From contig JAACJP010000022.1 of the NCBI GenBank assembly GCA_013368375.1, positions 372,001 through 436,000 on the forward strand: a stretch of DNA of 64,000 nucleotides, given 5' to 3'. How positions within the stretch are numbered: the first letter of the stretch is position 1; each line of letters starts with the position of its first letter. Under the pieces are notes generated by a model. It saw only the letters and a program-made list of their open reading frames with translations, was not told the origin of the DNA and did no database searches. The position numbers and the translations under genes were made by a program. This DNA is from Tricholomella constricta. Its lineage: Eukaryota > Basidiomycota > Agaricomycetes > Agaricales > Lyophyllaceae. This document shows positions 1-64,000 of this stretch, piece after piece.

Positions 1-389
1 TCCCTGCCATCACCACTTTCAACCATACTGGGGTGGAAACTCCCCTCAACGACATCCTCACCTTCTTTCCACTACTCACAGATCTCACCCTGCACATCTA
101 CAGGACTAAATTCTACCCATCCACGCCCGACAAGCCTCACTTGAACCTCGCCATTGTGAGACTTCCTTTGTGCACATTGAGATTCGATGCCGCACCGTAC
201 ATCGATGCGATTCTGTCCTACGTTCAAGCTGGGATGCTACCGGCACTTCGCACCGTCGAAATAACGCGTTATGGGATGTACCTACCAGATGAAGACCTGC
301 CGTTCGACGAGTCCGAGGCGTTGGGAGTGGAGTTGCGCGTCCGAATTGTAGAACCGTTCAGGATGAATGGAGCTATTGAGCGTGATTAA
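1..389 (+). CDS. C-terminal part of an F-box/LRR-like protein (5' end outside window)
   Basis: The frame is open from the window edge to TAA at 387-389, so the start lies to the left. About 129 residues are visible. They contain leucine-spaced segments typical of the degenerate LRR tail of mushroom F-box proteins (LTFFPLLTDLTLHI, LPALRTVEI) and an acidic stretch before the end. No F-box is visible in this part. It precedes another F-box gene on the same strand at 1732, which fits a tandem F-box cluster. In the family the F-box recruits Skp1/Cullin ligases and the LRR binds substrate. The role here is inferred from composition and neighbour only. Confidence 0.5.
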   Translation, partial: PAITTFNHTGVETPLNDILTFFPLLTDLTLHIYRTKFYPSTPDKPHLNLAIVRLPLCTLRFDAAPYIDAILSYVQAGMLPALRTVEITRYGMYLPDEDLPFDESEALGVELRVRIVEPFRMNGAIERD

Positions 390-1731
390 AAAAATGCTTG
401 TTGCATTGAAGGTATATATATAACATGGTCATTTTCAAGTTACGTGTGTTTCATGAATCACAATTTTTATGAGTGTAGTTCGCGACGCAGCGGCGCAGCA
501 GTGCAGATCGCGAAGGCGCCACAGCTTGCGGTGATGTGTTGAGGATATTACGGCTCTATCCGAGTCGCTGTCCGTTTGGATCGAAACATCGTCTCTTGAA
601 GATCAAGCACAAGTAATGAATGTAAAATTGAAAATATGGCCAGCCCCAAACGATGAATATGATTCAATTGGAATGCCCACTTGCCATGAAATTGATTGTC
701 GAGGAGGCCGGCCCGGGGCCAGTTGACGAATGTACACGCCACGTGGCTCGTTAATCTAATCCTGTTCCAATCACCACTGGCGTTGAACAGTATCTCCAAC
801 TTACGAGTTTCCATCCGTTATTCGCCGCTTTGCATTCCAAGCTGGAGCACATGTCTAAGCCCACGACAGAGGCTTCTGTAGACATTCATAAACTTGATGG
901 CACAAGGTATTGTTTACTTGACGGCCCATTGCGATTTTCGTAGACATTGGTGCGTGTTTCAACGCTTCATGAGAAGATGAGACTGACCGGGACGTGTTGT
1001 CGTGTCACGAGATGTCAACAACGATATTACGCCTGTTACAATCTCGCCCTTTAAAGCGATGCACCCGGCCATTCGGGCCTCTTAGACGTTCCCCACCGGC
1101 GTCGCGGGATAGGTATCCACCAACGATCCTTGACGACTCACTCCGTGTACTTCAATGGCATCACAATAGGCAGAGCGAGAGTCTAACTATACAGGCTGAT
1201 AAGTGCGCACTGGTTCCGATCGGCACCAGAGAAAAGACGGGTACAGTTATCTCCCTCTGCGGCTCATGGTTGGGGCTCAAAATTGGATGCGAATTTCTGG
1301 CGAATCGGTCAAATGGTACAACATGTGTTCGTGTTCAGCCTAAGGTTGCTTCTCAGAACCACATTCTTCTATTGAAATCATACCGGGCCGCTTGGTTTCC
1401 CAGAGCAAGTGCGCCCATGTCACTGCAAATGAGATTTCTTCTGCTGCTTTCTTCTGAAACTTCGGAGGTTTCTGCTTCTCATCGATATACATATAAACCA
1501 TGCATCATGGCTAATCTGGACCGCCCAAGCATTCTCTTTTACAATGGTACGTTGATGCTTATCTTGAAGACCATCTTTCAACCTCCTATCTTCTCTCTAG
1601 CGAGGTTTTCTGATTGTTGCAGCTGCATTCGTTGGACCTAGTCTCTGGAAAAATAAGGAGGTGAGTCCGACAAAAAAAGGAGAGACAACTGGTGTCTCGG
1701 AATATCCACGTTGATCCCCCACAGCTTCACC
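390..1731. other. Intergenic stretch, no convincing gene
   Basis: 1.3 kb between the two F-box genes. It has a TATA-like run (tatatatataa near 412-423) just after the first stop. The only frame over 200 codons (about 1012-1641, plus strand) has atypical composition, no recognisable motif and no homologous neighbour. A minus-strand frame at 548-814 is equally unsupported. Multi-exon coding cannot be excluded. Confidence 0.4.
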
Positions 1732-2597
1732 ATGAACTTCCCTCTCGAAATCTACCACGCCATCGTCCGCGAAGCAACACGCGTGCCTGAGGCATTCAAT
1801 ACATCTGTCTCCGTCATTCGCGAGGATCGCGAAGTTGTTTTACAGCTCATACATGAGTCGATGCTGACGAAAACGGCTCTCTCTCTGGTATCCAAGACAT
1901 TTCGCGACATCACAGAACCGTATCTGTATGAAATAGTAATCTTCCTCAACTTTGATCACGTACCGACCCTCCTTAAACTATTTCGATCCACCCCTCCTGG
2001 CAGTCACACACCTCTTGGACATAGCCGTCGCCTCGATTTTTACCTCGGTCTTGGTGGTGAACCTTATCCCGATTGGGCCTGGGATGAAGGGGCTCACACA
2101 CTATGGGGTCTCGTTCCAGCATGTCCTCGATTGGAAATCTTGATTTGTCGCGCAGTGTTCGTGGGCGCGCGGAGATTCCCAGAATACCCACATATCACTC
2201 ACAAATCGCTATGGAAGACGATCGCACAGTGCTGGGCAGGGACACTCCGTCGCTTCGAGCTCTATGGGTTTCACATCCGCATGGACTTTTTCGAATTGAT
2301 GCTTCGATACTTTTCCAAGCTCGAAGTTTGTCATATCACTCACCTCGTAGCCTTTAAAGAAGCTGCAAAGGATGGAGAATCCAGTGAGGGCGAGGATATG
2401 GATGTTTTTGACGACGAAGAGCCTAAGGCTACCTTGAGTGGTTTCCCCCGCATATGGGGGCAGGACGTGGCAGCGTCACTCGCGGCCGACCGTGCTGACT
2501 CGGAAGGACCGTCTGGATGGTTCGACACAGACACCGTCGCAGAATTTGCAGAGGCAAAACGCAGTGCATCATGGCCTCCATTCAATGGCACGGCGCC
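1732..2597 (+). pseudogene. F-box protein gene truncated by LINE insertion
   Basis: The ATG at 1732 starts MNFPLEIYHAIVREA, a typical fungal F-box-like opening (xLPxEIxxxI). Then follow TALSLVSKTFRDITEPYLYE (the 'S..CK.FR..A.P.LY' part of the motif) and LRR-like segments such as LVPACPRLEILICR and YFSKLEVCHITHL. After about 288 residues the frame runs into a 20-nt T run, which is the poly-A tail of a minus-strand LINE. The natural C-terminus is therefore lost or displaced beyond the window. An acidic insert (SSEGEDMDVFDDEEP) precedes the break. A start at TTG 1711 is possible on frame alone but 1732 is the first ATG. Likely a host gene knocked out by transposition. Confidence 0.6.
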
Positions 2598-2988
2598 TTT
2601 TTTTTTTTTTTTTTTTTAAATCCCTGTTTATTGACCGCTGAGCGAAAGCTCATGTCGGTCCTTACAATACTATGTACATAATAAGGAGCCCCTTTGCCCC
2701 TTAGTCCTGCACCTGCTGAGGTAGTGAATGCGCGAATTGACGGGCCATCCTCGATGCCCCCCAACTGCCCAGGGCCCCGTGGCCCTGTTTTAGACACCTC
2801 CCTCTGACTTGTGAGGTGTACCGTTTCTAGTCCCACTTGTGTGTTTCCGGTGTAGCGTGGGTCGGCTGGCAATGTGCTCGGCCCCCGAAGGGGACGTTCA
2901 CGAGAAGGCGGACCGCCGAAACGGTAGCTAACAGGAGAGAAGTTAGTAAGTAATTCCCTGGCAGGTCAAGTGACCCCCATTCCGGGAC
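2598..2988 (-). mobile_element. LINE 3' end: poly-A tail and 3' UTR
   Basis: T20 at 2598-2617 on the plus strand is a poly-A tail on the minus strand, followed (reading minus) by about 370 bp of non-coding sequence up to position 2988, where LTR element A begins. The LINE resumes on the other side of A at 29791 with the C-terminal coding end. The target duplication of the LINE itself cannot be checked because its 5' end is not in the window. Confidence 0.7.
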
Positions 2989-3214
2989 TGTAAGGGCGCT
3001 TACAATCTAATCCGCTAATCTGATCTAATCGTATCTTATCGATACGATTATGTTATTGTTTGGCAACACCGTCTGGTGTTGCCTATTTAATCAACTACAT
3101 TACATAATTAAATAGTAGACCTTGTAACATCACCTACACGTAGCAAATAGACGACTAGTCAAGCTTACGTGCAGCGTGAACAGCAAGGTCGCCCAACCCT
3201 GTAACTCCGTTACA
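2989..3214 (+). repeat. Element A 5' LTR
   Basis: Begins TGTAAGGGCGCTTACA (imperfect inverted repeat) and ends TGTAACTCCGTTACA, a terminal hairpin. An internal hairpin GGCAACACC-gtct-GGTGTTGCC follows an AT-rich run. The next bases are T7 and a 5-bp hairpin AAGCT-acct-AGCTT (3222-3235). Elements B and E carry the same arrangement with different bases. No tRNA-type TGG primer site is seen directly after the LTR. Confidence 0.9.
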
Positions 3215-3321
3215 TTTTTTTAAGCTACCTAGCTTTTTTACTGCTGCGTACCCACGCAGTCACCTCAAATTCAAAACTCTATTTCCAACATCAAAAAAGA
3301 ACCCACACACCCCGAGACCCG

Positions 3322-4920
3322 ATGACATCGAACTCCACAACCGGAAAGGACCGAACTCCGGACCACGAGGATGCGCTCACAGCGCATCCTCCATCACAAC
3401 TTCCACTGGACCCAGTGGAAGTCGGATTGGTAGCTGGTGGCCAAAGTCCACCAGCTCAGAATACCTTAGGATTGGAACCCGAGGAATCCCGGCCAAACTC
3501 GCGCAGCAATGTGCCTGGGAATTTGGCCGACGAACTGGCCAGGTCACAACGACCTGGCTCGACATCCGCAAGATGGCCAGAAAGTCGTCTTTCAAGCCGG
3601 TCGCGCGGGGTGATTACCCCGAACATCGTGAAAGTCGAGTCGGACCAAGACAACTTATCCGACCCCGACGAAGTCATCGACAGAGGATTGCTCGCATTGC
3701 GAGTAAAGAGACTCTGGGACACGACCGATGTCCTTAGTGAGTATCGGCGAAGACGACTGGAAGGACGAGCAGACCGTCTCGTCCTACGCTCAACCGGCGC
3801 AGCGACGGTTGGAGAACTTGGCGCTGAAGATTACGCCAACCGGTATATTGAGGCATTATCCGTAGTAGTTACGGAATATAGAAAGAAGTACCCTAAGGGA
3901 ACTTCGAATTCAGCGTTCAGCTCGATCGCCGGGACACCCGTTACTAAGAGTGTCCCACTTGACAAAGGGAAAGGTCGCGAGATCGACCTCTTTACGCCTC
4001 AAGCAATCGCCTCGGGCTCGAATCAGCCCCTTGATGCAGCGGATTTAGCAATATCGGTGCTGCACCAGGCGCGCCAGGAAGGAGAATCCGACGACGATTA
4101 TCGTCGTTGAGCAGCTGCTGCGAAGCGCGAAAGAATGACCCTTGAGGGGCATTTCGCGCAACCACAGGGGTCCAAAGGAGCCCTGACTAGTGAAGCTACA
4201 CTAGATCCACCCACTGTGCGTAATGGAGCAATCGCGCAGGCAGCTGGCAATGAAAGTGCGCCAGCTATTCAAGTTCCTAAGGAAGCAAGGGATGACCGGA
4301 CTCCGTTGGCAAAGGAGTGGGGCACGCGGGTCGTATATCAGCGGTTGAGAAACGCTGATCTGTCGAAGAGCAAGTTCACGAAATATGACGACCAAGGAGT
4401 CGTCTTCGAGGGACGTATGCCCGTCGACGAGATGGCGAGGCAATGGGCCTCGCAAACTCAGGGCTCAGAAGTTGGAATGAGAACTGGGACCGTCGGAGGA
4501 AATCCTACGACGGCGACGGCTAATGGCCGTCAGGACATGCGGGTTCGTATTAACGAACCCTCTGCATCAGCGCAGCCTCGAGCTCAGACTCGAGGTTACT
4601 CAATGCCTGCACCGATCCGCAGGAGTCAATCTATTGCGGACGGAATTCATGCTGCAGGAGAGCAGCATAAGATGAAGATGCACGAACGGTTGCATAATCT
4701 CATACACGAGCGGTTGTCGGTACGACTATCGCTACCTGACGGGATGAAGTCCCGTCGTGCGGACGCAAAGTCCGTAGGCACTTATAGCGGAAGTGCGAAG
4801 TTCGGCGACCTGGAAGAATGGTTGTCGAGCCTGGTCGTTATGTTGGCTGTGAGCCAGTTTGGAGGAGCAGAACGCGACCAAGAGCGCGTTCTGATAACAT
4901 CCGAGTTCCTTGACGGTGAA
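3322..4920 (+). pseudogene. Element A gag, first part
   Basis: The ATG at 3322 opens a 533-codon segment that continues in frame at 20664 once element B is removed (GTGAA duplicated). A TGA at 4108-4110 interrupts it. That T lies opposite a G in an otherwise perfect stem (4089-4109), so it was probably C (CGA to TGA). Near codons 125-195 there is a WDTTDVLSEYRRRRLE segment followed by YANRYIEAL...YRKKYPKG. Two homologous copies of this block occur in element B. Later comes the capsid-like region (GDLEEWLSSLVVML..QFGGAERDQERVL). The product would be a structural Gag of virus-like particles. Confidence 0.75.
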
Positions 4921-5115
4921 TGTAAGGACGCAGGTCCATACTGGTCACCTGTGTTGGCATTGTTTGGCAACGCCTTCGGCGTTGCCTATATCTATTGTTT
5001 ATGTCTATTATTTTAAGTAGATCTTCGCAACTTCATGTACAACTAGCAGAAAAATGACATCTGGTCAAGCTCGGTTGTAGTGTGAAACGCGAGGTCGTCC
5101 TGTAGCACCGCTACA
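4921..5115 (+). repeat. Element B 5' LTR
   Basis: TGTAAGGACG... to ...TGTAGCACCGCTACA. The internal hairpin GGCAACGCC-ttc-GGCGTTGCC matches the position of the A hairpin but with compensatory changes. It is followed by T7 and hairpin GAGCT-atcc-AGCTC (5123-5136). Confidence 0.9.
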
Positions 5116-5235
5116 TTTTTTTGAGCTATCCAGCTCTACTGCTATATCCAGCTATATCCCGCTATATCCCGCTATACTGCTTCTTTTCTTATTCTGGCCA
5201 ATCAAACCCCTTTTGGCCAACACCGACATCTTGAT

Positions 5236-5884
5236 ATGACATCGAGAACCACCCAGGACTATGCGACACGCGGATGGACACACGAGGCCGCGGACACGCG
5301 GCCACGTCACTCGTCGGAACCGCAGTTTGCGGCTCCGAGAGACGTTTCGATGCTCGAAGCATCGAAATTGATGCCACGTCACACGGCAGAAGCGCCGGTG
5401 GCGGTTCCCTCGAGCAAACTCGAGCCCTTCCTATGGAACGGCACAGGCGACTATTCGTCGCCTGTGCACGAAGATTGGATCGAGCTCGCCCTTCTACGGC
5501 GCGAGCTCCAGTTCTTTTGGTCGGCTACTGGGCTAACCGACGAAATTCAGCGACGCAGGCTTGAAGCCTGCGCCGAAAACGATGTATCTGAATACTATGG
5601 ACGAATACACATTGATGTAGGACATACACAGTACCTACAACGATACACGGATGCGCTACGCGCACGCTATCGCGAATGGTGCGGTCGAGGAACCGCACCG
5701 ACTATAAGCACTACACCTTTCACTTGGGAGGTGAAAATCGAAGCATTCTGGGCGACGACTGACGTCCAGAGTCAGTACCGGCGTCGGAGGCTGATAGAGG
5801 CCACCGAGAAGATATACCGGAAGTACGGTGCCCCATATTGGCACCATACGGAGGTCGGCGACTCGTACGCCGACAAAACTATAA
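5236..5884 (+). CDS. Element B ORF, segment 1 (Gag-like, duplicated domain)
   Basis: First 216 codons of a 953-residue product, starting at ATG 5236. Segments 5236-5884, 10389-11062 and 17460-18998 join in phase after removal of F (TSD ACTATAA) and C (TSD ATACT); the sum is 2862 nt. The segment holds one full copy and most of a second copy of a roughly 65-residue block: FFWSATGLTDEIQRRRLE...YLQRYTDALRARYREW, then FWATTDVQSQYRRRRL...GDSYADKTI, which continues with NMLRGIVELYRKRRPK in segment 2. Element A Gag carries one copy. It may be a Gag assembly or RNA-binding domain; that is inference. The coding DNA is packed with perfect inverted repeats, for example an 11-bp stem at 5441-5467. Confidence 0.65.
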
Positions 5885-6109
5885 CACATACAGGCACTAC
5901 AATGTAGCGTGTCCTACGGTCCAGCGGGCCTATACATTGTAGCGTACTTGACGGCACCAGCGGGGCCGCTGGAGCACCAGCGGGGCTCCTACATGTAGCC
6001 GTCTGGCACGGTGCCAGCGGGACCTCTACATGTAGTCATCTGGCACAGTACCAGCGGGCCCGCTGGTGCTGCAGCGGGCCTATATGATGCTGTTGGGGGC
6101 AGTGGGGTG

Positions 6110-7215
6110 GTGGCTTGCGGGGCACTACCACGTCTGCGGACCTCCGCGGGTCGTTGCCTATGGGGCACACCCAGCACTGCAGGGGGCCAATATGGTGCTG
6201 TTGGGGGCAGCAGGATGGGGCTAGCGGGGCACCACCCATGTCCGCGGACGTCCGCGGGTCGTTGTCTGTAGAACACACCCAGCACTGCAGTGGGGGCAGC
6301 GGGGTGGGGCTAGCGGGGCACCACCCACGTCCGCGGACCTCCGCGGGTCGTTGTCTATGGGGAACACCCGGGACTGTGGTGGGGCAGCGGGGTGGGGCTA
6401 GCAGGATGTCCGCGGACCTCCGCGGGTCATTGTCTATGGGAAACACCCAGCACTGTGGTGGGGGCAGCGGGGTGGGGCTAGTGGAGCACTACCCACGTCC
6501 GCGGACGTCCGCGGGTCATTGTGAGACAACGACCCAGCACTGCATTGGGGGCAGCTGGGTGGTGCCCTGCTAGCCCCACCCACGTCCGCGGGTCGTTGTC
6601 TATGGGGAACACCCAGCACTGTGGTGGGGGCAGCGGGGTGGGGCTAGTGGAGCACTACCCACGTCCGCGGACCTCTGCAGGTTGTTGTCTGTAGAACTCA
6701 CCCAGCACTGCGGTGGGGGCAGCAGGATGGGGCTAGCGGGGCACCACCCATGTCCGCGGATGTCCGTGGGTCATTGTCTGTAGAACACACCCAGCACTGC
6801 AGTGGGGGCAGCAGGGTGGGGCTAGCGGGGCACCACCACCCACGTCCGCGGACGTCCGCGGGTCGTTGTCTGTAGAACACACCCAGCACTGCAGTGGGGG
6901 CAGCGGGGTGGGGCTAGCGGGGCACCACCCACGTCCGCGGACCTCCGCGGGTCGTTGTCTGTAGAACACACCCAGCACTGCAGTGGGGCAGCGGGGTGGG
7001 GCTAGCGGGGCACCACCCACGTCCGCGGACCTCCGCGGGTCGTTGTCTGTAGAACACACCCAGCACTGCAGTGGGGCAGCGGGGTGGGGCTAGTGGGGCA
7101 CCACCCACGTCCGCGGACCTCCGCGGGTCGTTGTCTATGGGGCACACCCAGCACTGTGGTGGGGCTAGTGGAGCACTACCCACGTCCGCGGACCTCCGCG
7201 GGTCCCAGCACTGCA
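6110..7215 (+). repeat. Left arm of F: about 13 tandem units of ~88 bp
   Basis: Each unit has a palindromic core (GTCCGCGGACCTCCGCGGGTC or GTCCGCGGACGTCCGCGGG variants), then TTGTCTRTRGRRCACACCCAGCACTG and a G-rich stretch (GGGGGCAGCGGGGTGGGG, then CTAGCGGGG) that meets the canonical four-tract G-quadruplex pattern. Some units are shortened by 1-20 bp. Confidence 0.8.
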
Positions 7216-8780
7216 GTGGGCCTATATGGTGCAGTAGGGGGCTGCAGAACAGGGGCTGTTACACCCCTCCGCAGACTTGCAGCGGGGCACACTACATATA
7301 TCATATCCAATGTACAAACATGTCATCTACATGCAGCCATCTGGCACAGTGTTAGCAAGCCCGCTGGGGCTGCAGTCGGTATATGGTACTGTACTGTGGA
7401 AGGCTGCACAACGTGCAGTAGAGCACACTATATGTAGCATGTCCCTTGCAGGCGTTACTCATGTGCCACCTCCGCGGAGCTGCAAGTTACAGTGGAGCAC
7501 AAAATGAAGAAAGAAGGAATAATACTCCTTGAAAGATGGAATCGGATGTCTTTGATCATGGTCCTATTGGGCAGTTCGGACACCAGCCTTGCCAGGAAAA
7601 TATAATTTGAGTATGGTTAAAGACAAGGAGCAGGGCTGTTATGCCACCTCCGCGGAGTTGCTGTGGAGCACCAAATGAAGAAAGAAGGAATAATACTCCA
7701 TGAAAGATGGAACCGGGTATCTTTGATCATGGTCCTATTGGGCTGTTCAGACACCAGCCTTGCCAGGAAAATAGAATTTGAGTACCGTTAAAGACATGGA
7801 GCAGGGGCTGTTATGCAGCTCCATGGAGTTGCAGTGGAGCACACTACATGTAGCATGTCCAATGTACGTCTGCTCACCTCCATGGATTGTTGTCTGTGGC
7901 ACACCTGGTGTTGCAGTGGGCCTATACAGTGCTAGGGGCCCATGGAGCGGAGATCTGTAACACCTCCCTCCATAGAGTAGCAGCAGAGCACACTACATGT
8001 AGCATGTCCAACATTTTTACTGGTATACAACCTCAACAGTATCATCATCAAATCCTGTCTGGATGTTATGCTTTAATTCAACCATGGGCCTACAGAGAAG
8101 GCTACACTTAAACCTGGAACTCTACTATAACTGTCATGTAGAGTTAACAAAGCCTGTATCAAGGGAGTGTTGTGTACTGAGTATGACCTTTGTGTTCCTT
8201 AGTTTTTCGATTGCAGGAGGCAGGAGGGCTGCAACAGCTGAAGGGCTGCAACAGCTGTCTCTAGCTCAACATTGACAATGCTGTGCATAAAGAGTACATT
8301 ATATCTCAGTAGCAGAGCGTAAAGCTCAATATGAGAGATGGTTCTGTACCATGCACTCTACCAGGGCTGAAGATTACATCAATACAATTCAATTCTATTA
8401 CAGGGCATGGAAACCTGCAGGTCTTGCATACTGGTTACGCCACATTGCAGAAATTACTGAAGTCCGTGGACATGCCAAATGTCATATACCTGCTCTGTAA
8501 TGTGATGTCGGTATTTGACAATTTGACAATTCCATTATAGAAATTGTGTAACAGCACCTGCTCCACGGCCTACTGCAAGTCCGTGATGTAACAGCACCTG
8601 CTCTGCAGCCTCCTACAATGGTACTGTAGGTGTACTGCAGTCCCAGCGGGCTTGCTAACACTGTGCCAGATGGCTGCACAGAGATGATGTGCTCGTACAT
8701 TGGATATGATATATGTAGTGTGCTCCGCTGCAAGTCTGCGGAGGGGTGTAACAGCCCCTGTTCTGCAGCCCCCTACTGCA
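7216..8780. repeat. Central part of F: inverted sub-repeats and a ~171-bp tandem duplication
   Basis: 7240-7400 and 8600-8760 are inverted copies (both contain the segment with CTGTTACACCCCTCCGCAGA and a block around TGGCACAGTGTTAGCAAGCCCGCTGG). Between them, two copies of a segment containing ATGAAGAAAGAAGGAATAATACTCC start at 7504 and 7675 (period 171 bp). No convincing coding sequence. Confidence 0.6.
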
Positions 8781-8799
8781 CCATATAGGCCCACTGTAG

Positions 8800-10140
8800 T
8801 GCTGGGACCCGCGGAGGTCCGCGGACGTGGGTAGTGCTCCACTAGCCCCACCAAGTGCTGGGTGTGCCCCACAGACAACGACCCACTGCGGAGGTCCGCG
8901 GACGTGGGTGGTGCTCCACTAGCCCCACCCCACTGCCCCCACCATAGTGCTGGGTGTGCCCATAGACAATGACCCGCGGAGGTCCGCGGACATGGGTGGT
9001 GCCCCGCTAGCCCCACCCTGCTGCCCCCACTGCAGTGCTGGGTGTGTTCTACAGACAATGACCCGCGGACATCCGCGGACGTGGGTGGTGCCCCGCTAGC
9101 CCCACCCTGCTGCCCCCACTGCAGTGCTGGGTGTGTTCTACAGACAATGACCCGCGGACATCCGCGGACATGGGTGGTGCCCCGCTAGCCCCATCCTGCT
9201 GCCCCCACCGCAGTGCTGGGTGAGTTCTACAGACAACAACCTGCGGACGTGGGTGGTGCCCCGCTAGCCCCATCCTGCTGCCCCCACCGCAGTGCTGGGT
9301 GTGTTCTACAGACAATGACCCGCGGAGGTCCGCGGACGTGGGTGGTGCCCCACTAGCCCCACCCCGCTGCCCCCAACGCAGTGCTGGGTGTGTTCTACAG
9401 ACAACGACCCGCGGACGTCCGCGGACATGGGTAGTGCTCCACTAGCCCCACCCCGCTGCCCCCACCACAGTGCTGGGTGTTTCCCATAGACAACAACCCG
9501 CGGAGGTCCGCGGACATCCTGCTAGCCCCACCCCGCTGCCCCACCACAGTGCTGGGTGTTCCCCATAGACAACAACCCGCGGAGGTCTGCGGACGTCCCG
9601 CTAGCCCCACCCCGCTGCCCCCACTGCAGTGCTGGGTGTGCCCCACAGACAACGACCCGCCGCGGAGGTCCGCGGACGTGGGTGGTGCCCCGCTAGCCCC
9701 ACCCTGCTGCCCCCACCACAGTGCTGGGTGTTCCCCATAGACAACAACCCGCGGAGGTCTGCGGACGTCCCGCTAGCCCCACCCCGCTGCCCCCACTGCA
9801 GTGCTGGGTGTGCCCCACAGACAACGACCCGCCGCGGAGGTCCGCGGACGTGGGTGGTGCCCCGCTAGCCCCACCCTGCTGCCCCCACTGCAGTGCTGGG
9901 TGTGTTCTACAGACAACGACCCGCGGAGGTCCGCGGACGTGGGTGGTGCCCCGCTAGCCCCACCCTGCTGCCCCCACTGCAGTGCTGGGTGTGTTCTACA
10001 GACAACGACCCGCGGACGTCCGCGGACGTAGGTGGTGCCCCGCTAGCCCCATCCTGCTGCCCCCAACAGCACCATATTGGCCCCCTGCAGTGCTGGGTGT
10101 GCCCCATAGGCAACGACCCGCGGAGGTCCGCAGACGCGGT
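8800..10140 (-). repeat. Right arm of F: about 15-16 tandem units, inverted relative to the left arm
   Basis: Same unit as the left arm in reverse orientation: CCGCGGAGGTCCGCGGACGTGG, then a C-rich stretch (CCCCGCTAGCCCCACCCCGC, then TGCCCCC). The C-rich strand is the plus strand here, so quadruplex-type runs lie on the minus strand. The two arms could pair over more than 1 kb in single-stranded form. Confidence 0.8.
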
Positions 10141-10388
10141 AGTGCCCGCAAGCCACCACCCCACTGCCCCCAACAGCATCATATAGGCCCGCTGCAGCAC
10201 CAGCGGGCCCGCTGGTACTGTGCCAGACGACTACATGTAGAGGTCCCGCTGGCACCGTGCCAGACGGCTACATGTAGGAGCCCCGCTGGCGCTCCAGCGG
10301 CCCCGCTGGTGCCGTCAAGTACGCTACAATGTATAGGCCCGCTGGACCGTAGGACACGCTACATTGTAATGCCCCTACCTGACTATAA

Positions 10389-11062
10389 ACATGCTTCGTG
10401 GGATCGTAGAACTCTACAGGAAGCGGCGTCCGAAGGACGCAAAACTAGGGATATCGCAATCGTGCGATGCAAGTACGATGGTGCAGCAGGCGCCATCGCC
10501 AATAAAGTCGACGAGACCATCAACTGATGGTCTTAAAAGCGAACGTTCGGACGGCTTGAGTGCCGCCCCCTTCAAATCGATCGTGAAGCGATCCGAAAGA
10601 CGCGAGAGCAATGGTCTCGCATCGGTGAACGTCACATATAGTGGCGGACACGACGACCGCAACTGGCGAGCACCGTCGCCGACGCACGAGCAAAATCTGC
10701 GACGGAGGTCACAGCCCAGGCAGGAGGCCCTCCAATCGGGCAACGTAGAGGGTATCGTCGAGCATCGGAGGATGCTCAGGGAGGCACGAACTGAGGAGAA
10801 CGTCGTATCCGAACGACGTTCTGGTGGAGGGGAGAGGTACCAGAGCAGTAGCCGCCACCCCACAAACGAGACGATGAAGGAAACGTCGCAGAGCGACGTT
10901 TTACGAACGAGGTTGCCCAGTAAAGGCGCAACACCCGCTGGCGAGAGAAGCGCCAGTGACACGATGTCGGAGGGGTCGAAGGTACGACCTCCGAACGTTG
11001 AGATGCATCGGGAGGGCGCAAGGAACGAGTACCGACGGAGTATGGTCCAGATAGACCATACT
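10389..11062 (+). CDS. Element B ORF, segment 2
   Basis: Completes the second copy of the duplicated block (MLRGIVELYRKRRPKDAK). It continues as a polar, Ser/Arg-rich, probably disordered stretch (SERSDGLSAAPFKSIVKRSERRES, then ERYQSSSRHPTNETMKE). It ends in phase at the ATACT duplication where chromovirus C entered; beyond that point the apparent frame runs into the C LTR and is not real. No known catalytic motif. Basic, disordered character would suit nucleic-acid binding, but this is only inference. Confidence 0.6.
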
Positions 11063-11568
11063 TGTCAGGGGAACTCCCGCTCGCGCCCTCCGACGCTCAC
11101 AGATCATCCCCCGACTCATGCGATCGCCCCCGACCGACCGATCGCGATCCCGACCCGACGCTCCGACCCAAGCGTCGGTGTACATACTTACATCATTCCT
11201 GTCGCTTCCCTTCCCTCCCTGCGCGCGCCCGACACCGATCCCGACGACCCGACATCCCGACGTCGGCTGTCCCACCTCGTGCCCGTACCCTGCGCCACGA
11301 GGATCAGACAGCGTCGGGAACGTGTCTATACACGCGCCGCACACCATTCGTTATTATTACATGTACAGTACACTCTAGAGGACCGGCCCTCACGTCCTAC
11401 ACTCGTATATAGTCGGCCCCCTGGCATTCGGGAATCCTTTACACTATTCTCTTCGGATTCCCCCTTGCCAGGTAAGCCATTACTTACCTTCGTTACTGTA
11501 CATCCAATATAACTTCGGATTCCCCCTTGCCAGTGTGACTACGCTCCGCTATAAGGGTTGCCCTAACA
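11063..11568 (+). repeat. Element C 5' LTR with TATA box and start site
   Basis: TGTCAGGGGAACTC...GCCCTAACA. TATATAG lies at 11405-11411. 33 bp downstream is TTTACACTATTCT (11438-11450), the probable 5' end of the transcript because it is the exact complement of the primer site after the LTR. A 23-bp motif ending CCCCCTTGCCAG occurs twice (about 11450-11472 and 11513-11535) and brackets GTAAGC...CCAG, a possible leader intron. Confidence 0.85.
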
Positions 11569-11570
11569 GC

Positions 11571-11583
11571 AGAATAGTGTAAA
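11571..11583 (+). promoter_or_regulatory. Self-primer binding site of element C
   Basis: AGAATAGTGTAAA, two bases after the LTR, is a perfect 13-nt complement of TTTACACTATTCT at 11438-11450 in the LTR, placed about one TATA-to-start distance below TATATAG. This is the Tf1 self-priming arrangement, in which the cleaved mRNA 5' end primes reverse transcription. Element D has the equivalent pair with a matching base change. Confidence 0.75.
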
Positions 11584-11694
11584 ACTGAGACCCGACGAAG
11601 TCGGCCGATCCGCTTCCGCGCCGAAACACGTGTCCGCTACACGCGACCCGTTCAACGCGCGCTCGCTCCGATCGCCACCCAGTCCCGTCTCGAG

Positions 11695-12912
11695 ATGTCC
11701 GACTTTGGTGAATTTGACGAGCCGTCGCCTCCCCCTGCGCTTACGCCAGAAGAGCGACTGGCGAGCCTTGAAACCACGATATCGGCTCTCTCCCACACCC
11801 AAACCTCCAACTCGGCCACCCTGGACCGCATATCCTCTCTTTTAAATACCCTCGTTTCGGGGAACCCCTCCGCTGCCTCCCCAGCAGCACCTACGACCCC
11901 TGCGGCGCCGACGCAACCCTTGCCAACGCCGCCTCCCCCTCCGCGATCGGGATCGCACATTCGGCCGTCGCCTCCTCCGATCTACGACGGCGCGTGATCG
12001 GGCGGACGCGCCTTCTGGAACGCATGTCAACTGTACTTCTCGTTGACCACCGGGCAGTTCCCCGATGACCACGCCCGCATTAGCTGGGTGTTGTCATTCA
12101 TGCAGCACGGTCGCGCCGCCGACTTCGTCAGTCGCGTCTTTCAATACGGGTCGGTGAAACTCGCATTCCCGGCCTGGAGCGACTTCGCGTCGAACTTCGA
12201 AAAGGAGTTCTTCCTGTTCGACGAGGTCGCCGACGCCGCACTCACCCTCGAGTCGACGGCGTATTTCCAGAACGGGCGCACCATTGACGAGTACATAGAC
12301 TCGTTCAAAGCCCTGTGGGTCAAGGCCGATTACCCGGATGGTCGCCACCTGGTCCTCAAGTTCCGTCGGGGCATGGACCAGAAGCTTTCGAAGCGACTCG
12401 GAAGCATCACCACAGGTCGGCCCGACGACTCCAAGATCGAGGACTGGTTAGCGGTCGCCCGCTCCCAGGACTTCATCATGAGGACCGAGGAGGACTTCCA
12501 CCGTCGGGCGCCTCCGACCCTCCCTTCGCACAGTCGCGCGGCCGTTCTCGTCCCAGTGCCTGCGGTAGCGCCCGCTCCCCACTGGCAACCCGCTGCGCCA
12601 CCGGCCGCTCCTGCTCGTGTGGCGGCTCCGACGCATGTCGCGCACGCCCCCAAGGCGCCGACTCTCCCTCCCGGCATCCCGATGGATGTCGATCGGTTCC
12701 GCGGCCGCCCTGCTCGCGACGACAACTGTCGTCGGTGCCACCAACCCGGGCACTTCTGGCGCGACTGCCCCCAGCGCTTTGACGTGCGCCACATCATGCC
12801 GGAGGAACTGGATGATCTGATCTTGCAGCTGCTGGCGCGCAAGGACGCGATCCCGGCCGGCCCGACTCCCGCGTCGGCCGACCCAATCTTGGAAACGGGA
12901 GAGGATTTTTAG
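11695..12912 (+). pseudogene. Element C gag, with in-frame TGA
   Basis: The ATG at 11695 (context CTCGAGATGTC, the same as in D) starts a Gag with a capsid-like Retrotrans_gag region (FQNGRTIDEYIDSFKALWVKADYPD) and a CCHC zinc knuckle CRRCHQPGHFWRDC near 12729-12771. TGA at 11995-11997 corresponds to an Arg codon in D (YDGA*SGG versus FDGSRSGG), so CGA to TGA is the simplest history. Pol lies in a different frame (+1) after TAG at 12910. A frameshift during translation or a lost/gained base is possible. Gag would form particles and bind RNA. Confidence 0.8.
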
Positions 12913-12940
12913 TCGCACAACGGGGAAAAGTACGCCCCCG

Positions 12941-15900
12941 TTGTCTAGTCGTAATCGGTTCGCCCCCCTATCTGTAGAGTACCCCAATATACTTGATATT
13001 GCTGCTACTTCTACGGGTGAACCTATCGACGAAGACGTACAATCCTCTCCTGACCAGCCGCCCTCTCCGCTGGTCGCTCCGACCAAACCGACTGTGCCGT
13101 CACGGCGCGGACTTCCACGATGGGAAAAGCGACTGCCCCGTCGCTTCGTGATCGCCGCCTCTTCCGACTCCTTGTCTCTGTCGTTGAAGGTCGAACTAGA
13201 GACCACCGACACCCAGGAGACGCACTCCCTCGTCGCCCTTGTCGACAGCGGAGCCTCGGGTTGCTTCATCAACACCGCCTACGTTGAGAAGCACAAACTA
13301 AAAACCCGACAGCTAAACCGACCAACGCTAGCCTATAACGTTGATGGAACCCCTAACGCAGCGGGTGCCATCGAATACGTGGTAGACGCGGTTCTGCGCT
13401 ATGACGGTCACTCCGAGCGGGTACTGTTCGCAGTCGCAGGCATTGGGAAAGAGGATCTCATCCTCGGGTTTACCTGGCTCCGCGACCACAACCCCGACAT
13501 TGATTGGGCGATGAAGAAGGTGAAGATGAGCCGGGCCCCGACGCGCTGCGACACCTGCAAGGTCGTGGCAAAGGAAGAGCGACGCGCGCGCACCAAAGTA
13601 CGAGCCGCTATTCGGGCCTGTCGGGCCGAAGGGATCCCGCTCACCGAACCCGAGCTGAAGGCCCCGACCGGTCCCTATGTCGAGGACGACTCTGACACCG
13701 ACGAGTTCCTCCCTTACACCCCGATCATGGAGGAACCCGATCCAGAGTCGGACGACTTCCTCACGGAGACCTTCCTGAACGGCGACCGCATCTTTGCGAC
13801 TGCGATCCACCCCCCTCCGACTGTGGCGCACATCCGTGCCAGTCAAACGACATCGCAGCGACTTGCGGAAGCGCATGCCGCGAACTCTGTGCCCAAGTCG
13901 TTCCGCGACGGCGTTCCGACCCACCTTCACGACTTTGAGGACGTCTTCTCCAAGGTCGCGTTCGACGAACTCCCCGATCGCAAACAGTGGGATCATGCAA
14001 TTGAATTGGAGCCGGGCGCTTCGCCGTCCGGCACCAAAGTCTACCCACTGTCGCCGGCGGAGCAAGTCGAGCTCGACGTGTTCCTCAAGGAGAACCTCGA
14101 TTCGGGTCGGATCCGACCGTCGAAATCGCCCATGGCTTCGCCAGTGTTCTTCATCAAGAAGAAGGACGGTGCACTCCGACTGGTGCAGGACTATCGGACG
14201 CTCAACGCGCTCACGGTGAAGAACCGGTATCCGCTGCCACTCATTAGCGAACTGGTGAACAACCTTCGCGGCGCGCGGTACTTCACCAAGCTGGACGTCC
14301 GATGGGGGTACAACAACGTTCGGATCAAGGAAGGCGACGAGTGGAAGGCAGCGTTTCGGACGAACCGCGGTCTCTTCGAGCCGTTCGTCATGTTCTTCGG
14401 CCTCACGAACAGCCCCGCCACATTCCAGACCATGATGAACGACATCTTCCGCGATCTGATCGCCGAGGGTGTTGTTTGCGTGTACCTCGACGATATCTTG
14501 ATTTACACCAAGACTCTCGAGGAACACCGTCGGGTCGCGCGACTAGTGCTGGACCGGCTCCGCGAACATAAGTTGTTCTTAAAGCCCGAGAAATGCGAGT
14601 TCGAACAGACCAAGGTCGAGTACCTGGGGCTGATCATCTCGCACGGGCAAGCGGAAATGGATCCGGTCAAGGTCGCTGGAGTGTCAGAGTGGCCAGCGCC
14701 GAGGAACAAGAAGGAGGTGCAAGCGTTCTTGGGCTTCACCAATTTCTACCGACGGTTCATCCAAGACTTCTCGCACCACGCCCAGCCCCTGTTCGACCTG
14801 ACGGGCAAGGACGTCGCCTGGCGCTGGGAAGCGTCGGAGCAGTCGGCCTTTGACCTCCTGAAGTCTGCGATCATGTCGCGACCGGTGCTTGCATTCCCCG
14901 ACGACGACCGACCGTACCGCATCGAAGCCGATTCGTCTGACTTCGCAACAGGCGCGGTCCTGTCACAAGAGTCGCCGTCCGACGGCAAGTGGCACCTGGT
15001 CGCGTTCTACTCGAAGAGCTTGAACGCTGTCGAGCGGAACTACGAGATCCACGACAAGGAGATGCTGGCGATCATCCGGTCCCTGGAAGAGTGGCGACAC
15101 TTCGTTGAAGGCGCAAAGCACAAGGTGGAGATCTTGACCGACCACAAGAACCTTGAGTACTTCCTCACCGCGAAGAAACTCAATCGGCGTCAAGCCCGAT
15201 GGTCTCTCTACCTCGCCAACTTCGACTTTACCCTCCACCACCGTCCGGGACGCAGCATGGGCAAACCCGACGCTCTGTCGCGTCGCGCTGATCATGGCGA
15301 TGGAAGTGGCGACAATGCCGACATCGTGCTCCTCAAGCCCGAGTTCTTTGCGATTCGTGCAACCGAAGGTCTTGTACTGGTCGGAGAGGAGGACGACGTG
15401 CTGAAGGCGATTCGCAAGGGCAATCGCGACGGCGCACAGGAGGATGCGGTCGCGAAAGCGGCGCAACTGGTCAAGGCTTCCAAGGTCGCCGGACGCTCCC
15501 TACGCTTCGGCGAGTGGGGGGAGGAAGGCGGCCTGCTCACGTTTCGTGGACGGATCTACGTCCCGAACGTCCCAGACCTCCGCCGACGCATTGTGGAGCA
15601 CCACCACGACTCCAAGGTCGCCGGTCACCCAGGTCGCTGGAAGACGTTAGAGCTGGTGTCGCGCAATTACTGGTGGCCCCAGATGTCGCGTTTCATCGGT
15701 TCATACACCAGCACCTGTGACATGTGCCTGCGCACGAAACCTCGCCGCCAACTCCCTGTCGGACAGCTGCAGCCGCTCCCAATCCCCGAAGGCCGATGGA
15801 ATGTCGTGTCGGTGGATTTCATCACCGAACTCCCAGAATCCAACGGCCACGACGCGATCATGAACGTCGTGGATTCGGTCGGAAAGCGTGCGCATTTCAT

Positions 15901-16948
15901 CGCGTCGCATACGACCTGTTCGGCTCTGGGAGCTGCGAACCTCTACCGTCGCCACGTTTGGAAGCTGCACGGTCTCCCCGACGCCTTCGTCTCCGATCGA
16001 GGTCCACAGTTCGTCGCCGAATTCACGCGCGAACTGTACCGACTCCTGGGTATCAAGCTGTCGGCTTCGACGGCGTACCACCCACAGACCGACGGACAGA
16101 CTGAGCGCGTCAACCAGGAACTGGAACAGTTCTTGCGGGTCTTCTGCAACGAGCGCCAGAACGACTGGGAGGACCTTTTGCCCGACGCCGAATTCAGTTA
16201 CAACAACCACGTACATTCGGCGACGCAGCAGACCCCCTTCCTGCTCGACACTGGTCGGCATCCGCGCATGGGCTTTGAGCCGCGCCGGGGCGCCTCCAAG
16301 AACGAGTCGGCCGACGAGTTCGTGGAGTGCATGAAGGAAGCACAGGAGGAAGCCAAGGCGGCGCTTTCAAAGGCTAAAGACGACATGGAGCGGTATTACA
16401 ACCAGCGACACGCCCCAGCGCCCGACTACCAACCCGGCGACAAGGTGTACTTGGACGCGACCGACATTTCTACGACCCGACCGTCTAAGAAATTGTCGCA
16501 TCGCTATCTTGGCCCTTTCGTCGTGCAAAGGCGAGTCGGCCCGCTCGCATATCGCCTCCTGTTGCCTCAGTCCATGAAGCGCATTCACCCGGTCTTCCAC
16601 GTCGTAAAGCTTGTCCCCGCCGTCGCTGACCCGATTGATGGTCGGCAGTCCGATCCACCACCGCCACCAGACATCATCGACGACGAGCCCCACTACGAAG
16701 TCCACAAAATCCTCGACAGCCGCATCTTCCGCAAGAAACTTCAGTACAAAATCTTGTGGAAAGGCTACGGCTACGAAGAAGCTTCGTGGGAGCCCCGGGA
16801 GAACGTCGCCGCACCCGACCTGGTTCGTAAGTTCCACCGCGACAATCCTGACGCCGCACGCCACATCCGTGGCATTTTCACTCTATCCCCCGCTGTCTTC
16901 GCCACTGTCACCCCGCACCGAGTCGTTGCGATTCAAGAGGGGGGGTGA
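12941..16948 (+). CDS. pol: Element C Pol: protease, RT, RNase H, integrase, chromodomain
   Basis: A single open frame of about 1335 codons. Protease active site LVDSGASG near 13240. Reverse transcriptase with FFIKKKDG, KLDVRWGYNNVRI and YLDD at 14483-14494. RNase H (EADSSDFATGAVLSQ ... TDHKNLEYF). Integrase zinc finger HHHDSKVAGHPGRWK...CDMCLRTK, then catalytic DDE context VSVDFITELPES ... FVSDRGPQFVAEF ... HPQTDGQTERVNQ. C-terminal chromodomain VHKILDSRIFRKKLQYKILW, then KGYGYEEASWEPREN, which in chromoviruses can guide integration to heterochromatin. No internal stop, so it may still encode working enzymes although gag upstream is broken. The real N-terminus is uncertain because pol is expected to be made as a Gag-Pol fusion. 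Confidence 0.93.
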   Translation: MSSRNRFAPLSVEYPNILDIAATSTGEPIDEDVQSSPDQPPSPLVAPTKPTVPSRRGLPRWEKRLPRRFVIAASSDSLSLSLKVELETTDTQETHSLVALVDSGASGCFINTAYVEKHKLKTRQLNRPTLAYNVDGTPNAAGAIEYVVDAVLRYDGHSERVLFAVAGIGKEDLILGFTWLRDHNPDIDWAMKKVKMSRAPTRCDTCKVVAKEERRARTKVRAAIRACRAEGIPLTEPELKAPTGPYVEDDSDTDEFLPYTPIMEEPDPESDDFLTETFLNGDRIFATAIHPPPTVAHIRASQTTSQRLAEAHAANSVPKSFRDGVPTHLHDFEDVFSKVAFDELPDRKQWDHAIELEPGASPSGTKVYPLSPAEQVELDVFLKENLDSGRIRPSKSPMASPVFFIKKKDGALRLVQDYRTLNALTVKNRYPLPLISELVNNLRGARYFTKLDVRWGYNNVRIKEGDEWKAAFRTNRGLFEPFVMFFGLTNSPATFQTMMNDIFRDLIAEGVVCVYLDDILIYTKTLEEHRRVARLVLDRLREHKLFLKPEKCEFEQTKVEYLGLIISHGQAEMDPVKVAGVSEWPAPRNKKEVQAFLGFTNFYRRFIQDFSHHAQPLFDLTGKDVAWRWEASEQSAFDLLKSAIMSRPVLAFPDDDRPYRIEADSSDFATGAVLSQESPSDGKWHLVAFYSKSLNAVERNYEIHDKEMLAIIRSLEEWRHFVEGAKHKVEILTDHKNLEYFLTAKKLNRRQARWSLYLANFDFTLHHRPGRSMGKPDALSRRADHGDGSGDNADIVLLKPEFFAIRATEGLVLVGEEDDVLKAIRKGNRDGAQEDAVAKAAQLVKASKVAGRSLRFGEWGEEGGLLTFRGRIYVPNVPDLRRRIVEHHHDSKVAGHPGRWKTLELVSRNYWWPQMSRFIGSYTSTCDMCLRTKPRRQLPVGQLQPLPIPEGRWNVVSVDFITELPESNGHDAIMNVVDSVGKRAHFIASHTTCSALGAANLYRRHVWKLHGLPDAFVSDRGPQFVAEFTRELYRLLGIKLSASTAYHPQTDGQTERVNQELEQFLRVFCNERQNDWEDLLPDAEFSYNNHVHSATQQTPFLLDTGRHPRMGFEPRRGASKNESADEFVECMKEAQEEAKAALSKAKDDMERYYNQRHAPAPDYQPGDKVYLDATDISTTRPSKKLSHRYLGPFVVQRRVGPLAYRLLLPQSMKRIHPVFHVVKLVPAVADPIDGRQSDPPPPPDIIDDEPHYEVHKILDSRIFRKKLQYKILWKGYGYEEASWEPRENVAAPDLVRKFHRDNPDAARHIRGIFTLSPAVFATVTPHRVVAIQEGG

Positions 16949-17454
16949 TGTCAGGGGAACTCCCGCTCGCGCCCTCCGACGCTCACAGATCATCCCCCGA
17001 CTCATGCGATCGCCCCCGACCGACCGATCGCGATCCCGACCCGACGCTCCGACCCAAGCGTCGGTGTACATACTTACATCATTCCTGTCGCTTCCCTTCC
17101 CTCCCTGCGCGCGCCCGACACCGATCCCGACGACCCGACATCCCGACGTCGGCTGTCCCACCTCGTGCCCGTACCCTGCGCCACGAGGATCGGACAGCGT
17201 CGGGAACGTGTCTATACACGCGCCGCACACCATTCGTTATTATTACATGTACAGTACACTCTAGAGGACCGGCCCTCACGTCCTACACTCGTATATAGTC
17301 GGCCCCCTGGCATTCGGGAATCCTTTACACTATTCTCTTCGGATTCCCCCTTGCCAGGTAAGCCATTACTTACCTTCGTTACTGTACATCCAATATAACT
17401 TCGGATTCCCCCTTGCCAGTGTGACTACGCTCCGCTATAAGGGTTGCCCTAACA
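16949..17454 (+). repeat. Element C 3' LTR
   Basis: 506 bp, differing from the 5' LTR at one position that I could see. Directly preceded by the purine run and the pol stop codon. Confidence 0.93.
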
Positions 17455-17459
17455 ATACT

Positions 17460-18998
17460 ATAACCGATGGCGCGCGGCAAGGTCGTGCGCATCGAATCGA
17501 ATCGCGCCTAGAAGGCGTACTGGAGGACAGCAAGCGTCCCCCCACCAAGCCAAGGGACAGGCTTGCATCAGTGCGCTCAGTAGTACGCGCTTACTCGTCA
17601 TCTAGGTACGATACACCTAGATCCTATAGTGGCGCTATGGCCGCCACATCGGTACCGGAGAGCGCCAGTGTGTGCCATCAACCGGAACGACCACTGGTGC
17701 ATCCAAGAAGAGGTGCCGACAGAGCGGTATCGGAGAGCGCCAGCGTGCGCCCTCAACCGGAACGACTACCGGAGCACCCAAGAAGAGGTGCTGTCACCGA
17801 TGGCGGAGAAGCGACCGCAAACGCATCCCAGATAACGGGGAGGCACACGAACGGACCAAGCAGTTCACTTGGTCTGCAAAATGCTGGGCAGAGCTCAGCA
17901 GTAAATTCGAGCACAGCACGTCTAGTTAAAGACGTACGAGACGAGCATCCGGCACTACCGGAGGTGCGGACAAACGTCCGCAAGGGAGAAGATGGGGGTG
18001 GTGAACACCCATCGACGAAGACTGAACGCCACGGGATGACGACTGCAAAGGTGCCAACGCCGGCATACCCGGAGGCGGACTTCCACATTGCGTGGTGGAT
18101 AGCACGACGCATCGACGACGGAAGCGACTGGAACGAGACGTTCCGGGAGCTAATGCACGATCGGCCGGAAGACGATGTGCGCCGGGTGTGGAGGTGGGTG
18201 AGGTACCACCTCCGGCATCACAGAGAGGAACTCCGTGCGGACACGGGGTTAATGGGCGTCAAGCCTGTTGCGGAGACGGCGTCAAGCGCTGTATCCGATG
18301 GTGGATTTAGTGACCGACCCAGCGAAGCGGGAAGGTCAAGATCGAGTTCGCAACATGCACATGAGCGAACACGCACCCCAGACCATGTCATAGACTGGTT
18401 GGAGGGTAATTCGAGGACCTACTCGCGCAGTATGAGCGTGATTAGGGGCAATTACGACATGGTGGTAGCGACACCATCGGCAGCTCGGAACGAACTGCCC
18501 ACCGAGCAATTGGCGTGTATGCACCAAATTGTTCATCGCACATATGGCGATGAACAGGAAGAGGAAGACGACGGGAACGGTGAGCGGTCCGAAGGTCATT
18601 CGGAACGCTCAGAAGCATGGCATGTCCGAACATATGAGTGTGAGGACGCATGCCACGAGTACCAGTACCTCGATGAAGACGGGAAGGAAATTCACGTCTA
18701 CGAAGTGGAGAGCGATGGGGAAACCAGCGCTCTCGAGGCGGAATATGATAGTTACCGTGAACGTGGTAGCTATCAAGAGGAGGAGGAGAATGGCGATGAG
18801 CATAGCGGCTCGGAAGATGCTCGTTTTAACGACGAGCAGGAGAATGGCGCTGCACATAGCGGCCCAGAAGACGCTCGTTTTAACGACGAGCAGGAGAATG
18901 ACGCTGCACATAGCGGCCCAGAAGACGCTCGTTCGAACGATGAGCAAAGCGACGAAGGCGCTCGTTATGATGATAACGAGTGCACCGACTCCGATTGA
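17460..18998 (+). CDS. Element B ORF, segment 3 (C-terminal half)
   Basis: Continues segment 2 in phase (QIDHT|ITDGARQGR). It contains two copies of a repeat (VPESASVCHQPERPLVHPRR and VSESASVRPQPERLPEHPRR), a Trp/His-rich folded-looking stretch (FHIAWWIARRIDDGSDWNE, then VRRVWRWVRYHLRHHREEL), and an acidic tail with three 19-20-residue repeats of the type HSGPEDARFNDEQEN. It ends with TGA at 18996-18998. No protease, RT or integrase motif and no zinc knuckle. The frame has no stop across 954 codons in spite of three insertions, which argues that it was recently functional. I do not recognise the family. Confidence 0.65.
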   Translation: MTDGARQGRAHRIESRLEGVLEDSKRPPTKPRDRLASVRSVVRAYSSSRYDTPRSYSGAMAATSVPESASVCHQPERPLVHPRRGADRAVSESASVRPQPERLPEHPRRGAVTDGGEATANASQITGRHTNGPSSSLGLQNAGQSSAVNSSTARLVKDVRDEHPALPEVRTNVRKGEDGGGEHPSTKTERHGMTTAKVPTPAYPEADFHIAWWIARRIDDGSDWNETFRELMHDRPEDDVRRVWRWVRYHLRHHREELRADTGLMGVKPVAETASSAVSDGGFSDRPSEAGRSRSSSQHAHERTRTPDHVIDWLEGNSRTYSRSMSVIRGNYDMVVATPSAARNELPTEQLACMHQIVHRTYGDEQEEEDDGNGERSEGHSERSEAWHVRTYECEDACHEYQYLDEDGKEIHVYEVESDGETSALEAEYDSYRERGSYQEEEENGDEHSGSEDARFNDEQENGAAHSGPEDARFNDEQENDAAHSGPEDARSNDEQSDEGARYDDNECTDSD

Positions 18999-19036
18999 GC
19001 GGGTTGGGCTCGTGGTGCCCAACAGTTCCTATCCAG

Positions 19037-19841
19037 TGCAGGCGTGCATCATGGCCTCCACGAGGCGTGGTCCGTGCGACATTCAGAGCTATAAATACAT
19101 CGCAATGTACTATGATAGACTATCTTACCATATCCTGCCTTTCCCACCGTAACGTGAGACCTGCTGAGGTTGACGCCTCCATTTGGTGACGACAGTGGCA
19201 TTCGTACCCGCAACTGTCTGTCTGGATCGCCGTCCGCTTCCGGTAAACGAAGCATGATCATCAGTCTACCTACCACCGCCAATAACAACACCCCCCATCT
19301 GCGACTTCCAACACCGGCTCTCCTTTCCTAATCCAATCAACACTCTCCATGCACCAGCACCCTTGCGGTGCTTTTTAAAGTGCTTTTTCTGTTTCCGACA
19401 CCTGCAACTGTTTTTACCCGGTTTTCTCGGTGCTGGAGGGTAGCAAAGGTGATGGGTTCGAGGGCCGCGACGAGGACGTCGCGATGTGGGGGTGGGGCAT
19501 ATGCAGACACTGGCGACACTTCCGCATTAGGACAGATACAGCGCGCATTCAGCATCGCATCACGCCTGGAGACGTTTCACGGTTTCCCATCGCGCCTAGG
19601 TACAGCTGGGGTGATTTAGGGTTGTGTGTTTGGTTTCCGGGCTTAGGTTCGTGTTCGGATCGCGACGAGGACGTCGCTATTTGGGAGTTGGGCACATGCA
19701 GGCGTGCATCATGGCCTCCACGAGGCGTGGTCCGTGCGACATTCAGAGCTATAAATACATCGCAATGTACTATGATAGACTATCTTACCATATCCTGCCT
19801 TTCCCACCGTAACGTGAGACCTGCTGAGGTTGACGCCTCCA
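19037..19841 (+). mobile_element. TRIM-like miniature LTR element nested in B
   Basis: 145-bp direct terminal repeats (19037-19181 and 19697-19841), each starting TG and ending CA, around 515 bp with no coding capacity. The 4-bp duplication CCAG flanks the element (19033-19036 and 19842-19845). Two bases after the first repeat comes TGGTGACGACAGTGGC, a tRNA-type primer-site layout. The second repeat is preceded by a purine-rich GGGAGTTGGG. A TATA-like GCTATAAATACATC lies in each repeat. The internal part repeats a short block (GCGACGAGGACGTCGC) at about 19456 and 19659. Confidence 0.7.
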
Positions 19842-19845
19842 CCAG

Positions 19846-20431
19846 GTCTTTGAGATGCGATATGAGACGCATCAGTCCGGCAGCCGTATCGGTTGTGTGT
19901 CGACGTTGATAAACGTCGAGGTGGCAGCCTACGCGACTTTAACCACAGTCGCAGCGATATCCATCGCTGAAACCCTTGTGGCGTATACGTCGGCGCGATA
20001 AATAGCGCCTCAGTCTTCTGCGGTGGTTCAACCAGCCCTGGTCTGGCAGTTGCAATAGCTGTCGACGAGGAGTCGAAGACGGAGCCAAAAAATCGATGAA
20101 GCCATAAATCACCGGCTAACAACTCGATTGGCGACTATCGAACCAACTCAGGCGCGAAAGTCATCGTTGGGCATTATGTGTCCAACCCTAGCCAGTACGT
20201 CTGCGGAGCATGGACGCCAATCTCTTAGAGACTGGAGGAACAAGTCGCGGTCGACAGAATCAACACTACGTTAGGGCCATGACCTAACATTATTCTTATT
20301 CCATATCGTCGGGGTACCAATACCCAGACGCGACAACTGTGGCGCATAACATATGCGCAATACCTTCGACTATGGGTGCGCGTACTGTACGCGCAATATA
20401 TATCCATACCCTCGACATCCACCTGGGTGTA
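19846..20431 (+). other. Element B non-coding 3' region, hairpin-dense
   Basis: 586 bp without an open frame over about 90 codons. It is built from consecutive short perfect inverted repeats, for example TCGACGTT-gata-AACGTCGA (19900-19919), GCGCATA-aca-TATGCGC (20342-20358) and TGCGCGTA-ctg-TACGCGCA (20377-20395). Because no protein is encoded here, the hairpins cannot be a codon artefact. Confidence 0.6.
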
Positions 20432-20461
20432 AAGATTGCTGAGTGCAATCTTAAAGGGGGG
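20432..20461 (+). promoter_or_regulatory. Hairpin plus polypurine tract of element B
   Basis: AAGATTGC-tgagt-GCAATCTT (20432-20452) runs directly into AAAGGGGGG (20453-20461), two bases before the 3' LTR. The same layout with other stem bases is present in A and E. Confidence 0.75.
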
Positions 20462-20463
20462 TA

Positions 20464-20658
20464 TGTAAGGACGCAGGTCCATACTGGTCACCTGTGTTGG
20501 CATTGTTTGGCAACGCCTTCGGCGTTGCCTATATCTATTGTTTATGTCTATTATTTTAAGTAGATCTTCGCAACTTCATGTACAACTAGCAGAAAAATAA
20601 CATCTGGTCAAGCTCGGTTGTAGTGTGAAACGCGAGGTCGTCCTGTAGCACCGCTACA
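20464..20658 (+). repeat. Element B 3' LTR
   Basis: 195 bp. The only difference from the 5' copy that I noticed is in the AGAAAAATRACATC context (G left, A right), which suggests a young insertion. Confidence 0.9.
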
Positions 20659-20663
20659 GTGAA

Positions 20664-21380
20664 GCTCGGAAGTGGTATAATCGCCATGTTATACACGTGA
20701 ACTGCGATAACCAGTTCTGGACGTTTGAAGACGTCATATTAGGATTGTACGACCGGTTCGTGTTGCCGTCAACCATGCAGGACGCCCGTAACGACTTCAA
20801 TGCCGTTACTTACTCGGCGAGCAAAGGCATACAAGGTCTGTATGATGACCTTGTTGATCATGCTATGAACATGGCAGCAAGAACGGACGATTGGACGTTC
20901 TTGGAAAAATTCCTCAAGACACTCCCGCGTGAGATGCGGAAGGCGCTGTTCGATGACGGGTTATCACCCGAAATCAACACAGCACAAGAGTTCCTAGCGG
21001 TGGGCTTAGCCCACCAAGCAACCCAGAAGACGGCTGATTACTTTGAGCGGAATATAACCGCTCAACGGACTCAACCGAGTCAGCTGAGGAAACCAGATGG
21101 GGGGCGAGTGAACGCCCCACAAAACAACCTCAACCAGTTTCGACGACAGTATGGCGCACCTAACGCGACGCCATATACCAAACCGGCGGCTCAGGAACAA
21201 CAAGGACGTGGAGATCAAAAGCCTCACGTCGATAAACCAGCGGTGAAGACTGGAGATCGTCCGCAAAACGATCACACGAAGAATCACGGCCACCACAATC
21301 ACCCACCTGGCGAGGTGTGTTTCAATTGTGGAGGACTAGGGCATTTTGCAAGGGATTGCAGGAAGCCCAAGAAACCATGA
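20664..21380 (+). pseudogene. Element A gag, second part with zinc knuckle
   Basis: Continues the gag frame across B (FLDGE|ARKWYNRHVIHV). Capsid-type segments WTFEDVILGLYDRFVLPST and GIQGLYDDLVDHAMNMA are shared with E Gag (WTFEDVILGLYDRFVQPST), and the CCHC knuckle CFNCGGLGHFARDC lies near 21317-21358. It ends at TGA 21378-21380, but the next frame (protease) is in the same phase, and E has a sense codon at the aligned place. This TGA is therefore probably a mutated Arg codon inside an original Gag-Pro fusion. The product would be nucleocapsid/capsid. Confidence 0.8.
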
Positions 21381-22130
21381 GCGTACATAATGGCCGCTTA
21401 TACGGCGGCAATTGATGCAGCGAGCGACGCGGACGACGAAGATGCGTCTCCCGAGGATCCGGATGGACGAGAAACTGGACGCCCTGATACAGAGGCGGAC
21501 AAAGAAGATGAGGACGATGAGTTCGTAGACATGGAGGTCTACGAAAATGAATACTATGCTCGGGACGATGAGACCGAGCGTATGTTTGCGATGACGGAGG
21601 TAATTGCATCAGAAGAACGCAAGGAGAAGCCGTCGTTTCGCAAAGTAAAGGTGCGGACGGGCAGGGACAAGATTGCTCGCCCTGTACTGCCAATAAAGGA
21701 CAAGGAGTGCCTTGTAACCTACATCAATGTAGGTGGCCACGAAGCGTGGACCCTATGGGACTCCGGGAGTACAACTACCGGACTTACTCCGTCGTTCGCT
21801 CAAGTGGCCGACATTCGCGTATTTCCGCTGGAGGATCCATTAATCCTACAGCTCGGAACGAAAGGAAGTCGGGCCACAGTAAACTTTGGCACGACGGTGG
21901 AAACCGTCCTTCCAGGATTTGAAGGCAAGGTCTACATGGACCTTGCTAACTTTGATCGATACGACGTGATTATAGGCACGCCGTTTATGCGCGCTAATAA
22001 AGTCGTGCTGGATTTTAATCGTGACGAAGTTATCGTCAACGGAGTCGCTACACCAGCGACGAAAGTCAAAATGGAGGATAGCGATGGTCGTGCTAGACGC
22101 CATCGGTCGTTGGAGAAACGAAAGGAATGA
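21381..22130 (+). pseudogene. Element A protease region
   Basis: In phase with gag. An acidic linker (DDEDASPEDPDGRETGRPD, then EVYENEYY-type residues, also seen in E) leads to a retropepsin-like aspartic protease: LWDSGSTTTGLTPSFAQVA with the catalytic Asp near 21759, and YDVIIGTPFMRANKVVLDF near the C-terminal side. It ends at TGA 22128-22130 in the context gaa-TGA-ctc. E has a TGA at the homologous place in the context gat-TGA-ctc, and the RT frame continues in phase in both. Confidence 0.8.
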
Positions 22131-25100
22131 CTCAAAGTAACAGTAGAAGATGACGATGATCCTGACGATGAGGGTAGGCCGATAAACAGCCTACCGAAGG
22201 ATCATCCAGCAATTCTAGTGTCCGATGCAGAGTTCCAAGAAACTCTGAAGGAGGGGGATAAGCCACCTCCGAAGACAAAGAAACCCCAACGACGACAGCA
22301 GAAGGCACAAACGGAGCCTTCGAAGGAACAAGAACAGGCTAATGAGCCATGTGAAGAACGTCAGCGCGATAATGAAGCGCTAAAGACGAACGAAGCCGAC
22401 AAGGATACGGGATCAGAACTGTGTTCTAATACAAGTAGTCGATCATTCTGGGACCGACCTAATCCACATCCACAATATGAGTGGATGTTCGACCCGAGGA
22501 TGCCGCAAGAATGGAACGCAGTAATAGCGTCCATGCGGGCACACGAAGGACGGAACGTAGGCACGCTAGGAAAAGCGTACCGAAATCCTCGGCCTGAGGA
22601 AGTGTCGGAGCCAACGGAAATGAACTTTCCGGTGAATACACAACGGGCAAAACGGCCGTTATATCGGCTGCCAGTGAAGGACGAGAGTGACTTTGCTCTC
22701 GTGAAACTACGAGCTAGGTTCGACGATAAACCTAGCAAGGGAGACACAGCGTATATCCGCGCTGCAAGAACTGTCAAAGGAAAAGGTAAGGCACACAATG
22801 GAGGCCTTACCGAAGAAGATTATCCACGACTTCGTCAGCAATGGCACGACGAATTCGAAGACATGGTGGGTGGTACAAAACAACAGTTACCACCCTGGCG
22901 AGAAGTCAACCACGAGATAACTCTCGTCGACGACGAGAAACAATATCAGTACCACGCACCGAGGTGCCCAATGTCCCTTCGCGAGGAATTCTATGCGAAG
23001 GTCAATCGGTATACGGACTCCAAGTGGTGGGAGCCTCGTTCGGTGAAGCAAGCAGCGCCGCTGCTATGTATCCCGAAAAAGGATGGCTCCCTGAGAACAC
23101 CTCTGGATGCACGGCAACGTAACGACAATACTATAAAGGACGTTACGCCGTTGCCGGACCAGGAAATCATCCGTGAGGATGTTGCCCGAGGAAAGATACG
23201 GTCAAAGATCGATCTAACGGATGCGTATGAACAAGTACGCATCCTCGAAAAGGACGTACAAGACCGCTTTTGCAACAATAGCGGGAACGTACGTTAGCAA
23301 CATAATGCAGATCGGGGACTGTAATGCCCCCGCAACATTTCAACGGCTAATGACGTCCATCTTTTGGGACGTCATTGGGAAGTTCATGCATGTATACTTG
23401 GACGACATATTCATATTTTCGAACTCCATTGAAGAGCATGAAGATCATCTACGAGTAGTGTTCGAGCGATTACGCGAACAATCCCTTTATCTGAAGTGGA
23501 AAAAATGCGAACTGTATTCGGATCGCGTCGACTGCCTTGGTCATATAATTGACGACCAAGGAATTCGTCCCGACGCAGATAAATTGGCACGGATCCGTGA
23601 GTGGAAAACACCACGGAATTACAATGATATCCAACGATTCGTTGGACTTGTGAATTATCTGGGACAATTCCTCCCAGATATATCAGCGTATACTGGACCA
23701 CTAATGGCAATGACCGAAAATGGGTCGCCATTCTACTGGAGGCCGATTCACCAACGATGCTTTGAAATGATAAAGCATATATGTTGTACGACACCAATAA
23801 TTCGGCCTATTCAACCGAAGACAGGCGAGCCAATTTGGATCATCTGTGACGCCTCGAAGTCAGGCGTCGGTGCGATGTATGGGCAAGGACCTACATGGAT
23901 CCAAGCTCAACCGGCTGGATTCATGTCCAGGAAATTTACCAATGCGCAGCAAAATTATGCCGTGCATGAATTAGAAACTCTGGCGATTCTTGAGGCGCTA
24001 TTAAAGTGGGAGGATAAACTTGTGGGGTATAAAATCCACATTATTACCGACCACAAAGCCCTCGAGTTCTTTAAAACCCAGGTGAACTTATCACCTAGGC
24101 AGCGTCGCTGGATGGAGTATATGTCGCGATTTAACTTCGACATCACCTATGTGAAAGGCGAACTGAATAAAGTCGCCGATTGTTTATCGCGATACTTTGA
24201 AAGCGATACTCCTCAAGATAGATACGATGTCCACGACTTCGTAGCCGCCGATGCAAGAATCGACCCCACTGGAGAAGATTTACCGGTTCCACGATACCAT
24301 GAGATCGTGGAAAAAGTGGTCGAAATTCGAGCAATGAAGGACGTAGAAATACGTCGCAGCAAGCGGCTTCAAGAACGCCAGGAGGACCGGGATATTGAAG
24401 CCCAAATTATGGAGGACGCGGCACCAAGTGTCGCATCTAAACCCTCATCACACCCTCAGGAGAGCATAAGTCCAACCGAGCGTGACCGCACGGTTGGAGA
24501 TATTGTGTTAGGGAGGGACACAGTTGCCCCTCCCCCAGATAAGACGGATGAGAGTATCCGTCGTGAAGTTATCCTTGGATATCCAAAGGATAAACTCTTC
24601 TCGGCTATTATCGAGAACCCCAAAGACTTTCGTAACTTTACTTCGAAAGATAAACTTATATGGACCAAGAACGCTACCAATGACAGCGTTCTATGCATAC
24701 CGCGAGAGCCGAAGCTCATCACGTCAATCGTTGAACAAGCCCATAAAACTATGGGACATTTCGGCGCAGAACGAACAACGGAATATATACGACGTTGGTA
24801 TTGGTGGCCCTCGCTAGCCACTACCGTGCGTACATTTTGTAAAACGTGCGAATACTGCCAGCAGATCAAGACGTCCAACCAGAAGCCGTCAGGGAAATTA
24901 CATTCCCTGCCCGTACCAACAAAGCCCTGGGACTCCATTGGAATGGACTTTATTGGTCCATTCCCAGAATCCAATGGATGTAATTACCTATGGGTAGTAA
25001 TCTGCCGCATGACAAGTATGGTGCATTTGATACCCATACATACGACTATGACCGCAGCCCAACTATCGTGGGTATACCTACGGGAGATCGTCAGGCTACA

Positions 25101-26028
25101 TGGCCTGCCGAGCTCGATCGTAAGCGATCGAGATTCGAAGTTTACATCGCGCTGGTGGCGCGAGCTACATAAATTATTAGGAGCTAAGCTCCTAATGTCG
25201 ACATCTTTCCACCCTCAGACGGATGGACAGACGGAACGGGCCAATCGTAGTATTGGACAAATTTTCCGCGCCGTAGTGAGACACGACCAGAAGGACTGGG
25301 TAGACCGTGCACCCATGGCCGAATTCGCGATAAACGCGAGTGTATCGGCCACTACCAAGTTCGCCCCATTCGAGCTTAATGGAGGCTATATGCCATCTAT
25401 GTTGAAGGAGATACGCTCAGACAGCGTAATACCGAAGGGAATTCGGGAGTACGCCGAGCGAGCATTACAAAACATAGCGGAGGCTCACGACGCTATAATT
25501 GAGGCGCGCGTATTTCAAACGCACGAGGCCAATAGACGTCGATCAGTGGGTCCCGACATAAAGGGGGGCGACTTGGTGTATTTATCAACCAAGAATTTGA
25601 ATCTTCCCAAGGGACGCGCACGAAAATTGTGCCCGAAGTTTGTCGGGCCCTACAAAGTACTCAAGGCCATGCCAGAAACGTCGAACTATACGTTGGAATT
25701 ACCAACGGCGTTAATGGAGCGCCGGATTCATCCAACGTTTCACATATCGCTGTTGCGTCCGTACCACGCAACGAATGATGTGATGTTTCCGAATAGAACT
25801 CATCCGGAGCCCTATGATTTTGGGGCGCCGGATAATCACGAATGGTTCGTGGAAGACATTTTGGGCCACAGATGGACCCAAAATAATGCTATTGAATACC
25901 AAGTTCGGTGGAGTCTGGGAGACACCACCTGGGAACCGCACACTAATTGCAACAAGTTAGCGGCACTCGACCGCTACTTAGAATTGCAGGGAGTAAGGAG
26001 CGCGTCTAAATTGCCGCGAAGAGTTTAG
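22131..26028 (+). pseudogene. pol: Element A Pol: RT, RNase H, integrase, chromodomain-like tail, with frameshift
   Basis: Open from 22131 in the protease frame to about 23259. There two bases are missing compared with E (E reads PEDVPKTAFATIAG), and the frame continues at 23221-26028. RT YLDDIFIF at 23395-23406. RNase H (ICDASKSGVGAMYGQ ... TDHKALEFF). Integrase zinc finger HKTMGHFGAERT...CEYCQQIK and DDE context IGMDFIGPFPES ... SIVSDRDSKFTSRWW ... HPQTDGQTERANR. Tail WFVEDILGHRW...IEYQVRWSLGDTTWEPH is chromodomain-like. Inactive as it stands because of the deletion. Hairpins run through the gene although the homologous E codons do not form them. Confidence 0.88.
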
Positions 26029-26152
26029 ACTGTGGCACGATCATGTGACCATGGCGATCAAGAAATTACATAACCATCAAAGGGTTATGGCAGGAGGTTA
26101 AATATGTTTTTTGGCGCTAGTACGCGTAACCGACTTCAACTTCAACCACAAC

Positions 26153-27073
26153 ATGTACCCCAACCCAGGACCCACCTCCTCCAGCAACGACGTGATTCGG
26201 GGCGGCGACAGCCGCACCGACCTTCAAAATCTGAACCCGGGACCGAGTTCGAGTGGGGGGGAAGTGCAGGGGCGCGTGGAAAACGCGCCCCCGCCTCCAT
26301 CCTACATGGGCTCACAAACCCAGATGTATCAGTACCCGCCGGCTGGCCATATGAGCCAGCCCCATCAAGGGCAACAACCATATCCAACGGTTGGCCAAAT
26401 GAGCCAACCGCCCCACCAGGGGCAACAACCACCGATGGGTGGTTTTTACCCACCAGCGATGGCATTTCAACAGATGCCATCGATGGCGAACCACATGGGG
26501 TACCCGCAGCCGATGTGGTACCCCCAAATGCCGATGCAGCCGGTACCGCAACATATGCGGTACAACGAACCTGAGCCGATGGAAGTAGACGATCAGAGTC
26601 GTCTACGGGCACCTACCCCTCCGGCGCAAGTGTCGCGCGGCGAATCATCGCGTCGCCCCGTTGCGCAGAACGCAGTCGCGTCGAGTTCGCAAAGGCCGGC
26701 AGACGATCGCAGAGCGTCGTCTGCATCAAGTTCGCGGAGACCATCTGCAGACGATGGTCTCCTCAATTCTCTACTGGATCGATTGGATGCCGCGGGGATT
26801 AACCGCGAATTTTGTGAATTCTTGGACGACGGAATGGCGCAGCTGGTCATTACCCAGCTGCTGGATGCATACGAAGGAGCCCGTGAGGAATTGGGCCGAA
26901 TAAGAGCGAGAGAACGGGCCATGGCTGAGCAACTCAGCCTGGCAAGAAAACGGCCGGCGGTATCGTCGCCGGATCGAGGGGAGGGATCATCATCCCGACC
27001 CATGAAGAGGCAGCAGACGGAGGGGCGTCGAGAGGAACGCACCTCGTATGAACCGAGAAGGAGCGAGTTGTAA
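26153..27073 (+). pseudogene. Element A accessory ORF, N-terminal half (unknown function)
   Basis: Open frame after integrase; the first ATG is at 26153, though upstream codons are open to 26111. The N-terminal two thirds are Pro/Gln/Met-rich and probably disordered (repeats of MSQPPHQGQQPP type). A conserved core RLDAAGINREFCEFLDDGMA...QLLDAYEGAREELGRIRA, then QLSLARKRPA, aligns with E (RLESVGVAPDFVVDFIHDGMA...ALRKRPA) and looks helical/coiled coil. It ends at TAA 27071. The next conserved block follows at 27187 after a short tRNA-like insertion. I do not recognise the family. It is not a standard envelope gene: no signal peptide or membrane segment is visible. Confidence 0.55.
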
Positions 27074-27169
27074 GGGAGACGGCCGTCGTTTCCCTAGTAA
27101 TGACCCCGGGGTTATGCTACCCGACGGCTAGAGTTAAATCTGACTAAAAGGCAAAGTGGTAACAGAGGA

Positions 27170-27253
27170 CTATGGTGTAGTGGTAACACGAGTCGCGGGT
27201 TCGACCCCCGCTAGTTCTAGTTTTCTCGGGGACGTGGGTTCGATTCCCGCCTG
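27170..27253 (+). other. tRNA-like Pol III box segment inside element A accessory region
   Basis: A-box-like TGGTGTAGTGG (27173-27183), B-box GTTCGACCC (27199-27207), T run (27221-27224), then a second B-box-like GGTTCGATTCC (27237-27247). A cloverleaf lacking an anticodon arm can be drawn: 7-bp acceptor AGGACTA/TAGTTCT, D stem GTGT/ACAC, T stem GCGGG/CCCGC. ACACGAGTC occurs on both sides of the second part (near 27186 and 27261), like a small target duplication. Not a normal tRNA gene. Confidence 0.4.
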
Positions 27254-29193
27254 AGCTGTTACACGAGTCCAGGCGTCAGGAACGACGCCCGGAACCAGAG
27301 TATCGGCGGCAGGAACGCCATCCCGACCATGAAGTGCGGCGCGATGAACGCCCACTTGACTATGGTGCGCAACGGGATGAGCACGCTCGGGAAGCGTCGC
27401 TCCCACTACCAATCCCGGGAGAAAGCCGGGTGCGGAACCCAGAGAGAGGTTCCCAGAAGAAGGAACCTGTCGGCAAGTATACCTTGCCGCCGCCATCACC
27501 CGCACCACCTACTCCGATGGTGCAGCCTCCGACACCGCCGCCTAAATCAAAAGGCAAGCAGAAGGTGTCCGACCCATACACCGAGGCTATGGCTGAGTCG
27601 GATTACGGCGAGTCCTCAGATGACGGGAAGCCCGTCAGCAAGAAGAAGGCTGCCGGGCGGAAGCAGCAGCGTGAGAACTTGGCTCGCAAGGCTGAGAAAG
27701 AGGCGACAGGGCGGATCCCTGATGAACTCGGGGTGGTCTTCGTCGACAACCGCCACGAGAGGGACAACCGGTTCTGGGATATGCTAACGCGGGCGATATA
27801 TGTATCGCCCGCCCAAAATCGGGCCTATGCCCTGGACACAGCAGCTCGCGCAGCAGAAAGCGAGCTGGGAACGGGACAAACATTCCGTCCCTCAAGTGGG
27901 CGGCTATATGCCGTCGCTCCACGCGGGTTCCCAATGAACCCTCGTGAAGTTGACCAGCTCTACACTCTGGTCACTAGACCACAACACGGAGTGACGGACC
28001 AAGAGCGGGCCGAGGCCTTTATGCTCTTTAGAGAGTTCCGTCATGTGGCCCTGTCGGTAGCGCCCCATTTGCGCGACCGAGCCATGACTCGTATAGCAGC
28101 CGACGAGTTCAAAAATATCGGACGACCGTTCGATAAAAAGTCCCACATTTGGCAGGTCGCCCACATTAGGCGGCCTGGAAAGGCGTTTGTATACCGGCCT
28201 GATAAGCCGACCCGAGGTGCTGGCTTGCCACAACCCGGCCCCGACCACGCCTTTGATGTCGAGCATTGGTGTCGACATATGATTCACCATGGCCGTATTG
28301 GTTCCAGAAACCAATACGGCGGTATTGTTATGGACTACCGGTTCCACGTCCACCGTCGCGGAACGTGGGGATACTTGTTGGCAAACATGCTCGCGCCAAC
28401 ACCGCATAGTTTGCGGACATGGTTTATGCGAATATTCGCAACCATCACCGCTCGGCCATACCTCTATTCAGAGGCAGTGGCGGCCCACGACGAGGCCCAA
28501 CCGGATCGGCCTTTCACGCCGATCGTCGGGCCCGAGGTGATTATCCCTCACATACAAGTGACCGCCCCAGAGGGACGCGTCACTGTAGAAGGTGTCATTC
28601 AACACCTTATAAACAGTGGTATTCCCATTCCGTGGATAAACCACAGTTATACGTATGGTCTACACTATTTGGACCATAATTACTCCACGGCAGGTCCTCA
28701 CCGAGACCTGCTGCGCAACACCGATGACGATCGAGTACGTCGTCTCGATCAATTGGGCATTCCTCCCGCTATGGATGAGTGGGACGGGTGGTATCATCCT
28801 ACCACCGACGACATTTCGCGCATCCACATGTTGATGCAATTAGAGCTCCATAACGATGGGCTCGACTGTCTACTCAACTCAGAGTGGATGCTCGTGGGTG
28901 AAGACCCACATTTCCGAGAACTCCGTGTTCGGACTGGGGAATTTCCCCCTCCGGACCTGCACCATCCCGCTTCATCGGGATCGACGGCTTACATCGTCGA
29001 AATGGCGGACCCGGCGGCAGCCATACCTGCCCCCGCGACATCATCCACAGTCGCGGCAGCTTCACTCGAAGCTGCCGAAACCCCAGTGGACCCCGTGTCG
29101 GCTCTTACTGAGCCTCTATCACAGGCGGTGATAACCACCAGCCCAGGTCCGGTGGAAACTAACCCCACCGACCTTGATACTGTGATGGAGTAA
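27187..29193 (+). CDS. Element A accessory ORF, C-terminal domain (unknown function)
   Basis: Open frame of about 668 codons. It starts within Arg/Glu-rich sequence (QERRPEPEYRRQER) and a Pro/Lys-rich linker. It then enters a conserved domain of about 400 residues also found in E: VAPRGFPMNPREVDQL, RGAGLPQPG, FDVEHWCRHMIHHGR, YGGIVMDYRFHVHRRGTWGY, MRIFATITARPYLYSEAV, PWINHSYTYGLHYLDHNYS, GIPPAMDEWDGWYHPTTDDI. Many conserved Trp, His, Tyr and Asp residues suggest a folded, possibly enzymatic or capsid-binding domain, but no known motif is evident. Acidic, Pro/Ala-rich end. Its position after integrase and before the polypurine tract implies a subgenomic or readthrough product. Confidence 0.65.
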   Translation, partial: HESRVRPPLVLVFSGTWVRFPPELLHESRRQERRPEPEYRRQERHPDHEVRRDERPLDYGAQRDEHAREASLPLPIPGESRVRNPERGSQKKEPVGKYTLPPPSPAPPTPMVQPPTPPPKSKGKQKVSDPYTEAMAESDYGESSDDGKPVSKKKAAGRKQQRENLARKAEKEATGRIPDELGVVFVDNRHERDNRFWDMLTRAIYVSPAQNRAYALDTAARAAESELGTGQTFRPSSGRLYAVAPRGFPMNPREVDQLYTLVTRPQHGVTDQERAEAFMLFREFRHVALSVAPHLRDRAMTRIAADEFKNIGRPFDKKSHIWQVAHIRRPGKAFVYRPDKPTRGAGLPQPGPDHAFDVEHWCRHMIHHGRIGSRNQYGGIVMDYRFHVHRRGTWGYLLANMLAPTPHSLRTWFMRIFATITARPYLYSEAVAAHDEAQPDRPFTPIVGPEVIIPHIQVTAPEGRVTVEGVIQHLINSGIPIPWINHSYTYGLHYLDHNYSTAGPHRDLLRNTDDDRVRRLDQLGIPPAMDEWDGWYHPTTDDISRIHMLMQLELHNDGLDCLLNSEWMLVGEDPHFRELRVRTGEFPPPDLHHPASSGSTAYIVEMADPAAAIPAPATSSTVAAASLEAAETPVDPVSALTEPLSQAVITTSPGPVETNPTDLDTVME

Positions 29194-29527
29194 GTGGTCG
29201 GGGAGACAACCTAATCCCCCCGTCAACGAACCGACCAACGACACGCAGGGGTCACCGTCGGGACGACCGCCATTGTCAGGTGTGAACCACCTGACTCTCG
29301 AGAAGCACCCCGCAGGTCGCGTATTCAAAAACACGCAACACCGGACTTTCTCACTTCTGTGAAACGCGCGCGGCACTTTGAGGCCGTGCAGTGGAGCATT
29401 TGTAGCCACTACATTTTAAGTCGGAAATACGTATCATCAATACGTATTTCTGCACTACTTTACTGGGTAGAGGTCGCCGGGACCTAGACCCCAATTTTAC
29501 TTTATATTCTTGCCCGACCTCCTGGTG
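29194..29527 (+). other. Element A 3' non-coding region
   Basis: About 330 bp between the accessory stop and the polypurine hairpin. No open frame of note. Hairpins continue, for example GTCAGGTGTGAAC-type pairs at 29275-29292 and AATACGT-atcatc-ACGTATT-like pairs near 29425-29450. Confidence 0.5.
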
Positions 29528-29557
29528 AAGATCGCTACTAGCGATCTTAAAGGGGGG
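29528..29557 (+). promoter_or_regulatory. Hairpin plus polypurine tract of element A
   Basis: AAGATCGCT-act-AGCGATCTT (29528-29548) followed immediately by AAAGGGGGG (29549-29557) and TA before the LTR. Plus-strand DNA primer site; the adjacent stem is shared in layout with B and E. Confidence 0.75.
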
Positions 29558-29559
29558 TA

Positions 29560-29785
29560 TGTAAGGGCGCTTACAATCTAATCCGCTAATCTGATCTAAT
29601 CGTATCTTATCGATACGATTATGTTATTGTTTGGCAACACCGTCTGGTGTTGCCTATTTAATCAACTACATTACATAATTAAATAGTAGACCTTGTAACA
29701 TCACCTACACGTAGCAAATAGACGACTAGTCAAGCTTACGTGCAGCGTGAACAGCAAGGTCGCCCAACCCTGTAACTCCGTTACA
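29560..29785 (+). repeat. Element A 3' LTR
   Basis: 226 bp, same length as the 5' copy and with no difference that I could find by eye, so insertion is recent in spite of the stops inside the element. Confidence 0.92.
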
Positions 29786-29790
29786 GGGAC

Positions 29791-30035
29791 CCCTTCCTCC
29801 CCTTATACCTGTCCTTTTGTGCCTTCCCGTCGGTCGAGCTTTGAGGTGTGTTTGAAGTTTATTCGTCCTCGCCGTCTTCATTCGCTGCGTCGCCGAATGG
29901 GTCGAGGTCTGTCTGTGCGGGGTCATCCTCATCGTCGTCGCTGAGATTAAAGGGTGTAACATCACCGAATGTGTCTTTCAAACGTGCTGTGTCTGCTATG
30001 TACTGTAGCAGGGCTTTGATACCCTTCTTCGTTCC
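29791..30035 (-). pseudogene. LINE ORF2 C-terminus and start of 3' UTR (split by K1)
   Basis: The minus-strand frame from 30035 to the stop at 29859 reads GTKKGIKALLQYIADTARLK, then an acidic tail FNLSDDDEDDPAQTDLDPFG. It joins in phase to AADTLYGTKK at 37291-37316 when K1 and one TTCGTTCC copy are removed. Continues in UTR to 29791, then across element A to 2988. Typical acidic end of a Tad1/I-like LINE ORF2 is my inference. Confidence 0.7.
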
Positions 30036-30059
30036 GAGGTCTTTACACTCCCCCACCTA

Positions 30060-30290
30060 ATCCTATCGGAGTCCGTCGGACTCCGACGGACTCCTAGGAC
30101 ATCCTAGGACTCCGATCGGACTAGTTGGTACTACAAATCATCAATAAATGATAGACTTTGGAGTGTCCGAGTCCGAGAGAATCCTATCGGAGTCCGATCG
30201 GATGTCGGATCGGACGCGGACTCCGATCGGATTTTGTCCTATCAGACTCCGATAGGACTCCTAGGACAACCAGTTAGGACTACTAGTAGC
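30060..30290. repeat. K1 left subterminal palindrome array
   Basis: Repeated variants of GGAGTCCGATCGGACTCC and CTAGGA-type spacers in both orientations. Each core is a perfect palindrome around GATC. Candidate transposase-binding array. Confidence 0.75.
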
Positions 30291-30344
30291 TACCAATGTC
30301 ATTACCAGTGTTTACTATGTTTACTGATAACTAGTAGTAGTAAC

Positions 30345-30440
30345 AAAATAGTAGCATTGTCGAGAGTCGAACACTCGACCTGGCCCACATGATGACCAAT
30401 CAACGCTAAGTTGACTACACCAACCGCTGGTCCATGGGAC
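30345..30440 (-). other. tRNA-like Pol III module in K1
   Basis: On the minus strand: A-box-like TGGTGTAGT (complement of 30415-30423), B-box GTTCGACTC (complement of 30364-30372) and a TTTT stop (complement of 30345-30348). The T stem TCGAG/CTCGA is present but with a 9-nt loop, so it is tRNA-derived rather than a tRNA. K2 has a similar module at the same distance from its left end. Confidence 0.5.
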
Positions 30441-30489
30441 TGTTGTACCCCAAGCTATTAAAGGATACAACACATGATGCTCGACGACG

Positions 30490-32045
30490 GGCCCGTGCGC
30501 TGATGGTTCAAACACTGCCATCATGTCCGTCGTTTGTTCCTCCTTCCTCCACGTCGCCGCCGCCCCCGCTGCGTCCATTCGGCGCCGCCTGCCAGTGCGC
30601 GGCCCACAACGCACAGGACGCCTCCCAAACCCCCTCAAGACCCGCGTGACGGCCGGAGACGACGAGAAGGGCAGGAAAGGCAGGGGAGGTACACAGGGCA
30701 GACCCCAGCTGGGGGAGAGCCGCGAGGTGCGCCATCGCACCACCCACACGTCCACCACTGACCCCCCCGCATGCAGCACGACCACCAGGGGCAACGACCA
30801 CGACCCCACGGTCCCTGCGAGCCCGACCCGTGCCACCACCACCACCACCACCCACAGCAGACCACGATGACGACGGCCACCACCACCACCACCACCACCA
30901 CGGCCACAGCACACCACGATGACGGCGGCCACCACCACCACCACCACACCACCACCACCACCATACCACAACGACGACGAATGGCCACCACCACCACACC
31001 ACCACCACCTCAACGACGACGACGGCCACCACACGACCACCACCACGACCACCACCACCACCACCCCGCCACCACACGACCACCACACGACGACGACGAC
31101 CACCACACGACGACGACAATTACCACCCCACCACCACCACCACTACACCACCAACGATGGACAACGGCCCCCACAGCACCACCCACAGCACACCACGACG
31201 ACGGACGACGGCGCCCACAGTGACGGACGACAGACGACGGCGACGACGGCGCCCACAGCAACGGACGACGGCTGCCACACCACCACGATGATCGCCACAG
31301 CACGACGACGGCCGTCACACCACCAACCACACCACCACCAGCACCACAACAATGATGCCCGCAGCACCACGACGACGGCCACCACCACACCACCAGCACC
31401 ACCACCAGCGCCACAACGACGACGGCCACAGCACCACGACGACGGCCACCACCACACCAGCACCACCACCGACCAACAGCCACCACCGCCGCCGCCGCCA
31501 CCACACCACCACTACAACAACAGGGGGAGAGCCGCGAGGTGCGCCATCGCACCACCCACACGTCCACCACTGACCCCCCCCCATGCAGCACGACCACCAG
31601 GGGGCAACGACCACGACCCCACGGCCCCTGCGAGCCCGACCCGTCCACCGCGGTGCCACGTCACACGCCAAACGACGCGACCACCACCGCCACGTCACCA
31701 CAGCAACGGCCCCACCGGACGAAGACAGGAAGGCCCCGACGCCCCATAGCCGCCACGTCACACGGCGAAACAACACCCACACCCCCCCGACGACCACGAC
31801 ACACGGACAAAGGGCCCAACGAACGGACGACGACGCCCGACGACGCCACCCAGCACCCCCGCCAGTCGCATGGGCCAACGCCCGCCGCCACGTCACCCAG
31901 CGTGACCGACAGCGCACGCCCACGGCCACCCACCTGCCCAACCACCACGACACCCAGCGCGACGCGCCCACCACACGCACGCAACCGCCACACGACACCC
32001 CGACGTTCGCCGCGTCGACCACCGCCCCCATCCGTGCGGGGCCTT
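30490..32045. repeat. K1 AC-rich (ACC/CAC/ACG) low-complexity region
   Basis: About 1.5 kb in which the plus strand is mostly A, C and G with few T; CCACCA and CGACGA runs dominate. Contains a direct repeat of about 125 bp (30711-30833 and 31522-31648, both with GGGGGAGAGCCGCGAGGTGCG). Long frames through it encode only His/Thr/Pro or Val/Trp/Gly repeats and are not accepted as genes. Confidence 0.75.
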
Positions 32046-32269
32046 TTTGTTTTTATTTAAGTAGATAATCTCAATGTATTAGACACCTTCAAATGATAAC
32101 TTTTCTCATTTTTCAGTAATATGTACCACAAGCACTGCTACTCATGAGACCGGGCCCGTGCGCGTTCATCATTTCGCGCGCGTCGCCGGGAATTTCAAAC
32201 TCCGCCGCTGTTCACGTTTCCAACCACCCCCACCACAACACTCATCCACCACAACTGCGAAACGACGCC

Positions 32270-34568
32270 ATGGCCACCCGCTCGAACACGTTAACCACCC
32301 GCAGCGGCCGAATTCGCGCCGCGCCGCCTCCCTCCACTGCCTCAACCGGCCGAGGCCGCAAACGCGCCACGTCGACCGTCGACGACGCCGCCAAGCAAAC
32401 GAAAAAACCCAAAAAAGCGAACGAGAGCGACGAGGAGGACGAAGACGAGGACGAGGAGGAAGAGGATAGGAACCAGAAGAAGGGGAAGGGGAAAGGGAAG
32501 GGCAAGGGCAGGAAGGCCCCGAGGTGAGTACCCTGACCCCTCGCCGTCGTCATCGCACTGACGCCATGCAGGAAAACCAGCACCAACGAGGACGCCACTG
32601 GCGCTATTGCCCCAGCACCTCTCACAAGGTAAGTACCCCCGCCCCCTCTGGTTCCACACCCCCCCTTCATCCATTTCCCAGGGCCGAGCAAGTGCTCGCG
32701 ACGATGGACATAGCCCCGCCGAAACGCGCACGCACCGCCACCACCACCACTGCTACCACTGCCACCACTGCCGCCACTGCCCCCGTCAGTGCGCGCCAAC
32801 ATCGTTCTGACGTCCGCGCGGCCGCGAAGGACGACATGACTGTTGCAGCCAAGCAGCAGGACGAGGGCGCGAGCGAAAGTGGGACCGATGGCGACACCCC
32901 GGTCACCAACACCACCACGGAGCACGACAGCGACGGCCCGCCAACAACGACGACTGAAGACGATAAGGACACCGCCGATGAGGACGAGGACGAGGATGCC
33001 AACGCCAACGACGCTGCCAATGCCAACAAGGCCGATGACACCGATGACGAGGACGCCAACAACATGGCTGACCTCGACAACGACAACGACGCCGAGGACG
33101 AAGCTGACAACGCCAACAATGTCGAGCGTACCCCCTCTCGTCGTAAGAAGGCTGCCACTGCTACTGACCGTACACCCATCCGTCGACGTGCAGGGGCTGT
33201 CGTCACAAGCATGGATGATGGTAGGTTTGACTTCTTTACTCTCGTAGCTGGTCATTTAGATTATTATGTATTAGGTTTGACTTTACCAAGTGCTTTGTCC
33301 CTGAATGCTACACAGGATGAGGGTAAGTGATATTTAATAGACATCGCTGTCTTGATTCATCGTCTTTTTGACAGATGTTCGCATGACGAGTCCACCCAAC
33401 AGTCCTCCTCATGACTTACAGGGTGCGTCTCGTACCACTGGTGGATTCTCTCGTGGACGTGCCCATGGGAACGTGTTCAACTATGCGGATTTCGATCCGC
33501 TCCCTGGTAATGCCTTGGAGCGTCCTACTGGGAACGTTCAGCTTTATACCACCAGTGACAAACCATCAAAGATCAATCCATCGGAGGACAAACCAACCAT
33601 GTTTATCAAACAAGACGTATCGACATTCACTTTGGGACCTGTTTTGGAGAAGCTTAGCCGTCGTTATTCGCCTATTCGAAGTACGTTTCATTTCGTAGTG
33701 TACTAACTTTGCTCATTTAATATTTAGAGACCAACTCGCGGATTTTTGTATGGGAGGAGGATATGTGGAATGTGAAAGGCAAATTTGAGGAGGCTTTGGA
33801 AGACGATGAAGATGTTGCTTGGACTCAGGAGAAAGGGAAGTATATTCTGCGTTTACTTGCTGTGCGTTTTATGCTTTTCAGTTTTATCTGCTGATAACTA
33901 ACGATTTATGACAACTACATTCTACATAGCAAACTGATAGGGATGCCAGTACTTCTCTGGGTTCTGTGTCAGGCCAGACTCCTGCTGCTGCGTCTAACTC
34001 TCGCTCTGGCTCTGTTGCTCGTTCTCGCTTCGCTTCGAATGCGAATGCGAGATCCCTTGACGCATCGCAGCTCGATCTTATTGATCGTCTTGGGGTTGAC
34101 TTAGCTCTTGCTCAGACTTCTGATCGAGGCCTTCGTGTCTCTTGGAAGAAGTATAAGGAATTTTTGCTGGCGGACAAAAATCTCCGCGACCAAGTAGCTG
34201 ATCATACTTGGGAAGGCGAGAAGCCTATTAAGAAGGATCTCATCGAGCTTTTTGTGTCAAACTCTATGTGGCATTCACATTATGCTCCGAATTTTCCCAA
34301 AGTTGCTCAACATCCACTTCTTCAAAAGTGGTTGGAGGACAACGGCGATCGTCCTAGCGACTTTGAACTCTGGGGCTTTGACAAAGCCAACTATAATTTC
34401 AAAGACCTGGCGAGTTATCTCGCTGCTGCTGGTTTGTCTTCTGGGACACGTTCAGCTTCGAACACGTCCACTGCGCAGAAGAGTAAGGGGAAGAAGAAAG
34501 CTAAGGAGGTAGATACCGTCTCAGATGACAGCAAGAGATTGTCTCGTAGTAAGAAACGGTCAAAGTAA
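32270..34568 (+). CDS. K1 gene 1: acidic, disordered nuclear-type protein of unknown function
   Basis: Spliced model: exons 32270-32523, 32572-32628, 32682-33220, 33275-33322, 33375-33680, 33728-33861, 33930-34568; introns GT-AG, 46-68 bp; total 1977 nt, 658 residues. All phases agree. The 54-bp intron 33221-33274 is optional because the frame stays open without it. N-terminus: basic/acidic low complexity (KKANESDEEDEDEDEEEEDR, KGKGKGKGKGRK), then Asp/Asn/Ala-rich repeats. Middle: TNSRIFVWEEDMWNVKGKFE. C-terminus: a helical domain WKKYKEFLLADKNLRDQVAD, then LWGFDKANYNFKDLASYLAA, ending in Lys/Arg-rich likely nuclear localisation sequence. No known family recognised; probably an accessory DNA-binding or co-transposition factor. 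Confidence 0.7.
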
Positions 34569-34723
34569 GTAGCTTAGTAGTTAACTTTGTATTATTTGGA
34601 CACATATCTCGTTACCGCTCTAGGTTTTTTTGTAACAGCTCTCGCTCTTGGCTACTCTATGCACAATTTCCAGTTCTATTCTGGCTTGTTATCTGGCTGG
34701 CATGGCTACCAACTGTCGCAGCA

Positions 34724-36832
34724 ATGCCAACTGTTGATCCTTTTGCCGAAGTTACATTTAAGGCTTTCTCAAAATTCATTATTGAGAATTTCAGCTCCAA
34801 AGTCTCACTTGCGACTGTACTGGTTCTCTTGTTCACTATGACCGAAAATCCTGAACTGCTAAGTTTGCATGCTCGTCAACAGAATCCCCGATATCATGGG
34901 GAGTACAAAGCAGAAAAATCTGCATGGATGAACTCTTTGACTCGTGCTTTGATTGAGCGGCTACGCACTGACACAAAGCACTTGTTTCGACATAATGAAC
35001 CTGAGAAAGGTGCTTTGAAAGAGACACAAGTCAATGCAATTAGCATGAAACTTAATGCGTTTTCGAAAGTACTCAAACTCTATCCATATGATGAGAGTGG
35101 CAATTACTTGGGAAAACTGGAAACTTGTTCTCAAAAATCAATTCAACCTGTCTATATGATTTGCCCTGACTCAATAGAATGTGAAACTATGACTTGTAGT
35201 GCACGCTCTCTGCTTCAGATAACAAAGTCCAGAGATGTTCCAAAGATTACTCTAATTAAAGGCTCAGTTCTCCATGAACATGCACACGTGCTTACAGGGC
35301 AATGTCCAACATGCAAAACAATGTATATGGCTGATCATGAACGAGCTAAACAATCTGAAACAACCTGGAGTAAAGTCTGCCTGAATTCAGCAAGATATAT
35401 CAAAGTTGGACAGAGTGTATGGGTTGATCGACAATTTGCAAAGGCAGTACTAAGTGGAACATATAGTTTTCATGCATCAGCTGCTGCATATTCACAGTAC
35501 TGGACCAATAGCTTTGGCAATCAGAATGAACAAAGCTTTAAGCTCTCACGACGGCAAACATGGCATGCTTTTGTTCAGGAATCAATACGGTCCATCGCAT
35601 CTGCTTCTGGGAAAAACTTGGTGCTACAAGATGGACTTCCAATTGATGAAGTCACTAAAGAGGCTTTTTATGCTTTGGGTAGGGAAGGAATTATAGAACC
35701 TGGACATACACATTCCTGCTCAGAATGTACGCACAAGTACAAAGATACTGCAGATACTCTCACATCCAACAACACCGAGGCAAGTGCCGAGGCAAGTGAG
35801 TCAGAGTCTGCCATGAATGTTGATACTGCATATGTAAAAATGATTGTGATAGATGGAAATGTGATGGGCCCATATGTACGTATATCTCGTTGTTGTTTTG
35901 AAATATTCTCTAATAAATCTTAGCATTGTGCATATGATGGCTGTACTGCGGATCTTTTGAATGCTCGTGGTGGCTCATTTTGTGCTTATCATGAAACCCA
36001 ATTTGGAGCTAGGTGCCGTGTGCGTGACTGCACAAATAATAAAGAGCCTGGAACACAGGCCTGTACAAGGCACCAAGCATCTTGGAACAAATATGTACAA
36101 CAGCATAGTCGTGCTAATTTAACTGGTGTACGAAGGGTTCTTCAACGCCCTAGTGAAAGACTTCCTTGGCAGCCTGTGATTGGTGAAAGAAATACCCAAC
36201 CACATGACCAACAGCCTCCTGAAGAACAAGTTCGAAAGAATTACTTCAGTCCGTCACGATTTTATTGTGTTGAAACAATCTGTGCACCTTGCGGAGTTGT
36301 AATTGCATGGGCAAAGTTTGCAAAATCAGAATCACCAACAAACATATTGCAGTTTATGGATTTGGTGTATCCAACTGCAGATTCTCGCCCAGATTATGTG
36401 TGCATTGATAAAGCCTGCCTAGTCCTGCGGACTGTTGCTGTAAATCCCAATTTTCGAAGCTGGATGGACACCAGCCGGTTTATTGTTGATGCATACCATT
36501 ATGCAAATCATCGCACAACTGACAGAATGTGTCAGGAATATTGCAATCCTGCTCCTACAGACGGATCTGCTCCAAACCTAGTAATTGTGGAGAAGGATAG
36601 GCAGGGTAGACCACAGTATAAACGTGCTTTTAATACACAAGCATGTGAACAGCTAAATGCTTGGATGGGTGGTTTTGAATCAATTCTGAAAAGAATGGTT
36701 CCTAGCAACTTCAATTGGTTTTTGCATACTATGTTGTTCTATCATACAAGTGTTGTAATTCAAAAGCAGCAGCAAAGTGCTGAAGATGTAGAGGAAGATG
36801 ATGATGCACAGGAAGTTGAGGAGGACTTGTAA
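34724..36832 (+). CDS. K1 gene 2: CxC5/CxC6 cysteine-cluster protein, candidate transposase
   Basis: Exons 34724-35875 and 35924-36832 (48-bp intron, phase 0), 686 residues. Resembles the KDZ-associated CxC5/CxC6 family of mushrooms: Cys147, 153, 158, then CPTC at 194-197; Cys332/335 (HSCSECTHKYKD); YVKMIVIDGNVMGPY-HCAYDGC; CAYHETQFGARCRVRDC; CTRHQ. The last third has an RNase H-like pattern: VCIDKACLV (Asp546), FIVDAYHYANH (Asp573) and TQACEQLNAWMGGF (Glu626), matching the D-D-E order of KDZ transposases. Acidic tail. A short upstream exon is possible. Codon use is more AT-rich than gene 1. The family match is from memory of its motifs; transposase activity is inference. Confidence 0.78.
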
Positions 36833-36879
36833 ATACTTTTGTATCTAACTATGTTTGACAGCAATTAAATTGTTGCTAA

Positions 36880-37290
36880 GTGCAAGTCCGATAGGAGTCC
36901 GATCGGACTCCTAGGAGTCCGATAAGACAGTGACAAATTCTATATAGAACCACTAAGCCTGTTGTTGATGTCTTGTTGATGGTAAGGATAGTGCTTACAT
37001 GTAGTAAAGTCTGATCGGACTCCTACTGGACAGTCCGATCGGATCAGAAGATAACCTGCATAGAACTATTGATAAAGGACTAGTAGGAGTCCGATCGGAG
37101 TCCTAAGACAGTCCAATCGGACCACAACAGAATTTGTATTGAACTACTGATATATAGTAGAGCTACTAAGAGTCCGATCGGACTCCTAGGACGATCTGAT
37201 CGGAGTCTTAGGAGTCCTAGGACTGTCCGATCGGAGTCTTAGGAGTCCTAGGAGTCCGATCGGACTAGGTGGGGGAGTGTAAAGTACTGC
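36880..37290. repeat. K1 right subterminal palindrome array and terminus
   Basis: Multiple AGTCCGATCGGACTCC and TTAGGAGTCCTAGGAC units, then TAGGTGGGGGAGTGTAAAGT and ACTGC. Compared with K3, K1 has one extra 20-bp palindromic unit near 36902-36921. Confidence 0.75.
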
Positions 37291-37316
37291 TTCGTTCCGT
37301 ATAGGGTGTCGGCGGC
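37291..37316 (-). mobile_element. 26-bp LINE remnant between K1 and E
   Basis: Minus strand encodes AADTLYGT; it bridges the LINE sequence at 53685 (TSD GCGGC) with that at 30035 (TSD TTCGTTCC). It is the key piece that proves K1 and E entered the same LINE 26 bp apart. Confidence 0.8.
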
Positions 37317-37550
37317 TGTAACGGTTGTACGGGGTTGGGGTATCCTTGCGAGACACCAGACACGTTAAGCTAGACCAATCTGTGGGATTCTGCTAAGTAC
37401 GTGTACAGGGTGAAGGTGCAAAGGATTATCTAAGCATAAACTGTATAGGACCTTTATATACGCATAACAAAGATGGTCGTGCATTACCAGAAGGTAATGC
37501 CAAATAGGTCGCGTCTCAATATAGACGTATTGTAACGCGCCGTCGTTACA
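37317..37550 (-). repeat. Element E 3' LTR
   Basis: 234 bp. Minus strand starts TGTAACGACGGCGCGTTACA and carries hairpin GGCATTACC-ttct-GGTAATGC, the counterpart of the A and B LTR hairpins. Confidence 0.92.
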
Positions 37551-37552
37551 CA

Positions 37553-37581
37553 CCCCCCTTTGAGATCAATGTATGATCTCA
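37553..37581 (-). promoter_or_regulatory. Hairpin plus polypurine tract of element E
   Basis: Minus strand: TGAGATCA-tacat-TGATCTCA followed by AAAGGGGGG and TG before the LTR. Confidence 0.75.
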
Positions 37582-37704
37582 GCAGATGGATGTGCATGAA
37601 TATTATTATAAGTACAAAGCGTGAGTGTAGAACTCCCGCTTAATTAGTGATAGCATATGTATTTCGACGACTACCATGACTGTGGCGTACACTCGACGTT
37701 GTCG

Positions 37705-39069
37705 TTAAGCCTTCTCTACGACATCCATCGCATGGTCATCAGAAGCGTTAGCCTCTGGTAGAAGGACCAGTGGTGCGGATGAACTAGATGGAGCAGAGAG
37801 CGCTGGCGACGTAATGGACTCGATACTCGTAGGCGGCGGACCTTCCAAAGGTGGCGGTGGCGCAGATGGGTCAGTGGTATCGTTAAACACCAGATCGCCA
37901 TCGTAGAGTACGGTAGCTTCGCGGTCACGTCCGGTGATGAACTTCATCGACGTGATGTCGTAGCCTACGGGATGTAGGCCGCGAGCGTGCGCAGTGTCCA
38001 GTCCTCGCTCTTTCTCGCAGTCGAGTAGTACGTGGAGTCTAGCGATATCATCGCGGGTCGGCTGTCGCCATCCATCCCATTGAGGAATGGCCGGGGGTAT
38101 CCCGTAACGACATAGCCGAACAAGTCGGTCGTCGTCCACATTGTCGTATAGTGTACAATCAATTGTGGTTCCCGTGTAATGCGCATCCAAATAGTGGAGG
38201 CCGTAGGGATATGCGTGATCAATCCAAGCGACGGGCAGTCGATTGGCAAGAAGAGTACGGATTACGTCCGTTTCGGTTAAGTTGGCGGCATGCTCCTCAG
38301 GAAGAGCTAAGCGACCAATGCTTGCCGTAGAAGGTAAGTGGTCGGGGATGCGATCCAATGGGTGAATGGCATTCCACGATTCCACCGCTTCTCGATAGAG
38401 GTTCGGTCGAGCGATGATCATGGCGTATAGGCGCATGAACGCGACTCGAGATGCGGCTCGGGTAGGGCTTATGGCGCGACCAAGGGCGTACCCGACCACA
38501 GTGCGGAAGTGGATCGAGAAGTTATAGTCGATCACTAGTCCGCTGTAGACGTTGTCTAGGCCTGGCCTTCCGTGGTGTACAATATATTGTCCCCACACGT
38601 TGAAGTCCAGGGCTTGCGATACCGATGGTAAGGGTAAACCCGCTCCACGGGTTCGAGGGTTGCGCGCTGAGGTAGACAATACTCCAACGGGCGGCGGCAA
38701 CACAGGTCGTGTCCACGCATCGTCATCGCGTATCGATGGCTTGTGAGCCGGATCGAAGTATTCTCGTTGAAGGATAAACTTCATAGTCCAGTCTCTGTGG
38801 GGTTCAGCGTATCGTAAAGCGATACGATAGAAATCCCAGAGTAGGTAGTGGGCTTCCACACGTTCGGTGTCCATGTTGAAGTTATCGTCACGGAACTGAA
38901 CCAAGTTGCGGATCTCTCGAGGGGACATAGGTAACCCGCGAGGTGCACACTTGTATAAAGGTAAACCTGTCGCATTGAATGCGGCGTTGTGTTCACGTTC
39001 GTATTCTAGAGCACGAATAGCGCTCTGAGAGGCAAACACCGTATTACTGTACGGTGACCAGTAAAGGCG
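37705..39069 (-). pseudogene. Element E accessory ORF, C-terminal domain
   Basis: 444 codons open from the first usable start near 39039, in the same phase as the N-terminal half and separated from it only by TGA at 39070-39072. Aligned with A (MLTRAIYVSP versus LLH*RLYWSP) the stop replaces Arg, so CGA to TGA is likely. Conserved blocks: CAPRGLPMSPREI, RTRGAGLPLP, FNVWGQYIVHHGRPG, YSGLVIDYNFSIHFRTVVGY, MRLYAMIIARPNLYREAV, AWIDHAYPYGLHYLDAHY, GIPPAIPQWDGWRQPTRDDI. Function unknown. The match with A over about 400 residues at moderate identity shows selection on the protein. Confidence 0.65.
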
Positions 39070-40350
39070 TCAGTGAAGTAGTCCACCAAACGCGTTGTGG
39101 CGTTCGGGAGTACCATTGATGTGTATTACGCCAATAGTATCCGGAATATGTCCAACAAACGTCTCGAAGTTATATTTCAAGCGTTCATTGGCTTCTCGGT
39201 CTGCAGCAAGGCGGTCGCGTCGGACTGAGGCGTTGTGCTTCATTCGTAAGCTACGCTCGTCGGCGGTTTCGCTTGCTGGTTCCTCCTGTAGCGTTCCGAT
39301 GGTAGAGGGCTCTACAGTCTCTTGCATCGGTTCATCGGCTGGCGCGCTAGCGTCCACCAGTCGTACATCGTCGACGGGCATCTGCTCTGGCACCGCAAAG
39401 GCCTGACGTATCATAAGTACAATACATCCAGCATCAATGTGTGGAGGTACGCCGAGAGGAAAGGGTATCTCAATAGTGGGGATCACTTGAGGTACCTTGG
39501 CGCGTGTGGGCGCAGCGTCATGTTCTTGCGCTGGCGCCGTGGACGGCATCGACGTGGATGCGGTCTGAGGACCCTGCGTCCGACTACGCTTGTCGGTGTA
39601 AGGCATCGTGTTCGGTGATGCGGGGCGCTTGCGTAGCGCGCGTTGCAGCTCCTCGGTGATGTGGCGTTTAGCCATGGTTTGCTGGTCAACTTCTCTTTGA
39701 AGGCGGTCAATGGTGTCGAGCAGTTGTCCTATCACGACCCTTGCCATTCCATCATGGATGAAGTCGACTACAAAGTCGGGTGCTACTCCGACGGACTCGA
39801 GGCGGTTGAATATACCGTCTGGGTTCGTTCCCATATAAGCATGTGGTGCGTTGGGTGGCGCAGCATGCGTACCTCGAGTATTTCCGTGAGAGTTCGAGGG
39901 GTTTCCTTCCTTCTCTTCGACGGCTCGTTCACCCCCCTTTGGGCGCTGTGGTTTATTACCACCACGCTGTTGTGGAGGGCGTCCCATCTCGACGCTTCTG
40001 TTCCTAGCATCAGGTAGCTGTCCAGGCTCGAGTTGCCCCGCTCCATGTCCATCAACGTCCATTGGGGCGTGCAGGCGCTCCATGGTGGTTGCAAGAGCAG
40101 GCGTCTCGCCTGTATTGGAAGGATTCTGTCCTTCGAACGGCTGATAGCTCGGTACCATTGTTGGCTGGTAGGCTATCGATCCAAACGACAGTGGCGACTG
40201 CGCTTGGTTTTGCGGTTGTGTAGTTTGTTGCGCATGTTGTACGCGAGGTGAATTACTCGTAGCGCTGCGGTTATTGCGACCACGGCGTCCACGCGTTCCT
40301 CCCCCTCTTGAGTTTCCTCGAAAACTCATTGCTTGTTGTCCAGAAGACAT
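39070..40350 (-). pseudogene. Element E accessory ORF, N-terminal half
   Basis: ATG chosen at 40350 (MSSGQQAMSFRG); the frame is open further up and overlaps the pol end. Gly/Arg-rich RGG-like start (RGNSRGGGTRGRRGRNNR), which in other proteins binds RNA. A disordered Pro/Gln stretch follows, then the core shared with A: RLESVGVAPDFVVDFIHDGM, then VVIGQLLDTIDRLQREVDQQ and ALRKRPASP. Near the end, PFPLGVPPHIDAGCIVLM and a Lys/Arg-rich helix. Ends at TGA 39070. Family unknown. Confidence 0.6.
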
Positions 40351-40491
40351 AAGGTGCGATTTCTGGTGGTAGTGGTAGTGCACAAGGGGGCAGAGAAAAA
40401 ATTTTCCGCTCCCCCGATCGGAACTCCACTCGATCGAAGTGATCGAGTCCAGCCACACTGTGGCTGTGTGGCGCACATGGCATGCCACACC

Positions 40492-43400
40492 TCAGCGCAG
40501 CTTCGCGAGCTGCGATACACGCTTCACTCCCTGGAGCTCGAGGTATCTATCGAGAGCAGCCAGGGATTCGCAATGTTCACGCGGCTCCCACGTAGTGTCC
40601 CCCAGGGACCATCGAACTTGAAATTCAATGGCGCCCGCGGACCACCTATGTCCCAGAATCTCCTCGACGAACCACTCGTGGTCGTCCGGTGCACCAAAGT
40701 CATAAGGCTCTGGGTGCGCACGATTCGGGAACAGTGCGTCCTCCATAGCGTAATACGGTCTCAGCACGGAAACATGGAATTTCGCGTGCAGGCGGCGCTG
40801 CTGAAGCGCGGAGGGCAGTTCCAACGTATAATTGGACGTCTCTGGCTCCGCCTTCAATACGCGATATGGCCCCACGAACTTGGGGCACAACTTGCGTGCT
40901 CTACCCTTTGGAAGATTTAAATTCTTCGTGGATAGGTAAACTAAATCGCCAGTGACAATCTTAGGATCATCACTCCGGCGTTTATTCGCATTCAGCGCTT
41001 GGAACACGCGGGCCTCGATAATAGCATCGTGGGCTTCCGCGAGATTCGAAAGGGCTTGTTCTGCGAACTGGCGGATACCCCGAGGAATCACATTATCGCT
41101 GCGAATTTCCTTGATCATGGAGGGCATGTATCCGCTGTTGAGTTCGAAAGGCGCGTATTTGGTTGTCTCCGATATACTCGCATTAATTGCGAACTCGGTC
41201 ATATCTACGCGATCGACCCAGTCTTTCTGGTCGTGGCGCACCACAGTACGGAATATTTGTCCGATACTGCGGTTTGCACGCTCAGTTTGTCCATCCGTTT
41301 GGGGATGAAACGACGTGGACATGAGCAGTTTCGATCCAAGGATCTTGTGAAGTTCTCGCCACCATTTGGAGGTGAACTTCGAGTCCCTATCGCTCACGAT
41401 GGAACTAGGAAGACCATGCAGACGAACAATTTCGCGCATGTATATCCAGGACAATTCCGACGCGGTCATGCGCGTATGTACTGGAATTAAATGCACCATG
41501 CTCGTCATGCGGCACATAATAACCCATAGGTAGTTATAGCCTTTAGATTCAGGGAACGGGCCTATAAAGTCCGTTCCGATGGAGTCCCATGGTTTAATGG
41601 GCACTGGTAGCGAATGTATTTTGCCTGCAGGTTTCTGGTTCAAACCCTTGGCTCGCTGACATGATTCACAAGTTTGACAGAACTTGCGAACTTCTGCAGT
41701 AATGGTGGGCCACCAGTACCAGCGTCGGAGGTATTCCGTGGTACGCTGGGCTCCAAAGTGTCCAACGGACGTATGTGCTTGCTCTATGAGCTGAGTGATC
41801 AATTTACGATCACGAGGAACACATAGAACCTCTACGCCGGCTGGATTCGTTGTCCAAATTAACGCATCTCGTTGAGTAAAATGCGTAAATTCACCGGGCT
41901 TGTCCATTATTACTGTGAACAATTTATCGGTTTTATAACCTTTTCGTACTGCTTCCAGGAATGGAGCATCGCCATCCCGTGGGCGCGGGTCTGGACGCGG
42001 CGCAGGCGCGGGCTGTTGAAACAATGCCTCGCCCAGCGTTTGTTCGCGTTCTGAAGGGGCCCCAACCGGTTGTTGACCGGTCGAGGTTTCAGACTGTACG
42101 GTAGGTTGCTGAAACTCTTCCAGGATGGCGGCTTCGATTTCTCGATCCTCACGCCGTTCCTGGAGGCGGCGACTACGCCTCACTTCCACGTCCTGCATGG
42201 CTCGAATTTCGATAACTCGTTCAGCCACTTCTTGCAGACGCGAAGGTGGGAGATCCTCTCCGTCTGGGTCTATTCGCGCGTCGGCGCGAACATAGTCGTT
42301 GACGCTCTGCACCTCATTAGGTGCGTCTCCTTCAAAGTAGCGAGATAAGCAATCAGCTACTTTGTTCAGTTCCCCTTTTACATATGTAATGTCAAAGGTA
42401 AACCGAGACATATAATCGTTCCAGCGTCGTTGACGCGGTGACAGATTTACTTGAGTTTTAAAGAACTCTAAAGCTTTGTGGTCTGTGATTACATGGATAT
42501 TGTAACCAACTAACTTATCTTCCCATTTTAATAGGGCTTCTAAGATAGCACGAGTTTCGAGCTCGTGTACAGCATAATTTTGCTGAGCGCTCGTGAACTT
42601 CTTCGACATGAACCCAGCAGGCCGACATTTCTGCCAGGTGGGTCCTTGGCCATACATGGCTCCAACGCCGGTCTTCGAGGCGTCGCAAATAAGCCATATA
42701 GGGTCTTTATTTTTAACGTCTATAGGCTGTATGACTGGCGTCCTACAGCATATCTGTTTTATCATTTGAAAGCACCGTTCATGAATCGGTCTCCAATGAA
42801 ACGGCAACCCGTTTTGTGTCATGGACATAAGAGGTCCGGTATACGCAGTAATATCAGGTAGGAAGTTACCCAAGTAATTTACTAGTCCGACGAACCGCTG
42901 GATATCATTATATGATCGCGGTGTTCGCCATTCACGTATACGGCTCAATTTATCGACATCAGGGTGTATACCGCGATCATCGATAATGTGTCCGAGGCAA
43001 TCAACGCGTTCAGCGTATAATTCGCATTTCTTCCATTTCAGATACAAAGAGGCAGCTCTGAGTCGCTCGAATACTATTCGTAAGTGCTTCTCATGCTCTT
43101 CTATCGATTCTGAAAAGATGAAGATATCATCCAAGTAGACGTGCATGAATCGACCAATCAAATCACGAAAGGTTGACGTCATGAGTCTCTGGAATGTGGC
43201 AGGTGCGTTGCAGTCACCTATCTGCATTATATTGCTGACATAGGTGCCGGCGATAGTCGCAAAGGCTGTTTTAGGTACATCCTCTGGTCGTATATGCACT
43301 TGCTCATAGGCGTCGGTTAAATCAATCTTTGATCTAATCTTCGCCCGCGCCACATCTTCCCGAATAATTTCTTGATCGGGCAGTGGCGTCACGTCTTTCA

Positions 43401-44358
43401 CGGTGTTATCGTTCCGTTGACGTGCGTCAAGTGCAGTTCGTAGCGAACCATCCTTCTTCGGTATGCACAGTAGTGGGGCCGCTTGGCTGACGGACCGAGG
43501 CTCCCACCACTTAGCATCCACATAGCGGTTTATCTTCGCGTGGAATTCTTCTCTCAGCGAATTTGGGCACCGCGGTAAGTGGTAGTGATACCGTGCATTC
43601 TCATCGATTAAGTGAATCTCATGGTTTACTTCCCTCCACGGTGGTAACGTGTTAGGAGTTCCATTCACTATATCTTGGAATTCATCATGCCATTGCTGAC
43701 GTAGGCGGGGATAATCTTCAGTAGTGAGTTTACTGTTGATTTTAGTATTCCCATCCTTTCGTCGCTTCCCTTCCGCGGTTGGTTTTTTATACCTATCGCG
43801 GAGGGCTTGCATCCGTTCTTCCGTCTCATCTGGAACATCCAGTCGTAATTGCCGTGACTGTGGCGTACTTCCTGTAGTACTACCAGCTATTGTCCCGACG
43901 TATACTGACGGTTCGGATATTTCGTCTGGGCGCGCATCGCGATATATCTCGCCTTGAGGCGCTTGGACTCTCGTATATGCACGCATGGACGCAATTACCT
44001 CGTTCCATTCAAATGGCATTCGAGGATCATACGCCCAATCGACGTGCGGATGTGGTACAGGTCGATCCCAAAATGTTCGCTTGGGTCTCTCCTGCGCCAC
44101 TTGTGGCGACACTTGTGGTTCCGGTATTTTTACCTTCTCCTCAGTGCTATCCAAATTATCGATTTGCGAAGATTTGGGTTCTTTGTGCTGCATTTTGTGT
44201 GTTTTGTCTTTCTTTACATACTCGGTTGACCCTTTCTCCCCCTGAAGAGTATCTATATACTCTTCCTCGCTCATCAGTAGACATGGCGCGTCCGATGGAA
44301 GACTATGCATTTTGTGCACCTCTTCCTCCGGAACGTCCTCTACTGTGACTCGTGGGAG
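40492..44358 (-). CDS. pol: Element E Pol: RT, RNase H, integrase, chromodomain-like tail
   Basis: A single open frame of about 1290 codons after the TGA at 44359; the first ATG is at 44319. RT YLDDIFIF (43126-43137), RNase H (ICDASKTGVGAMYGQ, TDHKALEFF), integrase zinc finger HTSVGHFGAQRT...CESCQRAK, DDE context IGTDFIGPFPES ... SIVSDRDSKFTSKWW ... HPQTDGQTERANR, tail WFVEEILGHRW...IEFQVRWSLGDTTWEPREH. All catalytic motifs are intact. Expected to be made as part of Gag-Pro-Pol, which here would require passing the conserved in-frame TGA. Confidence 0.92.
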   Translation of the reverse strand, partial: LPRVTVEDVPEEEVHKMHSLPSDAPCLLMSEEEYIDTLQGEKGSTEYVKKDKTHKMQHKEPKSSQIDNLDSTEEKVKIPEPQVSPQVAQERPKRTFWDRPVPHPHVDWAYDPRMPFEWNEVIASMRAYTRVQAPQGEIYRDARPDEISEPSVYVGTIAGSTTGSTPQSRQLRLDVPDETEERMQALRDRYKKPTAEGKRRKDGNTKINSKLTTEDYPRLRQQWHDEFQDIVNGTPNTLPPWREVNHEIHLIDENARYHYHLPRCPNSLREEFHAKINRYVDAKWWEPRSVSQAAPLLCIPKKDGSLRTALDARQRNDNTVKDVTPLPDQEIIREDVARAKIRSKIDLTDAYEQVHIRPEDVPKTAFATIAGTYVSNIMQIGDCNAPATFQRLMTSTFRDLIGRFMHVYLDDIFIFSESIEEHEKHLRIVFERLRAASLYLKWKKCELYAERVDCLGHIIDDRGIHPDVDKLSRIREWRTPRSYNDIQRFVGLVNYLGNFLPDITAYTGPLMSMTQNGLPFHWRPIHERCFQMIKQICCRTPVIQPIDVKNKDPIWLICDASKTGVGAMYGQGPTWQKCRPAGFMSKKFTSAQQNYAVHELETRAILEALLKWEDKLVGYNIHVITDHKALEFFKTQVNLSPRQRRWNDYMSRFTFDITYVKGELNKVADCLSRYFEGDAPNEVQSVNDYVRADARIDPDGEDLPPSRLQEVAERVIEIRAMQDVEVRRSRRLQERREDREIEAAILEEFQQPTVQSETSTGQQPVGAPSEREQTLGEALFQQPAPAPRPDPRPRDGDAPFLEAVRKGYKTDKLFTVIMDKPGEFTHFTQRDALIWTTNPAGVEVLCVPRDRKLITQLIEQAHTSVGHFGAQRTTEYLRRWYWWPTITAEVRKFCQTCESCQRAKGLNQKPAGKIHSLPVPIKPWDSIGTDFIGPFPESKGYNYLWVIMCRMTSMVHLIPVHTRMTASELSWIYMREIVRLHGLPSSIVSDRDSKFTSKWWRELHKILGSKLLMSTSFHPQTDGQTERANRSIGQIFRTVVRHDQKDWVDRVDMTEFAINASISETTKYAPFELNSGYMPSMIKEIRSDNVIPRGIRQFAEQALSNLAEAHDAIIEARVFQALNANKRRSDDPKIVTGDLVYLSTKNLNLPKGRARKLCPKFVGPYRVLKAEPETSNYTLELPSALQQRRLHAKFHVSVLRPYYAMEDALFPNRAHPEPYDFGAPDDHEWFVEEILGHRWSAGAIEFQVRWSLGDTTWEPREHCESLAALDRYLELQGVKRVSQLAKLR

Positions 44359-44568
44359 TCAATCGCGGGGTTTATCCGTGGTACGATAGCGGCGCAGCCG
44401 TCCATCAGTATCCCGGAGGTCTACCTTCGTGGCTTCGGTTGATACACCGTTGACCACAACTGTATTCGTCGCGAAATCAAGGATTACCCCGTGCTTTCGC
44501 ATAAACGGTGTGCCGATAATCATATCATATCGGTCAAAGTTTGCAATATCAACGTAAAGCATTTCTTC
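44359..44568 (-). pseudogene. Element E protease, C-terminal part (3' of D)
   Basis: EEMLYVDIANFDRYDMIIGT, then PFMRKHGVILDF: the flap and C-terminal region of the retropepsin-like domain. Joins 50415 in phase after removing D and one AGATC. Ends at TGA 44359-44361, homologous in position to TGA 22128 of element A. Confidence 0.75.
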
Positions 44569-44573
44569 AGATC

Positions 44574-44937
44574 TGTCAGGGGAACACCCGTTCGCGCCCT
44601 CCGACGCTCACCAACTGTCCCCCGATTGTGATCACGTGACCGACCAAAGTCCTCAGGTGATCACGTGACCAACCGATTCCTCGGGTGATCACGTGACCGA
44701 ACGACCGATTTGTACATACACCCCAGAGAGCCGGCCCTCAAGTATCATACTGCCGGCCCTCAAGTAACATATTTGTATATAGTCAACCTCCTGACATGGG
44801 GGAATCCTTTACTCTATTCTCATTGGATTCCCCTCTGCCAGGTAGGTCATACTTACGCTCTCTCTATCATACATAATATAACATTGGATTCCCCTCTGCC
44901 AGTGCGATAGCGCTCCACTGTAAGGGTCGCCCTAACA
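44574..44937 (+). repeat. Element D 5' LTR with three palindromic E-boxes
   Basis: TGATCACGTGACC-type motifs with CACGTG at 44633-44638, 44662-44667 and 44690-44695 (28-29 bp apart). TATATAG at 44776-44782. Start-site sequence TTTACTCTATTCT at 44808-44820. The motif ATTGGATTCCCCTCTGCCAG is present twice, bracketing GTAGGT...CCAG. Confidence 0.85.
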
Positions 44938-44939
44938 GC

Positions 44940-44951
44940 AGAATAGAGTAA
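44940..44951 (+). promoter_or_regulatory. Self-primer binding site of element D
   Basis: AGAATAGAGTAA is complementary over 12 nt to TTACTCTATTCT (44809-44820), 32 bp below the TATA box. Compared with C, the changed base in the LTR is matched by a changed base here. Confidence 0.75.
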
Positions 44952-45066
44952 TCCCAGAGACCCGACGAGGTTGACGAGTCAAGCCCTCGCGCCGAAACAC
45001 GTGTTCGCCGCGCGCAGCATTGTCAGACGCCCGTTCGCTTCGACCGTCGCTAAGTCCCGTCTCGAG

Positions 45067-48000
45067 ATGTCGGACCACGGAATTACAACTCTCCCATCGC
45101 AAGCTCCCGTGCTCACGCCGGAGCAGCGACTAGAGGGTCTGGAAACCATGGTGTCGGCTCTCACCACCCACCACACCTCCAACTCGGCTAGTCTGGACCG
45201 CCTGTTCGTTCTTTTCGAATCACTCCTCACACGGAACCCACCCGCTGCCTCTATAGCAGCAAACGGCTCGTCGGAGTCGCAGTCGGGGGCAACCCCGACA
45301 CCCGACGAACACCGATCGGCATCGCGCGACGTAGAGGCGTCACCCCCGATGTCGCTCCCGCCCATTTTCGACGGATCTCGGTCGGGCGGTCGCGCGTTCC
45401 TCAACGCGTGCAAACTGTACATGCTCCTGTGCCCGGGACACTTTCCCAATGAGCATGCGCGCGTTGCCTGGGTGCTCTCGTTCATGCAGCATGGTCGTGC
45501 CGCTGATTTCGTGGAGCGGGTTTTCCAATGCGCCACAATCCAGGAAGCCTTCCCGACGTGGGACGACTTCCAGGCGACCTTCACCACCGAGTTCTGCCCA
45601 ATGAACGAGGTCGCCGATGCCGCACTTGCGCTCGAGTCGTCGGCCTACTTCCAGAATGGTCGGACCATTGACGAGTACATCGACTCGTTCCGTTCCCTGC
45701 GCTACAAGGCTCGGTACCCCGACGGGCGACACCTCGTCATGAAGTTTCGTCGTGGAATGGACCCCCTGCTCTGTCAGCGCCTGGGCACCATCACTACTGG
45801 GCGCCCTCATGATGAGAAGATCGAGGAGTGGCTAGCAATGGCGCGCTCGCAGGCCTTCATCATGCGAACAGAAGAGGAGTTCCTCGGTTATACCGACCCC
45901 ACACCGACTCCACCGACGGAGGTTTCGGTCGGAGCGCCAACCGCAGACAACACTCGCCACCGCCTGGAGCAGACTTTGGATCGGTTAATCATGCACCGAC
46001 AGGTCCGCCAGGAGATGACCATGGCTGACACGCCACCGACCCCCGTCGTACCTCGGCCCATGCTGTCGGTCGGATCGCAGACCAGTCGCCCACTCCCCAC
46101 GACCAGTCGGAACCGTTTCGCCCCCCTCTCTGTCGAACCCATGGACGATCTGGAGGAGACACCAGCCCCACGGACTCTGTCGGTTGACCCGACGCCCGAC
46201 CCAATCACTAGGTCGCGCCGCGGGCTACCACGGTGGGAGAAGCGCCTACCACGTCGCCTCGTGGTCGCTGCCATACCTTGCCCCAGATCCCTGTGGTTGG
46301 ACGTTAAGCTGGAGACCACCGACACTCAGGAGTCGCACGCGATCACTGCGCTAGTGGATAGCGGGGCGACCGGTAGCTTCATCAATGCGGCCTTTGTAGA
46401 AAAGCATAAGCTCACAACGAAGGCGCTCAGTCGACCATCCCCGGTGTACAACGTTGACGGAACCCCCAATGAGGCGGGCTCGGTCTCGTGTGTTGTGGAG
46501 GCAGTGCTACGGTACGACGGTCACACCGAGCGTGCTATCTTTGCGGTCACTCAGTTAGGCAAACAAGACATGATCCTCGGGTTCAATTGGCTTAAAGACC
46601 ACAACCCCGAGATCAACTGGGCGACCAAGGAGGTAAAAATGAGTCGTTGTCCGACCCGTTGTGACACCTGCAAAGATGAGATCAAGGCCGACCGACGCGC
46701 ACGCGCCAAAGTGCGCGCCGCGATTCGCGCTTGCCGGGCCGATGGCATTCCGACAGTTGAGCCCAACCTTCGTGCCCCGACCAGTCCTTACGTCGAGGAT
46801 GACTCTGATGCCGACGAGTTCCCTTCCTACACCCCAGTCTTGGAAGAACCCGGTCCGGAGTCGGACGACTTCCTAACGGAGACCTTCCTGAACGGCGACC
46901 GCATCTTTGCGACTGCGATCCACCCGACTCCTACCACCGAACACATTCGGGCCAGCCAGACGACGTCGCAACGACTTGCTGAAGCGCACGCTGCGAACTC
47001 CGCGCCTAAGTCCTTCCGCGACGCAGTCCCGACCCACCTCCATGACTTTGAGGACGTGTTCTCCAAGGTCGCGTTCGACGAACTTCCTGATCGTAAGCAG
47101 TGGGATCACGCGATCGAACTAGAGCCAGGCGCGTCGCCGACGGGCACCAAAGTCTACCCGCTGTCGCCGGCCGAACAAGTCGAACTCGACGCGTTCCTCA
47201 AGGAGAACCTCGAGTCGGGTCGGATCCGACCGTCGAAGTCGCCCATGGCATCACCGGTATTCTTCATCAAGAAGAAGGACGGGTCGCTCCGACTGGTACA
47301 GGACTATCGGACGCTCAACGCGCTCACGGTGAAGAATCGGTATCCGCTGCCCCTCATTAGCGAGTTGGTGAATAACCTTCGCGGCGCGCGGTACTTCACC
47401 AAGTTGGACGTCCGATGGGGGTACAACAACGTGCGGATCAAGGAAGGCGACGAGTGGAAGGCGGCATTTCGGACGAACCGCGGTCTCTTCGAGCCGCTCG
47501 TCATGTTCTTCGGCCTCACAAACAGCCCAGCGACATTCCAGACCATGATGAACGACATCTTCCGCGATCTGATCGCCGAGGGTGTTGTTTGCGTGTACCT
47601 CGACGATATCTTGATTTACACCAAGACTCTCGAGGAGCACCGTCGGGTCGTGCGACTCGTATTGGACCGACTCCGCGAACATCAGTTGTTCTTAAAACCC
47701 GAGAAATGCGAGTTCGAACAGACCAAGATCGAGTATCTTGGGCTAATCATCTCGCACGGGCAAGCGGAAATGGACCCAGTCAAGGTCGCTGGAGTGTCGG
47801 AATGGCCGGCGCCGAGGAACAAGAAGGAGGTGCAAGCGTTCTTAGGCTTCACCAATTTCTACCGACGGTTCATCCAGGACTTCTCGCACCACGCCCGACC
47901 CCTGTTCGATCTGACAGGCAAGGACGTCGCCTGGCGCTGGGAAGAGTCGGAGCAGTCGGCTTTCCAACTCCTGAAGGAGGTGATCACGTCGGGGCCAGTC

Positions 48001-50061
48001 CTCATGTTCCCCGACGACGACCGACAGTATCGCATCGAAGCCGACTCATCCGACTTCGCAACGGGCGCGGTCCTCTCGCAGGAGTCGCCAACCGACGGCA
48101 AATGGCACCCGGTCGCGTTCTACTCGAAGAGTTTGAATGCGGTCGAGCGGAACTACGAGATCCACGACAAGGAGATGCTGGCGATCATCCGGTCTCTAGA
48201 AGAGTGGCGACATTTCGTAGAAGGTGCGAAGCACAAGATGGAGATCTGGACCGACCACAAAAACCTCGAGTACTTCCTCACCGCGAAGAAACTCAATCGA
48301 CGTCAAGCCCGGTGGTCGCTCTATCTTGCCAATTTCGACTTCGCTCTCCACCATCGCCCTGGTCGCAGCATGGGCAAACCCGACGCCTTGTCGCGTCGAG
48401 CCGACCATGGCGACGGAAGTGCTGACAACGCCGACATTGTACTGCTCAAACCCGAGTTCTTCGCGGTTCGCGCGACTGAAGGTCTTGTATTGGTCGGAGA
48501 AGAGGATGACGTGCTGAAGGCAATTCGCAAGGGCAACCGCGATGGTGCACAGGAGGATGCGGTCGCGAAAGCGGCGCAACTGGTCAAGGCATCCAAGATC
48601 GCCGGTCGCTCCCTTCGCTTTGGCGAGTGGGGAGAGGAAGGCGGTCTGCTCACGTTCCGTGGACGGATCTATGTCCCGAACGTTCCTGACCTCCGCCGAC
48701 GCATCGTGGAGCACCACCACGACTCCAAGGTCGCCGGTCACCCAGGTCGCTGGAAGACGTTAGAGCTGGTGTCGCGCAACTACTGGTGGCCCCAGATGTC
48801 GCGCTTCATCGGTTCCTACACCAGCACCTGCGACATGTGCTTGCGCACGAAACCCCGCCGCCAACTCCCCGTCGGACAGCTGCAGCCGCTCCCCATTCCC
48901 GAAGGCCGATGGAATGTCGTGTCGGTCGACTTCATCACCGAACTCCCCGAGTCCAATGGCCACGACGCGATCATGAACGTCGTGGATTCGGTCGGAAAAC
49001 GGGCGCACTTCATCGCGTCGCACACGACTTGTTCGGCTTTGGGGGCTGCGAACCTCTACCGGCGCCACGTCTGGAAGCTCCACGGTCTCCCAGATGCCTT
49101 CGTCTCCGATCGAGGTCCACAGTTCGTCGCCGAGTTCACGCGCGAACTGTACCGACTCCTGGGTATCAAGCTGTCGGCTTCGACGGCGTACCACCCGCAG
49201 ACCGACGGACAGACCGAACGCGTCAACCAGGAGCTGGAACAGTTCTTGCGGGTCTTCTGCAATGAGCGTCAGAACGACTGGGAGGACCTTTTGCCCGACG
49301 CCGAATTCAGTTACAACAACCATGTACATTCGGCGACGCAGCAGACCCCCTTCCTGCTTGACACTGGTCGGCATCCACGCATGGGCTTTGAGCCGCGTCG
49401 GGGCGCTTCCAAGAACGAGTCGGCCGACGAGTTTGTGGAGCGCATGAAGGAAGCACAGGAAGAAGCCAAGGCGGCGCTCTCAAAGGCCAAAGACGACATG
49501 GAGCGGTACTACAACCAGCGACACGCCCCAACGCCCGACTACCAGCCTGGCGACAAGGTGTACTTGGACGCGACCGACATTTCTACGACCCGACCGTCCA
49601 AGAAATTGTCGCATCGCTACCTCGGCCCGTTCGTCGTGCAAAGGCGAGTCGGCCCGCTTGCATATCGCCTCCTGCTGCCTCAGTCCATGAAGCGCATCCA
49701 CCCGGTCTTCCACGTCGTGAAGCTCGTCCCCGCCGTTGCCGACCCGATCCAAGGTCGGCGAGCCGATCCACCACCGCCCCCCGACATCATAGACGATGAA
49801 CCCCATTATGAGGTGGACAAAATCCTCGACAGCCGTGTCTTCCGCAAGAAACTTCAGTACAAAGTTCTGTGGAAAGGATACGGCTATGAGGAAGCCTCCT
49901 GGGAGCCTCGCGAACATGTCTCCGCCCCCGACCTGGTACGCAAGTTCCATCGCGACCACCCCGACGCCGCACGCCACATTCGCGGAATCTTCACGCTGTC
50001 CCCCGCTGTCTTTGCCAGCATCACCCCGCACCGAGTCGTTGCGATTCAAAAGGGGGGGTGA
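45067..50061 (+). CDS. gag-pol: Element D Gag-Pol polyprotein
   Basis: 1664 residues from ATG 45067 (CTCGAGATGTC context as in C); the frame is open to 44971 but that lies next to the LTR. Gag capsid-like region FQNGRTIDEYIDSFRSLRYK. Unlike C there is no CCHC knuckle; instead NTRHRLEQTLDRLIMHRQVR. Protease LVDSGATG near residue 430. RT YLDD at 47596-47607 (residue ~844). RNase H EADSSDFATGAVLSQ. Integrase HHHDSKVAGHPGRWK...CDMCLRTK and DDE context as in C. C-terminal chromodomain VDKILDSRVFRKKLQYKVLW. Single-frame Gag-Pol is usual in Tf1-like elements. All enzymatic motifs intact; probably functional if the missing knuckle is tolerated. Confidence 0.93.
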   Translation: MSDHGITTLPSQAPVLTPEQRLEGLETMVSALTTHHTSNSASLDRLFVLFESLLTRNPPAASIAANGSSESQSGATPTPDEHRSASRDVEASPPMSLPPIFDGSRSGGRAFLNACKLYMLLCPGHFPNEHARVAWVLSFMQHGRAADFVERVFQCATIQEAFPTWDDFQATFTTEFCPMNEVADAALALESSAYFQNGRTIDEYIDSFRSLRYKARYPDGRHLVMKFRRGMDPLLCQRLGTITTGRPHDEKIEEWLAMARSQAFIMRTEEEFLGYTDPTPTPPTEVSVGAPTADNTRHRLEQTLDRLIMHRQVRQEMTMADTPPTPVVPRPMLSVGSQTSRPLPTTSRNRFAPLSVEPMDDLEETPAPRTLSVDPTPDPITRSRRGLPRWEKRLPRRLVVAAIPCPRSLWLDVKLETTDTQESHAITALVDSGATGSFINAAFVEKHKLTTKALSRPSPVYNVDGTPNEAGSVSCVVEAVLRYDGHTERAIFAVTQLGKQDMILGFNWLKDHNPEINWATKEVKMSRCPTRCDTCKDEIKADRRARAKVRAAIRACRADGIPTVEPNLRAPTSPYVEDDSDADEFPSYTPVLEEPGPESDDFLTETFLNGDRIFATAIHPTPTTEHIRASQTTSQRLAEAHAANSAPKSFRDAVPTHLHDFEDVFSKVAFDELPDRKQWDHAIELEPGASPTGTKVYPLSPAEQVELDAFLKENLESGRIRPSKSPMASPVFFIKKKDGSLRLVQDYRTLNALTVKNRYPLPLISELVNNLRGARYFTKLDVRWGYNNVRIKEGDEWKAAFRTNRGLFEPLVMFFGLTNSPATFQTMMNDIFRDLIAEGVVCVYLDDILIYTKTLEEHRRVVRLVLDRLREHQLFLKPEKCEFEQTKIEYLGLIISHGQAEMDPVKVAGVSEWPAPRNKKEVQAFLGFTNFYRRFIQDFSHHARPLFDLTGKDVAWRWEESEQSAFQLLKEVITSGPVLMFPDDDRQYRIEADSSDFATGAVLSQESPTDGKWHPVAFYSKSLNAVERNYEIHDKEMLAIIRSLEEWRHFVEGAKHKMEIWTDHKNLEYFLTAKKLNRRQARWSLYLANFDFALHHRPGRSMGKPDALSRRADHGDGSADNADIVLLKPEFFAVRATEGLVLVGEEDDVLKAIRKGNRDGAQEDAVAKAAQLVKASKIAGRSLRFGEWGEEGGLLTFRGRIYVPNVPDLRRRIVEHHHDSKVAGHPGRWKTLELVSRNYWWPQMSRFIGSYTSTCDMCLRTKPRRQLPVGQLQPLPIPEGRWNVVSVDFITELPESNGHDAIMNVVDSVGKRAHFIASHTTCSALGAANLYRRHVWKLHGLPDAFVSDRGPQFVAEFTRELYRLLGIKLSASTAYHPQTDGQTERVNQELEQFLRVFCNERQNDWEDLLPDAEFSYNNHVHSATQQTPFLLDTGRHPRMGFEPRRGASKNESADEFVERMKEAQEEAKAALSKAKDDMERYYNQRHAPTPDYQPGDKVYLDATDISTTRPSKKLSHRYLGPFVVQRRVGPLAYRLLLPQSMKRIHPVFHVVKLVPAVADPIQGRRADPPPPPDIIDDEPHYEVDKILDSRVFRKKLQYKVLWKGYGYEEASWEPREHVSAPDLVRKFHRDHPDAARHIRGIFTLSPAVFASITPHRVVAIQKGG

Positions 50062-50414
50062 TGTCAGGGGAACACCCGTTCGCGCCCTCCGACGCTCACC
50101 AACTGTCCCCCGATTGTGATCACGTGACCGACCAAAGTCCTCAGGTGATCATGTGACCAACCGATTCCTCGGGTGATCACGTGACCGAACGACCGATTTG
50201 TACATACACCCCAGAGAGCCGGCCCTCAAGTATCATACAAGTAACATATTTGTATATAGTCAACCTCCTGACATGGGGGAATCCTTTACTCTATTCTCAT
50301 TGGATTCCCCTCTGCCAGGTAGGTCATACTTACGCTCTCTCTATCATACATAATATAACATTGGATTCCCCTCTGCCAGTGCGATAGCGCTCCACTGTAA
50401 GGGTCGCCCTAACA
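50062..50414 (+). repeat. Element D 3' LTR
   Basis: 353 bp; lacks 11 bp present in the 5' LTR. The middle E-box is CATGTG here (50150-50155), a C to T change in a CpG. Confidence 0.93.
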
Positions 50415-51195
50415 AGATCCGTGTGTTTTAACTAACGCATCAGACCCGAAATTCACTGTCGAGCGACTTCCGATCGTTCCCAACTGCAGCGTTATCGGTG
50501 CGTCCAACGGAAACACGCGAAGTCCCGCTACTTGGGAAAACGCCGGGGTTACGCCCGTAGTTGTACTACCCGAGTCCCATAGCGTCCACGCATCGTGTCC
50601 GCCTACATTGACATATGTGGCCAGACACTCCTTGTCGTCGCGCTTATGCACTGGGCGAGCCTTAGCTACTTTCGATGCGCGAAGATGTACTTTGCGCATC
50701 TTTATCTGGCGAGTTTCGTCCAACGGTAATTCCGTTATCGCCCTCAGGACTTCAGTCTCGCTGTCTCGGGAGTAGTAGTCATTGTCGTAGACATCGACTT
50801 CAATGAGTTCATCACTGTCGCTGTCTACCGACGATTCAGGTGGATTATCCGCTTCATTAGCAGAGGTATGTCCACTCTCATCATCAGCCTCATTCTCCTG
50901 ATCCATGTCCGAATCATCGTCCTCTTCATCAACTGCGGTCCGAGCAGCTCGTATCTGAGCACGCACGGGGTACGGTTTCTGTTTACATTCTCTCGAGTAA
51001 TGACCTTTCTTTCCGCATTTGTAGCAGATAACGTCTGCCGCTGGTGACGGATTCGGTGTCGGAGATGAATGCGGTTGGGGGCATTCCAACTGTCTATTGG
51101 GTGGCGCCCCCGAGTTTGGGTCGGGGCGTGCTTGCACTCCAACCTTTCCTCCTCGTCCACGCAGTGGCATAGCCACCACTCTCGCGTGTAGTCCT
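50415..51195 (-). pseudogene. Element E zinc knuckle and N-terminal protease
   Basis: Minus strand: Gly/Arg-rich PLRGRGGKVGVQARP, CCHC knuckle CYKCGKKGHYSREC (near 50985-51030), an acidic linker with VDVYDNDYYSRDSE (A has MEVYENEYYARDDE), then the aspartic protease LWDSGSTTTGVTPAFSQVA (catalytic Asp near 50575). Runs into D at 50414; the frame past it (ALVKTHGS) continues as EEMLYVD at 44568. It lies in a different frame from the upstream gag part. Confidence 0.8.
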
Positions 51196-51199
51196 CCTG

Positions 51200-53224
51200 C
51201 TAAGGCGGACTTGCGAATGAACGTGGTGCCGATTTTACCACCTCTGCGGGCCTCGAAGATGGTACTTCGGGATTCCGGTGCGAACGACGGCGTGAGTTTC
51301 GAGCAAGGTAGTGCGCGGCTGTCTTAGAGGCAGACTCATACGCCTTCGCCTCAGAGACAAACTCATCGACTGTATTTATTTCAGGTGACAATCCACCTTC
51401 ATTAATTAGGGCGACGAGCATATCCTTAGGAATACCTTCCAGGAATGTATCACGCACAGTGTATTCGTCTGGGAACACAGCCATATTTTGTGCGTGATCC
51501 ATGAGCTCGTCATAGAACCCTTGAACTCCAATGCTCTCATTATAAGTAGCATCGTAGAAGTCCTCTCGTGCATCCTGCATTGTTGACGGCTGTACAAAGC
51601 GATCATACAATCCAAGAATTACGTCTTCAAACGTCCAATGCCGTTGACGACGGTTTACATGGACGACGTGGCGCTGGTACCAGGTTTTAGCTTCTCCTCG
51701 AAGAAACTCTGGTACAACGAGCACACGTTCACGGTCGCGTTCATCGCCACCATACTGGCATGCGGCTAAATGAACGCACACGTCCGTTAGCCACCTTTCA
51801 AGGTCGCTAAACTTGGTTCCTCCAGCATATGGAGTTATAGTTTTGGACGCGTCAGATCGCCTCAATTTACTACCCTCGGGAAGTTGCAGGCGGGTACCGA
51901 GTTGTTCCTCTAACAGCGCTTTCAAGCGTACATGCATAGAGTCTCGGTGTTGTTCCACGGCTTCAGCGACTCCGGGGTTTTGGGAAGTCGACCGCACTTG
52001 CGGAGGCATCGAGAACCCACGCCCAGGGGTTTCACTAGGTCTACCTGGGTTTCGTGATGGGTTCGCGATGATCATTCCCCTACCGCGTCCGCGAGCATTA
52101 GTAAAATGCGTACGAACGACGGGAGTCTCATGCGGAGGTCGATCTCTAGCAAATGTTTGCTGGTGATCGCGTCCCTGCAGGTGCTCATCGTTGGGAGCAC
52201 TCTGCGCGTTATTATCCTGTTCGTGAGGTTGTCCGAGCGACTCCAAATAAATACTCTTCATTTGGTCGACGGGCTGACGTCCGACAAAGATTACTCCTTG
52301 GTCATCGTAAACCGAATGACCCTGTTGCTGCAAGTCTCGATCCCGCTCGCGTTGAAGGGCGACTCTGTCTGCCCACGAATCTGCCATTGGGTATCGACGG
52401 GATGCATTCCCGGGGACTTGTATCACAGGCGGTGATGTCTCAGTCGTGAACCGTAAGGTCTGGGTAGGCGCAGGCCTATCCTCAATCGGTTTGACGCCGT
52501 CGCGTGTTTCATCCACACGATCCTCGATTTTTACAGGCATAGTGAGCACAGGGCCGATGCTGTCGGCTGTCTCAGCTGGTACTTGCGAAGCCTTAGGTGT
52601 CGATGACCTCGATGCTTCCAAGACATTCGATAAAGTATAGTTATCTATTTTGAAGCGAATGCCTTCGATAACTAGCTTTACAAATTCGATACTGTTCGTA
52701 TCAAGCTCCGTGTCCATGATCGCACAGTGTACGTAGGCGGAGCTGAGCGCGTTCTCATTCATCTGAGTACGTCGACTAGCGTCTGGGACCACCGACTGGT
52801 ATTCTAACCAGTAGAGGTGCACCTGGCGCTTGAGAAGGGGCGAGAACCTGAAGAGGTTCAGGGTCCCGGCGTCCGATTCCGCCGTCGAACTGACAGGCGA
52901 TAACGCACGTCGTCGAAGGTACGCACTCATAACCGACTGGTTATCCGTGTTGGCGTGTACCTGGGCTTGTACCGGGGACTGTGGCGCAGCAGTGGGGGTC
53001 CGGGAGGCGGCGTACGCTTGTTGCAGTGCCAATCGTACGTCGCCATCGTCCGATGCATGTCTAAGACTCGCATCTTCAGCAGTTTCGACCCCCAGAGTGC
53101 CTAACCTCGCGGCTGGGCGCTCTGTGGCGTGCATAGATAGTAGCTCCTGGCTACTTACCGCTGTTGGTCCCTCTGCTGCCGCTAGACCTTGCCCGACTTC
53201 GTCCGAACGACGTTGAGGCGGCAC
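51200..53224 (-). pseudogene. Element E Gag, N-terminal and capsid region
   Basis: Open frame of 674 codons. The first ATG in frame is near 53143; upstream codons are open. Contains a polar N-terminus, a capsid-like segment (FSDLERWLTDVCVHLAACQY, then GGDERDRERVLVVPEFLRGE, AKTWYQRHVVHVN, WTFEDVILGLYDRFVQPSTM) strongly similar to A Gag. It ends at TAG 51200 just before the zinc-knuckle frame, which is shifted by one base. In A the equivalent region is one frame, so this is either a frameshift mutation or a frameshifting site. The region 53225-53450 between gag and the LTR is leader without a gene. Confidence 0.8.
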
Positions 53225-53429
53225 ATAGGCTGTAGGAGGTCACGGTACCGGCGGATCGACGATAGATTGTATCGTTGGTGTGTTTTCAGAGCTGGTAGCG
53301 CTCAGTGGCGCTCGGTTTGGATCCATCGCAGATAGATCTTCTTTTCAGGGTTGTGGTGATGGTGATGGCGCTGATAAGCGCGTCGACGTCGGAGATAGAG
53401 CGCAGAGAAGCAGAGTTAAGCAGATAGCA

Positions 53430-53450
53430 AAGCTGGGTAGCTTAAAAAAG
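53430..53450 (-). promoter_or_regulatory. Post-LTR poly-T and hairpin of element E
   Basis: Minus strand after the 5' LTR: CTTTTTT then AAGCT-accc-AGCTT, the same layout as A (3215-3235) and B (5116-5136). Takes the place where a primer site is expected. Confidence 0.55.
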
Positions 53451-53684
53451 TGTAACGGTTGTACGGGGTTGGGGTATCCTTGCGAGACACCAGACACGTT
53501 AAGCTAGACCAATCTGTGGGATTCTGCTAAGTACGTGTACAGGGTGAAGGTGCAAAGGATTATCTAAGCATAAACTGTATAGGACCTTTATATACGCATA
53601 ACAAAGATGGTCGTGCATTACCAGAAGGTAATGCCAAATAGGTCGCGTCTCAATATAGACGTATTGTAACGCGCCGTCGTTACA
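53451..53684 (-). repeat. Element E 5' LTR
   Basis: 234 bp, apparently identical to the copy at 37317-37550. Confidence 0.92.
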
Positions 53685-54820
53685 GCGGCGTAGGCGTCTC
53701 TGCCAAGCTTCGCTGTCATGTCGGCCCGGGCGTGGCGGTAGTTGCTGCATTGGTATAGGAAGTGTCGCAACGTTTCCTCGTCGTCTGGGCAGTGTTGGCA
53801 TTTGGGGCTGTCGACGACCGTGAGCCTGTGCAGGTGTTTGTTGAGGGGGGCATGCCCAGTTCGAAGTTGCACTATCAGACTGTATTGCCGCCTCGTGAGG
53901 TCCTTCGTCGCCTGGCGAAAGTTGTGAAAGGGGTGGCCTTCTTTGAAGGCTTCGTATTTGGCGTAGCGAGGGGACTTCTGCCATCGTTCTCCCCACCGAT
54001 GCTTGAGGGCCGCGTTATGTTGTTGTTTGAGGGCCGATACGCTGGCCGGTAATCTTCCTCCAAGTTCCCGGATGTACTTTGGGAGTCGTCTCCATTCGCT
54101 GGTTGTGCCCTGTGCCGCCCCTTTGGCCGCCTTGTCGACTAGCTCGTTGCCGTCCGCCCCCGAGTGTCCGGAAATCCACGTTATCTGTAAGTTGTAAGTG
54201 GGTCTCGCTCTTTCCCGCCGCTGAATCCTTTTCGCTTGTTCGTGTATTGCGTCGAAGTGATAGTGGCTTTGTCGCTGTCGGTATACCGCGGTGGATTGTA
54301 TACCGCGGTGGATTGTATGACGCCCTGATTGTCCAGCGCTAAAGTCGTTGCCCTAGGTAGAGCGGCCTCCATTAGTAGCTGCAAACCCAACGATACCCCC
54401 ACCGCTTCGGCTTCGAAGGTCGTGTTGTGGGACAGGGGGCCCAGGTAGTATTGGAGTTTTGACTGGGGTTCGCCGTCCTTAATTAGGATTGCCGCCGCTC
54501 CTGCGTGACCCTTGTATCCTGAGCCGTCTGTGTAGATTCGTAGCTGCGCTTCGTTGTTGCGGTCGTCCTCCAGGGAGGCTTCCCTGGTGTCGGCGATGTG
54601 TATCGTGAAGGGTCGTTGGTAGGTTGGCAACTGTCGTACTGGGTCGATGGTTTCCATGTCATTGGGGTCGATGTGGTAAATCTTCGCTAGATTGTGCAAA
54701 GGTGAGCGGTGGCGCTTAACATCATACCTAACGCAGTGCCGGATCCTCTTGTGAAGGGGGTGTGCGCTCGGTAGTGTCGCTATCCGCATCGCCGAGCGGT
54801 GGCAGATCTTGTCCATGAGG
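53685..54820 (-). pseudogene. LINE ORF2 RNase H and C-terminal zinc finger
   Basis: Minus strand from 54820: KSSLMDKICHRSAMRIATLP, then the RNase H domain with IYTDGSGYKGHAGAAA (first Asp), FEAEAVGVSLGL (Glu), ALDNQGVI (Asp) and, after an internal frame interruption near 54180-54300, SGADGNELVDKAAK. Then KHLHRLTVVDSPKCQHCPDD, ETLRHFLYQC, a CX2CX7HX4C zinc finger typical of I/Tad1-group LINE ORF2 ends. RNase H removes RNA from the hybrid after target-primed reverse transcription. A duplicated GTATACCGCGGTGGATTGTA (54280-54319) in the RNase H part disturbs the frame. The RT and endonuclease domains are not in the window. Continues at 37316 after element E. Confidence 0.8.
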
Positions 54821-55097
54821 GAGGACTTTACACTCCCCCTGGTAATTCCGTATGGATTCCATGGACTCCTTGTGGAGTCCGCGGATTCCATGGAATCCAT
54901 GAGGAGTCCATGTGGACAATGTGTGGGTGAGACACCACTCAAATCCCAGAGTCCAGTCCAGGTCAGTCCTTGTGGAGTCCTTGCAAATTCCGTGTGGAAA
55001 ACGCGGAATCCTGGAATCCGCGCGGACTAAATTCCTTATGGAATCCACAAGGACAGCATGGAATCAACGGACTCCGTGCTCCGCAATTTTCTAATGC

Positions 55098-55190
55098 AAA
55101 ATTATTTGCACCAGCAGGAATCGAACCCTTGCTTTGCCACCTCGAACATTTGAACGTATCACGCTTAACCACTAGGCCACTAGTCCAGTT
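55098..55190 (-). other. tRNA-like Pol III module in K2
   Basis: Minus strand: perfect A-box TGGCCTAGTGG (complement of 55169-55179), B-box GTTCGATTC (complement of 55118-55126), TTTT shortly after (complement of 55098-55101). Acceptor and T stems do not close well, so it is tRNA-derived, not a tRNA gene. Confidence 0.5.
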
Positions 55191-55254
55191 GCCAACTTAC
55201 AAAGGGCATGCTACATATTGGCAAAACGCTGATGCACGTCCTTTGTGACACGTG

Positions 55255-56760
55255 AATGGCTCACGCTGCACCAGTGACGATGACGACCACCACCAAACCA
55301 CCACCACCAAACCACCACCACCAAACCACCACCACCACGCCACGACAACGGCAACGACGACGACGACGACGACAACGACAACGACAACAACGACAACAAT
55401 GACAGCGACAACGACGACATCGACAGCGGTAGGAGAGGGCCGGAAAAGGGCAGACCCCAGCTGGGGGAGAGCCACCAGGTGCGTCGACTGCGCTCACCGC
55501 CACGTACACTGACTACCACCACCAGGTTTCGCGCCACCAGGTCCATGACCACCACCACAATGAAACCACGACGACGACGGCATGACGACGACGACAACGG
55601 CATAACGACAGCAACGGTACCACCACCACCACACCACCAACACGAGGGCCACCACCACCACCCGGCACCACCACCACCACCACCACCACTACGACGGCCA
55701 CCACCACCACCACTACCGACAACAACGGCACGACGACACCACCACCACACCACCATGACGACGGCGACGGCGACGACACCACCACAACGACAATACGACG
55801 ACGGCGACGGCGACCACACCACCACGCCATCACCACACCACCACCACCACATCACCACACCACCACCACTTCAACAACACCACGACGACAGCGACGGCCC
55901 CACGACGACGACAGCTACGACGACGGCGACGGCAAAACGGCCACGACGACGGCGATGGCACCACCACCACCACGACACGGCGACGGCGACGACCCCACCA
56001 CCACCACACCACCACCACCAGAACAACGGCACGACGACAGCCACGGCAAAACGGCCACGACGACGGCGACGACACCACCACCACCACCACCACGGCCACC
56101 ACACCACCACCCCCACGACAACCACGACCCGCGACGGCCACGACGATGACGACGACGGCCACGACACCACCACTACGACACCACCACCACCACGGCGGCC
56201 ATCACACCACCACCCCAACAACGGCACGACGACGGCCACGGCACCACCACCACCACGACGGCCACGGCGATGGCGAAACGGCCAGGACAACGGCGACGAC
56301 CCCACCACCACCACCACCGCGACAACCACGACCCGCGACAGCCACGACGACGACAACAACCTCACCACCACTACGACACCACCACCACCATCACACCAAC
56401 AACGGCACCACCACCACCACGACGGCCACGGCGATGGCGAAACGGCTAGGACGACGGCGACGACCCCACCACCACCAGAACAACGGCACGATGACGGCGA
56501 CGACACCACGACGACCACGGCGACGGCACAACGGCCACGACGATGGCGACGACCACACCACCACCACCGTGACAACCACGACCCGCGACGGCCACGACGA
56601 CGACGACAACCTCACCACCACCACCACGGCCATGACGATGACAACGACCCCACCACCACCACCATGGCCACAACGACGACGACGATGACGACCCCACCAC
56701 CACGGCCACGACGACGACGACGACCTCATCACCACCACGCCACCACAACTACCACTTTCT
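55255..56760. repeat. K2 AC-rich (ACC/ACG) low-complexity core
   Basis: 1.5 kb of ACCACC, ACGACG and CGGCGACGACG runs, almost without T on the plus strand. Starts, like the K1 region, after a block with CAGACCCCAGCTGGGGGAGA (55448-55467; K1 30701-30720). No credible gene. Confidence 0.8.
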
Positions 56761-57095
56761 TTTTTTTTGTTTTGTTGTCTTATTGTTGTAGTATAGAAAA
56801 TACATGATTTTTTTTTATGGTCTCTTGAGCGCATTGCCCACAGAAGGTGGATGACTGTGACTTCGTAGAGTGTTCCCAAGTCCAAATTTGCGGAGTCCAC
56901 GCGGACTCCACACGGATTCCTCTTCATATTGTAGGGGACTTGTAAAAAATTTATGGACTTAGATGTTCCTCGTGGACTCTATGGGTTCCACAGGGAATCC
57001 ACGGGGAATCCATGAGGAATCCACAAGGAATCCACAGGGATTCCGCGGACTCCATGGACTCCATGAGGAACACCAGGGGGAGTGTAAAGTACTGC

Positions 57096-59386
57096 TATCC
57101 GTTGGGGAGGTGCTGGCGGTGGAAGGGGCAGTTCACACACTGGATATCCCGAAGGACGCGAAGTTCTCGAAGAAAGTACACCAAAGGCCCCTCACACCAC
57201 CACAGCGGCAGTACCTGCATGCAAGGATCAACGAGATGTTGGAGGCTGGGGTTATAGAGCAATGCGAGCCGGGGCAGGTGAAGTGTGTTTCCCCGACGAC
57301 ATTGGCGCAGAAGGTCCACCAGGGCACCGGTCTCACCCTGGTGGAACTGCAGCATCGCGTCAACGACCAGTGCGTGGAGAACGGCTTGGACCCGTACTTT
57401 ACAATGCCCGACAGACCAAAAGCACGAGCGCCTGGCGACGGAGAGCAGCCGGAACCTAAGTGGCGGATTTGTCAAAATTTCGCGGAGATCAACAAAATCA
57501 CAAAGATCGCACCTATGCCGCAGGGGGATATTCGGTCAAAGCAACAGAAGCTTAGCGGGAAAAGATGGGTGTCGTTGTTCGACTTTGCGGCGGGGTTTTA
57601 CGCGGTCGAGGTTGCCCCGGAATCCAGACCTTACACAGCTTTCTACGTGGAGGGGCGGGGCTACTTCTGGTATAAGAAGATGCCGTTCGGCCTGACGGGA
57701 GCGCCGTCCACGTTCGCGCACATGACAGCAACGAACCTTCACGATCTGCTAGTCCGGGGCATCCTAGAGTTGTTTGTCGACGATGGGGGTACCGCGGCGA
57801 ATGAGTTCAGAGACATGATGGGGAGGCTGGAGGCGATATTTGAGAGGTGCCGAGAGAAGAAGCTGTCGATATCCGCGCCCAAGACGAGCCTCTTCGCGAC
57901 GACAGGGGTGTTCGCAGGAGCGTCAGTGGGGCCCGAAGGCGTACAACCGGACATGGCCAAGCTCACGGCTATTGTCAATTGGCAGCCACCAGAAGATGCG
58001 CAGAACTTAGCCGCCTTTCTCGGGCTCACGGGGTGGTTTCGGGACCTCGTGCGAGGCTACGCGAAGGTCGAGGCTCCGTTGAGGAATTTGTTGAGAGAAG
58101 TTGAGGTACCCGCGGGGGCATCGAAGTCAGTATACAGGAGAACCATGGCGAATTTTAAGCTGGCCGACAGGTGGACGCCAGCACACGCACAGAGCTTCTT
58201 GGCACTGAAGAAGATATTAACATCAGAGCCGGTACTGAAGGCGCCACAATGGGACGGAACACCGTTTGTACTTACCACGGATGGGTGCATGGATGCGTTC
58301 GGAGCAGTCCTGGCCCAGCAGTTCAAGACGACAACCCCGAACGGCGCTACAGTCACCAAGTTGCACCCCATAGGTTTTGCGTCGAAGCGTACTTCTCCAG
58401 CGGAGGAGAAGTACAAGCCGTTCTTGCTGGAATTCGCCGCTTTGAAATTCGGCCTCGACAAGTTCTCTGACACTGTTTGGGGGTTCCCGGTCATAATCGA
58501 AACCGACTGTCAAGCGCTACGCGACGTACTAATGAGCGATAAGTTAAGCGCTACTCATGCGAGGTGGCGGGACGGCATCCTGGCTCACCAAATAGCCGAT
58601 GTTCGACACGTTCCAGGACGAATTAATGTGGTGGCGGATGGATTAAGCAGGGCGAGGGAAGGGACAGCAAAGGCGAATGGAGATGGTAGCGAGTGGACCG
58701 TCTGCGAGGATTGGGAGGCCGTAACAGGGCTCACACACGATATCTTCTACATGGCGCCAGTCACCGAAGGGGACGGGTTAAGGAAGAGGTTTGCGAAAGA
58801 ACCTCTGTTTCTGGAGGTTATCGATGCCTTGCTCGAGCAAGACCAGGGGCGGACAGAGCGAGAAAGACAGAGGGCGCGGCATAGGGCGTCAGAGTACTTG
58901 ATAGAAGATGGAAGATTATGGCGAGTGGGAGGAGGGCGACGGGCGAGGGGAAGGGCGAGGGTTGAGTGCGTAACGAAGGCGGAGGCGACGGAGTTGGCGA
59001 GAATCGAGCATCAAACCGGGGGACACTGGCAACGAGACGCCATCAAGAAGCGACTTACCGACACGATATGGAGCCCAGGGTTGGATGCCTCGATCATCGA
59101 GGGCATCAAGGACTGCGGTCGCTGCAAAAATTTTGGGGGAACGCACTTGCACGCGCTGCTCAACCCGATCACCCGGCGACACCCGTTCGAGCTCATTGCG
59201 GGAGATTACCTGTCGCTTCCAGTCGGCGTTGGCGGGTACCACACGGTCGGCCTGTACCTGGATACCTATTCCCAGCACGTATGGGGATACAAATATAAAA
59301 CGGCGGGGAGCGGGAAGACTACGGTTGGGGCTTTATCCACTATATTCTACGATTTCGCGCCGGCGGAGACGTTCATGGCGGACGGG
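57096..59386 (+). pseudogene. Ty3/Gypsy pol fragment (RT, RNase H, start of integrase) between K2 and K3
   Basis: Open throughout: RT upstream part VHTLDIPKDAKFSKKVHQRP, KWRICQNFAEIN, FDFAAGFYAVEV, KMPFGLTGAPSTFAHM, and an FVDD box (ELFVDDGG, near 57773). RNase H-like TTDGCMDAFGAVLAQQ and TDCQALRDVL. Integrase zinc finger HQTGGHWQRDAIKKRL...CGRCKNFGG, then AGDYLSLPVG (first Asp) and FMADG, where the second Asp context is cut by K3. It belongs to a different Gypsy lineage from A, C, D and E (FVDD rather than YLDD). Both edges are K-element termini; the apparent start and end codons of the frame lie in those termini and are not natural. Confidence 0.82.
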
Positions 59387-59399
59387 GCAGTACTTTACA

Positions 59400-59800
59400 C
59401 TCCCCCACCTAGTCCGATCGGACTCCTAGGACTCCTAAGACTCCGATCGGACAGTCCTAGGACTCCTAAGACTCCGATCAGATCGTCCTAGGAGTCCGAT
59501 CGGACTCTTAGTAGCTCTACTATATATCAGTAGTTCAATACAAATTCTGTTGTGGTCCGATTGGACTGTCTTAGGACTCCGATCGGACTCCTACTAGTCC
59601 TTTATCAATAGTTCTATGCAGGTTATCTTCTGATCCGATCGGACTGTCCAGTAGGAGTCCGATCAGACTTTACTACATGTAAGCACTATCCTTACCATCA
59701 ACAAGACATCAACAACAGGCTTAGTGGTTCTATATAGAATTTGTCACTGTCTTATCGGACTCCTATCGGACTTGCACTTAGCAACAATTTAATTGCTGTC
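59400..59800. repeat. K3 subterminal palindrome array
   Basis: Mirror of the K1 right array: CCGATCGGACTCC units in both orientations, one fewer 20-bp unit than K1. Confidence 0.75.
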
Positions 59801-59824
59801 AAACATAGTTAGATACAAAAGTAT

Positions 59825-61933
59825 TTACAAGTCCTCCTCAACTTCCTGTGCATCATCATCTTCCTCTACATCTTCAGCACTTTGCTGCTGCTTTTGAATT
59901 ACAACACTTGTATGATAGAACAACATAGTATGCAAAAACCAATTGAAGTTGCTAGGAACCATTCTTTTCAGAATTGATTCAAAACCACCCATCCAAGCAT
60001 TTAGCTGTTCACATGCTTGTGTATTAAAAGCACGTTTATACTGTGGTCTACCCTGCCTATCCTTCTCCACAATTACTAGGTTTGGAGCAGATCCGTCTGT
60101 AGGAGCAGGATTGCAATATTCCTGACACATTCTGTCAGTTGTGCGATGATTTGCATAATGGTATGCATCAACAATAAACCGGCTGGTGTCCATCCAGCTT
60201 CGAAAATTGGGATTTACAGCAACAGTCCGCAGGACTAGGCAGGCTTTATCAATGCACACATAATCTGGGCGAGAATCTGCAGTTGGATACACCAAATCCA
60301 TAAACTGCAATATGTTTGTTGGTGATTCTGATTTTGCAAACTTTGCCCATGCAATTACAACTCCGCAAGGTGCACAGATTGTTTCAACACAATAAAATCG
60401 TGACGGACTGAAGTAATTCTTTCGAACTTGTTCTTCAGGAGGCTGTTGGTCATGTGGTTGGGTATTTCTTTCACCAATCACAGGCTGCCAAGGAAGTCTT
60501 TCACTAGGGCGTTGAAGAACCCTTCGTACACCAGTTAAATTAGCACGACTATGCTGTTGTACATATTTGTTCCAAGATGCTTGGTGCCTTGTACAGGCCT
60601 GTGTTCCAGGCTCTTTATTATTTGTGCAGTCACGCACACGGCACCTAGCTCCAAATTGGGTTTCATGATAAGCACAAAATGAGCCACCACGAGCATTCAA
60701 AAGATCCGCAGTACAGCCATCATATGCACAATGCTAAGATTTATTAGAGAATATTTCAAAACAACAACGAGATATACGTACATATGGGCCCATCACATTT
60801 CCATCTATCACAATCATTTTTACATATGCAGTATCAACATTCATGGCAGACTCTGACTCACTTGCCTCGGCACTTGCCTCGGTGTTGTTGGATGTGAGAG
60901 TATCTGCAGTATCTTTGTACTTGTGCGTACATTCTGAGCAGGAATGTGTATGTCCAGGTTCTATAATTCCTTCCCTACCCAAAGCATAAAAAGCCTCTTT
61001 AGTGACTTCATCAATTGGAAGTCCATCTTGTAGCACCAAGTTTTTCCCAGAAGCAGATGCGATGGACCGTATTGATTCCTGAACAAAAGCATGCCATGTT
61101 TGCCGTCGTGAGAGCTTAAAGCTTTGTTCATTCTGATTGCCAAAGCTATTGGTCCAGTACTGTGAATATGCAGCAGCTGATGCATGAAAACTATATGTTC
61201 CACTTAGTACTGCCTTTGCAAATTGTCGATCAACCCATACACTCTGTCCAACTTTGATATATCTTGCTGAATTCAGGTAGACTTTACTCCAGGTTGTTTC
61301 AGATTGTTTAGCTCGTTCATGATCAGCCATATACATTGTTTTGCATGTTGGACATTGCCCTGTAAGCACGTGTGCATGTTCATGGAGAACTGAGCCTTTA
61401 ATTAGAGTAATCTTTGGAACATCTCTGGACTTTGTTATCTGAAGCAGAGAGCGTGCACTACAAGTCATAGTTTCACATTCTATTGAGTCAGGGCAAATCA
61501 TATAGACAGGTTGAATTGATTTTTGAGAACAAGTTTCCAGTTTTCCCAAGTAATTGCCACTCTCATCATATGGATAGAGTTTGAGTACTTTCGAAAACGC
61601 ATTAAGTTTCATGCTAATTGCATTGACTTGTGTCTCTTTCAAAGCACCTTTCTCAGGTTCATTATGTCGAAACAAGTGCTTTGTGTCAGTGCGTAGCCGC
61701 TCAATCAAAGCACGAGTCAAAGAGTTCATCCATGCAGATTTTTCTGCTTTGTACTCCCCATGATATCGGGGATTCTGTTGACGAGCATGCAAACTTAGCA
61801 GTTCAGGATTTTCGGTCATAGTGAACAAGAGAACCAGTACAGTCGCAAGTGAGACTTTGGAGCTGAAATTCTCAGTAATGAATTTTGAGAAAGCCTTAAA
61901 TGTAACTTCGGCAAAAGGATCAACAGTTGGCAT
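59825..61933 (-). CDS. K3 gene 2: CxC5/CxC6 cysteine-cluster protein, candidate transposase
   Basis: Exons 61933-60782 and 60733-59825 on the minus strand (48-bp intron 60734-60781), 686 residues. Identical to the K1 product except Ile20 to Thr (KFITENF) and Cys219 to Tyr (SKVYLNS). All cluster cysteines other than 219 and the D546/D573/E626-like residues are kept. Cys219 is outside the CxxC clusters, so either allele may work. Both copies intact at such distance argue for recent movement or duplication. Confidence 0.78.
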
Positions 61934-62088
61934 TGCTGCGACAGTTGGTAGCCATGCCAGCCAGATAACAAGCCAGAATAGAACTGGAAATTGTGCATAG
62001 AGTAGCCAAGAGCGAGAGCTGTTACAAAAAAACCTAGAGCGGTAACGAGATATGTGTCCAAATAATACAAAGTTAACTACTAAGCTAC

Positions 62089-63975
62089 TTACTTTGACCG
62101 TTTCTTACTACGAGACAATCTCTTGCTGTCATCTGAGACGGTATCTACCTCCTTAGCTTTCTTCTTCCCCTTACTCTTCTGCGCAGTGGACGTGTTCGAA
62201 GCTGAACGTGTCCCAGAAGACAAACCAGCAGCAGCGAGATAACTCGCCAGGTCTTTGAAATTATAGTTGGCTTTGTCAAAGCCCCAGAGTTCAAAGTCGC
62301 TAGGACGATCGCCGTTGTCCTCCAACCACTTTTGAAGAAGTGGATGTTGAGCAACTTTGGGAAAATTCGGAGCATAATGTGAATGCCACATAGAGTTTGA
62401 CACAAAAAGCTCGATGAGATCCTTCTTAATAGGCTTCTCGCCTTCCCAAGTATGATCAGCTACTTGGTCGCGGAGATTTTTGTCCGCCAGCAAAAATTCC
62501 TTATACTTCTTCCAAGAGACACGAAGGCCTCGATCAGAAGTCTGAGCAAGAGCTAAGTCAACCCCAAGACGATCAATAAGATCGAGCTGCGATGCGTCAA
62601 GGGATCTCGCATTCGCATTCGAAGCGAAGCGAGAACGAGCAACAGAGCCAGAGCGAGAGTTAGACGCAGCAGCAGGAGTCTGGCCTGACACAGAACCCAG
62701 AGAAGTACTGGCATCCCTATCAGTTTGCTATGTAGAATGTAGTTGTCATAAATCGTTAGTTATCAGCAGATAAAACTGAAAAGCATAAAACGCACAGCAA
62801 GTAAACGCAGAATATACTTCCCTTTCTCCTGAGTCCAAGCAACATCTTCATCGTCTTCCAAAGCCTCCTCAAATTTGCCTTTCACATTCCACATATCCTC
62901 CTCCCATACAAAAATCCGCGAGTTGGTCTCTAAATATTAAATGAGCAAAGTTAGTACACTACGAAATGAAACGTACTTCGAATAGGCGAATAACGACGGC
63001 TAAGCTTCTCCAAAACAGGTCCCAAAGTGAATGTCGATACGTCTTGTTTGATAAACATGGTTGGTTTGTCCTCCGATGGATTGATCTTTGATGGTTTGTC
63101 ACTGGTGGTATAAAGCTGAACGTTCCCAGTAGGACGCTCCAAGGCATTACCAGGGAGCGGATCGAAATCCGCATAGTTGAACACGTTCCCATGGGCACGT
63201 CCACGAGAGAATCCACCAGTGGTACGAGACGCACCCTGTAAGTCATGAGGAGGACTGTTGGGTGGACTCGTCATGCGAACATCTGTCAAAAAGACGATGA
63301 ATCAAGACAGCGATGTCTATTAAATATCACTTACCCTCATCCTGTGTAGCATTCAGGGACAAAGCACTTGGTAAAGTCAAACCTAATACATAATAATCTA
63401 AATGACCAGCTACGAGAGTAAAGAAGTCAAACCTACCATCATCCATGCTTGTGACGACAGCCCCTGCACGTCGACGGATGGGTGTACGGTCAGTAGCAGT
63501 GGCAGCCTTCTTACGACGAGAGGGGGTACGCTCGACATTGTTGGCGTTGTCAGCTTCGTCCTCGGCGTCGTTGTCGTTGTCGAGGTCAGCCATGTTGTTG
63601 GCGTCCTCGTCATCGGTGTCATCGGCCTTGTTGGCATTGGCAGCGTCGTTGGCGTTGGCATCCTCGTCCTCGTCCTCATCGGCGGTGTCCTTATCGTCTT
63701 CAGTCGTCGTTGTTGGCGGGCCGTCGCTGTCGTGCTCCGTGGTGGTGTTGGTGACCGGGGTGTCGCCATCGGTCCCACTTTCGCTCGCGCCCTCGTCCTG
63801 CTGCTTGGCTGCAACAGTCATGTCGTCCTTCGCGGCCGCGCGGACGTCAGAACGACGTTGGCGCGCACTGACGGGGGCAGTGGCGGCAGTGGTGGCAGTG
63901 GTAGCAGTGGTGGTGGTGGCGGTGCGTGCGCGTTTCGGCGGGGCTATGTCCATCGTCGCGAGCACTTGCTCGGCC
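62089..63975 (-). CDS. K3 gene 1: acidic protein (first two exons outside window)
   Basis: Exons on minus strand 63975-63437, 63382-63335, 63282-62977, 62929-62796 and 62727-62089, mirroring K1 gene 1. Exons 1 and 2 lie beyond 64000. One residue difference from K1 (RQRRSD for RQHRSD). Same acidic Asp/Asn repeats and Lys/Arg-rich C-terminus. Confidence 0.7.
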
Positions 63976-64000
63976 CTGGGAAATGGATGAAGGGGGGGTG

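What the first reader, a model, noticed from the sequence alone, without database searches (positions are those of the whole stretch)
3322..29193. Hairpin-saturated retrotransposons: elements A and B are packed with perfect short inverted repeats
Seen directly: walking through A (4280-4900, 23200-25200, 26340-26820, 28260-29130) and B (5270-5880, 18120-18900, 19846-20431), a perfect inverted repeat with 6-12 bp arms and a short loop appears about every 25-45 bp. Examples: 12 bp 28292-28303/28309-28320; 11 bp 5441-5451/5457-5467; 9 bp 4868-4876/4885-4893 and 25176-25184/25188-25196; 8 bp 23219-23226/23237-23244, 26457-26464/26475-26482 and 26585-26592/26599-26606. With equal base use an 8-bp stem with loop up to 10 is expected about once in 6-7 kb. 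The stems cross gag, pol, accessory and non-coding parts. The homologous E codons do not pair, and C/D pol lacks the pattern, so it is not a protein constraint. One broken stem (4089-4109) is broken exactly at the base that creates a stop codon, so the stems predate decay. Possible roles: genome-wide ordered RNA structure for packaging or dsRNA evasion, or folding of cDNA.
Basis: seen in the sequence. Interest (0 to 1): 0.92.

Follow-up and report, generated by a model that had tools for sequence, protein, structure and literature searches.

The report
Hairpin-packed mushroom retrotransposons
A family of jumping genes in a mushroom genome carries short perfect hairpins along most of its length, protein-coding parts included, a property best known from persistent RNA viruses and here apparently kept by weak natural selection.

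Summary
In A and B, perfect inverted repeats (arms >=6, loops 3-12) are 3.5-8.5 times commoner than in codon shuffles that keep protein and codon usage, more so at longer arms. Elements C and D (one Ty3-type family) lie at chance. In 8 aligned pieces of copies, stem sites change 27% less than position-shifted controls (0 of 2000 shifts as low), and stem pairs covary more than wide-loop stems (19 of 39 against 13 of 51). An MFED measure modelled on a published one gives A 24.6%, B 20.0%, sister element E 18.7%, C 7.6%, D 2.2%; PMC7642675 quotes 23.4% as the highest for vertebrate RNA viruses. I read this as genome-scale ordered RNA structure in an LTR-retrotransposon lineage. An oddity remains: in A one G-U pair is no better than a mismatch, so the signal is nearly strand-symmetric, unlike plain folding-energy selection. 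A purely mutational origin is disfavoured, not excluded. Function is untested.

The parts
2989..3214 (+). 5' LTR of element A, with stems 3026-3050 (10 bp) and 3062-3083 (9 bp)
   Evidence: 100% identical to 29560-29785; stems; the 9-bp stem covaries with the B and E LTRs
3215..4919 (+). Element A, 5' internal part: ORFs 3322-4110 and 4135-4919; the latter resembles the gag-side ORF of E
   Evidence: 13+14 stems >=6 against 1.7+2.2 in codon shuffles; BLASTP to E 51200-53224
4920..5115 (+). 5' LTR of element B, with stem 4966-4986 (9 bp)
   Evidence: 99.5% identical to 20463-20658
5116..5890 (+). Element B internal part 1 (ORF 5236-5907), hairpin-rich
   Evidence: 12 stems >=6 against 2.2
10374..11062 (+). 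Element B internal part 2, hairpin-rich
   Evidence: 10 stems >=6 against 2.1
17455..20462 (+). Element B internal part 3 (ORF 17421-18998 and 3' part), hairpin-rich
   Evidence: 16 stems >=6 against 4.6 in the ORF; 8 stems >=7 in 18999-20658 against 0.8
20463..20658 (+). 3' LTR of B; polypurine tract plus LTR start (20453-20470) identical to A's
20659..22130 (+). Element A: gag zinc-knuckle ORF (20697-21380) and protease ORF (21390-22130)
   Evidence: PF00098 5e-8, PF08284 6.5e-5; stems 10 and 9 against 1.2 and 2.5
22218..26028 (+). Element A pol: RT, RNase H, integrase, SH3 and weak chromo domain; split here into 22218-23297 and 23221-26028, while 36 of the 49 listed copies have a 1299-codon frame (two of these 36 with stops inside)
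26111..27073 (+). Element A accessory ORF 1, similar to E 39070-40488 over about 70 residues
   Evidence: 13 stems >=6 against 3.1
27334..29193 (+). Element A accessory ORF 2, similar to E 37705-39039; the four named homologues found are from Lyophyllaceae
   Evidence: 27 stems >=6 against 4.8
28292..28320 (+). Longest hairpin in A and B: 12-bp stem, 5-base loop, inside accessory ORF 2
29194..29785 (+). Element A 3' non-coding part (stems 29275-29295, 29424-29450, 29528-29548), polypurine tract 29549-29559 and 3' LTR 29560-29785
37317..53684 (-). Element E (LTRs 37317-37550 and 53451-53684), sister of A (71% aa in pol); strongly folded, only a weak excess of short perfect stems; carries D inserted at about 44574-50414
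11063..17454 (+). Element C, Ty3-type control without the pattern
   Evidence: 12 stems >=6 against 11.9; MFED 7.6%; Pfam
44574..50414 (+). Element D, of the same family as C (88% identical over 3.9 kb), control without the pattern
   Evidence: 13 stems >=6 against 14.8; MFED 2.2%

Best explanation
[quoted passage not shown] In A and its partner B this takes the form of serial short hairpins (uninterrupted stems of 6-12 bp, loops mostly 3-12), gained and lost by single substitutions at positions that differ between families. Shown: the excess over protein-preserving shuffles, the lower substitution rate in stems, excess compensatory change, high folding-energy difference, and shared LTR ends, polypurine tract and LTR hairpin in A and B. 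Inferred: that RNA is the folded molecule in the cell; that folding compacts the genomic RNA or makes it a better substrate for Gag capture and packaging, and/or hides it from host RNA surveillance; and that B, in which no pol was found, carries the same trait because it uses the same particle machinery as A.
For: Codon-shuffle excess in the eight A and three B ORFs tested, none in C or D. In A, loops 3-12: arms of 4 1.06x, 5 1.7x, 6 3.5x, 7 7.5x, 8 15x (sums). Native folding of A and B ORFs 6-11 kcal/mol per 120 nt below codon shuffles, Z -5.3 to -9.4 on the sense strand. MFED with 350-nt fragments: A 24.6, B 20.0, E 18.7, C 7.6, D 2.2%; sense minus antisense +3.3 (se 1.3), +4.7 (1.7), +6.7 (1.0) for A, B, E. 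Two further copies of the C/D family (91-94% identical) show no folding excess and no excess of stems >=6. Stem sites change less: 0.222 against 0.304 changes per site for shifted annotation, 0 of 2000 shifts as low. Third codon positions in pol are less divergent in stems in 9 of 9 comparisons with stems defined in an outgroup copy (not independent); of three tested, 17/167 against 189/1059 P 0.014, 10/132 against 200/1097 P 0.001, 16/142 against 153/1047 P 0.31. Covariation with matched ascertainment 19/39 against 13/51 (one-sided P 0.02), arms >=8: 13/24 against 1/11 (P 0.013); against controls free of hairpin sites 10/37 (P 0.043). LTR hairpin with three two-sided compensatory differences among A, B and E, though E's outermost pair is lost. 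A stems (taken from copy L018) are not jointly conserved in E: 119 of 273 pairs unchanged on both sides, 115 expected, the kind of turnover reported for GORS viruses (PMC7642675, abstract and passages).
Against: In A, 7-bp windows with one G-U pair are enriched 1.8x, no more than with one A-C (2.1x) or other mismatch (2.4x), while all-Watson-Crick windows are 14.6x; plain RNA-folding selection should favour G-U. Folding excess is as large or larger on the antisense strand in 5 of 8 A ORFs and 1 of 3 B ORFs, and the 150-nt test shows no sense excess in A (-0.12, se 0.15). C also shows a sense excess (+3.5, se 1.4). In A, stem losses by class are equally reduced for G-U, A-C and other changes, and T-to-C changes are not reduced at all (40 against 38.2 expected). 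Gains of perfect stems in A occur at about the neutral rate (14.2 observed, 13.8 expected), though B shows 21.8 against 10.4. Wide-loop control stems also had reduced loss ratios (A 0.72, 13.4 of 18.5; B 0.25, 1.0 of 3.9). E stems >=6 in A show slightly more joint conservation than expected (40 of 84, 33 expected). The only clean Ty3-type negative is one family (C, D and their copies). No RNA probing, expression or packaging data.
Confidence: 0.6

Rival explanations
1. Mutational origin: during reverse transcription the new strand folds back on imperfect palindromes and copies itself, so imperfect inverted repeats become perfect (quasi-palindrome correction or template switching). B shares the pattern because A's reverse transcriptase copies it. 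Stems are by-products.
For: Strict Watson-Crick pairing, near strand symmetry, loop limit and sharing by A and B all fit. The pattern covers coding and most non-coding parts alike. 3'-arm codons of A pol are less like E than 5'-arm codons in 3 of 4 related copies (0.60-0.66 against 0.73-0.76; equal in L018), an asymmetry that directional copying could give.
Against: Gain rate from one-mismatch stems in A equals the neutral rate (14.2 against 13.8). 38 of 39 stem gains (extensions at stem ends included) needed one pair only, and the 40 changed bases split 20:20 between arms. Two-sided changes are too few to account for the lower divergence in stems: 6 Watson-Crick doubles among 217 changed pairs. 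A and E pol align with only 42-63 gap columns in about 1300, so stems arose by substitution, not insertion. Sense excess in B and E.
Confidence: 0.15
2. The selected molecule is single-stranded cDNA or both strands: perfect hairpins protect, compact or pace the DNA intermediate, so G-U is as bad as A-C.
For: Equal enrichment of one-G-U and one-A-C windows in A and almost equal sense and antisense folding excess.
Against: E prefers G-U over A-C (2.5x against 1.15x) and B slightly so (5.0x against 4.3x); both have a sense-strand excess. Single changes in hairpin stems tend to G-U slightly more than in control stems (114:110 against 127:167, P 0.09).
Confidence: 0.15
3. Composition, codon usage or tandem repetition gives the stems by chance.
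For: None found.
Against: Excess over dinucleotide shuffles and codon shuffles. Tandem Repeats Finder lists no array in A and arrays at three places in B (5127-5181, 17650-17791, 18780-18946). The C/D family is at chance.
Confidence: 0.02

Closest known systems
[quoted passage not shown] abstract and passages seen)
   Same: High MFED along the genome; many serial stem-loops in coding sequence; lower diversity at paired sites; pairings poorly conserved between relatives
   Different: Here in LTR retrotransposons of a mushroom. In A the excess sits in uninterrupted Watson-Crick stems and G-U gives no benefit; MFED of A is at the top of the quoted virus range (my shuffling program differs from theirs)
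Yeast Ty3 genomic RNA structure by SHAPE-MaP (PMC11381356; abstract and passages seen)
   Same: Ty3-type LTR retrotransposon RNA with internal folding
   Different: There a well-folded core of about 20% of the sequence; the passages I saw mention no genome-long serial hairpins. Not compared by my own calculation
Quasi-palindrome correction / template-switch mutation (recalled, no paper read)
   Same: Would make perfect short inverted repeats on both strands
   Different: Gain rate, arm symmetry of gains and scarcity of two-sided changes do not fit

Membership tests
GORS | MFED clearly above dinucleotide-shuffled controls along the whole genome | tested here: met
   A 24.6% (43 fragments), B 20.0% (16), E 18.7% (38); C 7.6% (21), D 2.2% (20)
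GORS | Structure not explained by protein or codon usage | tested here: met
GORS | Paired sites less variable than unpaired sites | tested here: met
   (0.222 against 0.304; 0 of 2000 shifts); lower in 9 of 9 comparisons, not all significant
GORS | Pairings turn over between relatives | tested here: met
   A stems in E: both-unchanged pairs 119 of 273, 115 expected; E stems in A slightly above expectation, 40 of 84 against 33
GORS | Pairing behaves like RNA (G-U tolerated, sense strand preferred) | tested here: inconclusive
   Met in E, partly in B; in A G-U not tolerated and sense excess small or absent
GORS | Stem-loops form in the RNA in vivo | not testable with these tools
   needs chemical probing
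GORS | Association with long-term persistence or evasion of sensing | not testable with these tools
   function not tested
Ty3-type (chromovirus-like) LTR retrotransposon, for A | LTRs, gag zinc knuckle, protease, RT, RNase H, integrase in that order, with chromodomain | tested here: met
   the chromodomain match (1.7e-3) is below Pfam's cut-off
Non-autonomous LTR partner, for B | Shares LTR ends and polypurine tract with an autonomous element but encodes no pol | tested here: met
   no Pfam match in ORFs 5236-5907 and 17421-18998 (ORF 10391-11512 not scanned); copy L053 is about 4.06 kb LTR to LTR. Use of A's proteins is inferred

The most novel reading that the evidence does not exclude
The selected unit is not folding energy but an uninterrupted Watson-Crick hairpin of about 6-12 bp with a loop of 3-12, used as a dispersed, redundant mark every 80-90 bases along the genome of an autonomous retrotransposon and its non-autonomous partner, read by one of their own proteins (Gag or a Lyophyllaceae accessory protein), for example for packaging or cDNA handling.
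Probability: 0.2. Interest if true: 0.9.

Novelty: new variant of a known kind. Interest (0 to 1): 0.72.

Why it matters
Ordered structure along a whole coding genome is known from persistent RNA viruses of vertebrates, where it is linked to escape from sensing. Finding it, at viral or higher strength, in LTR retrotransposons of a mushroom, beside a Ty3-type family that lacks it, would suggest that the trait is not tied to animal immunity. It also gives a natural comparison of elements with and without it in one genome, with dozens of copies for evolutionary tests. The near-absence of G-U in A asks what reads the hairpins.

Tried and rejected
Rejected: chance, composition and codon usage; tandem repeats; stems inherited from the A/E ancestor (no excess of jointly conserved A pairs); stems as small insertions (few gaps between A and E pol); strong ongoing palindrome repair. 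Slid-partner controls overstate pairing because stems are ascertained as perfect, so wide-loop stems ascertained the same way were used as control. Pairwise counts between copies are not independent; tree-based counts replaced them. Results that do not fit neatly: the pol-like ORF 57000-59491 has a stem excess (9 against 4.3 at >=6, 4 against 1.2 at >=7, 2 against 0.3 at >=8) but no folding excess; L063, a C/D-family copy, has 4 stems >=7 against 1.9; A has 7 palindromes with arms >=8 and loops 0-2 against 0.8, and loops 17-60 give 22 arms of 7 against 15, so the loop limit is strong but not absolute. L062 and L063 were fetched as other Ty3 families but proved to be of C's and D's family, so they are no independent control. 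Led nowhere: first alignment with mixed strands (redone); IMG/VR search (none). Paper listings on hairpins, ordered structure or MFED in retrotransposons showed no title on the subject; only open-licence papers are held and only PMC7642675 and PMC11381356 were opened, in passages. DNA of relatives in other mushrooms was not available here.

Dropped or chosen rows: trees used the window plus 13 of the 38 A-pol loci held (L001-L008, L017-L046), 7 five-prime loci and 8 B loci; pieces matching less than half of the query were left out, which removed L007 from one piece. L054, L056, L058 and L060 gave no A 5' match, and L049 covered too little; these were not used. Branches next to the root were excluded from directed counts.
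Full report
What was checked. The window lies in an unnamed 44-Mb genome of 118 contigs. Accessory ORF 27334-29193 has five protein relatives, four of them named: two from Lyophyllum atratum, one from L. shimeji and one from Tricholomella constricta (only the 7995 best candidates were scored), all Lyophyllaceae (for two of the species), so the host is probably of that family. Self-comparison gives nested elements: A (LTRs 2989-3214 and 29560-29785, 226 bp, 100% identical) is interrupted by B (LTRs 4920-5115 and 20463-20658, 99.5%), which is interrupted by a repeat-rich inverted structure (5893-10373) and by C (LTRs 11063-11568 and 16949-17454). On the minus strand lies E (LTRs 37317-37550 and 53451-53684) with D inserted. 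A, C and D are Ty3-type with RT, RNase H and integrase matches; C and D belong to one family (88% over 3.9 kb).

The hairpin excess. Perfect arms of >=7 with loops 3-15 occur 208 times in the window against 36-46 in five dinucleotide shuffles. Codon shuffles that keep protein and codon usage give, for A pol, 6.4 stems of >=6 on average (maximum of 100: 11) against 38 observed; C, D and the 34724-35923 ORF lie at expectation, the E ORFs 1.6-1.9 times and the 57000-59491 ORF 2.1 times above it. In A the excess grows with arm length at loops 3-12: 1.06-fold at arms of 4, 1.7 at 5, 3.5 at 6, 7.5 at 7, 15 at 8; at loops of 13-16 it is 1.4-1.7-fold at arms of 6-7, and there are 7 palindromes with arms >=8 and loops 0-2 against 0.8. 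In 11,058 bases of A there are 144 non-overlapping hairpins.

Folding energy. Windows of 120 nt fold 6-11 kcal/mol below codon shuffles in A and B, 4-6 in E, and 0.4-1.2 in C, D and the 34724 ORF (sense strand). With a 350-nt dinucleotide-shuffle measure modelled on that of PMC7642675 (a different shuffling program, 12 shuffles per fragment, step 250) MFED is 24.6% for A, 20.0% for B, 18.7% for E, 7.6% for C and 2.2% for D. That paper quotes 7.5-10.7% for HCV, about 15% for SARS-CoV-2 and 23.4% as the highest among vertebrate RNA viruses then examined (passages). Sense exceeds antisense in A, B and E, but also in the weakly structured C; with 150-nt windows it does so in B and E only. Two further genomic pol pieces show no folding excess, but they are of C's and D's family, so the clean Ty3-type negative is one family.

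Copies and selection. Forty-nine places, the window's included, encode A pol at 93-100% identity, 43 of the 49 without a stop inside the match; only 49 of 1147 candidates were scored. Thirty pol loci fall into six groups at 83-97% nucleotide identity. On eight aligned pieces stem sites have 0.222 parsimony changes per site against 0.304 when the stem map is shifted in steps of three bases (0 of 2000 shifts as low); loop sites are not constrained (0.306 against 0.290). Where both partners vary, 19 of 39 pairs show two-sided Watson-Crick replacement, against 13 of 51 in stems of the same minimum length with loops of 20-120 (one-sided Fisher P 0.02). Losses of perfect 8-bp stems run at 0.55-0.57 of the neutral rate, while wide-loop controls gave 0.72 (A) and 0.25 (B) on few events; gains are neutral in A (14.2 against 13.8) and doubled in B (21.8 against 10.4). 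The selection therefore looks real but weak, and many single changes do break pairs.

Relation of A, B and E. A and B have the same LTR ends, the same polypurine tract and LTR start (AAAGGGGGGTATGTAAGG; E differs at two bases) and a homologous LTR hairpin, which in E keeps pairing through two two-sided changes (its outermost pair is lost) and in B through one. E shares A's pol (71% aa) and parts of both accessory ORFs. A's stems are not conserved in E beyond what independent conservation of the two arms gives, and E's stems in A only slightly, so what is shared is mainly the tendency to fold, not the individual hairpins.

The unexplained part. In A, windows of seven pairs are 14.6-fold enriched when all pairs are Watson-Crick, but only 1.8-fold with one G-U, 2.1-fold with one A-C and 2.4-fold with another mismatch; in E the figures are 2.1, 2.5, 1.15 and 1.45; in B 11, 5.0, 4.3 and 2.1. 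E behaves like ordinary RNA folding; A does not. Either A's hairpins are read by something that needs an uninterrupted duplex, or pairing matters on both strands, or perfect repeats were generated by a copying process in the past. The last is disfavoured by gain rates, arm symmetry of gains and the scarcity of two-sided changes, but a past burst followed by slow decay is not excluded: inferred losses (90 stems) exceed gains (39), and parsimony may bias that; also, codons in 3' arms are less like E than those in 5' arms in 3 of 4 related copies.

Verdict. Best reading: genome-scale ordered RNA structure in an LTR-retrotransposon lineage of a mushroom, in A and B in the form of short strict hairpins. 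Ten paper searches in the open library, six of them on this subject, listed no paper describing it; subscription papers were not searched.

Noticed in passing
27166-27219: tRNA-like stretch (Rfam RF00005, 43.6 bits; ARAGORN reports none) without an anticodon arm, between the accessory ORFs of A; it lies next to a segment that the other five group representatives lack.
   Followed up: partly
3215-3240, 5116-5140 and 53450-53425 (minus strand): After each 5' LTR of A, B and E stands T6-7 followed by AAGCT or GAGCT, not a tRNA-type TGG; the LTR holds the complementary AGCTT or AGCTC, and the pair covaries (read by eye). Possible self-priming as in Tf1 (recalled).
   Followed up: no
5893-10373: Inverted structure inside B whose arms are arrays of about 89-bp repeats rich in CCGCGGAC palindromes.
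   Followed up: no
32657-37290 and 59387-64000: 4.6-kb inverted duplicate, 99.5% identical; the first copy encodes CxC5 and CxC6 cysteine-cluster proteins associated with KDZ transposases (second copy not scanned).
   Followed up: partly
30830-31520 and 55280-56760: Long imperfect CCA/ACG-type repeat tracts, strongly C- and A-skewed.
   Followed up: no
26111-29193; E 37705-40488 (minus strand): Two ORFs downstream of pol without a Pfam match above cut-off, shared in part by A and E; the four named homologues of ORF 27334-29193 are from Lyophyllum and Tricholomella.
   Followed up: partly
56963-59491: Pol-like ORF of another retroelement (RT, RNase H) with a mild excess of perfect stems but no folding excess.
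   Followed up: no
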